NCBI RefSeq assembly: GCF_032854445.1
Contig: NC_088305.1
Location: forward strand, 6,203,606 to 6,267,605
Direction: 5' to 3'
Length of the DNA: 64,000 bases
Source: Liolophura sinensis
Taxonomy: Eukaryota; Mollusca; Polyplacophora; Chitonida; Chitonidae
Shown here: piece after piece, positions 1 through 64,000 of the stretch
Position numbering within the stretch: position 1 is the stretch's first letter
Layout: every line of letters begins with the position of its first letter
Translations under genes and position numbers: made by a program
The notes under the pieces: generated by a model
Seen by the model: only the letters and a program-made list of their open reading frames with translations
Databases searched by the model: none
What the model was told of the DNA's origin: nothing

Positions 1-6047
<6,047 letters not shown>

Positions 6048-6400
6048 GTTTCAGACATCACGCCATGTGTCGCACTCGACTTCCGGCTGTCACTCCTCAC
6101 ACATGCGCGAAGCTGAACGTACGGCCACCTGCAATGGCGACGTCCTGTCACAGGATGGTGTAAGGGTTTGGGTTGTGTTTACCTTTACCAGCTGTTTGCT
6201 TTTTTACACCGGGCCTTGCACAATCACTTGAAAGGTCCGTCAGCTGAAAATAACACAGGCTTAATTAAGTCCTTGTGTGGAGGTGGTTTGTTATTTATGT
6301 ATACACCCACCGTCTGTCAGTGTCATGTACAGCTGTGAAACAACAACAACGTCCAGCTGAGTGAGGTGAAGAATCGCTCAGTGAAAGTTTTGACCGCACG
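6048..6400. promoter_or_regulatory. Putative divergent promoter, IDI / ANKZF1
   Basis: Lies directly upstream of the IDI start on one strand and faces ANKZF1 on the other. It contains an ETS-type site (acttccgg, about 6079-6086), an NRF1-like catgcgc (about 6102) and an E-box cacgtg (about 6396), and is richer in CpG than its surroundings. ANKZF1 has a 5' UTR acceptor at 8492, so its first exon must lie upstream, possibly here. No transcription start is proven. Confidence 0.4.
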
Positions 6401-8492
6401 TGACAAGCTTGTATTATCTGTTGACTGAACATGTGAGTTTGATATCTGTGAATCTGTTGCTGTGACACGACTTATGTGTTTTGGAATTGTGAATAACTTG
6501 GTAATGATTGTTTTATGTTGGAGATCTAATTTGTGCAGCTGGCTTCCTCTCCGTGGGAAGGTCCCTCAGCAACCTGCGGATGGTCGTTGGTTTCCTCGGG
6601 CTGTGCCTGGTTTCCGCCCACCATAAGGCTGGCCGCCGTCATATGAGTGAAATATTCTTGAGGACGGCGTAAAACACCAATCAAATAAATAAATAAATAA
6701 TTTGTGCAGTTTAATTTCAACTTTTATTTACCTGTTGAATTCATCATTGACACTGTAAATGGTTGATTGAAGCTTCTATGTGGCTGCTTGTCCAGGTAGG
6801 CATAAATTGTGGCCATTGGAGCAACATGTAAAAATGTTAAGTGTAATTTTCAAACCTTCCATGTTGACACAGGACAAACTTATAAGTATTACTTGTTGCT
6901 GCTGTTGTAAATTCCGTGTATCTCCATGCCATTGTTGAATTCAAAATGCAAGCAAAAAGAACTGTGACAAAATTATTTTGGGTCATGGAGTGTAAATAGT
7001 GACTTCCAATCAACCGATTGGAGGTGTAGTTAGCTCCGGAAGTGTCAGTGAATCTGCTCTTATGCTTACTAGATATAATTCAGACAGCCACGTGAATTTG
7101 TTGTTGTCCTGGCAATGTCCATTGCTGAGTGGTTTACCTGTGTCAGGTATGGTGTGTTCAGTGGTTGTCTCTGTCACCTTCTTAAGGTACATGTTAGCTG
7201 CTATGACAATAGTTGGTGAACGTCCATGCTGTTTGGTGCCTTTGTAGTTGTTTGACATTTCCAGTTCGGACTCCATTCATTTAAGGCTCGTGTAGCTTTG
7301 TTACAACTGTACTGAATCCCATTTACATATTATTAGAAGCAGTTGAAGTGTCAAGAACTGTGCAGCAGCCTTAATGGGGTGTTCATGTATTCTGAATTTT
7401 TGGAATACATACATGCTAGTGTGATCCAGATATTCTGTTGATGGGTGTTGCCCCCCACCCCCCCTCCCCCCGCTTCCCCTACCCCTCAATAAGAAATGAA
7501 AAATCGTATTACAATACAGAATAATAAACGCCAATTACATGTATACTATGTATAGCTAGATTAGTCCGAGATTGCTCTGACATTAGTTTTGGCAAAATTT
7601 TGTTCCCCACACCAACATCAGAGCATGCTTCATTTAAAATCTAATGCAGTTGCCGTGACAGTGTATCATGGTGTTAGAAACAAAAATTATCTATTAAATG
7701 CCTCTCCACGGCCTTAAATTTACAAACAGTTATGTTCTTTATCTTTTCTTCTGTAGATTTATTGTAAGCGCAACGTCAATTTGATATTTCCTAGGTTGCA
7801 TGGGTCCGAGATACCTTGGTGATGCTTAAAGCGAACGGCTGTACTGACAACCTGAACATATTTGATAACGGCAGGTAACTGGGTCAGGTTTTTAATGAAG
7901 CGCCCTAAGACATTGGTTTGGGGCCATTCCTGGCCGAACAAAAGTTTGCCAAACTTAACATTAGTGCAGTCTTGGACTGTAGCTAGGTTGTTAATAAAAA
8001 CGTAAAAATAAGTCTTTGTTTCCTTATTATGGAACATTTCGGTAGGACTTTGAATAGTGGTTAGAGGCACTTGTTTTTCAATTGCTGTTACATATGAGGT
8101 GCGGTTTCAAGCCCGGTCTTTGACAGTAAATTTGTAGGTTCTACTACTCTCACTCATTGTGTGACTGTGGTGACAATGAGCAACCTAAGATGCTTGTGTG
8201 TTAGCTTATTTTCCACCCCATGAATACGGTGTGCAGTCACAGTGATTACATTGATCTGTACGTCACATGTGAGAAAGTCTGTCAGTTACTCATAAAATGT
8301 TATTATATGTTATCACTGTAAATGAACACTTGTGTCTAACTTTGCAGTTGAATGAAGTCCAATAGTCTAGAGACAGTATTGGTGGCATACACTGGGCACT
8401 CCAAAATCTTATTCTGCATGTACAAGTGAAAAATTCCTGAGTATGGCATATAGATAAAATAAATAATTTATATGGGACATTTCCTCTTGCAG
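6401..8492. other. Upstream region / probable 5' UTR intron of ANKZF1
   Basis: Contains a SINE (6539-6698) and a C-rich stretch near 7450. A weak minus-strand open frame lies at 7759-8070. I recognise no gene here. An acceptor (cctcttgcag) ends at 8492, just before the ANKZF1 start exon. Confidence 0.5.
6539..6698 (+). mobile_element. SINE family A, 5'-truncated, with target-site duplication
   Basis: Body and tail are present (cagcaacctgcggatggtcg, gaaatattcttgag, aaaacaccaatcaaataaat) but the tRNA-like head is missing. The 11-base aatttgtgcag occurs at 6528-6538 and again at 6699-6709, a target-site duplication. Confidence 0.85.
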
Positions 8493-8542
8493 ATTTATTT
8501 ACTACACCGCTCCTCCATAACTAAGTCAATCCGCATTAAAAA

Positions 8543-8792
8543 ATGGAAGGGGCTTCAACAGATGGTCTTCCTGCGCAAGAATCTCCATCCAGAGTGTCTA
8601 ACACCATATCAACAGGCCGCAGGCTACCCCGAAAGTCTGCCCCCAAATATTCCTCATGTCTCCTGTACAGCACCAAAGAGGCTAAGGAAATACTGGATGG
8701 ACTGACAATAGCCTGCTGTAACCCTAGTTACGAGGGAGAGGGTTTGACTATCGCACCAAAAGAAATGGTTCAGATAACAGTATCAGGAAACG
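8543..8792 (+). CDS. ANKZF1: ANKZF1 coding exon 1
   Basis: Residues 1-83: MEGASTDGLPAQESPSRVSN, then CLLYSTKEAKEILDGL and EMVQITVSGN. An acceptor ends at 8492, so 8493-8542 is 5' UTR. Donor GTGAGA, phase 1. Confidence 0.88.
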
Positions 8793-11700
8793 GTGAGATT
8801 TCAGGTCCTTTGATTAGATATGTACATGTACTCTATGCTATGCGTATATTAACATTAATGTATGCACTTTAAAGAGCTATTTCATTTTGAAGGCCTGTCT
8901 GTCTTAAAGCAAGGTTAAATGATATGAATCGAGATGGCCTACATTGTCTTACCAAATTTTTGAAAAATGGCATTTATTAAAACCACTGTTGGTAGTTTTG
9001 GAGTATGATTTGGAAACAAAAGTTTTCTGTAGATTCCAATTTTGCCTGGCGTGACGTCATGCATCGCACCAATGACGATGTACTTTCAAATGCACGTGAT
9101 ATCATTCCAGCATAACTGCCTTAATTGACGTCAGTTTGTCGTCACATAAGGAGTACTATCACGTTAGAATTGAAAAAATTTATGGAAACTGACGAAGATT
9201 TTGTTTTTGAGGACTTTTCATTTTATAGGGGTTAAATTGAGTTGTTCACCTTAACACTTTTTGAAATGTAGCGTTCGCTCTGTTGCATAGGGTATCCTTT
9301 ATGTCATTTTAATGTTTTCTCCTGGTTTCTCTCGGGACTGAAGTAGCATTTTGAGACTGATATTTGTGCACAGCTTTTTTACATTTTTATTTTTTCCCTG
9401 TCAAAGTTTCATTAACTGTAATTTTCATACACACTTCCTAACTCCGCCTACCTTACATGTCGTAGTGAGGTGGATGGTGGTGGTGGTGTTTGTGTGTGGG
9501 GAAGGAGGGGAGAAATGAACCCACTTCAAAGTAGTAATCCAATTCTGCCGCATTTGGAGAAAATATGGACAAAGATCAAATTGCTTCTTGAGACAACTGT
9601 GAAAGATATTCTTAGGCCAGTATTATAAGAAATAGCTAAAAGTGGTGTAAACTGTTCTGTCAGTCATATATGTTTACACTACGCAAGGACTTGCCTGTGA
9701 TGGTGTAAGCCTGTGGTGTCACTGTGTAGGATGGCGTAAGCCTGTGGTGTCACTGTGTAGGATGTAAGCTTGTGGTGTCACTGTGTGTGTGGTTTAAGCC
9801 TGTGGTGTCACTGTATGATGGTGTGAACCTGTGGTGTCACTGTGTATGATGATGTAAGCCTGTGGTGTCACTGTGTAGGATGTAAGCTTGTGGTGTCACT
9901 GTATGTGGTTTAAGCCTGTGGTGTCACTGTATGATGGTGTGAACCTGTGGTGTCACTGTGTATGATGGTGTAAGCCTGTGGTGTCACTGTGTATGATGGT
10001 GTAAGCTTGTGGTGTCACTGTGTATGATGATGTAAGCCTGTGGTGTCACTGTGTATGATGGTGTAAGCCTGTGGTGTCACTGTGTATGATGATGTAAGCC
10101 TGTGGTGTCGCTGTGTATGATGGTGTAAGCTTGTGGTGTCAATGTGTATGAGGGTGTAAGCTTGTGGTGTCACTGTATGATTGTGTAAGCTTGTGGTGTC
10201 AATGTGTATAATGGTGTAAGCCTGTGGTGTCACTGTGTATGATGGTGTAAGCCTGTGGTGTCACTGTGTATAATGGTGTAAGCCTGTGGTGTCACTGTGT
10301 ATGATGGTGTAAGCTTGTAGTGTCAATGTGTATAATGGTGTAAGCCTGTGGTGTCACTGTGTATGATGGTGTAAGCTTGTGGTTTCTCTGTATGATGGTG
10401 TAAGCCTGTGGTGTCACTGTGTATGATGGTGTAAACTTGTGTTGTCACTGTGTATGATGGTGTACACTTGTGGTGTCACTGTGTATGATGGTGTAAGCTT
10501 GTGTTGTCACTGTGTATGATGGTGTAAGCTTGTGGTGTCACTGTGTATGATGGTGTAAGCCTGTGGTGTCACTGTGTATGATGGTACATTGTACTGTGAG
10601 TGGAGAAGAAATTAGACAAATTAAACACCTATCACTAAATCAACCAAACAGTCATAAGTCTTGTCACAGGTTTGTTGTATTCTGTATGTACCAGTTTCAG
10701 AGATAAAAAAAGAATTCCTGGTGTCTGAAAAGATGTCCTGTAACTTTTGCCAGACGGAATTTCCTCACAGAAATGAACAGGTACTGTACCTGTGTTATCT
10801 GTCAGTAAAATTTGTGATGATGTCAGTAGTTTTTAGCCAACATTTTGACATTTCTGATTTGAGGTTGGTGTGAAATATGCACATATTTGTAAGCTCTTCA
10901 CAGTTGAAGTGTTCAACTTGTCTGTCTGAGAAACATCAAGTTCAAAGGGCATGTAAAATCTCATAAATGTGAGGGATACAGCATTAAATTGAAATGCAAT
11001 CAGTTTTACCCAAACCAGCAAATGAAATGTTATTTTGATTATTAAAAGCTAATGGGGATTCCAAATAGTTGTCTTTTCCTTTAAACATTTCCCCATAAAC
11101 ATTTCCCTCTACTCCCGTACAGAAACATCATTACCGTTCGGACTGGCATCGGTTCAACCTCAAACAGCGCATCAAGGGCCTTAACTCTGTCTCAGAAGAT
11201 GCATTTGAAACAATCTCAGGTACATTGTATGCTTCCCTTAGTTTGTGTTTTGGGGGCTCTGTGGCCTAGTGAATAAAACTCTAATGCAGCACAATGACTC
11301 AGGAGCCTCTCAGCAATGTAGTCTCTGTGAGTGAAGTCCTGCTCATGCTTGCTTCCACTCAGGTCGTACGTGTGAAGGTCTACCAGCAACCTGTGGTTAG
11401 GGTCAGGGGTTTCTCCCAGACTCTGCCCAGTTTCCTCCCACCATAAGGCTGGCCGCCATCATGTAAGTGAAATATTCTTGAGTGTGGTGTAAAACACTAA
11501 TCAATTAAATAAATATATCTGCTTTGTGTTTCCTTTGATAAAATGTAAACTTTTGAAATTTAATTTTATTTGATTTTGTACATGTTGATAATTATATTTG
11601 AAAAGTATATATGAGGTGGAATTTGATGTTAAAATCAAAAGAGTATGTTTGCAAAGGAAAGATGAGAAAACCTAAAATACATATTAAATATACTTTATAA

Positions 11701-14700
11701 CAGTTTGTATTGAACTTATTTTTATTACTTTATTGTAATAGGTAATGAATTTATGATATTTTATTGTTATCTGTTTTGTAACAAGTCATTAGCTCTCATT
11801 GTTTTGCATGAAGCTTAAAGTTGGAAAGTTTGTTAGATACTTGCCGAAGGTTGGTGGTTTATTATGGGTTCTGTGGTTTAGTCCACCCATAAACCTGACT
11901 ACCATTATACAGTATAAGTGAAAAATTCTTGGATCACAGGGTTAAATCCCAAACAAACCAAGTTGGCAGACCCATGATCAAACCAGGTTCGTTTCATACC
12001 AAAAATTTTATCAATGGTACTTGATGCTGCCTCGTTAGGCGCTCAGCAATGAGAGGTTAGAGCAAGAAAACAGGACTGTTTGGCCCGCTGACAGTATAAT
12101 GTGACTAGAGGGGTGTCATGTCTGGTGTCTTTGGCTTGATTTTTCAGTGGCAGCAGCACTCTGTCAACATGTACTCGCCCTGCCACAAGAAGACACAATA
12201 TATGTACACACACACACATAATGACTCATCTTCATCAAATAAATGGGAAATTGTTTAGTATGGCATTAAACCCCAAGCATACGTATACATACATGCTAAA
12301 CAATTGAACAAATCACGAGTCAGTCATTCATTCTCGGTGTCCTGTTCCAGGAAATATCTCCAGTCTCTCCGGGTCTGATACAGATTCTGATGGCTCTGAC
12401 ACAGAGAGCGATTGTCCTCCTCGTAGCAAACCTCTAGGCGTTCCCGCCCGGATGAGACAGTCTCTTTGCAATGGCAGTGATAGCGAGTCAGAGAGTGGCT
12501 TGTACCAGGAAAATCCCTCGGCCAGGAAATACCCTAAAGTCTTCCTGAGGAATTCGTCGGGGCAGCTCATTTCCCTGTATAGGTGTGTCCTCTATCACAA
12601 AAAGGTGAGAATCATTGGATTTGTTTCGCGTTAAAAACCTCACCTCCACTGATGACAGAGTGTGTTTTGTATTACATGCTATATGAAGAATTTAGGATCA
12701 AACAGAGAACTCCCCCTTTGCCACTTATAAGACTCACTCTCACTTCTGAAGAGTTCAGCGTAACCCAAAAGTTGAGACGAGGGCTAAAATCATAACGATG
12801 GAAGTGAGTTTTTTAGCCTGGAAATGTGGAAGTTAAATACAAATTTCTGGAATTTTACACATAATAGACATTTGTGAAGCCTGATCTTGTGCGTGATGTA
12901 TACATGTAATTACTTTCATTCTGTTTTATGCAAACATGATCTGTGGAACTATTTGTGTGAATTAAACACCAATCAAAATGAATAATTCACTGGATACCTG
13001 CATATTGGCAATTATGGTATATAATTGTGTAATTCCTGTATTTCCTACATGTGTATTTCCTTTTTTGTTGTTGTTGTTGACATGTACACCTAGAACCCTC
13101 CAGAGACTTGTGCTGACATCACAACCATCGCCTCCAGTCTCCCCGATCACATGACCTGGGTCGTCATGATGGCAGGAGGCGGCCATTTTGCTGCTGCTAT
13201 TTTTGACAGGTAGATTGAAGAAGAAATTTAGTGAATATGAAGCATTTGCTTTCATTGCTGTGTTATTAATGTTTATGTTGTTTTGTATGTATTGATTGGT
13301 GAGAAGAATTTGATTGATTTATTTACTTGTTTGGTGTTTCACGCCGTACCCAAGAATATTTCATTTATACGACGGTGGCTAGCATTGTGGTAGGAGGAAA
13401 CCAGCCCTGGGGAAACCCATGACCATCTGCAGATTTGCTGGCAGACATTACCAACTAACGCCAGAGAGGAAGCCAGCATGAGCTGGACCTGAACTCAAGT
13501 TTTCTATGTACTAATAACATTTTGTTACCTTGTTTATTCTAAAATTTGGGACAGATATTAGTAGCGTTGAAAGTAGAATATTACATTTCTTTACCAGCCA
13601 TTTGGAAAATGTAAAGCTATTATTACATATATTGTTCATTAGATGGTCTAACCATGTGAGAAAAAAGAAACTAAATATTCTTGCTAGAATTACATATATA
13701 TTGACTAAAATGAGAAGACCAGGTGTCTGAAAATTTTAGAAGAAATCAATTGTTCTACATTACATTTTTAGTTAATGTAGCAGAGTTAAGAAAGAGTGAA
13801 GACAACTCAGTATTTGAAGTAAAAGTATGTGTTCACTATTCACTATTCACTATTATGTGCGGTAATCCATGGTGATAAAAAATTCTTTAATTCTTCAATA
13901 TGGAGACATGATAGAGGGTAAATATATACATAACAATAATGGATTCTCAGACAGAATACTGTCTATCTTTGATGGATAAAATTCTTGTTATCATTTTAGT
14001 ATTTTATTTATTTATATATCTGATGGGTGTTTTACGCCGTGCCCTAGAATATTTCACTTATGCGACAACTGAGAGCATTATAGTGGGAGGAAACCAGACA
14101 GGGGAAACCCACGATCATCGGCAGGTTGCTATCTGACCTTCCCATGTGTGGCCTAAACATGTTATAATGTATGCTCTTGCCATTGTCACACTATTTTTCA
14201 GAGACACTGTGGTACAACACAAAACTTTTCACCGTTACGTTGTGCGAGCAAAGCGGGGATCGGCTCAGGGCAGTCGCGACTCCCAGGGAAATGCGCCGAA
14301 ATCCGGAGGTGCGAGTCTGAGGCGGTACAACGAAGCTGCGCTCATGCAGGTACTGTGTGGATAATAGTCTTTTCATTTGGTCACTGAATAAAAAGGAAAA
14401 CACCAGTCAAAAGTAGAAATTATGTGATATGAGAAATATCACTACTGACCCGGAAACAGCAGTCTTCGTCAGCTTTGCGTCAGGAGGCTTGGGGCTTTGT
14501 AGAAAGGTTTGACACTACATTAAGAGGTTTATGTGGCTTTCCATCAGATCAAGAGGCATGTGGCTTTGCATCAGATCAAGAGGCTTGTGGCTTTACATCA
14601 GATCAAGAGGCATGTGGCTTTACATCAGATCAAGAGGCATGTGGCTTTACATCATATCAAGGGGCTTGTGGCTTTGCATCAGATCAAGAGGCATGTGGCT

Positions 14701-17700
14701 TTGCATCAGATCAAGAGGCATGTGGCTTTGCATCAGATCAAGAGGCATGTGGCTTTACATCATATCAAGGGGCTTGTGGCTTTACATCAGATCAAGGGAC
14801 TTGTGGCTTTACATCAGATCAAGAGGCTTGTGGCTTTGCATCAGATCAAGAGGCTTGTGGCTTTACATCAGATCAAGAGGCATGTGGCTTTACATCAGAT
14901 CAATAGGCTTGTGGCTTTACATCAGATCAAGAGGCTTGTGGCTTTACATCAGATCAAGAGTCTTGTGGCTTTACATCAGATCAAGAGGCTTGTGGCTTTG
15001 CATCAGATCAATAGGCTTGTGGCTTTACATCAGATCAAGAGGCATGTGGCTTTACATCAGATCAAGAGGCTTGTGGCTTTACATCAGATCAAGAGGCTTG
15101 TGGCTTTACATCAGATCAAGAGGCATGTGGCTTTGCATCAGATCAAGAGGCATGTGGCTTTACATCAGATCAAGAGGCTTGTGGCTTTACATCAGATCAA
15201 GGGATTTGTGGCTTTACATCAGATCAAGAGGCTTGTGGCTTTGCATCAGATCAAGAGGCTTGTGGCTTTGCATCAGATCAAGAGGCATGTGGCTTTACAT
15301 CAGATCAAGAGGCTTGTGGCTTTACATCAGATCAAGAGGCTTGTGGCTTTACATCAGATCAAGAGGACCAACCACCGCTCACTCCCCTTCCTTCCCCTCC
15401 CCTATGCAGTTATACTTGGTGGGCAGGGGAAGGCCTCTGAGTTTAGCGTTCTAGAGTGGTTAGTGTGCGAGAGTGGTTTAAATAATGTGCTGGTGCAGCA
15501 CCACGACCAAAAGCCTCCAACTAATGTTAGTGGACGCTTTGAATTCAAGTCCAGCTCATGCTAGCTTCCTGTGCACATGTACAAATGACCTGACCTGACC
15601 TGACCCAAACAGTTGTCAGTGGTTTTATACCCTGTGCTGTTGGCTACGCTTTTATATCATGCTGATCTGTATAAATTGTGGTGTTTTCCAAGATATCCCA
15701 CACATAATCCTGACTCCAGTTTCTAGTTTTGTTTTATTATAAATATTTCTTTGTTTTTTTTTCTGAATTCAGGACATTCAAGACCTGATAGCCTCATGGG
15801 ATGACCTCATTAAAAAATGTGACCTCATTTTTCTCAGAGCTCCGAGTTTTAACCGACAGATTTTCTTTGGGGGCAAAAACCCTCCCTTTCGTAAACATGA
15901 TCCCCGGATAAGAATCATTCCGTTCCCAACGAGGAGAGCGACGTACAAAGAGGTTCGCAGGGTTCACGAAATGCTGGCGTCAATTGAGTGCTACGGTAAG
16001 CAGGACTTGTTTGGATACCAGATTATTTCACACTTTAATTTAGAATTTGACTGGTTGACTGGTTAAATAAGTTGAATTTAAATGTTTTTCTGTGACGGTT
16101 TGGAGTGGAAATTTGAACATGTTTTGAGGTGGAATCAACATTTATGCTGACAATTTGGCAACAACATTTGATAATTCTATCACATATTTTTGGATATAAA
16201 CTGTTGCTTCGTTGTATCAGTGGTCGCTAGTTTCCTCCACCCATAAACCTGACTACCATCATAAAGGTGAACAATTTTTGAGCAGAGCATTAAAAACTAA
16301 ATAATCAAATTATACCATTCCTCTGTGGAGTTATATTTCAAATTTTGTCTGTGTTGTTCACTGTGTTCTGTCAGTTTGACAGTTTACGCAATGTGCCCTT
16401 TTGTTTTTGCCCTGGACGTAATTCAGCGCACGTACATACACGGCTCAAATAAACATAGCAAAGGAAAGTTGAAGCTGATGTCAGTTGACTTTATTTGTTT
16501 TTATTGTATACACCAGCTAGCTGTGAATCTGTTTCTCTGGATAACAAAGAGCCTCAACATCATTATGAAGCAAATGACACTGTTAAGAGAATGTGGAACA
16601 GTGCAAAATAAATCTCATCAAAGAGCTACATGGGGAGAGATAAGATTTGTAACACTTTGGATGAAGGATGTGGGTTTTAGAGTGGAGCTAGGTTTTATTG
16701 ATTGGTTACTCACTTCATAAAGTTGGGGTTATGATTTCTGTTGCTAGGCAAGGAAGAGGATATTCGAGAGTTCGTTCCCTTGTCACCACGCCGGACATTT
16801 AGCTTGGAAAGTGGTCATCTGGAACCAATCACTGACAATTCTGAGTTTCCTAGTCCCAAGAAAAAATCGCCAAAAAACAAAGCGAGGCTATCTCCCTTAG
16901 CCAGGACCAATTCACAAGAGGATCAGTCTGCTGTCACTGATGTCACTCACCCAAATTTACCTGTACTAGGTAAGACCAGATGAATTCTGAATAACAAGGT
17001 GTTATAATCAATATTAAAGTGAAAAAGTCATGGAACCACACTTATCCATTGTTTAATCGCAATCAGGAGTTCTTGTAGTTAATGCAGGTTGCTGTAAATC
17101 TTGCCTATGCTACGTGTCTTCTCCAACATTCAAGTGGTTTATACATGATTGAATGAAACCTTTATTTAAAGAGAGTAACCCTGTCAAATTTAACAATTTG
17201 CTCTTCCCAGAGGCCCTCTATAACAATACATGAACATTAAACACATACAAATAGTATATATATATATATAATTCCATTTTTTAAGCACCTGAAAACAGTC
17301 AGTAATACATCACTACATATATCAGTTCATATAAATTTAGTGGTTGAAGTACTTTTTCAAATAACGTGACTTAAAAGCAGAAAGTGATGGTGCTGTTTTG
17401 ATTAGACATTCTGAATTGTCCCAAGCAGGACAGCTCACTGCTGTAAACCTGTTTTTATAATAGTTAGAGTTATGCTTATCAATATGAAGGTTGTTGAAAG
17501 TTGATCTAAGAAACTTATTGTGTACTGCTGTGTTTTTAAAAAGCAGTTCTTTTAGATATAGTGGTGACTCATCATGCAGTGATTTAAACATAAGACAAAT
17601 CATACAATATCTGATGCGATCAGAAAATGGCACCCAGTGTAAATTTAGGAGAACTGGAGCTGTAGAGTGAATGATGTCCTGCCAAAATACCTTACATTTT

Positions 17701-19548
17701 TAGACTACAGTGGGAAACAAAAAATTTTATGTCTCCCGACCTGAAATTTTACACAATACATGTATGTATATGTTGGTGTAAGTGTGTTATACAGAAAATG
17801 TTGTATGTATATGTTGGTGTAAGTGTGTTATACAGAAAATATACACTTTTAGTTTGGATGAATCATGTTAAGTCCGCTTTAAAACATAGCCTGAAAACTC
17901 AGCCAGCAAAAGTCATCAACCTCTGTATTTTTCAAAACTATTTTAATATAACCCTAATGTCATGATATCATGTCACTGGAAGATTTATACAACATATTGG
18001 AATAAATTATAATACATTAATTTAACACTTCGTATTTATTTCAACTTTGAGATCTGTTGCTCACATCATTTTGAGGTATTTTATCTGCAAAATTGATCTT
18101 ACCTAAACATGCTGAATAGGAAATGTTATGTTACAGACAGCCTTTTGCGAGACCGAAGACAGTCAACGTCTTCTGTTGGGTCATCTGCCAGTGATGTTGA
18201 CCTGGTGTGTTTGCATCAGGAGATTTCAACACTTAACCTAAAACTGTTTGAAGCTACCAGAAAGCCTCGGAGAAAAAAGCAGAAGAAGAAGGGTGATATA
18301 CTGTCCAAACATCAAGTAGAACCGGAGAGTAATGTTTTTGGTGAGTTAAAAAAAAAAAACAACAACTGTGATTTCCAAATTCTTTTGTTTCAGTTTAACA
18401 ATAGTTTGCAGCAGAATTCTTATGTTGTTGCATGGCTTCCTCTCTGGCCGTACGTGGGAAGGTCTGTCAGCAACCTCCAGATGGTCGTGGGTTTCCTCCA
18501 GGCTCTGCCCAGTTTTCTCCCACCATAATGCTGGCCACCGTCGTATAAGTGAAATATTCTTGAGTACGGCGTAAAACACCAATCAAATAAATAAACCATA
18601 TTGCTGTACCTTGTCTGGTTATGTGTGAAAAGCAGTGTATACAAGGAATGCTGACATTTTGAATTTCTGTTGAACAGAAGAGGAAAAGTACCATCTGAAG
18701 AACTCTCTGTACACAGCCTGTAAAGTAGGAGATGTGGACAGTCTGAAAAATTTACTGGCCATTTTCAACCCTCCAGCAACTGATCAGTCACCACCACCAA
18801 CAACAGCTGAACAAGGGAAGCTTGAGGCTAGTTCTAGCAATGCTGGGTCATTGGATCTGAGTCACATCACCAGTAATTCAGCCTCTCAGGAAAAAGATCT
18901 CCCCAAGACAAAAGCCAATCACAACCATTGTCGCAAATCAACCAATCAGAGCAAAGAAAAGCTTGATACTAGTGACAATAATGCCGAGTCATTCTCAAGT
19001 CACATCTGCAATAATTCAACCAATCAGGAAGACGATATGTCTAATACAAAAGCCAATCATATCCATGGTCACAAATCAACCAATGAGGGCCAAGATAATG
19101 CTTTTGAAGGTGTGTTGAACAAAAAGAACCATCCCGAGGACTTTTGTAATGAAGAAACTAAAGCAAGTGGTTTTGATTTAAAGGAAAATAAAAGTGTTGG
19201 CATCACTAGTGATAACAATAAGGAGAGCAATAAACTAATCAGATCTCATAGTGGTTTTCATTTATCTGTATCTCAACAATCGGCTGGGAAGGTTGCCATG
19301 AAGACATACTCCACAGAGATACTGTCACCAGTAGTTACCCACCAGCTGTTAAATGAACCTATCGGAGACAGCTGTATGACCTTATTACATGTCGCATCAA
19401 AGGAGGGACATAAAAGCATTCTGGGACTTCTGCTGGCGGCTGGAGCAGATCCATCTGTCAAGTAAGTGTCTTACTCATCAGCTTACCATGCGTACCAAAG
19501 GTTGAAAACTGGGTTGACTGAATGTACATGTATGGTTTTTTTAAATAA

Positions 19549-19579
<31 letters not shown>

Positions 19580-22500
19580 TTATAAAGGTATCCAAACTAA
19601 ATAATTTTCGTTTACATGTAAATTGGAGAAAATAACATAAATATGGTAAATGGCCAAATATTTCGTTCTTTGACCTGATCAAGAGGCACAGTTTGCTTGA
19701 GAAAGGTCTTATCGTAACACTTCTAAAGTTCATCTGAAATTTCAGACAGGTTTTAAGGCTTTACTCCAGGTGGCAGTCTGTCTCTTTCGATTAGAAAATT
19801 GATATCAGGTCTAAGGTTTGTTTAAAATCTAGGATGATATTCTATTCCAAAAATTTCACACTTGAAAGAAATATTTTATGACCTTTATTTGTTTGTAAAA
19901 ATGCACTTTTGTTTTTGACGAAGTTTTAGGCCATATGTTGTACATTTTTCATGAAAAGTGTTTGTATCAAGGACATTTAGCAAGCTATTGCATCCAATTA
20001 ATATCAGAAATACATGTACAAATGTGTACAGTATTTGTAGGAACTCTCTACTGTCAGCGGGCTGAATTACAGTATTTACAGTCGTTTACAAGTGTCAATT
20101 TATGGTACTCTAAAAATTTGTCTTTGGAAGCAGTGGTTGAAATTAAGGCCACCTTTAAGACTGGTACTATATTTGCTCAGTACGTGTAAAAGGAACAGGA
20201 GAGGTCTTTTCATTCTTGTGGCACCTCCACATTTATGTTCTTAGCGAGATAGCTGTTTGGAGTACATGTGAATGGGGTTTCTCTACATGTATGTAATAAG
20301 TGAGATAGCTGTTTGGTGTACTTGTGACAGAGGTTTCTCTACGTGTATGTACTAAGTGAGGTAGCTGTTTGGAGTACATGTGACAGGGGTTTCTCTACAT
20401 GTATGTAATAAGTGAGATAGCTGTTTGGTGTACTTGTGACAGAGGTTTCTCTACATGTATGTACTAAGTGAGATAGCTGTTTGGAGTACATGTGAATGGG
20501 GTTTCTCTACGTGTATGTAATAAGTGAGATAGCTGTTTGGAGTACATGTGAATGGGGTTTCTCTACGTGTATGTACTTAGCGAGATAGCTGTTTGGAGTA
20601 CATGTGAATGGGGTTTCTCTACATGTATGTAATAAGTGAGATAGCTGTTTGGTGTACTTGTGACAGAGGTTTCTCTACGTGTATGTACTAAGTGAGATAG
20701 CTGTTTGGAGTACATGTGACAGGGGTTTCTCTACATGTATGTAATAAGTGAGATAGCTGTTTGGTGTACTTGTGACAAAGGTTTCTCTACATGTATGTAC
20801 TAAGTGAGATAGCTGTTTGGAGTACATGTGACAGGGGTTTCTCTACATGTATGTAATAAGTGAGATAGCTGTTTGGTGTACTTGTGACAGAGGTTTCTCT
20901 ACATGTATGTACTAAGTGAGATAGCTGTTTGGAGTACATGTGAATGGGGTTTCTCTACGTGTATGTACTAAGTGAGATAGCTGTTTGGTGTATGTGAGAC
21001 TGGGGTTTCTCAACTGCAGGCCAAATAAACCCTTAGGGGTAACCTTGAGCGATGAAACAACATAATGGCAGCATAATGTAACCGGTGTCTTCGACATGAT
21101 ACTTCAATGACGGCAGCACTTTGGTGGCATGGACTCTCCCTGTCACAAGAAGACACAATTTATGTTCACGCACATAATGACTTCTCATCAAGATTTGAAT
21201 GAAGAATTGTTAAGTTTCACGTTAATTCCTAAGCATACTTTATAAGTGAAATATTCTTGGTTACAGCGTAAGACACCAATGAAGTAAATAAATAAATATA
21301 TAGACTTGAAAGATTTGTTTCCACAATCCACAATGTTTGTAATCCACATGTGAATTTCTCCATCTTGGCTGATACAGGGATCATTTTGGACAGACACCTT
21401 ACACAAGCAGCAAGAGTAAAGAAGTGCGGAATGAATACAGGCGGTTTATGGCTAGATTTCCTGACAGATACGATTACCTAAAAGCAGAGGTAAATAGGGA
21501 TTTTCAATAAATGACCATTAAGAGGAATATGTCGTGTTTTAACAATGGCCTCAGCTGCCAGTAATGTGTCCAGGGATGATTCACGATGTCCACTTTGATG
21601 ATGTGTATGAAATGTTTCACTAGCAAATATCAACATTGATTATTAATCACCGTCTTTTAATATATGCTTTTCACACCTGAACATTTTAAGAACAACTACT
21701 GAGGCCCTCCTGTATCTGTACAAAACTGTTGCATTAGCTCTTATTTTGTATTTAGTCAAGTTTTGTTTAATATTTCGGATTAAAAATATGAGATGATTGT
21801 TGCAGATCCCTGGTCCATTGACAGAAGATATGGAGAAGGAGAGAAAAAAGAAAGAAGCAGAGAGGAAGAAGGTGCAGAGAAAAGCCAAGCAGGAGAGGCT
21901 AAAGGTACTGGTAGTGGGTACTGGTGGTGGGTACTGGTAGTGGGTACTGTGGCTGTAGTGGTACTGGTAGTGGGTACCGGTGGCTGTAGTGTAGTGGGTA
22001 CTGGTGGCTGTAGTGGAACTGGTAGTGGGTACTGGTGGCTGTAGTGGTACTGGTAATGGGTACTGGTGGCTGTAGTGGTACTGGTAGTAGGTACTGGGGG
22101 CTGTAGTGGGTGCTGGTAGTTGGTACTGGTGGATGTAGTGCTACTGACGGTTGTAGTGGTTCTGGCAGTGGAAGTGGGGGATGAAGTGGTTATAGTGATA
22201 CTGGTAGTGGGATCCAAGTGGTGCTGACAGTTGTAGTGGTATTGGCAGTGATGCTGGTGGATGTTGTGGTACTGGTGGTATAGTTGGTTTCATTGGCACT
22301 GGTTGTGTTAGTGGTGATACTGCTACTGGTGGTTGTAGTACTGATGCTAGTAGTTGTGGTACTGGTGATTGTAGTATTAATATATAGGTAGTGGTGTTTG
22401 TGGTGGTTGTGGTACTGGTGGTGGTTGTTATACTGGTGGTATAGTTGGTTTCATTGGCACTGCTTGTGTTAGTGGTGATAATGGTACTGGTGGTTGTAGT

Positions 22501-25215
22501 ACTGATGCTAGTAAGTGAGTGAGTGAGTGCTTGGGGTTTAACGTCGGACTCAACAATTTTTCAGTCATATGACAATGAAGGAATCCTTAGGGTGCATGTA
22601 CGTGTAATGTGCCTCCTTGTAGCAGGACGGATTTTCACTGCTCTTTTATCTAGTGCTGCTTCACTGAGACGACTTACCGAAGGCAAGTAAGCCGCCGCGC
22701 TCGAGCCATTATACTGATAGGGGTCAACCAGTCGTTGCACCATCCCCTTGATGCTGAACGCCAAGCGAGGAAGTTACAACTTCCTCTTTTAAAGTCTTGG
22801 GGGTGACTCGACCCAGGATTGATTCTGGATCTACCGCTCCCGAAGCGGACGCTCTTCCAACTGTGCTATCCGGGCCGGTCTGATGCTAGTAGTTGTGGTA
22901 CTGGTGGTTGTAGTATTGATATATAGGTAGTGGTGTTTGTGGTGGTTGTGGTACTGGTGGTGGTTGTTATACTGGTGGTATAGTTGGTTTCATTGGCAAT
23001 GCTTGTGTTAGTGGTGATACTGGTACTGGTGGTTGTAGTACTGATGCAAGTAGTTGTGGTACTGGTGGTTGTTGTGGTACTGGTGGCTGTTGTGGTACTG
23101 GTGGATATTGTGGTACTTGTTGTTGTGGTACTGGTGGTGCTGCTTGTATTGATGTAGTATTGATGCTAGTACTGGCACTAGCTGTAGTACTGGTGGTTGT
23201 AGTACTAGTAGTGGCACTGACTGGTAGCGGTTGAAAAAACATGTTCACATAATTAATTAGTATGTCACGATCAACATTTGTTACAGGTCAAATAGCAGAT
23301 AAGCCATTTTTATGTTAAGTTCATGTTAAAATTACTGTACTGGTGATTTGTGGCTAAAAATTTTATCACCACAAACTCATTCAAATTCGTAGTAATATTT
23401 TCGGATAGCCAAAATAACTGCCTATATACTTTGAGTAGAGTTGAGGTCTGTTTTCTGATTTTAAAATAACAAAAAATTGCAAAGTGTACAAATTTTTGTC
23501 TTTGCTTAGGATCAGAGAGCTGAGGAAGAAAGACAGAAAGCTGAGGAAAATGAGAAGAAGAGATTCCTGTCTCTGTCAGACAGAGAAAAGGTGCGTACAC
23601 TTCTTCTTGTTTTGTTGTTACCTGTTGACATCCATTTATTTCCTTGCACTTCGCTGCTCGTTAACCAGTTGCCACATTCTATTTTTAATCACTTCTTGTA
23701 AAACCTGAATTTAATCTGAAGCCATTACCATTGATCAGTCAGTAATCGTATTTAGAGATTTCGGTAGCAAAACTTAGATACATGTGTATAATGGCGGAAA
23801 AAAATGCTGTAAAATAGCTACACATGCTGCCATTAAAATATCAGTTACTGTTTATAAATACTTGTGTTGCTTTGTTTAGAGAGCGCTAGCAGCTGAGAGA
23901 CGCCAAATGAAGAGTGCCTTATCCTCAGGGGGAGTAATTCCTGTCCTTGCGTGAGTAGCAATGCAAAGATGTTAAATACATTTACATGTATAACTTTGTT
24001 TTATTTGAAAAAAAAGGAGATGATTTCTTTGATCTATCTCTTCTCTTGACCCATTTCTTCTCTTGACCCATTTCTTCTCTTGGCCCATCTCTTCTCTTGA
24101 CCCATTTCTTCTCTTGGCCCATCTCTTCTCTTGGCCCATTTCTTCTCTTGACCCATTGACCCATTTCTTCTCTTGACCCATCTCTTCTCTTGACCCATTT
24201 CTTCTCTTGGCCCATTTCTTCTCTTGACCCATTTCTTCTCTTGGCCCATCTCTTCTCTTGACCCATTTCTTCTCTTGGCCCATCTCTTCTCTTGACCCAT
24301 TTCTTCTCTTGGCCCATTTCTTCTCTTGACCCATTTCTTCTCTTGGCCCATCTCTTCTCTTGACCCATTTCTTCTCTTGGCCCATCTCTTCTCTTGGCCC
24401 ATTTCTTCTCTTGACCCATCTCTTCTCTTGACCCATTTCTTCTCTTGGCCCATTTCTTCTCTTGGCCCATCTCTTCTCTTGACCCATTTCTTCTCTTGGC
24501 CCATCTCTTCTCTTGGCCCATTTCTTCTCTTGACCCATTTCTTCTCTTGACCCATTCTACATTGGCCTTCACATATCCTCCACCTGCATGACATAATAAT
24601 GTGGCCTTGGAATCACAAGGCGACCTTAGATTTAAGTCAAAACTTCAGAACGCTTTCAAATTGTTATTTCTGACAATATTGCTTGACAATGTAACTTCTG
24701 TGAAAGTTGTTGTACAACAAATAACTCAAATTCAGCTAAAATAATTGAAAGGAACATACCAAAATTAATGCTTAAAATTTTGACTTAAGTACAATATCAC
24801 TTTGTCATCCCAGGGCGTGATATACTGGTAAGACGTCTGCTGCATGGCAGTGGCCCACCCAAGATGCTCTTGTTTTCCTGCAGGAAAATAGTCTGGCCAT
24901 ATTAGTAGAAGTGAAGAGTCACTGGGCCTAAAATATCAATAAAATAAATACATTAAAGTAATATTAAATCATTTAGGAAAGTCACCCGAGCAAAACAGGC
25001 ACCACCATCCTTACAATTTAATACCTCTAGCTCTAGAGAAACACAACAGCCAGATTTTTATATTAAAGGACCATGCATTTTTTTCCTGCAGAAGGTGCTT
25101 CCATTGTGCCTCTGACATGACGGGCAAGGTGCCGTTTGAGTACAGCGACTTCAAGTTCTGCTCAACCAAATGTCTGAAGGAACACAGGCTAAAGAGCTCT
25201 GCCAAGAAATCATAA
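8543..25215 (+). CDS. ANKZF1: ANKZF1 / Vms1 homologue, complete 15-exon gene
   Basis: Peptidyl-tRNA hydrolase/endonuclease that frees stalled nascent chains from 60S subunits in ribosome quality control, and works with p97/VCP, including at mitochondria. The exon lengths (250, 86, 97, 254, 116, 148, 223, 222, 204, 784, 112, 99, 81, 71, 124) keep frame throughout and give 956 residues, against about 726 in human. Domains: C2H2 finger C99-x2-C102-x12-H115-x5-H121; VLRF1 about 205-390 with the GSAQ motif at Q290; ankyrin region about 535-830, broken by a long low-complexity insertion; charged coiled-coil about 833-890; VIM motif R890-x5-AA-x2-R900; treble clef C918-x2-C921-x17-C939-x3-C943 at the C-terminus. 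The start is the first ATG after the 8492 acceptor. The last seven exons are repeated after the assembly gap. Confidence 0.95.
9697..10590. repeat. 31-bp minisatellite in ANKZF1 intron 1
   Basis: About 29 units of 31 bases (tgatggtgtaagcctgtggt and variants; some units are shortened). The minus-strand frame at 10015-10233 is a by-product. Confidence 0.95.
10695..10780 (+). CDS. ANKZF1: ANKZF1 exon 2 (first half of zinc finger)
   Basis: After acceptor tgtaccag. Encodes VSEIKKEFLVSEKM and SCNFCQTEFPHRNEQ, with the two zinc-binding Cys. Donor GTACTG, phase 0. Confidence 0.9.
11123..11219 (+). CDS. ANKZF1: ANKZF1 exon 3 (second half of zinc finger)
   Basis: Encodes KHHYRSDWHRFNLKQRIKGL, with the two zinc-binding His and the family-typical DWHRFNLK, then SVSEDAFETIS. 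The finger is therefore split by a 342-bp intron. Confidence 0.95.
11251..11515 (+). mobile_element. SINE family A, near full length
   Basis: tRNA-like head (ggctctgtggcctagtgaat), body (accagcaacctgtggttagg) and tail (gaaatattcttgagtgtggt, (aaat)n). Lies in ANKZF1 intron 3. Confidence 0.85.
11865..11962 (+). mobile_element. SINE family A, diverged fragment
   Basis: Contains ggttctgtggtttagt, cccataaacctgactaccat and gtgaaaaattcttgg, a shortened family-A copy without most of its body. Confidence 0.5.
12025..12290 (+). mobile_element. SINE family B, diverged copy
   Basis: Contains gcccgctgacagtataatgt, caagaagacacaatatatgt, cataatgactcatcttcatc and aaattgtttagtatggcatt followed by aaaccccaagcatac, the family-B body and tail. 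Confidence 0.65.
12351..12604 (+). CDS. ANKZF1: ANKZF1 exon 4 (acidic linker, start of VLRF1)
   Basis: Encodes an Asp/Ser-rich stretch (SDTDSDGSDTESD), then KYPKVFLRNSSGQLISLYRC, which opens the VLRF1 domain. Acceptor ctgttccag, donor GTGAGA, phase 0. Confidence 0.93.
13094..13209 (+). CDS. ANKZF1: ANKZF1 exon 5 (VLRF1)
   Basis: Encodes NPPETCADITTIASSL then MTWVVMMAGGGHFAAAIFD, the VLRF1 core strand with a Gly-rich turn. Acceptor acaccTAG, donor GTAGAT, phase 2. Confidence 0.95.
13309..13503 (-). mobile_element. SINE family A, reverse orientation
   Basis: Reads backwards from the tail: tggtgtttcacgccgtaccc, aagaatatttcatttatacg, aaacccatgaccatctgcag, and ends near ctggacctgaactcaag. ANKZF1 intron 5. 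Confidence 0.8.
13995..14160 (-). mobile_element. SINE family A, reverse orientation
   Basis: Contains gggtgttttacgccgtgccc, tagaatatttcacttatgcg and aacccacgatcatcggcagg. It ends about 40 bases before the exon 6 acceptor. Confidence 0.8.
14202..14349 (+). CDS. ANKZF1: ANKZF1 exon 6 (VLRF1 catalytic motif)
   Basis: Encodes VVQHKTFHRYVVRAKRGSAQ then GASLRRYNEAALMQ. Q290 in RGSAQG aligns with the catalytic glutamine of Vms1/ANKZF1, so the hydrolase is probably active. Confidence 0.96.
14520..15365. repeat. 27-bp minisatellite in ANKZF1 intron 6
   Basis: About 31 tandem units of 27 bases (atcaagaggcatgtggcttt and variants). The period is nine codons and no frame picks up regular stops, so all three forward frames stay open for long stretches (14475-14906, 14531-15454, 14533-15564). 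These are not genes. Confidence 0.95.
15773..15995 (+). CDS. ANKZF1: ANKZF1 exon 7 (end of VLRF1)
   Basis: Encodes DIQDLIASWDDLIKKCDLIF, LRAPSFNRQIFFGGKNPPF and IPFPTRRATYKEVRRVHEML. The APS..FFGGK and PTRRATYKE blocks are typical of the family. Donor GTAAGC, phase 1. Confidence 0.96.
16220..16318 (+). mobile_element. SINE family A fragment
   Basis: Contains cagtggtcgctagtttcctc, cccataaacctgactaccat, gtgaacaatttttgagcaga and a degenerate tail. Confidence 0.5.
16748..16969 (+). CDS. ANKZF1: ANKZF1 exon 8 (linker)
   Basis: Encodes GKEEDIREFVPLSPRRTFSL then a Ser/Lys-rich disordered linker (SPKKKSPKNKARLSPLARTN). Acceptor tgttgctag, donor GTAAGA. This is the last exon present only once in the window. 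Confidence 0.9.
17160..17695 (-). pseudogene. Decayed LINE reverse transcriptase, C-terminal fragment
   Basis: Minus-strand translation shows a typical non-LTR retrotransposon C-terminus: LNLHWVPFSDRIRYCMICLM, FKSLHDESPLYLKELL and APSLSAFKSRYLKKYF. No RT catalytic core or endonuclease is present, so it is 5'-truncated. The second contig copy begins inside it (17,680 matches 28,082). It lies in ANKZF1 intron 8. Confidence 0.75.
17757..17845. repeat. Two-unit 41-bp repeat (allele of the 28,160 array)
   Basis: Only two units of gtatgtatatgttggtgtaa... are present here, against about 18 at the same place in copy 2. Confidence 0.85.
18137..18340 (+). CDS. ANKZF1: ANKZF1 exon 9, copy 1
   Basis: Encodes DSLLRDRRQSTSSVGSSASD, VDLVCLHQEISTLNLKL and a basic patch RKPRRKKQKKK. 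Acceptor tgttacag, donor GTGAGT. Confidence 0.92.
18428..18597 (+). mobile_element. SINE family A, copy 1
   Basis: Body (ggcttcctctctggccgtac, cagcaacctccagatggtcg) and tail (gaaatattcttgagtacggc, aaataaat). Present at the same place in copy 2 (29,457-29,622), so it predates the split of the two copies. Confidence 0.85.
18678..19461 (+). CDS. ANKZF1: ANKZF1 exon 10, copy 1 (ankyrin with insertion)
   Basis: 784 bases. Encodes a first ankyrin helix pair (YHLKNSLYTACKVGDVDSLK), then about 190 residues of Ser/Asn/Lys-rich low complexity, then TLLHVASKEGHKSILGLLLA and AGADPSVK. The insertion contains two related blocks, each with KANHxH and KSTN. It accounts for most of the extra length over vertebrate ANKZF1. 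Confidence 0.93.
19548..19582. repeat. (TA)n microsatellite
   Basis: About 15 TA dinucleotides just after ANKZF1 exon 10; much shorter at the same place in copy 2 (near 30,575). Confidence 0.85.
20245..21005. repeat. 56-bp minisatellite (112-bp dimers), copy 1
   Basis: About 13 units of 56 bases containing gagatagctgtttggagtac. Units alternate between a gagtacatgtg type and a gtgtacttgtg type, giving a 112-bp higher-order period. Copy 2 has about 7 units (31,254-31,675). Confidence 0.9.
21020..21302 (+). mobile_element. SINE family B fragment followed by family A tail, copy 1
   Basis: 21,020-21,235 carries family-B pieces (gatgaaacaacataatggca, caagaagacacaatttatgt). 21,238-21,302 carries a short family-A tail (gtgaaatattcttggttaca, aaataaataaat). 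Both recur in copy 2. Confidence 0.6.
21378..21489 (+). CDS. ANKZF1: ANKZF1 exon 11, copy 1
   Basis: Encodes DHFGQTPYTSSKSKEVRNEY and RRFMARFPDRYDYLKAE, the end of the ankyrin region, typical of ANKZF1. Donor GTAAAT, phase 0. Confidence 0.95.
21806..21904 (+). CDS. ANKZF1: ANKZF1 exon 12, copy 1
   Basis: Encodes IPGPLTEDMEKERKKKEAER and a basic coiled-coil. Donor GTACTG, which opens straight into a GGTACTGGT-type minisatellite. Confidence 0.93.
21905..23230. repeat. TGGTAC-rich minisatellite split by a SINE, copy 1
   Basis: G/T-rich short units such as ggtactggtggctgtagt fill 21,905-22,513 and resume at 22,880-23,230. It starts directly at the exon 12 donor. The minus-strand Thr/Ser/Pro-rich frames here (21780-22217 and 22967-23248) are artefacts. 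Confidence 0.9.
22514..22879 (-). mobile_element. SINE family B, full length, with target-site duplication
   Basis: 366 bp. On the minus strand it opens with a tRNA-like head: ggcccggatagcacagttgg (A-box region) and an anticodon-like loop ttcggga between ccgc and gcgg, followed by a B-box-like gaatcaatcc. It ends with acgttaaaccccaagcactc and an (actc)n tail. The 12-base ctgatgctagta flanks it on both sides (22,502-22,513 and 22,880-22,891). Confidence 0.85.
23510..23590 (+). CDS. ANKZF1: ANKZF1 exon 13, copy 1 (start of VIM motif)
   Basis: Encodes DQRAEEERQKAEENEKKRFL then SLSDREK. The Arg of REK is the first residue of the RX5AAX2R p97-binding motif, finished by the next exon. Confidence 0.93.
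23880..23950 (+). CDS. ANKZF1: ANKZF1 exon 14, copy 1 (rest of VIM motif)
   Basis: Encodes RALAAERRQMKSALSSGGVI then PVLA. Joined to the previous exon it forms REKRALAAERR, a perfect VIM (VCP-interacting motif). Donor GTGAGT, phase 2. Confidence 0.94.
24039..24556. repeat. 17-bp pyrimidine minisatellite, copy 1
   Basis: About 30 units of 17 bases (tcttctcttgacccatt, with a g/a variant) in ANKZF1 intron 14. Copy 2 has about 11 units. The GQEKKW-type minus frames are artefacts. Confidence 0.95.
25092..25215 (+). CDS. ANKZF1: ANKZF1 exon 15 and stop, copy 1
   Basis: Encodes RCFHCASDMTGKVPFEYSDF, KFCSTKCLKEHRLKSS and the C-terminus AKKS, stop TAA at 25213. Four Cys fit the Vms1-associated treble clef. 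Confidence 0.95.
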
Positions 25216-25604
25216 CACCTGCTAACCCTTAAAAAGCATATTTTACTTATATATATATATGTATGTATTAATATTTATGTATGTTATTTGATGTGTTCAG
25301 TGTTTACCTGGGGACTCCATGGTTTCCTTCACAAATAAAAACCTGAGAACACTGTTGTTCTTAGGTCAGTAGATCCCCCAGAATCAGGCAAAATGAGTTT
25401 CTGTAGCTTACATGAAGTACATGTAGTTGTAGATGTAAATTTAGGTCAAATACAGCGTATTGTAAGTATTCTCATTATGAAGATGTTACTCTTAATGTGT
25501 TTTGGTATGACTGGGTGATTTGGTTAATGCGTTATTGTTGCCGCAGCCCAGCCGCCTCTGATGAATGAGATCATAGACTCTGATCCAGCTCTTGCTAAAG
25601 TGGC

Positions 25605-25848
25605 ACCAGTTTCAGGTCACCAGGTCTGACTGATACTGTACCTGGTCAGGAACGGTTTTCAGGTCACCAGGTGTGACTGATACTGTACCTGGTCAGAAAC
25701 GGTTTTCAGGTCACCAGGTCTGACTGATACTGTACCTGGTCAGAAACGGTTTTCAGGTCACCAGGTCTGACTGATACTGTACCTGGTCAGAAACGGTTTT
25801 CAGGTCACCAGGTCTGACTGATACTGTACCTGGTCAGAAACGGTAGCT
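25605..25848. repeat. 47-bp minisatellite, copy 1
   Basis: About five units of 47 bases containing aggtctgactgatactgtac. About three units in copy 2 (35,950-36,106). Confidence 0.9.
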
Positions 25849-26485
25849 TTCTCCAGGATCTGCATATAGTAACTTTCTAATCCATGAACTTCAGTGTTGT
25901 TGATTGAAATAGTCTTGAGTACAGCATTAAACTGTTATCAGATATATAAATACACACTTTGGCCTGGATCCATGACTGTTGTTATCTCGAAATACATGTA
26001 ACCACTCTCTGCATTAGATATTAATATGCCTATACTGAAAGTTGTATTTATAGCACAGTATTGTCTGTCCTTTAAGGCTATAGCCAGAGTACTCCTTCAC
26101 TTAAAGTTAAACAATTAGTGTAAATCTTCAACCTTTTCAGCCACTAAAGCATCTTTTTCATTGAAATTTATGCTTACATTTATTATGAAAATGACACTAA
26201 AATTGATTTGTATCTGTCATTAATGACACTAAAAATGACTTGTTTATGTCAATAAAGATGCAGGTGTTATAAAATTGCACAAATTATTTCTCTACATTCC
26301 ATAGTTCTCTCAGAATGTTTCAAAATATTAGTTACAAAGGCGGGTGAAAAGGTTGAAGAATTAGGGTTTGTTCTCTTCATTTTAAAACTGTTGAAAGAAA
26401 GTCAGATTTCTTTAAAATTCATTTAAAACTGTGTCCTGGACGATTTTTGTGGTATATAGTATTTTTTGTGAACACTGTATATATT

Positions 26486-26875
26486 TCATGTGGGTTTCCC
26501 CCTGGCTCTGCCCAGTTTCCTGTCACCATGATGCTGGCCGGCTGTCGTACAAGTGAAATATTCTTAAGTACGACGTAAGCCTCCATTTGCATCAAATGCA
26601 ATAAATTTTCACGTATACGATGGGGGTCAGTTTTATACGTGGAGGACACTGTCCCGCCTGTGGCGTAGAGGTACGCATACCAGATTTGTGGAAGAAATGA
26701 CCAGTTTTGAACCTGCACCTTGTGTTATAATGACTGAAAGGCAAGTGCCACAAGACCACTACCCACACCTGGGCTTACCTGAAGCTCCATTAAGATCACT
26801 TGAAGTCCACCACACTATATTCTAGAGTACGGCGTGAAACGCCAATCAAATAAATAAATAAATAAATATAATAGT
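26486..26875 (+). mobile_element. Composite/dimeric SINE, copy 1
   Basis: A family-A 3' part (gaaatattcttaagtacgac) runs into a second body (acgatgggggtcagttttat, gtggcgtagaggtacgcata) that ends with another family-A tail (agtacggcgtgaaacgccaa, (aaat)n). The same arrangement recurs at 36,716 and, truncated, at 38,925. Confidence 0.65.
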
Positions 26876-27881
26876 TGAAGGCGCTGCTTCATTGAAAAAG
26901 TCGAAAGACATGTAGGACAACCTTGTGTATTTTGTTCATCGCCACCAGTTTTGATGGTATTGTCTGATATTCCCTCTGTCATAGAGGACATATATTAAGA
27001 TCCTAAAACTTTGGTTCTTTGCATTAAATGTGGTTTTAAGATACATGTACCTCACAATACAGTTAATTTTTGTGCGACCAAGCATTCACACTCACTACAC
27101 TTTTTTCTCATGCTTCCATATTTCAGGGATTTGTCAGACTAGTGATAAAATATGTGATCAGTATTTTGAAGACGTTTACATGTATATTGATGGAATGATT
27201 CTAATATTATAAATGGTAGACCTTTATAGAAAACTAACTGTAAAACAATAATCCAGATCAGAATAAGGCCAGTTGTTCTATGTCCACCCCTCAGGGGGAA
27301 AATGAGGCAATTTTACCTGGGAGTTTAACCCAGGACTTCTGCCCGGTATCCTTCCACCATAATATCCCATAATATGTATGAGGTAACACACCAATCAAAA
27401 AGCCCTGTCCAAACTGTCCAACATACCTCATCTTTTGGTGACTCAACAAGAGTCAACATAAATGTTGAGTCAGCAAGTTGAGCTGTGTTGAGTAGTCAAC
27501 AATACTAAACATTATCAAACATGCTGGAATGGGAAATGTGCATGTGTATTTTTTTGTCAACAAGTTGAATCAAGTTGAGTGAAAGTAGCCAATCAGCGTG
27601 AATGTGGAAATAACATGACTGTCTTAAGGCGCGTGATCTGGGCAAATGGGCAGCACCAAATGGGAAAGAGAGAGACTGATCTCACAATGAGACAGTTTCG
27701 TTGATACAGGAGAATGAAAATTATGTTGCCTTCACTCTCTATAAAGATTACAAAGACAGGGACAAAAGAAAATCGATGTGTCTCATGCATTGAAGAGAAA
27801 GGTGGAAATTAGTCTCCATTTTTGTTGAAAGTTTGGTAAAAAAACACAGCTCAACACAACGACAACAGCCTTGGGACAACG

Positions 27882-28081
27882 NNNNNNNNNNNNNNNNNNN
27901 NNNNNNNNNNNNNNNNNNNNNNNNNNNNNNNNNNNNNNNNNNNNNNNNNNNNNNNNNNNNNNNNNNNNNNNNNNNNNNNNNNNNNNNNNNNNNNNNNNNN
28001 NNNNNNNNNNNNNNNNNNNNNNNNNNNNNNNNNNNNNNNNNNNNNNNNNNNNNNNNNNNNNNNNNNNNNNNNNNNNNNNNN
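27882..28081. other. Assembly gap, 200 N
   Basis: Exactly 200 N, a round placeholder length. It separates two segments that are near copies of each other. Confidence 0.99.
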
Positions 28082-28159
28082 TGCCAAAGTACCTTACATT
28101 TTTAGACCTACAGTGGGAAACAAAAATTTTATGTCTCCCGACCTGAAATTTACACAATA

Positions 28160-28862
28160 CATGTATGTATATGTTGGTGTAAGTGTGTTATACAGAAAAT
28201 GTTGTATGTATATGTTACTGTTATACAGAAATTGTTGTATGTATATGTTACTGTTATACAGAAATTGTTGTATGTATATGTTGGTGTAAGTGTGTTATAC
28301 AGAAAATGTTGTATGTATATGTTGGTGTAACTGTTATACAGAAAATGTTGTATGTATATGTTGGTGTAAGTGTGTTATACAGAAAATGTTGTATGTATAT
28401 GTTGTGTAACTGTTATACAGAAAATGTTGTATGTATATGTTGGTGTAACTGTTATACAGAAAATGTTGTATGTATATGTTGGTGTAAGTGTGTTATACAG
28501 AAAATGTTGTATGTATATGTTGGTGTAAGTGTGTTATACAGAAAATGTTGTATGTATATGTTGGTGTAAGTGTGTTATACAAAAAATGTTGTATGTATAT
28601 GTTGGTGTAACTGTTATACAGAAATTGTTGTATGTATATGTTGGTGTAAGTGTGTTATACAGAAATTGTTGTATGTATATGTTGGTGTAAGTGTGTTATA
28701 CAGAAATTGTTGTATGTATATGTTGGTGTAAGTGTGTTATACAGAAAATGTTGTATGTATATGTTACTGTTATACAGAAAATGTTGTATGTATATGTTGG
28801 TGTAAGTGTGTTATACAGAAAATCTTGTATGTATATGTTGGTGTAAGTGTGTTATACTGAAA
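28160..28862. repeat. 41-bp minisatellite, expanded in copy 2
   Basis: About 18 units of about 41 bases (some shortened to 29) containing gttgtatgtatatgttggtg. Only two units exist in copy 1. The frame at 28183-28569 is an artefact. Confidence 0.93.
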
Positions 28863-29160
28863 ATATACACTTTTAGTTTAGATGAATCATGTTAAGTCCG
28901 CTTTAAAACATAGCCTAAAATCTCAGCCAGCAAAAGTCATCAACCTCTGTATTTTTCAAAACTATTTTAATATAACCCTAATGTCATGATATCATGTCAC
29001 TGGAAGATTTATACAACATATTGGAATAAATTATAATACATTAATTTAACACTTCGTATTTATTTCAACTTTGAGATCTGTTGCACACATCATTTTGAGG
29101 TATTTTATCTGCAAAATTGATCTTACCTAAATATGCTGAATAGGAAATGTTATGTTACAG

Positions 29161-29364
29161 ACAGCCTTTTGCGAGACCGAAGACAGTCAACGTCTTCTGT
29201 TGGGTCATCCGCCAGTGATGTTGACCTGGTGTGTTTGCATCAGGAGATATCAACACTTAACCTTAAACTGTTTGAAGCTACCAGAAAGCCTCGGAGAAAA
29301 AAGCAGAAGAAGAAGGGTGATATACTGTCCAAACATCAAGTAGAACCGGAGAGTAATGTTTTTG
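29161..29364 (+). CDS. ANKZF1: ANKZF1 exon 9, copy 2
   Basis: Same 204 bases and splice sites as 18137-18340. Differences such as tct/tcc, att/ata and cta/ctt are silent. Confidence 0.85.
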
Positions 29365-29456
29365 GTGAGTTAAAAAAAAAAAAACAACAACTGTGATTTC
29401 CAAATTCTTTTGTTTCAGTTTAACAATAGTTTGCAGCAGAATTCTTATGTTGTTGC

Positions 29457-29622
29457 ATGGCTTCCTCTCTGGCCGTACGTGGGAAGGTCTGGCAGCAACC
29501 TCCAGATGGTCGTGGGTTTCCTCCAGGCTCTGCCCAGTTTTCTCCCACCATAATGCTGGCCACCGTCGTATAAGTGAAATATTCTTGAGTACGGCGTAAA
29601 ACAGCAATCAGATAAATAAACC
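29457..29622 (+). mobile_element. SINE family A, copy 2
   Basis: Counterpart of 18,428-18,597, same insertion point. Confidence 0.85.
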
Positions 29623-29702
29623 ATATCGTTGTATCTTGTCAGGTTATGTATGAAAAGAAGTGTATACAAGGAATGCTGACATTTTGAATTTCTGTTGAAC
29701 AG

Positions 29703-30486
29703 AAGAGGAAAAGTACCATCTGAAGAACTCTCTGTACACAGCCTGTAAAGTAGGAGATGTGGACAGTCTGAAAAATTTACTGGCTATTTTCAACCCTCCA
29801 GCAACTGATCAGTCACCACCACAAACAACAGCTGAACAAGGGAAGCTTGAGGCTAGTTCTAGCAATGCTGGGTCATTGGATCTGAGTCACATCACCAGTA
29901 ATGCAGCCTCTCAGGAAAAAGATCTCCCCAAGACAAAAGCCAATCACAACCATTGTCACAAATCAACCAATCAGAGCAAAGATAAGCTTGATACTAGTGA
30001 CAATAATGCCGAGTCATTCTCAAGTCACATCTGCAATAATTCAACCAATCAGGAAGACGATATGTCTAATACAAAAGCCAATCATATCCATGGTCACAAA
30101 TCAACCAATGAGGGCCAAGATAATGCTTTTGAAGGAGTGTTGAACAAAAAGAACCATCCCGAAGACTTTTGTAATGAAGAAACTAAGGCAAGTGGTTTTG
30201 ATTTAAAGGAAAATAAAAGTGTTGGCATCACTAGTGATAACAATAAGGAGAGCAATAAACTAATCAGATTTCATAGTGGTTTTCATTTATCTGTATCTCA
30301 ACAATCGGCTGGGAAGGTTGCCATGAAGACATACTCCACAGAGATACTGTCACCAGTAGTTACCCACCAGCTGTTAAATGAACCTATCGGAGACAGCTGT
30401 ATGACCTTACTACATGTGGCATCAAAGGAGGGACATAAAAGCATTCTGGGACTTCTGCTGGCGGCTGGAGCAGATCCATCTGTCAA
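29703..30486 (+). CDS. ANKZF1: ANKZF1 exon 10, copy 2
   Basis: 784 bases as in copy 1, frame intact. Replacements against copy 1 in the inserted region: P to Q (PPQTTAEQ), S to A (SNAASQ), R to H (HCHKST), E to D (QSKDK), S to F (IRFHSG). Confidence 0.85.
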
Positions 30487-31253
30487 GTAAGTGTCTTACT
30501 CATCAGCTTACCATGCGTACCAAAGGTTGAAAACTGAGTTGACTGAATGTACATGTATTGTTTTTTAAGTAATATATGTATATATATAATTATAAAGGTA
30601 TCAAAACTAAATAATTTTCGTTTACATGTAAATTGGAGAAAATAACATAAATATGGTAAATGGCCAAATATTTCGTTCTTTGACCTGATCAAGAGGCACA
30701 GTTTGCTTGAGAAAGGTCTTGCCGTAACACTTCTAAAGTTCATCTGAAATTTCAGACAGGTTTTAAGGCTTTACTCCAGGTGGCAGTCTGTCTCTTTCAA
30801 TTAGAAAATTGATATCAGGTGTAAGGTTTGTTTAAAATCTAGGATGATATCCTACTCCAAAAATTTCACACTTGAAAGAAATATTTTATGACCTTTATTT
30901 GTTTGTAAAAATGCACTTTTGTTTTTGACGAAGTTTTAGGCCATATGTTGTACATTTTTCATGAAAAGTGTTTGTATCAAGGACATTTAGCAAGCTATTG
31001 CATCCAGTTAATATCAGAAATACATGTACAAATGTGTACAGTATTTGTAAGAACTCTCTACTGTCAGCGGGCTGAATTACAGTATTTACAGTCGTTTACA
31101 AGTGTCAATTTATGGTACTCTAAAAATTTGTCTTTGGAAGCAGTGGTTGAAATTAAGGCCACCTTTAAGACTGGTACTATATTTGCTCAGTACGTGTAAA
31201 AGGAACAGGAGAGGTCTTTTCATTCTTGTGGCACCTCCACATTTATGTTCTTA

Positions 31254-31675
31254 GCGAGACAGCTGTTTGGAGTACATGTGAATGGGGTTTCTCTACATGT
31301 ATGTAATAAGTGAGATAGCTGTTTGGTGTACTTGTGACAGAGGTTTCTCTACGTGTATGTACTAAGTGAGATAGCTGTTTGGAGTACATGTGACAGGGGT
31401 TTCTCGACATGTATGTAATAAGTGAGATAGCTGTTTGGTGTACTTGTGACAAAGGTTTCTCTACATGTATGTACTAAGTGAGATAGCTGTTTGGAGTACA
31501 TGTGACGGGTTTCTCTACATGTATGTAATAAGTGAGATAGCTGTTTGGTGTACTTGTGACAGAGGTTTCTCTACATGTATGTACTAAGTGAGATAGCTCT
31601 TTGGAGTACATGTGAATGGGGTTTCTCTACGTGTATGTACTAAGTGAGATAGCTGTTTGGTGTATGTGAGACTGG
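31254..31675. repeat. 56-bp minisatellite, copy 2
   Basis: About 7 units, against about 13 in copy 1; same alternating unit types. Confidence 0.9.
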
Positions 31676-32038
31676 GGTTTCTCAACTGCAGGCCAAATAA
31701 ACCCTTAGGGGTAACCTTGAGCGATGAAACAACATAATGGCAGCATAATGTAACCGGTGTCTTCGACATGATACTTCAATGACAGCAGCACTTTGGTGGC
31801 ATGGACTCTCCCTGTCACAAGAAGACACAATTTATGTTCACGCACATAATGACTTCTCATCAAGATTTGAATGAAGAATTGTTAAGTTTCACGTTAATTC
31901 CTAAGCATACTTTATAAGTATAAGTGAAATATTCTTGGTTACAGAGTAAGACACCAATGAAGTAAATAAATAAATATATAGACTTGAGATATGTGTTTGT
32001 AATCCACAATGTGAATTTCTCCATCTTGGCTGATACAG

Positions 32039-32150
32039 GGATCATTTTGGACAGACACCTTACACAAGCAGCAAGAGTAAAGAAGTGCGGAATGAATACA
32101 GGCGGTTTATGGCTAGATTTCCTGACAGATACGATTACCTAAAAGCAGAG
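32039..32150 (+). CDS. ANKZF1: ANKZF1 exon 11, copy 2
   Basis: 112 bases encoding the same peptide as copy 1 (DHFGQTPYTSSKSKEVRNEY...). Confidence 0.85.
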
Positions 32151-32467
32151 GTAAATAGGGATTTTCAATAAATGACCATTAAGAGGAATATGTCGTGTTT
32201 TTAACAATGGCCTCAGCTGCCAGTAATGTGTCCAGGATGATTCACGATGTCCACTTTGATGATGTGTATGAAATGTTTCACTAGCAAATATCAACATTGA
32301 TTATTTATCACAGTCTTTTAATGTATGCTTTTCACACCTGAACATTCTAAGAACAACTACTGAGGCCCTCCTGTATCTGGTACAAAACTGTTGCATTAGC
32401 TCTTATTTTGTATTTAGTCAAGTTTTGTTTAATATTTCGGATTAAAAATATGAGATGATTGTTGCAG

Positions 32468-32566
32468 ATCCCTGGTCCATTGACAGAAGAGATGGAGAAG
32501 GAGAGAAAAAAGAAAGAAGCAGAGAGGAAGAAGGTGCAGAGAAAAGCCAAGCAGGAGAGGCTAAAG
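32468..32566 (+). CDS. ANKZF1: ANKZF1 exon 12, copy 2
   Basis: 99 bases; one replacement against copy 1, D to E in PLTEEMEKE. Confidence 0.85.
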
Positions 32567-33875
32567 GTACTGGTAGTGGGTACTGGTGGTGGGTACTGGT
32601 AGTGGGTACTGTGGCTGTAGTGGTACTGGTAGTGGGTACCGGTGGCTGTAGTGTAGTGGGTACTGGTGGCTGTAGTGGTACTGGGTACTGGTGGCTGTAG
32701 TGGTACTGGTAGTAGGTACTGGGGGGCTGTAGTGGGTACTGGTAGTTGATACTGGTGGCTGTAGTGCTACTGACGGTTGTAGTGGTTCTGGCAGTGGATG
32801 TGGGGGATGAAGTGGTAGCGGTGGTTATAGTGATACTGGTAGTGGGATCCAAGTGGTGCTGACAGTTGTAGTGGTATTGGCAGTGATGCTGGTGGATGTT
32901 GTGGTACTGGTGGTATAGTTGGTTTCATTGGCACTGGTTGTGTTAGTGATGATACTGCTACTGGTGGTTGTAGTACTGATGCTAGTAGTTGTGGTACTGG
33001 TGATTGTAGTATTAATATATAGGTAGTGGTGTTTGTGGTGGTTGTGGTACTGGTGGTTGTTGTGATACTGGTGGTATAGTTGGTTTCATTGGCACTGCTT
33101 GTGTTAGTGGTGATAATGGTACTGGTGGTTGTAGTACTGATGCTAGTAAGTGAGTGAGTGAGTGCTTGGGGTTTAACGTCGGACTCAACAATTTTTCAGT
33201 CATATGACAACGAAGGAATCCTTAGGGTGCATGTACATGTAATGTGCCTCCTTGTAGCAGGACGGATTTTCACCGCTCTTTTATCTAGTGCTGCTTCACT
33301 GACTTACCGAAGGCAAGTAAGCCGCCCCGCTCGAGCCATTATACTGATACGGGTCAACCAGTCGTTGCACCATCCCCTTGATGCTGAACCCCAAGCGAGG
33401 AAGTTACAACTTCCTCTTTTAAAGTCTTGGGTGTGACTCGACCCAGGATTGATTCTGGATCTACCGCTCCCGAAGCGGACGTTCTTCCAACTGTGCTATC
33501 CGGGCCGGTCTGATGCTAGTAGTTGTGGTACTGGTGGTTGTAGTATTGTTATATGGGTAGTGGTGTTAGTGGTGGTTGTGGTACTGGTGGTTGTTGTTAT
33601 ACTGGTGGTATAGTTGGTTTCATTGGCAATGCTTGTGTTAGTGGTGATACTGGTACTGGTGGTTGTAGTACTGATGCTAGTAGTTGTGTTACTGGTGGTT
33701 GTTGTGGTACTGGTGGTTGTTGTGGTACTGGTGGATATTGTGGTACTTGTTGTTGTGGTACTGGTGGTGCTGCTTGTATTGATGTAGTATTGATGCTAGT
33801 ACTGGCACTAGCTGTAGTACTGGTGGTTGTGGTAGTGATATGGATACTAGTAGTGGCACTGACTGGTAGCGGTTG
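32567..33875. repeat. TGGTAC-rich minisatellite split by a SINE, copy 2
   Basis: Counterpart of 21,905-23,230, with small unit losses. The family-B SINE sits at 33,149-33,509 with ctgatgctagta on both sides. Confidence 0.9.
33149..33509 (-). mobile_element. SINE family B, copy 2
   Basis: Counterpart of 22,514-22,879, at the same site, with a few substitutions and a 5-base loss near 33,300 (cactgacttacc). Confidence 0.85.
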
Positions 33876-34151
33876 AAAATACATGTTCACAAAATTAATT
33901 AGTATGTCATGATCAACATTTGTTACAGGTCAAATAGCAGATAAGCCATTTTTATGTTAAGTTCATGTTAAAATTACTGTACTGGTGATTTGTGGCTAAA
34001 AATTTTATCACCACAAACTCATTCAAATTCGTAGTAATATTTTCGGATAGCCAAAATAACTGCCTATATACTTTGAGTAGAGTTGAGGCCTGTTTTCTGA
34101 TTTTAAAATAACAAAAAATGGCAAAGTGTACAAATTTTTGTCCTTGCTTAG

Positions 34152-34232
34152 GATCAGAGAGCTGAGGAAGAAAGACAGAAAGCTGAGGAAAATGAGAAGA
34201 AGAGATTCCTGTCTCTATCAGACAGAGAAAAG
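34152..34232 (+). CDS. ANKZF1: ANKZF1 exon 13, copy 2
   Basis: 81 bases; same peptide as copy 1. The donor is GTGTGT instead of GTGCGT. Confidence 0.85.
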
Positions 34233-34522
34233 GTGTGTACACTTCTTGTTGTTTTGTTTTTACCTGTTGACATCCATTTATTTCCTTGCACTTCGCTGCT
34301 CGTTAACCAGTTGCCAGATTCTATTTTTAATCACTTCTTGTAAAACCTGAATTTAATCTGAAGCCATTACCATTGATCAGTCAGTAATCGTATTTAGAGA
34401 TTTCGGTAGCAAAACTTAGATACATGTGTATAAATGGGGGGAAAAAATGCTGTGAAATAGCTACACATGCTGCCATTAAAATATCAGTTACTGTTTATAA
34501 ATACTTGTGTTGCTTTGTTTAG

Positions 34523-34593
34523 AGAGCGCTAGCAGCTGAGAGACGCCAAGTGAAGAGTGCCTTATCCTCAGGGGGAGTAATTCCTGTCCTTGC
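34523..34593 (+). CDS. ANKZF1: ANKZF1 exon 14, copy 2
   Basis: 71 bases; one replacement, M to V just after the VIM motif (AAERRQVK). The motif itself is intact. Confidence 0.85.
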
Positions 34594-34679
34594 GTGAGTA
34601 GCAATGCAAAGATGTTAAATACATTTACATGTATAACTTTGTTTTATTTGCAAAAAAAGGAGATGATTTCTTTGATCTA

Positions 34680-34868
34680 TCTCTTCTCTTGACCCGTTTT
34701 TTTCTCTTGGCCCATTTCTTCTCTTGGCCCATTTCTTCTCTTGACCCATTTCTTCTCTTGACCCATTTCTTCTCTTGGCCCATCTCTTCTCTTGACCCAT
34801 TTCTTCTCTTGGCCCATTTCTTCTCTTGACCCATTTCTTCTCTTGACCCATTTCTTCTCTTGACCCAT
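34680..34868. repeat. 17-bp pyrimidine minisatellite, copy 2
   Basis: About 11 units, against about 30 in copy 1. Confidence 0.93.
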
Positions 34869-35417
34869 TCTACACTGGCCTTCACATATCCTCCACCTGC
34901 ATGACATAATAATGTGGCCTTGGAATCACAAGGCGATCTTAGATTTAAGTCAAAACTTCAGAATGCTTTCAAATTGTTATTTCTGATGTAACAAGGTCAA
35001 AATATTGCTTGACAATGTAACTTCTGTGTAAGTTGTTGTACAACAAATAACTCAAATTCAGCTAAAATAATTGAAAGGAACATACCAAAATTAATGCTTA
35101 AAATTTTGACTTAAGTACAATATCACTTTGTCATCCCGGGGCGTGATATACTGGTAAGACGTCTGCTGCATGGCAGTGGCCCACCCAAGATGCTCTTGTT
35201 TTCCTGCAGGAAAATAATCTGGCCATATTAGTAGAAGTGAAGAGTCACTGGGCCTATAATATCAATAAAATAAATACATTAAAGTAATATTAAATCATTT
35301 AGGAAAGTTACCCGAGCAAAACAGGCACCACCATCCTTACAATTTAATACCTCTAGCTCTAGAGAAACACAACAGCCAGATTTTGATACTAAAGGACCAT
35401 GCATTTTTCTTCTGCAG

Positions 35418-35541
35418 AAGGTGCTTCCATTGTGCCTCTGACATGACGGGCAAGGTGCCGTTTGAGTACAGCGACTTCAAGTTCTGCTCAACCAAATGTC
35501 TGAAGGAACACAGGCTAAAGAGCTCTGCCAAGAAATCATAA
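35418..35541 (+). CDS. ANKZF1: ANKZF1 exon 15 and stop, copy 2
   Basis: 124 bases; same peptide and stop as copy 1. As copy 2 lacks exons 1-8, it could not make a full ANKZF1 alone. Confidence 0.85.
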
Positions 35542-35573
35542 CACCTGCTAACCCTTAAAAAGCATATTTTACT

Positions 35574-35602
35574 TATATATATATATATATATATATATTA
35601 AT
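35574..35602. repeat. (TA)n microsatellite, copy 2
   Basis: About 13 TA dinucleotides just after the copy 2 stop; longer than in copy 1. Confidence 0.85.
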
Positions 35603-36715
35603 ATTTATGTATGTTATTTGATGTGTTCAGTGTTTACCTGGGGACTCCATGGATTCCTTCACAAATAAAAACCTGAGGACACTGTTGTTCTTAGGTCAGT
35701 AGACCCCTCCCCCTCCCCAGAATCAGGCAAAATGAGTTTCTGTAGCTTACATGAAGTACATGTAGTTGTAGATGTAAATTTAGGTCAAATACAGCGTATT
35801 GTAAGTATTCTCATTATGAAGATGTTACTCTTAATGTGTTTTGGTATGACTGGGTGATTCGGTTAATGCGTTATTGTTGCCGCAGCCGGCCCGCCTATGA
35901 TGAATGAGATCATAGACTCTTATCCAGCTCTTGCTAAAGTGGCACCAGTTTCAGGTCACCAGGTCTGACTGATACTCCAGGTCTGACTGATACTGTACCT
36001 GGTCAGAAACGGTTTTCAGGTCACCAGGTCTGACTGATACTGTACCTGGTCAGAAACGGTTTTCAGGTCACCAGGTCTGACTGATACTGTACCTGGTCAG
36101 AAACGGTAGCTTTCTCCAAGATCTGCATATAGTGACTTTCTAATCCATGAACTTCAGTGTTGTTGATTGAAATAGTCTTGAGTACAGCATTAAACTGTTA
36201 TCAGATACATAAATACACACTTTGGCCTGGATCCATGACTGTTGTTATCTCGAAATACATGTAACCACTCTCTGCATTAGATATTAATATGTCTATACTG
36301 AAAGTTGTATTTATAGCACAGTATTGTCTGCCTGTAAGGCTATAGCCAGAGTACTCCCTCACTTAAAGTTAAACAATTAGTGTAAATCTTCAACCTTTTC
36401 AGCCACTAAAGCATCTTTTTCATTGAAATTTATGCATGCATTTATTATGAAAATGACACTAAAAATGACTTGTTTGTGTCACTAAAGATGCAGGTTTTAT
36501 AAAATTGCACAAATTATTTCTCTACATTCCATAGTTCTCTCAGAATGTTTCAAAATATTAGTTACAAAGGCGATAAAAAGGTTGAAGAATTAGGGTTTGT
36601 TCTCTTCATTTTAAAACTGTTGAAAGAAAGTCAGATTTCCTTTAAAATTCATTTAAAAGTGTCCTGACAATTTTTGTGGTATATAGTATTTTTTTGTGAA
36701 CACTGTATAATATTT

Positions 36716-37098
36716 CATGTGGGTTTCCCCCTGGCTCTGCCCAGTTTCGTCTCACCATGATGCTGGCCGCTGTCGTACTAGTGAAATATTCTTAAGTACG
36801 ACGTAAGCCTCCATTTGCATCAAATGCAATAAATTTTCACGTATACGATGGGGGTCAGTTTTATATGTGGAGGACACTGTCCCGCCTGTGGCGTAGAGGT
36901 ACGCATACCAGATTTGTGGAACAAATGACCAGTTTTGAACCTGCACCTTGTGTTGTAACGACTGAAAGGCAAGTGCCACAAGACCACTACCCACACCTGG
37001 GCTTACCTGAAGCTCCATTAAGATCACTTGAAGTCCACCACACTATATTCTAGAGTACGGCGTGAAACGCCAATCAAATAAATAAATAAATAAATATA
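36716..37098 (+). mobile_element. Composite SINE, copy 2
   Basis: Counterpart of 26,486-26,875. Confidence 0.65.
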
Positions 37099-37625
37099 AT
37101 AAGTTGAAGCGCTGCTTCATTGAAAAAGTCGAAAGACATGTAGGACAACCTTGTGTATTTTGTTCATCGCCACCAGTTTTGATGGTATTGTCTGATATTC
37201 CCTCTGTCATAGAGGACATATATTAAGATCCTAAAACTTTGGTTCTTTGCATTAAATGTGGTTTTAAGATACATGTACCTCACAATACAGTTAATTTTTG
37301 TGCGACCAAGCATTCACACTCACACCTTTTTTCTCTGCTTCCATATTTCAGGGATTTGTCAGACTAGTGATAAAATATGTGATCAGTATTTTGAAGACGT
37401 TTTACATGTATATTGATGGAATGATTCTAATATTATAAATGGTAGACTTTATAGAAAACTAACTGTAAAAACAATAATCCAGATCAGAATAAGGCCAGTT
37501 GTTCTATGTCCACCTCTCAGGGGGAAAATACGGCAATTTTACCTGGGAGTTTAACCCAGGACATCTGCCCGGTATCCTACAACCATAATATCCCATAATA
37601 TGTATGAGGTAAAACACCAATCAAA

Positions 37626-38183
37626 AAAGCCCTGTCCAAACTGTCCAACATCAACATCACTCATCTTTTGGTGACTCAACAAGAGTCAACATAAAGTTGA
37701 GTCAGCAAGTTGAGCTGTGTTGAGTAGTCAACAATACTAAACATTATCAAACCTGCTGGAATGGGAAAGTAGCCAATCAGCGTGGAGTGTGGAAATAACG
37801 TGACTGTCCTTTGGGCGCGTGATCTCTGCAAAATGGCAGCACCAAATGGGAAAGAGAGAGACTGATCTCACAATTGAGACAGTTTCGTTGATGCAGGAGA
37901 ATGAAAATTATGTTGCCTTTACGACACTCTCTATAAAGATTACAAAGACAGGGACAAAAGAAAATCGATGTGTCTCATGCATTGAAGAGAAAGGTGGAAA
38001 TTAGTCTCCATTTTGTTGACAGTTTGGGAAAAAAACACAGCTCAACACACGACAACAGCCTTGGACAACGTTAACCTATCTGATTTGTAGTGTGGACGGG
38101 ACACTCAACTTACCTCAACAGCATTCATCTTACTGAAGAGTCAACAAAAGCTGAACGATGTTCTAAAGTCTGGATGGGGCTTT
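37626..38183. mobile_element. TIR DNA element (non-autonomous)
   Basis: About 558 bp with inverted ends: left aaagccctgtccaaact, right (reverse strand) aaagccccatccagact. No transposase frame. Copy 1 contains only its left part, cut by the gap at 27,881. Confidence 0.6.
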
Positions 38184-38454
38184 AGTAAATGATTAAATAT
38201 TCTGTAACTGTTTCAATAATGTGCAAGTCATTAGTGTACATGTGTGGACATAAACTTGCCTGAAGTGTACATGTGTGTACATAACTTGTATGTTCACATG
38301 TACAGTGTACTCTGTACATGTATGTGATGCAGGATTTAAATGTGTAAAGGTAATGCGGGATTGGACATCATGCATTATTTCGTCATCCTGTGATAAATTA
38401 TTAACAATCAGGAAACAGTTGTCATGCGTGAATTATTTTAAGAATGTGGACATG

Positions 38455-38470
38455 GTAGACATATATATAT

Positions 38471-38504
<34 letters not shown>

Positions 38505-38508
38505 AAAA
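38455..38508. repeat. (TA)n(TG)n microsatellite
   Basis: acatatatatatatatat followed by tgtgtgtgtgtgttt and more TG. Confidence 0.9.
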
Positions 38509-38526
38509 TACATGTTTGTTAAAAGA

Positions 38527-38778
38527 GTGAGGGCCTCCGTGACCAAGGTGGTTAGCACGCCAGTTTAGCGCAATGACCCAGGAGCCACTCACCAATGCGG
38601 TCCGCTGTTTCAAGTCCAAGTCCAAGTCCAGCCCATGCCGGCTTCCTCTTTGGCCGTACGTGGGAAGGTCTGCCAGCACACTGAGGATGGTCATGGATTT
38701 CCCACCATAATGCTGGCTACCGTCATATAGGTGAAATATTCTTGTGTATGGCGTAAAACACTAATCAAATAAATAAGA
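38527..38778 (+). mobile_element. SINE family A, full length
   Basis: Best-preserved family-A copy: tRNA-like head (gggcctccgtgaccaaggtg, gttagcacgccag, aatgacccaggagcc), body (ggccgtacgtgggaaggtct) and tail (gaaatattcttgtgtatggc, aaataaataa). Confidence 0.88.
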
Positions 38779-38924
38779 GAGTGGCTGTATGTATATGTGC
38801 ATGTACATGTAAACAATGTTACTTAGATGGTCAATCTGATGAAGGTCATTGCGCCAATAAATACATTTTCACGAAAGATGCAATATTTTGTCTCAGTCAA
38901 TTTGTCCAAAAAATGTTGATATAA

Positions 38925-39262
38925 TGGCACCCCTGGGGTTGTACTTGAGGAAAGTATGGCAGCAACATGCAGATGGTTGGGGCATCTTCACGGTTTCTGC
39001 CCCGGCTCCCATTATAATGCTAGCCAGTGTCGTATTAGTGAAATATTTTTGAGTGCGGCGTAAATCTCCATTCGCATGAAATCGAATAAATCCAATAAAT
39101 TTTCACATATACAATGGGGGTCAGTTTTATGTGTGGAGGAAACTCCAACCTGTGATGTAGAGGTACGCATATTGGTGCAAGAAATGACCAGGTTTGAACA
39201 TGCACCTTGTGTTGTAATGACTGAAAGTGAAAACCTCAGACCACATTTGGGAACATTCATCA
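38925..39262 (+). mobile_element. Composite SINE, truncated
   Basis: Same second body as 26,486 (acaatgggggtcagttttat, gatgtagaggtacgcatatt) after a family-A tail (gaaatatttttgagtgcggc). Confidence 0.6.
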
Positions 39263-39439
39263 GTTCATCCCTTCACTCTGGTGTACTTCATGTGCCCCTG
39301 GTGTCCTTAGCACATGAAACTAACTGCCGATGTATAACTGAAATATTGAGTCCTGGAATACCAATCAGTCCAGTCTGGGAGTATTGGGGGGCCACTATAG
39401 ACTGTACAGTGAGGCAGCAAGATGCAGTCTGTATGGTGG

Positions 39440-39852
39440 CATGCTACCACCAGCTGTGTACGCCAGCATGTTGTCTGTCCCCAGCTGTGTATACCAGCAT
39501 ATTTGATACCAGCTGTGTATGCCAGCATGTTGTCTGTCACCAGCTGTGTACGCCAGCCGTGTATGCCAGCATATTTGTTACCCAGCTGTATATGCCAGCA
39601 TCTTGTCTGTCCCCAACCGTGTTATACCAGCATATTTGATACCAGCTGTATATGCCAGCATGCTGTCTGTCCCCAACCGTGTATACCAGCATATTTGATA
39701 CCAGCTGTGTATGCCAGCATGCTGTCTGTCCCCAACCGTGTATACCAGCATGTTGTCTGTCAACAGCTGTGCACGCCAGCATGTAGTGTCTGTCACCAGC
39801 CGTGTATGCCAGCATATTTGTTACCAGCTGTATATGCCAGCATGTTGTCTTC
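39440..39852. repeat. Degenerate 28-36 bp minisatellite
   Basis: Tandem variants of ccagctgtgtatgccagcat followed by gttgtctgtcc or atttgata; open frames on both strands are by-products. Confidence 0.9.
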
Positions 39853-39949
39853 CAACTCCACCCATGAAGGTGACCATCATCATGTGAAATGATGAAGTGA
39901 AATGTTCTTCAGCACAACTGAGGGAAGCTGCTGAGCTGAAATGTGACTG

Positions 39950-42335
39950 ACAAGTAGATGTAGGTCTAAACATGACTGAGAAGTGCATATAATGTGACTG
40001 ACATGTAGGTGTAGATCTAAATGTTACTGACAAGCACATGTAGGGCTGAATGTTACTGACAGGCACACGTAGGGCTGAATGTTACTGACCACCTTATGTA
40101 GCTCTAATTGTGACTTACATGTACATTCATATGTAAAACCCACGACCATCCGCAGGTTGCTGGCAGACCCATAAATCTAAAAATGACTGACAAGTACATG
40201 TAGGGCTAAATGTTACTGACAAGCACATGTAGGGCTGAATGTTACTGACAAACACATGTAGGGCTGAATATTACTGACAAACACATGTAGGGCTGAATAT
40301 TACTGACAAGCACACGTAGGGCTGAATGTTACTGACAAGTACACGTAGGGTTGAATGTTACTGACAGGCACACGTAGGGCTGAATGTTACTGACAAGCAC
40401 ATGTAGGGCTGAATGTTACTGACAAGCACATGTAGGGCTGAATGTTACTGACAAACACATGTAGGGCTGAATATTACTGACAAGTACACGTAGGGTTGAA
40501 TGTTACAGACAAGCACATGTAGGGCTGAATGTTACTGACAAGCACACGTAGGGCTGAATGTTACTGACAAGTACATGTAGGGTTGAATGTTACTGACAAG
40601 CACATGTAGGGCTGAATGTTACTGACAAGGACACGTAGGGCTGAATGTTACTGACAAGTACACATAGGGCTGAATGTTACTGACAAGCACACGTAGGGCT
40701 GAATGTTACCGACAAGCACATGCAGGGCTGAATGTTACTGACAGGTACACGTAGGGCTGAATGTTACTGACAAGTACATGTAGGGTTGAATGTTACCGAC
40801 AAGTACACGTAGGGTTGAATGTTACCGACAAGCACACGTAGGGCTAAATGTTACCGACAAGCACATGTAGGGCTGAAAGTTACTGACAAGCACATGTAGG
40901 GCTGAATGTTACTGACCACCTTATGTAGCTCTAATTGTGACTTACATGTACATTCATATGTAAAACCCACGACCATCCGCAGGTTGCTGGCAGACCCATA
41001 AATCTAAAAATGACTGACAAGTACATGTAGGGCTAAATGTTACTGACAAGCACATGTAGGGCTGAATGTTACCGACAAGCACATGTAGGGCTGAATGTTA
41101 CTGGCAAGCACATGTAGGGCTGAATGTTACTGACAAGTACACGTAGGGCTGAATGTTACTGACAAGCACACGTAGGGCTGAATGTTACTGACAAGCACAT
41201 GTAGGGCTGAATGTTACTGACAGGCACACGTAGGGCTGAATGTTACTGACAAGTACACGTAGGGCTGAATGTTACTGACAAGCACACGTAGGGCTGAATG
41301 TTACTGACAAGCACACGTAGGGCTGAATGTTACCGACAAGCACACGTAGGGCTGAATGTTACTGACAAGCACATGTAGGGCTGAATGTTACTGACAAGCA
41401 CATGTAGGGCTGAATGTTACTGACAAGTACATGTAGGGCTGAATGTTACTGACAAACACAAGTAGGGCTGAATGTTACAGACAAGTACACGTAGGGCTGA
41501 ATGTTACCGACAAGCACATGTAGGGCTGAATGTTACTGACAAGCACACGTAGGGCTGAATGTTACTGACAAGCACACGTAGGGCTGAATGTTACTGACAA
41601 GCACACGTAGGGCTGAATGTTACTGACAAGCACATGTAGGGCTGAATGTTACTGACAAGCACACGTAGGGCTGAATGTTACTGACAAGCACACGTAGGGC
41701 TGAATGTTACTGACAAGTACATGTAGGGTTGAATGTTACTGACAAGCACACGTAGGGCTGAATGTTACTGACAAGCACACGTAGGGCTGAATGTTACTGA
41801 CAAGCACACGTAGGGCTGAATGTTACTGACAAGCACACGTAGGGCTGAATGTTACTGACAAGCACATGTAGGGCTGAATGTTACTGATAGGCACACGTAG
41901 GGCTGAATGTTACTGACAAGCACATGTAGGGCTGAATGTTACTGACAAGTACACGTAGGGCTGAATGTTACTGACAAGCACACGTAGGGCTGAATGTTAC
42001 CGACAAGCACATGTAGGGCTGAATGTTACTGACAAGCACACGTAGGGCTGAATGTTACTGACAAGTACATGTAGGGTTGAATGTTACTGACAAGTTCACG
42101 TAGGGTTGAATGTTACCAACAAGCACATGTAGGGCTAAATGTTACCGACAAGCAGATGTAGGGCTGAATGTTACTGACAAGCACATGTAGGGCTGAATGT
42201 TACTGACCACCTTATGTAGCTCTAATTATGACTTACATGTACATTCATATGTAAAACCCACGACCATCCGCAGGTTGCTGGCAGACCCATAAATCTAAAA
42301 ATGACTGACAAGTACATGTAGGGCTAAATGTGATA
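39950..42335. repeat. 29-bp satellite array with higher-order units
   Basis: About 80 units of 29 bases (gaatgttactgacaagcaca, then tgtagggct). Three times (about 40,088, 40,912 and 42,208) the array is broken by the same segment of about 100 bp, beginning accaccttatgtagctctaa and containing cccacgaccatccgcaggtt, part of a family-A SINE in reverse. Confidence 0.95.
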
Positions 42336-42404
42336 AGTACAACATACATGTTGATTTAAATGTGACTGAGCGCCACATGTAGGACTAATTGTGACTGAGA
42401 AGTG

Positions 42405-42690
42405 CCTTGAAGTCTGGAGATCTGAGATCAAACCCAGGTCAGGCCATACCAAAAAATGTAAAAAATGGAACTTGTTCATGCCTAGCTACATGTACAAGTA
42501 ATGAAACATGATTGGTTGGTCAGTGTCAGTATAATGTGACGTGGTAGGGTGTCTTGTCTAGTGTCTTCAGTGTAATGCTACATTGGCGGCATGGACTGGC
42601 ACAAAAAGGTACCTGTACAGTATATGTACACAAACCTAATGACTCCTCGTCATCATATATAACAATGAAAAATTGTTAAAGTACATGTAT
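42405..42690 (+). mobile_element. SINE family B, diverged
   Basis: Contains ggtcagtgtcagtataatgt, cacaaaaaggtacctgtaca, taatgactcctcgtcatcat and gaaaaattgttaaagtac. Confidence 0.65.
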
Positions 42691-42940
42691 GAGTGTTTTA
42701 TGCTGTACTCGAGAATATTTCACTTATACAATTGTGGCTAGAATTATGGTGGGAGAAACCGGACAGAGCCCGGGAGAAACCCATGACCTAGGATTCTGGA
42801 AGACATTCCCCCGTTACGTTCTGAGAGGAAACCAGCATGAGCTGGACTTGACCTCAAGGAGTTCACAATGGTGGAAGGCTCCTGGGTCATTGCACCATGC
42901 TACACGCCCTTGGCCACGGAGTCCGCCTGTACGATGTAAA
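42690..42940 (-). mobile_element. SINE family A, reverse, full length
   Basis: Tail first (gagaatatttcacttataca), body (cagcatgagctggacttgac), then head in reverse (ggctcctgggtcattgcacc, ccacggagtccgcc). Confidence 0.82.
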
Positions 42941-43400
42941 ACACCAAGTATACAAACATACATACATACAAGTAAATATTAAAGCCTGACTTCCATGTAG
43001 GTTAAAGTCTGACTTCAGTGTACAGGTTTTACATCTAGGTCCATGATGGGATTCAGCACACATGTTCTTCATGAAGCACATAGTCAACATTACTGTTCAA
43101 AACTATTTTATTCAACTTAGTTACCTTGACATGAATGTTAAAAAATACAAGCTTTTGGGGGGAAAATATATATAAGATTATTGAACTTTTTGCACAAAAT
43201 ATTCAGTTTGAGCACTGCAAATCACCAAGAAGAACCTCAATTCAAGATAACAAGTTAAAAAATGAATATTTTGCACATCATAGAGGTCAATCCATACACC
43301 AATCTGCAGACTGTTTTATTTTATTGATGCATGATATAACTGACATTATTTGCTTGATGAACGTTACATGATGCATGCACATTTACTTGTGGCAAGGCAT
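42941..43400. other. Unassigned AT-rich DNA
   Basis: Holds a 78-codon frame on the plus strand (43135-43371) with no recognisable motif. Nothing else seen. Confidence 0.4.
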
Positions 43401-43404
43401 ACAC

Positions 43405-44672
43405 TGGTCTACTCATAGAATGCCACTAGCTCTCTCCTAGCACAGCTCTCTCCTAGCACACAAGCGGTACGCCTCTAGTTCCCACTGGCAGAATACCACT
43501 AGCTCACCACTAGAATCATGTCACTGGCACACTAACACTATGCCATTTGCTCACCACTGGCACACTAGCAGCATGCCACTAGATCATCACTGGCCAAGAG
43601 AAGCATGTCACTTGCTCACCACTGGCAGAATGCCACTAAAGCATAACTGGCTTACTAGCACACCTCCTAGCACACTAGCAGTATGCCACAAGGTCACCAC
43701 TGGCACACTAGCAAAATACCACTTGTTCACCACTGGCACACTAGCAGCATGTCACTAGATCATCGCTGGTTTACTAGCACACTAGGAGCATGCCACTATC
43801 TCACCACTGGCACATTAGCACCATTCCACTTGCTCACCACTGGCTTACTAACAGTATGCCACTAACTCAACTGGCACACATGTACACAGCAGCACGTCAC
43901 TAACTCACCATTTTCACACTAGTACCAATGTACTGGCACACTAATAGTATGCCACTTGCTCACCACTGGCACACTATATGTAGCAGCATGTCACTAGATC
44001 ATGGCTGGTTTACTGGAACATCTCCGTGCACACTAGCAGTCTGCCACTAGCTCACCATTGGCACATTAGCAGTATGCCACTAGCTCATCACTGGCCAAGA
44101 GCAGCATGTCACTAGCTCACCACTTGCTCATCACTGACCAAGAGCAGCATGTCACTAGCTCACCACTTGTTCATCACTGACCAAGAGCAGCATCTCACTA
44201 GCTCACCACCAGATCACTACTGGTACATTAGCAGCATGTAACTAGCTCACCACTGGCACACTAGCAGCATGTCACTAGCTCACCTCTAGCTCACCACTGG
44301 CACATTAGCAGCATGTCACTAGCTCATCACTGGCCAAGAGGAGCATGCCACTAGCTCATCACTGGCCAAGAGCAGCATGTCACTAGCGCATCACTGGCCA
44401 AGAGGAGCATGCCACTAGCTCATCACTGGCCAAGAGCAGTATGCCACTAGCTCATCACTGGCCAAGAGCAGCATGTCACTAGCTCATCACTGTCCCAAGA
44501 GCAGCATACCACTAGCTCACTACTGGCACATTAGCAGCATGTAACTAGCTCACCACTGGCACATTAGCAGCATGTCACTAGTTCACCACTAGCTCATGAC
44601 TGGCCAAGAGCAGCACGTCACTAGCTCATCACTGGTCAAGAGCAGCATGTCACTAGCTCACTACTATTCCTC
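43405..44672. repeat. 32-33 bp minisatellite
   Basis: About 38 degenerate units containing cactagctcatcactggc and agcagcatgt; less regular at the left end. Confidence 0.92.
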
Positions 44673-45235
44673 AACCATCCACCTGCTTGGGCCGTACACA
44701 TACTGCTGTGGTCTGCAGTCATGGTAACCAGCCTAATGGAAAATTTACTTTAGATTTGTACTGTAAATGTGTTGCATAAAGGCTGACTGAATGGATGAAT
44801 GCATGAGTGGTTTTGGCTTGAAATAAATTCATGTATTTCAGCTAGCCATGTTATGGTAAGAATATCATTGATCTACATTACAAACTGTTTAGCTCATTGT
44901 GGTGAACAGAAAGCATAGCTGACTGCCATAAAAATCTCCCTCATGATTACATATCTCTGATGTCCTCATTTTAAAACAATGTGCATTAATTTAAAGCAGA
45001 CATTTGGCACAATTAATACATAATCATTTGCATTTACACTTCACTATGTAGTATTACATTATAAGTACAATACGAGTCCAAATAGTCTCAAGTTTCAAGC
45101 TTCTGAAGTTGAAAAAGCAACCCTTTGAAAATGCCTATTAACAAATTGTATGTACTTTTACATAACAATGCTTCAGAAAAGTCATAGCACTAAAAGATCA
45201 GCTTCATTCTGTGAGTACTTAATCGTATCTAACTC
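44673..45235. other. Unassigned AT-rich DNA
   Basis: No gene, repeat or motif recognised. Confidence 0.4.
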
Positions 45236-45236
45236 T

Positions 45237-45530
45237 GAGATCGGTTGGTCATGTTCCCGGCTTAGCTTCCACATTAACCACTCTGAATGATTACATTCGC
45301 AGGGCCTCCATGGCTCAGTTGGGAAGACATGGGGAGATCTCTGAGATCAGTTGGTCATGTTCCTGGCTTAGCTTCCACATTAACCACTCTGAATGATTAC
45401 ATTCGCAGGGCCTCCATGGCTCAGTTGGGGAGACATGGGGAGATCTCTGAGATCAGTTGGTCATGTTCCCGGCTTAGCTTCCACATTAACCACTCTGAAT
45501 GATTACATTCGCGGGGCCTCCATGGCTCAG
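45237..45530. repeat. 106-bp tandem repeat that includes a SINE head
   Basis: Units start at 45,237, 45,343 and 45,449 (gagatcagttggtcatgttc). Each carries ggcctccatggctcagttgg, the first 20 bases of the SINE that is complete only after the third unit. Confidence 0.9.
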
Positions 45531-45712
45531 TTGGTTAGCGCGCTAGCGCATCGTATTGACCCAGTCCAGCTCTTCCAGCAACCTGCAGATGGTTGTGGGT
45601 TCCCCTGGGCTTTGCCCGGTTTCCACCCCCCACAATGTTGGCAACCATCACATAAGTGAAATATTCTTGAGTACGGCGTAAAACACCAATCAAATAAACA
45701 AATAAAATAAAT
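45508..45712 (+). mobile_element. SINE family A
   Basis: Head (ggcctccatggctcagttgg, ttagcgcgctagcgcatcg), body (cagcaacctgcagatggttg) and tail (gaaatattcttgagtacggc, aaataaac). Confidence 0.85.
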
Positions 45713-46860
45713 CATTACATTCCCTAAATTGGATCTTGGACCTGTCGGTCTGTCCTAAAATTGTCAAAGCTGTATACATGAAAACAGGTTTTTCGTGATC
45801 TTCAATCAATTACAGTGCACCACTTCACCCAAAAGCAAATTGAGTGTACACTGGGCAATCTCTTAATATACTCTTCACCATCAGATTTCTTCAAGTGCGA
45901 CCAAAGTTGCAGGGTGTAAGCCAGGAAAACCTATCCACGCTATTAGTCAATCAGTGTCAGTTCTGTATCCCTTTAAGCTGGGAGATTCAAGAAGGACCCA
46001 GATCTCAAGTCCCGTACTTTACCACACTGCCTGAGCGGTTATATCATTAAAAGGTTAGTAATAAAATTGTAAGTACCAGTACCTTACCATACTTCTGGAA
46101 TAATTACACCAGTAAAAAATTAACTACAAAATATAAATACAATATTTCTTGAACAATTATAGCACTAAAAGGCTAATAAAAAATGCCAGTTCATGTACCT
46201 CGCCTCTTCTTTCCTGGGTAGTTTAAGAAGACAGGGCCTCGCAAGCAGAGGAGGGGTACGGGAATGTAACAGGGTGTTGTATAGGGCTATCTACCAATGA
46301 GCTGCAAAGAATTTCAAATCCCCAGCTGGTTTGTCCAATCACTCTTGAAACCCAGAGATCACTGGTTCAAATCCACAGCTTGTAAGCTCATACTATTTTT
46401 TTTACCAGTTACAACACTACAGTACTAGTGATAAGTGCCAGCACTTAACCATACCTTTTAAACAGTTACAACTTTAGTTACAAATGCCAGAAGCTTATAC
46501 TTTATAACATCTGACAGCAAAAGTGCTAAACTAACAACACAGTATTGCATAATTCCTTACTGCATCACTAAACAGTACAAACACACATATATATATAGAC
46601 CTGAAAGCGAGAAAATAGAGCATTTTCACCTTCTAGTTAAAACTACATGTAAACTGAGAAATGTTGGTTTTGATAGAAGGTTTAACCTTCAGGCAAATTT
46701 TTTGACGGCCATGTGAAAAATTGATTTTTGGCAATTTTTGTTATACATCTGCCCACTTTAATGCAAGATTCACTCCAAAGTATACAGTTCATTGTCAAAT
46801 TCCACAAAACCATTTCTGACTAAAAGGCAAAATCAAAAACCTTGTCAAAATGCTTTAGTC
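45713..46860. other. Unassigned DNA
   Basis: A-rich, no exon recognised. The frame at 45844-46050 has no family motif. Confidence 0.4.
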
Positions 46861-47600
46861 AGTACAGGTAAGTGGCTAACACCTTTCTGAACTACATGTA
46901 CCAAGCCCAGAACTAAGTTGTGTCACTCACTGGCTAACACACTTCTGAACTACCAGACCCAGAAGTTGAGAACTAAGTTCAGTCAGTACGTGTAAGTGGC
47001 TGACACCATTGGCTAACACCCTTCTGAACTACCAGAACCAGAAGTTCAGAACTATGTTCAGTCAGTTAGTGGCTAAAACCATTTTTATTGAACTACTAGG
47101 CCCATAACTAGGACAGCTTTGTGAGTCATTGGCTCACACCCTTCTGAACTACATGGCACAGAACTTTTGTCAGTTTGCAACTAACACCCTTTTGAACTAA
47201 GATAGTTTTTTCAGTAAGCGGCTCACATACTTCGGAGCAACTGGGTCCAAATCTAGGACAGTTTTGTCAGTTGGTGACTAATTACTAACTTTTCAACTAC
47301 TGAGTCAAGAACAAAGTCTTGTCAGTGGTAAACACCAATCTGAACTTCTAGGTCCAGGCCTACATGTATGACAGCTTTGTCAGTCACTGGCTAACACCCT
47401 TCTGAACTACCAGATCCAGAACTAAGTTGTCAGTGAGTGGATGACACCTTTTTAAACTACATGTACCAGGCTCGAAACTAGGACAGTTTTGTCAGTCACT
47501 GGCTAACATCATTTTTGAATGACTACACCCAGAAACTAGGACAGTTTTGTCAGTCAGTGGCTAACACCCTTTTAAACTATCTCATCCAGAAGCATGTTTT
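46860..47600. repeat. Degenerate 60-80 bp repeat
   Basis: Loose tandem copies built around cagtcactggctaacaccct, tctgaactac and ggacagttttgtcag, ending just before the Kelch stop codon. It may form the Kelch 3' UTR. Confidence 0.75.
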
Positions 47601-47626
47601 GTCCGTCAGTAGTTAACACACTTTTG

Positions 47627-49298
47627 TTAGTTACTGCTGATGAAATCACTCTCATTTAGAAACTTGGTGTTAAGAACACAGGCTGTACAGGTCTGTATAT
47701 TAGCATACTGCACTAGTTTTACCTGTCTACTCCAGTCATTAGTTACAAGGTTGTACTTGTAGAGGTCGCGACTTTCCACCATCCTACTGCGTCTTTGCCC
47801 CCGTGCTCCTATGTACTTCACTCCTCCACAGACGTAGATACAATCTCCAATCAGGACGGCTGACATAGCCTTACGATCTTCTGGAAAGTCTGCGCCAATT
47901 TGCCAACGTCGCGATTTGGGGTTGAATATTTCCACAGCGGTGACGTTCTCGGTTTTATTGGCTCCTCCCACAAGATAAATTCTGTCCTTGTATGTGACGG
48001 CCGAGAACTCCGCGCGCAGATGCGCCATCATCGTCTCCACAAAAGTCCAGGAATTGGCAGAAATGCTGTACTGGAATACAGTATTCACATGTTGCTCGTC
48101 TTCCTCTATTCCACCAAACACAAAAATAGAGTCTTGGTATACCGTTGATGCGTGATGGTAAAGGCCGAGTGGCATTGGAGCCAGGGGAAGCCACTGGTCA
48201 CTATCGGCATCGTAACACTCTGCCGTGAACAGGGGCCCTCCACGTGGGTATGTTGTCTTACCACCCATAACGTAAATTCTCCCGCAATGGCTGAGGGCAG
48301 AAAAGGCACATCTCGGCGTGAGCATGTGTGCTCTTCTTATCCAGCATTGGTCCTTTTCAATGTATTGGAAAACGGCGTCTAACGCCGACGCTGTCGGCTC
48401 AAAATGATACTCCTCATAAAGAACTCCGCCGATGAAATAGAGCTTGCTGTCTAAAGATATCACCCTGTGATGGTCAATTTTGTGTTTGAAGTCAAAGCTT
48501 GAATGCTGCTTGATTCCGTAATAGTTGTTGTTTGTACTGGGATCAAAACAGGTCAGAGAGCGCTCCTCGGAATTGTTGGCACCTCCAGCAAAGACCAACA
48601 TGGTCCGTTTTAACATCCCCAACCTTGGCGACATACTCGTGGAAAAAAAACTGTACTTCATATCTCCTTTCTTAGCTGCCTCAGAGTTCAATACCAACCC
48701 TGGATGGGAATTAAAATTTTCTAATTGGCGTACAATTCTACTGTTGTCAGAAAGCAAAGAATTTGTTTTCATGACACTGATAAAATCTGACTGAACAAGA
48801 CCCAGGCGTATATGCTTGAGGAGTTTTTTCAGATGTTGACATCTGTTTTCTTTGTCAAACTCTACCCATTTAATAACAGCAGAATAAACATGTTCTTCTA
48901 ATTCCACTCCAAGGTAATCTTCACTCAAAACTGACTCTAAATCTGTTATATCAAATCCTGTGAAACCTTCTGTGCCTAACACTTCTCTGAAATTTTCCAA
49001 AATAAACTGCCTGGCCGCTTTTCGCAGTTTGTCGCAACTGTAGAAGGAGGCGAAGTTGAAAATTTCCACGGCATTGCTGCTGCAGAGTTGAGACTTCATG
49101 AAATCTGCGCTTAAGTCAACCAGGTGCAGTAACTGCATCATGTTGGCCACGATGAAGATGTTCTGAGCATTATTGCTGTCGATGGCAACAGAGGCTGTGT
49201 ATATGTACTCAATGACCAGTTTCATTGTTGGAGCGTCGACTTCATGAATTTGCACCCTAGCCTCTTCCTGTTCTCTAACATTAGCTGTAAACATGGCC
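47627..49298 (-). CDS. Kelch gene exon 2 (rest of BTB, BACK, six Kelch repeats)
   Basis: One long 1,672-base exon from a TTTCCAG acceptor to the stop. Contains VIEYIYTASVAIDSNNAQNI (BTB), the BACK domain, then Kelch blades. The C-terminus is KFLNESDFISSN. Confidence 0.95.
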
Positions 49299-50100
49299 CT
49301 GGAAACAAAAATATGTGAAAAAACATCAATACTAAGAACAAAATAATAATCATCAAATTTGGTGTACCAGTATCACAACAGATTGACAGAGGCATTACTT
49401 ATGGATAACAACTCCTGGATTTATTGTGTTGGTGACGTTTTGATGCATCCATTTCGTAGGTTCTTGGTGACGTTTCGTAGGTTCTTACATCGTTATCAAA
49501 CCATATGTAAGAACCTACATCGAAACGTCACCAACACAATAAATCCTGGAGTTGTTATCCATAAGTAATGCCTCTGTCAATCTATACCATCCCAATTCCT
49601 AAATGCCTCTGAAAGAAGCCAGTATCACAATATTTGAATGTTCGCCAATACATTGTTCATTTAATTATTTTATTCCTTTTTTGTGAGGTGGTGGTTAAAT
49701 ATTTGCTTTAGTTTGTTCCATGCTCAAGAGTGACAATACTACATGCACAGCATAGGACTTAGAGAGGGACAGTGACCAGTGTTTAAAGATGGGCGGGGAC
49801 GGGGGCCGTGGGGCAGGGGATGGGGGGCGGTGAGGTTTGAAGGAGTAAGGGCTAAAAGCCTGGATGTACTTTCATGCATACTAATTTAGTGCAACGGCTA
49901 TTAGTCATTTGGTTAAAATGATGTTCCAATCCTTAAGTTGTATCACAATTGATGTACCTGAAATATGGACTGCTTGCAGCTAGCACACTTCTGTGACACC
50001 GAAACTCTTCCGTGTCTGCACAAAGGACCACATCTGTCAGGAGTTTGTTTTCATACAGATCCTGAAGACCTCTCAACAGTGTATGGTGCTGTTTATTCAT
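47627..50100 (-). CDS. BTB-BACK-Kelch protein (KLHL-type), complete, 604 aa
   Basis: Probable substrate adaptor of a Cullin-3 ubiquitin ligase; the substrate is unknown. Two exons, 50100-49958 and 49298-47627, join across a GT-AG intron to read SSPYF-R-AMFTANVRE. The BTB domain is about residues 5-110 (LTDVVLCADTEEFRCHRSVL), BACK about 115-220 (IFNFASFYSCDKLRKAARQF) and the Kelch propeller about 255-580, with repeat marks LVFAGG, LYFIGG, IYVMGG, IFVFGG, IYLVGG and IYVCGG, the last five followed by a Trp. The start ATG is chosen because an in-frame TGA lies nine codons upstream and the length fits the family. I do not assign a KLHL number. It is divergent from SNAPC1. Confidence 0.92.
49380..49583. 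mobile_element. Foldback element, 61-bp arms, one mismatch
   Basis: Left arm 49,380-49,440 and right arm 49,523-49,583 are inverted copies differing at one base. The 82-base loop holds a second hairpin (gtaggttcttacat at 49,477 with atgtaagaacctac at 49,505). Lies in the Kelch intron. Confidence 0.9.
49958..50100 (-). CDS. Kelch gene exon 1 (N-terminal BTB)
   Basis: 143 bases encoding MNKQHHTLLRGLQDLYENKL, LTDVVLCADTEEFRCHRSVL and AASSPYF, the first half of the BTB fold. Donor GTACAT. Confidence 0.9.
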
Positions 50101-51994
50101 TCTGACAAAGTTATCACCAGGTTTTCACCCCATTCTTCTACTCATCTTGTAGACTATGAAAATAGATTCATATTCACTTATCATAGCCTGCAAGACAACA
50201 AACAAATCTGTTTACAAATCATACAAATATTTGTTGGAACGAACTTTTTTTTTCTACCTTTAACCTTAAATTGTTTGCTGCCTCCACATGTTTCTCAAGT
50301 CAAAACATATACTTTCTGCTTCAATCTTTTCACATGTTTACAAGGTGCTTATTCAAGTATATTCTGAGAACATTATAGATTGGTAAAATTATACTTTTTG
50401 TGCAGTCCTGAAATTGGTCAATCCAACCAATGTAGATTTGGTCTCTGAAAGCAAATTAAACAGATGCATAAATCTCACTGAAAGTTGCTCTTTCATCTGT
50501 GAAAAGGTTGAGGAATTAAGGTATATATTTAAATCATATTTACAGTTTTACATGTCCTCTACTGAACTGATCTGTAAATTCTTATGACTTTCATCCAGCC
50601 ATCTTATGGCTATATTTTTCCACCGATGACTTTAATTTCAAGAGTCCAAATTTGCTGTATCTATACGACACAGGATTGGACCATTCTGCATATGATGCAA
50701 GACGATAACCAGTGTCTTCATATAGCATCCTGTGCTATGTCATACATCTACTTTACCTTTAAATATAACAATCTTGTTTCATGTACTTGCTTTTCTTGGA
50801 TTTCTGACACTGTAGTGAGGCAGCACTACACATAGCCTGCTACAAGGAGACACCATTATGGCGTTTCATTTGTTGATCTGACCACCCTTTGTGACAGATC
50901 CAGTGGCCCATGTTCCAGAATTCACGCCACCGACTCCACTGACGCTAGACTCAGTAGCGACAGTGGCGTCACTGGTCTCTAGTGGCCAATGGAACGACAC
51001 GTCAGTGGCCACCATCTCCTCCAGTGGCCACCGGGGAGCAAATGGAACAGACCCTCTGGCATCATGATGTGACTTGGAGCAATGGCTAGCCCCAAGTGAT
51101 AACCAGCACCAACACACACGTCTCACCCTGTAGGCAAACTCCGTGACCAGCCAATAGTCAATTAAATAGTTACACTGCAATGTATACGTGTGCTTTTGTT
51201 AGTCTCAAATACTAATTCTGAAAAGCTGATATCCCATTGCCAGCAAACTAAGCTTAAAATCTCCCACTATCCCTCCAATACCACTGTAAGAAATGAGAAC
51301 GGAGGGCTGTGTCTACCTATGTTCTCATTTTCAAGTTTAACACTTTATTGACTTTACATTACTAAGTGCCCAGTTTTCGAATTCATTTTGATTTACACTT
51401 TTTCATTTGGTCAGAGTAATTCACAGTGCAGTGGTACCGGCAATGACAAAATTCAAAGTCTAAGCAGTTGCACAATCACGCATGTTGACTTCAGCTCTCA
51501 CCTTTGTTTACAGACAACATTAAAATCAATTTGACGGTGTTCCTCTTGACATTCTAAAACCCCACGTACATTCTAACATCCATAAAGCTGACTTGAACTG
51601 ACCTTTTTCAGCGTACTGAAAACAAAATGTCCATTTGGATGTTTTAAGATTAACGGGAGAAACTTGGGAATTAAGTAAAAATAAAAACTTCTAAAATAGA
51701 CGAAAATAAAAATAAATGTGGAATAATAATGTCTTTTGGGTTCATGGTTTTTTTTACATATATTTGGAATGAGACTTTAATGTTAGATTTAAAAATATAC
51801 ATTTAGTTTTCGTGATCTATTTGTACAGTGTCCTTCGATTTACGCTGTGCGTTTTTTGCCGCGGTTTTGAAATTTTATACAATCGCTCGCAAAAAAAAAA
51901 CATTCCAATGCTTCGACTCTAAACGAGTAGCACTGGGCAGCCGCCATGAGCAGAACGAGTACTGTTGCTCTAAACTGCAAACTGTGGCAACAGT
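50101..51994. promoter_or_regulatory. Divergent region between Kelch and SNAPC1
   Basis: 1.9 kb separating two genes read in opposite directions. It should hold both promoters and any 5' UTR exons. A GC-richer patch with repeated cagtggc motifs lies at 50,880-51,060, and a family-B-like SINE piece (gcagcactac, gctacaaggagacacc) at about 50,815-50,865. No TATA box or start could be fixed. Confidence 0.35.
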
Positions 51995-52183
51995 ATGTCT
52001 CAAAGTTCCCCTATATTTCCCACGCAATCTCTTGCGGCAGGATTTAAAACTGACTTGGACAAAGTGGTAAAAAAGTTTTCCGCAACAGACTGTGTTCGGT
52101 ACGAGGTGTTCGCAGAGATATGGCGGGAGATGAAACTGAACTTCTTGTGTGCAGGGCGACAGACCGAAAGAGAGGCCCGCGAA
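51995..52183 (+). CDS. SNAPC1: SNAPC1 exon 1
   Basis: 63 codons, MSQSSPIFPTQSLAAGFKTD to ARE, then donor GTAAGT. A poly-C tract follows 17 bases into the intron. Confidence 0.92.
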
Positions 52184-55100
52184 GTAAGTGGGGTTACAGA
52201 CCCCCCCCCCCCCGCTCTGGACATCTCCCCCCCCCCCCCGACATTTTTCCCTCTGGACAATTTCCTCTCCTGGACATTTTCCCCTCCTGGACATTTTCCC
52301 CTCCCTATATATCTACATGTATATGTGATCAGTGGGAAATGTAAATATGATCTAAGTCAGGTGTGGCGTTAAACATGAAGGCGATAGTGCAGCGACTGGT
52401 TAATGTATAATGGCTCGGGCGGGACGGCTTACTTGCCTTCGGTGCGTCGTCTCAGTAAAGCCGCACTAGATAAAAGAGCGGTGGAAATCATTCCTGCGAC
52501 AAGAAGGCCGGTACATAGGCCTACACCCTAAGGATTCCTTCGTCGTCATATGACTGAAAAATTGTTGAGTACGACGTTAAACACCAAGCACTCACGCATT
52601 CACTCTGAGTGAGGTGTCTTGTAATGAATAGCCCAGGGGGTCAAAACAGGTGTTTTTTTTTAACATTCACAAAATTCAGGTAGTTGTTTTCATAACCAGG
52701 TAGTTGTTTTCATATGGTGAAGATATTATGTTGATAATCAAAATGGAACTTCCCATAATAATGCTGGATGTCATCATATGAAAGGACAAAATGCATATGC
52801 ATGGTACATAAAACCATTCAGTGAAAACTCTACAGTGAAGAAAAATACAGTGGACAGAAGAAAAAGGAAATATTGTGATAAAGGCTTAATGAATAGATCT
52901 GTATTCTGTAGAATCTGTAGTAAGCTGTGTCAAGTCATTAAGCTTTACACTTAGGCTAATCAGTTCTTTGTCAAGGAATGAACTCAAAAGTCAGGTAGTC
53001 GTTTTATTTGCATTGCTGGTTTACCCTTCAGAGACAGTAATAATTGAATAAGAAAAGAAAAAGGTAGCTATACCATAGGAATAAATACTAAAAGTCGCAC
53101 TGCACTGTGCAGTGGCCACAGTGTTGTGTAGCAATCACACAGTACTGTGCAATAGACAGAGAGTGTTGTGTAGCAATCACACAGTACTGTGCAATGGGAA
53201 CAGAGTGTTGTGTAGCAATCACACAGTACTGTGCAATGACCACAGAGTGTTGTGTAGCAATCACATAGTAATGTGCCATGACCACAGAGTGTTGTGTAGC
53301 TATCACATAGTGCTATGCAATAGCCACAGTGTGTTTTGTAGCAATCACGCAGTGCTGTGCAATAGCCACAGATTGTTTTGTAGCAATCACACAGTACTGT
53401 GCCATGGCCACAGAGTGTTGTGTAGCAATCATACAGTAGTGTGCAGTGGTCACAGAGTGTTTTGTAACAATCACACAGTGCTGTGCAGTAGCCACAGAGT
53501 GTTTTGTAGCAATCATACAGTACTGTGCCATGGCCACAGAGTGTTGTGTAGCAATCACACAGTACTGTGCAATAGCCAGAGAGTTTTGTGTAGCAATCAC
53601 ACAGCATTGTGCAATGACCACAAAGTGTTGTGTAGCAGTCGCAATCAGAGAGTGTTGCGCATCAAGTACACAGTAGTATAATCCAACAATCACATAAAGC
53701 AATGCCCAATCACACAGTGCTATGCAGTAGCCACAGAGAGTTGTGCATCAAGGACACACTAATATGCAACAATCAGATAAAACAATGATCAATCGTACAG
53801 AACTGGCTCTGCTGTGTTTTTTCCACCTTTTACAAGGAGTATCATTATGCATGTGAAGGAGGTGAAAAATCGCATTTTATTAGACATGCATAAATACTAT
53901 GTTTTGGTATTTATTTTTGTAATAGGGTGGAAAACATTCCGATGAAAAATTATATATGCAGTTCCTTGACGTGACTGAATGAATGGAGACTTGATCATCT
54001 GTTGGTTTTCAGCTGATGGAGATGGTGTTTGAGATGACCAGTGTTCTGTGGTTCCCTCCGTCCCCATTCCAGACACGAGTCTGCGCCCTCTACATGCTGT
54101 ATGGCCTCTACTGCACCCAGCCCTGTCAGCCACGTGTCAAGGTGAAATGAAAACAATTCAAAATCAAGCTTAAAATGAGTAAAACAAGAACATTATGTTT
54201 TTAATTATTGGTGTTAAACATTGGAAACTAATATATTTTAAAATTGTAGACGTTGCGCTACAATCCATTTTTGACGTAACTGTGGCTCAAGGTCCTGCTT
54301 CAGGCTAGCGCCACCTCATGAGATTACAAAATATGCAGCGTCCCCATGCTTTGTGTGTAATTTTGAAAATCAGAAGGAATCAACAAAGTGAATGATAGTT
54401 ATACCGTTTTGGAATGGACCTGAAAGAGCATGGTGCGGTCGCTGTGAGTTCAAGCCCAGCTGATGCTGGCTTCCTCTCTGGCCGTATGTGGGACGGTCTG
54501 TCAGCAACCTGCAGATGGTTGTGGGTTTCCCCTGGGCTCTGCCCGGTTTCCACCCACCATAATGCTTGCCGCCGACGTATAAGTGAAATATTCTTGAATA
54601 CGGCGTAAAATACCAATCAAATAAATAAATCAAATAAATCAAAGAGCATGGTTGTTTGTTTATCAGATACGACTGACTGCATCCCAGTGGACTCAGGTCT
54701 TGAATTTCATGAAGACGTTGGAAGAACAGCATCATCTTGACGTCATTTTCATTCTCAACAAGCTACGAGCCATACATGCTTTTCACTTCGTAGCCACCAA
54801 GAATGAGGTAATTTTTGCCTTGATTTTCTCTGTACAATTCTTATCTGTCCTATGGCTACAGCCAATTTCCATATTAAATGATATTACTATTTGAGTGAAC
54901 AAGAGAGGCATCATGGTACCAGTATCTGAATGGAGGTGCTTCAAACAGCACATTATCGACTTGTATTCATCCTCAAAAGATGAATAAAACTATAAAAGAT
55001 TACAAATGAGGGCAGTGCAGTCGACTGAAAATAAGACATGATTTATGACTTATTCAACTTGAATGTACATGTCCATTTTCTTAAGGTTGGATTATAATTT

Positions 55101-58100
55101 ATGAATACTGGTTGTGTTTATTACTGGTCATGTAGCCAACTCTAATTTTCGAATAGTGCACAAGTCAAATGCCGTAATTGTCATGTTAGTTTTAGGAAAA
55201 AGAAGTGTGCCTTACTGTCAGTGTGTTCATTTAGTGGCCTGTGTCCCATATTATGGCTTTCTTTTCTGACTCTCTCAGATCATTCTCCCCAACTCAGTAA
55301 TGTGTATGTTTGCTCTTGACGCAGCATTTCCCCCAGAGTAAGGAGGCAGAGCCAGAGTCAGACCGCTCTAAGGACCCCATGAAGGAGGTGGAAGAGAGCT
55401 TAATTAGGGACATCATTAATGCTGATCTGCTGGAGGTAAGTGTGAAGTATCAGTCAACAATGCATGCATCTGGATTGTGAATGATTAGTTGATTGATCGA
55501 TTGATTGGTTTTTAATAATAATCAAGATTGTTTTCAATTATATGATGGCCTGTATTGGACTGAAATAAATTCCAAATTCATAAATACAAATTGAGTCATC
55601 TTTATGAGTGGATGAGACTGGGGTGTCCGAGTAAAACCACCGCCCTTTGACAGATTCCTGACAAACCTCTCCACCAAACAAGATCAGGATTAGAACATAC
55701 AACCTCATACTGTATGCACTTGTATGTATACATCACATGTGGAAAAGTTTGTCAGTAGCTTGCCATAGGTCAGTGTGTTTTACCCGAGGCTCTCCAGTTT
55801 GCTCCAGCAAGTTGAAGTCCAGCTCTTGCTGACTTCCTGTCTGGCCGTACGTGGCAAGGTCTGCAGCAGCCTGCGAATGGTCGTGGGTTTCCCCCGGGCT
55901 CTGCCCAGTTTCCTCCTACCATAATCGTATAAGTGAAATATTCTTGAGACGGTGTAAAACACCAATCAAATAATAAATCTTAACACTCATAATCTTTGTA
56001 ATCATGTAATTATTTTATGGCTGAAATACTGCCAATATAGCATTAAATGCATTCATTCCTACATCTCTTTCATGGATCTGTTTTTCTTTTGGTAGCAAAT
56101 AGAAGCCCTGCACACACAGTATTACAATGTGAAATGTTCACTGGCAGGCCCTGGAGCGGAGCAGCCCGACCGATCCCTGAATCTCCTGAATGGTAACATC
56201 ATCCTCAACATCAAAAAGTAAGCACAGCACATACCAGGATGTTCGTGCATGCGTCCACAGCAACCCCTTTGTAGGGTAGATGTAACAGTAGTCCTCAGTA
56301 TTGATATAGAAGAATTTTAAGAAAGGTCGCAATTGTTACTGTTTTGACAGTACAGGAAATGTTCTCAAATCTCCAAATTTTTTTATATATCTAGAACACA
56401 GCTAATAAGGGAAAGATAAACTATGCTGTATGCAGCATAAAGATATTTATCTCCGTTTTTTCTAAAAACAATACTAAAGTACTGAAGTATTAAAAGATAT
56501 AAGAGGAAGATGGAATCTTAACCCTTGAAAATTTAACACAAGCTGCTGTTTGGTGTGGTTTAAGTGAAAGAGTTATGTTTTTTGTATTTACTGGTGTTTG
56601 GGGGTGGGGTGGTGTGGGGGGGGGGGGGTTTGTTAAGTAAGATTTTCTTCTGATTATGCTTAATTCTCTGCTGAGAATCTGTTTAATGTCACATCTTCGT
56701 GTTCATTCATCTGTGTTCATTAATTTCCAGTATTTTACAGAGATTTGAGGGAAGACGTAAGGCTAGATATCAGGTGAGATAACCATCACAAAATTCCTCT
56801 ATATTTACCTTGTGACTGCCCGTTTTATGTGAGTTGATGTTAGTGTGGAAAATTCTTGAATTCTCATTATTTTGAATTTTGTCAAGTTTTATGTGTACCG
56901 ATATCTTATCATTTATGACAGCACACTGCTTGCCTGTCAACTGCTTCGTCAGTGTTATTCTGGCTGTGGAATCAGTTACTTCCAATTTGGGATATTTATT
57001 CACTAATTACAGTCAGCCAAATTAATGCACATCTCAGATTTGTAAATCATCAGTTGTTCAATCTGACATTCTTCTACATGTACCATATTACTTTTTAAAT
57101 TAATCAAATGAAATTATCTTTTGCCAGAACCCAGGCCACTCATCATCAGGAGACAGTAGCGAGTCTGATCCAGAATTTAAACTTGTACGTATATTTTTGT
57201 TATCAAAGGCCCATAACTCCATGAGGGGAAATACATTAGTTACAAGTTGCATTCATTTAGTGTGTGAGAGAGGCAATTCATGCTTTACTGGGCCATACGC
57301 GTGAAGGTCTGACAGCAACCTGCTGACGGTCGTGGGTTTCTCCTATGCTCTGCCCGGTTTCCACCCACCATAATGCTGGCCACCGTTGTATAAGTGAAAT
57401 ATTCTTGAGTTAGGCATAAAACACCAATCAAATAAATAAATAAATCATTATTGGGCCACACGAAGTCATTTTAAATGAGTGTACCCTTTAGGTGTAGCAT
57501 TGAGCATGTGTGCAAAATACTGGTATTAAAATGTAAACAAAATTGTTCGCTTACAGCTGAATGTTGCAAAGATGTGGGTAGTGTTTGTTGTTTGTTTATA
57601 TCTGTGCTATTCCAGAAATCTATGTGGTTTTTACACGTATGAGGGTCGGTGGTCTGTGTTTTCAGATTGAAGTTGGTAGGACAACCAAACTTAGTCCTGT
57701 TAGCCATAGCTGAGCCTCTTACGACTCAAGGACAAGCTGGCAAATAAGACTAAATGTGTAGTGTAACTATATTTATTTACATGTATTTATATATTTGATT
57801 GGAGTTTTACGTCACTGTAGCAAATAATATGTGTATATTTCATTACGTGCTGCCTCAGCTGTGAATTGATTCGGAGAGAGGTTATCATGTGTCTGTTTGT
57901 TGGGTTTTTTTTTGTCACAAGAAAACAGAATCGGTGGGCAGCAAGCGTAAGAGGATAAGGAATCGTGCCTACGAGCAGGTAACAACCTCTGCCAAGTTTG
58001 CTCGTCCGGGCCCTGTGTCTGCCTCGGATGATTCTGGAAGCCCCCAAAAAAGCAAAGGAAAGGGAACTCGTAGAGGCAGAACGAAGGGAAAGAGGAAGCG

Positions 58101-61100
58101 AGGCTCTGCACAGATGTCAGATGAAGAAGAAAATGCAGTGGTCAGTCCTGAGGCAGAACGTAAGCTGTTCATTTACTCAACATCTTCTACAGGTCGAGAG
58201 TAAGTGAATGGTAGTGGAATGTCCTGCTAACAGGGTACTGGTGGTGAGATAGAGTCCAGCTAATAGTTTGCCAGTGGTGAGCTAGGGTCATGCTGATAGT
58301 TTGCCATTGGTGAGCTAGGTTCATGCTGATAGATTGGCAGTGATGAACTAGGGTCATGTTCATAGATTGCTAGTGGTGAACTAGGGTCATGCTGATAGAT
58401 TGGCAGTGGTGAGCTAGGGTCATGCTGATAGATTGCCAGTGGTGAGCTAGAGTCATGCTGATACATTGCAAGTGGTGAGCTTGAGTCATGCTGATAGTTT
58501 ACCAGTGGCGAGCTAGAGTCACACTGATAGTTTGTCAGTGATGAGCTAGGGTCATGCTGACAGTTTGTCATTGGTGAGCCAGGTTCATGCTGATAGCTTG
58601 TCAGTGGTGAGCTAGGGTCATGCTGATAGTTTGTCAGTGGTGAGCTAGGTTCATGCTGATAGATTGCCAATGATGAACTAGGGTCATGTCGATGCATTGC
58701 TAGTGGTAGACTGGGGTCATGCTGACAGTTTGTCTTTGGTGAACCAGGTTCATGCTGATAGCTTGTCAGTGGTGAGCTAGGGTCATGCTGATAGTTTGCC
58801 ATTGGTGAGCTAGGTTCATGCTGATAGATTGCCAGTGATGAACTAGGGTAATGTTCATAGATTGCTAGTGGTGAACTAGGGTCATGCTGATAGATTGGCA
58901 GTGGTGAGCCAGGGTCATGCTGATACATTGCAAGTGGTGAGCTTGAGTCATGCTGATAGTTTACCAGTGGTGAGCTAGAGTCATGCTGATAGTTTGTCAG
59001 TGATGAGCTAGGGTCATGCTGACAGTTTGTCATTGGTGAGCCAGGTTCATGCTGATAACTTGTCAGTGGTGAGCTAGGGTCATGCTGATAGTTTGTCAGT
59101 GGTGAGCTAGGTTCATGCTGATAGATTGCCAATGATGAACTAGGGTCATGCTGATAGATTGGCAGTGGTGACCTAGAGTCATGCTGATAGTTTACCAGTG
59201 GTGAGCTAGGGTCATGCTGATACATTGCAAGTGGTGAGCTTGAGTCATGCTGATAGTTTGTCAGTGATGAGCTAGGGTCATGCTGACAGTTTGTCATTGG
59301 TGAGCCAGGTTCATGCTGATAGCTTGTCAGTGGTGAGCTAGGGTCATGCTGATAGATTGCCATTGGTGAGCTAGGTTCATGCTGATAGATTGGCAGTGAT
59401 GAACTAGGGTAATGTTCATAGATTGCTAGTGGTGAACTAGGGTCATGCTGATAGATTGGCAGTGGTGAGCTAGGGTCATGCTGATAGTTTACCAGTGTTG
59501 AGCCAGGGTCATGCTGATAGTCTGTTAGTGGTGAGCTAAGTTCATGTTGATAGATTGCCAGTGATGAACTAGGGTCATGTTAGTAATTGCCAGAGGGGGG
59601 CTAGGGTCATGCTGATAGATGGCGAGTGGCGAGCTGGGGTCATGCCAATAGATTGCCATTGGTAAGCTAGGGCTATGCTGATAGTTTGTCAGTGGTGAGC
59701 TCAGGTCATGCTAATAGATTGCCAATAATCTAATAAGCTAGCCATGTTGATAGATTTCCAGTTGTAGACTAGGCTCATGCTGATGGATTGGCAATGGTGA
59801 GCTAGGTTCATGCTGATAGATTGCTAATGGTGGGCTAGGGTCATGCTGATAGATTGCCAGTGGTGAGCTAGGGTCATGCTGATAGATTGCCAGTGGTGAG
59901 CTAGGGTCATGCTGACAGATTGCCAGTGGTGAGCTAGGGTCATGCTGACAGATGGCCAGTGGCAGGCTAGGGTCATGCTGATGGATTGCCAGTGGTGAGC
60001 AAGAGCCATGCTGATAGATTGCCAGTGGTGAGTGTGAGCTTGAGTCATCCTGATAGATTGCCAGTGGTGAGCTAGGGTCATGTTGATAGATTTCCAGTGG
60101 TGAACTAGGGTCATGCTGATGGATTGCCAGTAGTCAGCTAGGGTCATGCTGATAGATGGCCAGTGGTGGGCTAGGGTCATGCTGATGGATTGCCAGTGGT
60201 GAGCTAGGGCCATGCCGATAGATTGCCAGTGGTGGTCTAGGGTCATGCTGATGGATTACCAGTAGTGATCTAAGGTCATGCTGATAGATTGCCAGTGATG
60301 GGCTAGGGTCATGCTGATAGATTGGCAGTGGTTAGCGTGAGCTAGGGTCATGCTGATAGATGGCCAGTGGTGGGCTTGGGTCAAGCTGATGGATTGCCAG
60401 TGGTGAGCTTGGCCCATGCTGATAGATTGCCAGTGGTGGGCTAGGGTCATGCTGATGGATTACCAGTAGTGAGCTAGGGTCATGCTGATAGATTGCCATT
60501 GGTGAACTAGGGTCATGTTGATAGATTGCCATTGGTGAACTAGGGTCATGTTGATAGATTGCTAGTGGTGGACTAGGGCCATATTGATAGATTGCCAGTG
60601 GTGAGCTTGAGTCATGCTGATAGTTTGCCAGTGGTGAGCTAGAGTCATGCTGATGGATTGCCAGTGGTGAGCTTGAGTCATGCTGATAGCTTGCCAGTGG
60701 TGAGCTAGAGCCATGCTGATAGTTTGCCAGGTGTGAGCTAGAGTCATGCTAGTAGTTTGCCCGTGGTGAGCTAGGGTCATGCTAATAGTTTGCTCATGGT
60801 GAGCTGGATTCATGCTGATAGTTTGCTAGTGGTGAGCTAGAATCATGCTGACAGTTTGCCATTGGTGAGCTAGTCATGCTAATAGTTTGCCAGGTGTGAG
60901 CTAGAGTCATGCTAATAGTTTGCCCGTGGTGAGCTAGAATCATGCTGATAGTTTTCTAGTGGTGAGCTGGTCATGCTAATAGTTTGCCAGTGGTGGGCTA
61001 GAGTCATGCTGATTGTTTGCCAGTGGTGAGCTGGAGTCATGCTAATAGAGTTACTTACACAAATTATTTTAAATGTATGCTCGAAGATACGAATAATGCA

Positions 61101-62157
61101 GTAGTGTATGATTTCCACATACTCTTGTGGAGTGCCTGTGTGAAAAGATTCACCCCTCCTTCCACATAATCTTGTTGAGCGCCTGTGTGAAAAGATTCAC
61201 CCCTCTTTTCACATACTCCAGTAGAGTGTCTGTGTGAAAAGAATAGGAGCCTAATAGTTTGTGTCATGAATGTAATTTCTGCTGATGCTTTTTCTTGGTA
61301 ATGATGTACATTTTCGTAATGTTGAGAAGATCAAACATTGCATTTGTTCAACTGATTTTTGAGGGGTTTTTTTTTTGTAGAATTACCAGGAGAGAGAGAG
61401 GTAGGCACGGAAATGTTACATATGCCAACTCTGGTCTCTGCTGACGAAAACATATCTGGTATGTGGACTCATATGTACAAGGTCTACTTGTTTATAGCTC
61501 CTAGCAATGTAATGCTTTCTTTGTGATATCTGTTCCTTTGTGTGTGTAGCAGTCCCTCTTCTATTTTGATGTGTGAGTGGGATTTGCTGATATCTTCAAA
61601 ACTAACTTGAGGAGAATCTTGAATCTGGTTACATTGCAAGACCTCACATCAAGCCAAAAACAACCTTATCCATGCTTAAGTCTTTCATATTTTGTGTTCA
61701 TTTCATGATCCTCCTGGTTTTCATGCAATTACTGCTCTAAACAAATTTTTCACATTTAGTGATTTCTTTGATTCTGATTGAACTGTCAAATATTTAAAAG
61801 GGTGTATGTTACTCCTGAATTTTACTCTATTTATCATCTGCTAATGTTCAGTAATTTAATATATATTTTACAGATATTTTTCCTAAATGTAGGTAAAGTT
61901 ATTGGGATTTTGCTTATATCTTCACAGAGAAAAAGAGCAAAGGAACCAAGAAATCTCCAAGTGCAAAGCAAAGGAAGAAAGCGGAATCAAATTCCAAACA
62001 GACCAAATGTCCTAAGGTGGCATTGAAAGGAAGTAAATCGCTTGGGAAAAAGAAGCAGGGCAAACCAAGTTGTTCACCGTCAAAGTCTAAAAAGGCTTCA
62101 GCATCAGGGACACAAAGAAAGCAACAAAATCAAAATGATGCCCAGAGTTTGAAATAA
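51995..62157 (+). CDS. SNAPC1: SNAPC1 (SNAP43), complete 10-exon gene
   Basis: Subunit of the snRNA-activating protein complex (SNAPc), which binds the proximal sequence element of U1-U6-type snRNA promoters and recruits TBP for RNA polymerase II or III. Exon lengths 189, 129, 141, 111, 122, 43, 57, 238, 78 and 230 keep frame and give 445 residues. The N-terminal 150 residues match SNAP43: FSATDCVRYEVFAEIWREMK, FQTRVCALYMLYGLYCTQPC and LNKLRAIHAFHFVATKNE; NIKNILQRFEG near residue 230 also matches. The C-terminal half is a basic, Ser/Lys-rich tail, as in vertebrates. The donor used at exon 8 is the main uncertainty. Confidence 0.93.
52200..52300. repeat. Poly-C and C/T-rich tract
   Basis: Two C homopolymers of 13-14 bases, then repeats of ctggacattttcccctc, just inside SNAPC1 intron 1. 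Confidence 0.85.
52378..52606 (+). mobile_element. SINE family B
   Basis: Body (ctagataaaagagcggtgga, aaggattccttcgtcgtcat) and tail (gaaaaattgttgagtacgac, gttaaacaccaagcactcac). The 5' head is degraded. Confidence 0.82.
53100..53725. repeat. 42-bp minisatellite in SNAPC1 intron 1
   Basis: About 14 units of 42 bases (gagtgttgtgtagcaatcac, acagtactgtgcaat). 42 is a multiple of three, so Cys-rich frames stay open on both strands (53068-53607 minus, 53112-53681 plus). Not genes. Confidence 0.94.
54013..54141 (+). CDS. SNAPC1: SNAPC1 exon 2
   Basis: 43 codons: LMEMVFEMTSVLWFPPSPFQ, then TRVCALYMLYGLYCTQPCQP. The LYMLYGLY block is a SNAP43 hallmark. Donor GTGAAA. Confidence 0.95.
54425..54638 (+). 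mobile_element. SINE family A
   Basis: Body and tail (ggccgtatgtgggacggtct, gaaatattcttgaatacggc, aaataaataaat), ending about 30 bases before SNAPC1 exon 3. Confidence 0.82.
54667..54807 (+). CDS. SNAPC1: SNAPC1 exon 3
   Basis: 47 codons: IRLTASQWTQVLNFMKTLEE, then LDVIFILNKLRAIHAFHFVA. Donor GTAATT. Confidence 0.95.
55325..55435 (+). CDS. SNAPC1: SNAPC1 exon 4
   Basis: 37 codons: HFPQSKEAEPESDRSKDPMK, EVEESLIRDIINADLLE. Acceptor gacgcag, donor GTAAGT. Confidence 0.93.
55790..55978 (+). mobile_element. SINE family A
   Basis: Contains ggccgtacgtggcaaggtct, tgggtttcccccgggctctg and gaaatattcttgagacggtg. SNAPC1 intron 4. Confidence 0.8.
56096..56217 (+). CDS. SNAPC1: SNAPC1 exon 5
   Basis: QIEALHTQYYNVKCSLAGPG, EQPDRSLNLLNGNIILNIK, ending in phase 2 at a GTAAGC donor. 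Confidence 0.92.
56731..56773 (+). CDS. SNAPC1: SNAPC1 exon 6 (43 bp)
   Basis: Short exon completing NIKN and encoding ILQRFEGRRKARYQ. Acceptor atttccag, donor GTGAGA. Confidence 0.9.
57128..57184 (+). CDS. SNAPC1: SNAPC1 exon 7 (57 bp)
   Basis: 19 codons, NPGHSSSGDSSESDPEFKL, an acidic/Ser patch. Acceptor tttgccag, donor GTACGT. In phase, so skipping would be tolerated. Confidence 0.85.
57288..57446 (+). mobile_element. SINE family A, 5'-truncated
   Basis: Contains cagcaacctgctgacggtcg, gaaatattcttgagttaggc and (aaat)n. SNAPC1 intron 7. Confidence 0.8.
57922..58159 (+). CDS. SNAPC1: SNAPC1 exon 8 (basic tail)
   Basis: KTESVGSKRKRIRNRAYEQV to SPEAE, with many Lys/Arg runs. The GTAAGC donor at 58160 gives the phase that lets exons 9 and 10 read through to the stop. 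Reading on instead gives a stop (TAA) at about 58201. Confidence 0.75.
58205..61045. repeat. 33-bp minisatellite, 2.8 kb, in SNAPC1 intron 8
   Basis: About 86 units of 33 bases (gccagtggtgagctagggtc, atgctgatag). The 11-codon period keeps minus-strand frames open (367 codons at 58260-59363). A variant ccaggttcatgctgatagct recurs near 58,580, 58,745, 59,041 and 59,304, spaced 5, 9 and 8 units apart. Confidence 0.96.
61110..61250. repeat. Three-unit 49-bp repeat
   Basis: Three imperfect units containing gcctgtgtgaaaagattcac, just after the 33-bp array. Confidence 0.8.
61381..61458 (+). CDS. SNAPC1: SNAPC1 exon 9
   Basis: LPGEREVGTEMLHMPTLVSA, DENIS, between a poly-T/TTGTAG acceptor and a GTATGT donor, phase 1 at both ends. 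Confidence 0.75.
61928..62157 (+). CDS. SNAPC1: SNAPC1 exon 10 and stop
   Basis: EKKSKGTKKSPSAKQRKKAE to QNQNDAQSLK, very Lys/Ser-rich. Acceptor cttcacag, stop TAA at 62155. Confidence 0.85.
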
Positions 62158-62361
62158 TTATACTGATGTTAGTGTTTTATGATGATTTGCGCATTTTGTT
62201 TGGATTAATTCAAAATTCCAAAAATTCCATAATGTGAAGGAAACAGCTTGTCCTGTTATCATGGGAGTGGCCGAATTCGACAATCGCTGACAAATTGCAC
62301 CATTTACGTTTCATTTGGCGTTCAACACCAATTCACTGCCACAGGTTAGTAAGACTGTGGC

Positions 62362-62605
62362 TTGATTTATTTATCTGATTATTTGTGGGGACTAGCTATA
62401 TTCAAGAATATTTCACTTATATAACGGCGACCGTCATTAAACCAGGCAAAGCCCTGGGGAAAGCCACGATCATCCGCAGGTTGCTGGATGACCTTTCCAT
62501 GTACGTCCGGAGAGGAAGCCAGCATGAGATAAACTTGAACTCACAGTGGGAAGCCTCTGAATCATTTCGCTGCGCTAAGCACTAAGTCACGGAGGACTCA
62601 ACAAC
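62362..62605 (-). mobile_element. SINE family A, reverse
   Basis: Tail first (caagaatatttcacttatat), body (cgatcatccgcaggttgctg, gagaggaagccagcatgaga), head in reverse (gctaagcactaagtcacgga). Confidence 0.8.
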
Positions 62606-62904
62606 GGCTTTAAGCCAAGGTATCATACCTCTACTTAAGAGCCTAGGTACCTCAGAGTGCATTGACAGCGGTGGTGATGTAAGGGGAGGCTACTATGTAA
62701 AGAATTTTTATATTATTTTCAAAGTAGTCTCCCTTGGATTGAGACATGATCGGGGTTGCGGCATCGACTGTAAAACTTCATGATGATTAACCCCTTCCTT
62801 CACAGTGTTGTTTATGGCCTGATCTGTATCCCTTCAATAGTCGACAGTGACCCGAATAGCCGCTGAGCATTCAGGAATTCAATACTTGGTCAAGTCACAC
62901 CTAA

Positions 62905-63222
62905 GACCTTAAAAGAGGAAGTTGTAGTTGAAATTGAAAGGAAGTGCAAGGACTAGTTGACCCGTATCAGTATAATTACTCGGGTGGGGCAGTGAAGCAA
63001 CTCTAAATGAAAGACTGTCCTGCAACAAAGAGGCACATTACATGCACTCTAAGGACCCCTTCGTCGTCATATGATTGAAAACTTGTTAAACGACGTTAAA
63101 CCCCATGCACTCACTCTCTCATTACACCTACAGTATAAGGACCCCTTCGTCATCGTATGATTGAAAACTTGTTAAACGACGTTAAACCCCATGCACTCAC
63201 TCTCTCATTACACCTACAGTAT
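62905..63222 (+). mobile_element. SINE family B with duplicated 3' end
   Basis: Body (gacccgtatcagtataatta, gtcctgcaacaaagaggcac) and tail (gaaaacttgttaaacgacgt, taaaccccatgcactcactc). The last 86 bp are repeated: aaggaccccttcgtc at 63,051 and 63,137. Confidence 0.8.
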
Positions 63223-64000
63223 ACTGGCGGCCATCGAATAAATGAACAATTCTTGAGCATGGCGTTGAAAGTCAATAAAATACGAAAAGAAAAGCATTAT
63301 TATGTTGCATGAAACTTGCATGAGTTTTTTTTTTTCTTTTTGTTTTTCTAATCCAATATTTAATCCACATGTACATGTACACGTACGTTTGTAAATGACT
63401 GATTAGATGATGTAAAATGAGATCGTTTATTGCCAACAGGGTTCCTCTGTGGCTGCCCATGTGTTTCACTAGGTTTCTTGTGTAGTCCCCTTGTGTTTCC
63501 AGTGCGTCCCCCCCCCACCTCCCGTGTTTCCTCCCCCCCCGCCCCCCACACACACCCCTTGTCTTTCCAGTGCTTTTCCACTGTGTTCTCCCTGTGTACC
63601 CTCTTTGGTTCCTCCGCACTTCATTTCAAGAGACAAAAAAAAAAAGAAAATTGTCTGTGATGCACAGCTGAGGTTTTCTTCGTTAATATCATCCATACAT
63701 GGGAAATCATTCTATATGTAGGATCATTTGATCCTTGAATATATTTTTTTTGAAAGGTGGCACTATATGTCAATGGCGTGGTGTTGAGCAAATCCGACAA
63801 AGCTTGAGACTTGTCTTGATAGCTGAACCACGGAACAATAATTAAGAACGATTTGTCGTATCATGTAGGCGTCGATCATGTACAAGCCGCTAACCATAGT
63901 GGAGGTTCCAGGTCATACTTCTTACAGAATATGTGCCGTTTTCTGTGCTCATTTTGTATCACTGTCACTGCCGGTACTAGATAAGCTTGACCTGTTGATC

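Follow-up and report, generated by a model that had tools for sequence, protein, structure and literature searches.

A ∼10-kb repeat on both sides of an assembly gap at the Liolophura sinensis ANKZF1 locus is very probably a heterotype false duplication

The window analyzed here, a stretch of 64,000 nucleotides of the Liolophura sinensis genome (C11:6,203,606-6,267,605, in an assembly of 609 Mb and 632 contigs), carries the same sequence of ∼10 kb in direct orientation on either side of a gap, and raises the question of whether the 3' part of a gene was duplicated in the animal or in its assembly. BLAST recovers the two copies as plus-strand pieces that span both of them end to end, from gap edge to gap edge (Table 1). 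Judged from the sequence, the repeat is very probably a heterotype false duplication in the sense of the VGP, that is, an error of assembly and not biology.

Table 1. Coordinates of the repeat, the gap, the gene and the neighboring elements, counted from the first base of the window (relatives of the transposon: chromosome positions)
Feature	Position	Strand	Description
Open frame over the upstream VLRF1 exon of ANKZF1	15,767-16,066	+	Pfam bVLRF1, E 3.8e-23; left of 17,680, outside the repeated part
Copy 1	17,680-27,881	+	Terminal part of the left contig; taken as one of two alleles of the ANKZF1 3' region
Gap	27,882-28,081	none	Exactly 200 N; sole N run of the window
Copy 2	28,082-38,070	+	Initial part of the right contig; taken as the second allele of this region
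BLAST piece	17,680-17,815 = 28,082-28,216	+
BLAST piece	17,761-20,675 = 28,785-31,683	+
BLAST piece	20,561-24,233 = 31,235-34,869	+
BLAST piece	24,355-25,750 = 34,668-36,107	+
BLAST piece	25,714-27,536 = 35,977-37,768	+
BLAST piece	27,581-27,881 = 37,765-38,070	+
Last seven ANKZF1 exons, copy 1	18,137-25,215	+	Traced by eye; Ank and VATC domains; exons 18,137-18,340, 18,678-19,461, 21,378-21,489, 21,806-21,904, 23,510-23,590, 23,880-23,950, 25,092-25,215
Last seven ANKZF1 exons, copy 2	29,161-35,541	+	Positioned by alignment to copy 1; exons 29,161-29,364, 29,703-30,486, 32,039-32,150, 32,468-32,566, 34,152-34,232, 34,523-34,593, 35,418-35,541
41-bp array	17,761-17,840 (copy 1); 28,162-28,864 (copy 2)	+	2.0 units in copy 1, 18.0 in copy 2
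56-bp array			14.1 units in copy 1, 8.1 in copy 2
17-bp array			31.0 units in copy 1, 11.0 in copy 2
47-bp array			5.0 units in copy 1, 2.8 in copy 2
Probable complete short transposon	37,626-38,183	+	Inverted arms 37,626-37,652 and 38,157-38,183; straddles the end of copy 2
Copy-1 version of the transposon	27,399-27,881	+	Right arm removed by the gap; left end set by alignment
Transposon relatives crossing the equivalent of 38,070/38,071	C1 near 31.87, 49.99 and 68.25 Mb; C6 near 37.82 Mb; C7 near 34.30 Mb

The earlier note on this DNA paired position 17,680 with the first base after the gap and position 38,070 with the last base before it, and the BLAST pieces bear this out. The note argued further that a real tandem duplication would rarely have both of its ends exactly at a gap. 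The overlap does extend to both gap edges, but the two ends do not count as independent coincidences: because a gap at the junction conceals the sequence beyond both ends, the agreement at the two edges amounts to one coincidence, and any tandem pair gapped at its junction gives the same overlap. The argument is accordingly weaker than it was taken to be. The spacer of 200 N resembles a scaffolder constant, presumably that of YaHS.

The sequence at the gap edges provides landmarks for the two contig ends. Copy 1 breaks off inside a probable transposon, the missing end of which is found after copy 2. The inverted arms of this element are 27 nt long and 78% complementary, and form the longest among the nine inverted pairs listed. 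As the element runs across 38,070, the last base of copy 1 does correspond to a position inside an inverted-arm element, as had been proposed. Five relatives, among the matches listed in both searches, run across the equivalent of 38,070/38,071, their two matches being separated by 2 to 13 bases; in a relative on C1 the match to the copy 1 part stops at 31,874,995 and the match to the part following copy 2 restarts at 31,874,998. Since the relatives continue past this point, the left contig stops where the sequence should proceed as it does from 38,071. The landmark at the other end was slightly misplaced: position 17,680 had been put inside a LINE remnant, which is not clearly the case. None of the 33 other rows obtained with a left-end probe extends beyond 17,675 (35 of 35 candidates, the locus and copy 2 excluded), so copy 2 begins at least 5 bases past the recognizable LINE remnant.

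Outside four arrays of variable length, which were excluded from the count, 149 of the 8,409 aligned bases are substituted between the copies (1.77%); 78 of these changes are transitions and 71 transversions. Each of the four arrays has a different number of units in the two copies. The observation that the copies are unlike in both substitutions and array lengths, as two alleles would be, was thus correct. Coding sites are less divergent than the remainder of the alignment (17 of 1,475 versus 132 of 6,934, P 0.05).

The assignment of the gene to ANKZF1 holds, with a bVLRF1 domain to the left of the repeat and both Ank and VATC (Vms1-associating treble clef) domains in each copy, according to a Pfam search in which seven frames were submitted and two had no match. 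We take the set of domains and the order of the exons to fit ANKZF1/Vms1. The exon models are open frames with AG/GT borders set by eye from the letters alone, and comprise seven exons with a total of 1,475 bases. In copy 1 the exons form one open frame through to the stop codon and have AG/GT borders. In copy 2 the exons have the same lengths, an open frame and 13 of 13 splice dinucleotides conserved. The set of seven exons is therefore intact and traceable by eye in each copy, in agreement with the original reading.

The 490 exonic codons compared differ between the copies by 17 substitutions, of which 10 are synonymous and 7 nonsynonymous, and by no indel. The resulting pN/pS of 0.19 departs from neutrality with P 0.0008. 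The copies differ by 57 indels, and the exons contain none of these where 10 would be expected; the same is true of 48 indels when repeats are excluded (again against 10). Because random sequencing error would neither avoid exons nor prefer silent sites, these differences are best seen as evolutionary. Taken together, the rate of substitution, the low pN/pS, the lack of exonic indels and the variation of the arrays are what haplotype variants would display: the differences have evolved, and from them we infer that the copies are allelic. The exon pattern, as moderate and not decisive evidence, appears to favor a pair of alleles from a single functional gene over a second 3' half in decay or plain sequencing error.

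One-base indels number 35 over the 8,409 aligned bases and have a distribution of their own. Copy 2 begins, at its left edge, with three in 79 aligned bases, where the average rate predicts 0.28 (P 0.003) and the rate of the next segment 0.10 (P 0.0002). Copy 1 ends, at its right edge, with three in the 63 bases that precede the gap, where the average rate predicts 0.22 (P 0.0015) and the local rate 0.67 (P 0.03); both edge windows were picked after the data were seen. The excess at the right edge is weak relative to the local rate because the final 1,942 aligned bases contain 23 of the 35 one-base indels. Comparison with relatives of the repeats gave a polarity for eight one-base indels, all of them extra bases, of which five belong to copy 1 and three to copy 2. 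In each of the three indels just before the gap it is copy 1 that has the extra base, and 25 to 27 of 28 relatives show the length of copy 2; for the three extra bases of copy 2, it is the length of copy 1 that 25 to 27 of 28 relatives match. The region 26,380-27,540 contains 15 one-base indels, of which 12 have no relative, one has a single relative and two can be polarized. Polarization was also tried as a means of laying the indels on the left contig end alone, and the outcome was mixed, as each copy has private extra bases of its own (5 versus 3). As three of the polarized extra bases belong to copy 2, private changes are not limited to the contig end, and the sequence does no more than suggest a poor consensus where the contigs end.

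We extended the window by 60 kb to the left and 40 kb to the right. In the resulting 164-kb stretch no N run other than the gap was found, and among direct megablast pairs of at least 600 bp the only ones without the look of a tandem array, as judged from overlapping or adjoining coordinates, are pieces of this duplication. A search of the added 100 kb of flank for another gap of this kind found none, so a systematic fault gets no support. A 1,628-base internal probe was searched against the whole assembly and gave 41 rows (best 40 of 310 candidates): the two full-length copies, 38 repeat matches with 72-83% identity and one 34-base self match. The left-end probe has no full-length match except at the locus, its short matches reaching up to 97% over 34 bases (35 of 35 candidates), and the right-end probe has no other match above 92% identity among the best 40 of 4,613 candidates. 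Hence no third allele-like copy elsewhere in the assembly, in which masked stretches read N, is among the matches listed by the three probes.

Both alleles of a locus placed in one assembly constitute a heterotype false duplication (PMC8081667, PMC9516828), a pattern that Rhie 2021 (PMC8081667) and Ko 2022 (PMC9516828) describe together with the gap between the copies. The marks given by Ko 2022 include half read depth, a gap between the pair on the same scaffold, discordant read pairs and single-copy k-mers (PMC9516828). The present locus resembles these cases in having diverged tandem copies on one scaffold with a gap in between (PMC8081667, PMC9516828), the 200 N lying exactly between the copies. 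Part-gene precedents exist in exons of ADAMTS13 in the zebra finch (Ko 2022, PMC9516828) and in 4 of 10 exons of GABRG2 (Rhie 2021, PMC8081667). The four unequal minisatellites are a feature of this locus, and the passages on heterotype duplication cited here make no mention of such arrays (PMC8081667, PMC9516828).

A heterotype false duplication has to be weighed against a real and young partial tandem duplication of the 3' half of ANKZF1, with an assembly gap chancing on its junction. Such an event would likewise leave copies in tandem and in the same orientation, ∼2% apart, and with the junction hidden by the gap the geometry of the overlap is by itself compatible with it. One of the copies would, however, be an orphan without upstream exons in which decay is expected, and the only gap in 164 kb would have to hit the junction by chance. 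For a pair with one neutral half, finding at most 7 nonsynonymous among 17 changes has a probability of 0.010-0.030, depending on the constraint assumed, and finding zero exonic indels in 17,761-26,000 a probability of 0.027. Neither the codon changes nor the indels thus show the relaxation of selection that an orphan half would undergo, which argues moderately, and not decisively, against a duplication of this kind; we regard it as improbable. A recent true tandem duplication of the C-terminal exons of ANKZF1 with both copies under selection, its junction again hidden by the gap, seems to us more improbable still. Under that reading the copies could be, for example, alternative 3' ends of one gene.

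The smallest probability goes to a homotype false duplication, in which one allele is written twice and the differences are sequencing errors in poorly covered contig ends. Homotype copies occur at contig boundaries and are about as long as a read (VGP, PMC8081667), and the locus resembles them in its tandem, gapped arrangement at contig ends and in a length of long-read order (PMC8081667, PMC9516828). The overlap of ∼10 kb would be the size of a long read, one-base indels crowd the beginning of copy 2 and the final 1,942 aligned bases of copy 1, and every polarized one is an extra base. Unlike in homotype copies, the differences here bear the mark of selection and not of random error: they shun exons and prefer synonymous sites, as random errors would not, and random change would give transitions and transversions at 1:2. 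Large length differences in four arrays also speak against it. The synonymous excess, the ratio of transitions to transversions and the lack of any exonic indel are not what errors alone would produce.

The interpretation of the earlier note, a false duplication made of two unmerged contig ends, is therefore supported by the edge-to-edge overlap, by the position of the only gap in 164 kb at the sole duplication of at least 600 bp without array character, by the lack of an extra copy among the listed matches and by the intact exons. The weight of this case lies with the exons, with the gap being the only one and with the absence of other copies among those matches. On the heterotype reading, the sequenced animal would carry two alleles ∼2% apart and unequal in the length of several minisatellites. 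The assembler would have let a contig that follows one allele run out at 27,881 and started the next contig on the other allele, ∼10 kb earlier along the chromosome, and the scaffolder would have ordered both contigs with its constant 200-N spacer, leaving the overlap unnoticed. The true chromosome would then have a single 10-kb stretch with a single set of the last seven ANKZF1 exons, and the window would be ∼10 kb too long. Both the allelic status of the copies and this route to the join are what we infer from the pattern.

If left uncorrected, the error adds ∼10 kb of false sequence and furnishes ANKZF1 with a spurious extra 3' half that annotation could take for a partial duplication or a new gene. 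The artefact is of an already known kind, and its consequences hardly go beyond the correction of the ANKZF1 gene model. It does suggest an inexpensive screen independent of reads, in which the sequences flanking each 200-N gap are compared for edge-to-edge overlap and the exon differences in any overlap are examined for being mostly synonymous and free of indels. As candidates for a yardstick of heterozygosity we also inspected by eye the starts of 8 of the 632 contigs, several of which carry one common repeat, while one looks mitochondrial.

The one-base indels that separate the two copies of the ANKZF1 3' region (single-base length differences between copy 1 and copy 2) are concentrated near the contig end of copy 1. 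In the alignment of the two copies, 23 of the 35 fall within a single segment of 1,942 aligned bases, which pairs 25,845-27,881 of copy 1 with 36,108-38,070 of copy 2. The 1,053 aligned bases preceding this segment contain no one-base indels. One possible explanation for the richness of the segment is poor consensus quality as the sequence nears the contig end.

Outside the two copies, the window contains tandem arrays overlain by open frames, and open frames that resemble known proteins by eye.

Open frames and arrays in the window and in contig C632 of the searched assembly
Feature	Location	Strand	Remarks
Two open frames	1,724-2,985	-	isopentenyl-diphosphate isomerase exon-like, by eye
Open frames, 313 and 346 aa	14,513-15,564	+	overlie 27-bp array
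Open frame, 581 aa	47,627-49,372	-	Kelch/BTB-like, by eye
Long degenerate tandem array	about 58,240-61,050		self-comparison offsets that are whole multiples of roughly 33 bp
ND1-like open frame	C632 (15,209 bases; G000), within 1-3000 (L038)		invertebrate code

The 27-bp array spans 15,001-15,366 in the tandem-repeat scan, its left limit there being set by the start of the scan at 15,000, and reaches further left in the self-comparison. The 313- and 346-aa frames are probably by-products of this array rather than genes. Long open frames are also present on the minus strand of the array of about 33-bp periodicity. Judging from the encoded sequence, the 581-aa frame reads like a candidate Kelch/BTB protein, and the two frames near the left end of the window read like candidate isopentenyl-diphosphate isomerase exons.

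The start of C632 looks like a piece of a mitochondrial genome, as suggested by its ND1-like frame in the invertebrate code. The apparent order is tRNA-Met, a long stretch taken for rRNA, and ND1, which resembles the arrangement typical of annelids. Inspection by eye of snippets from the first 3000 bases of the small contigs C40, C80, C150, C300 and C500 (L033-L037) found one repeat unit common to several of them, occurring in both orientations.
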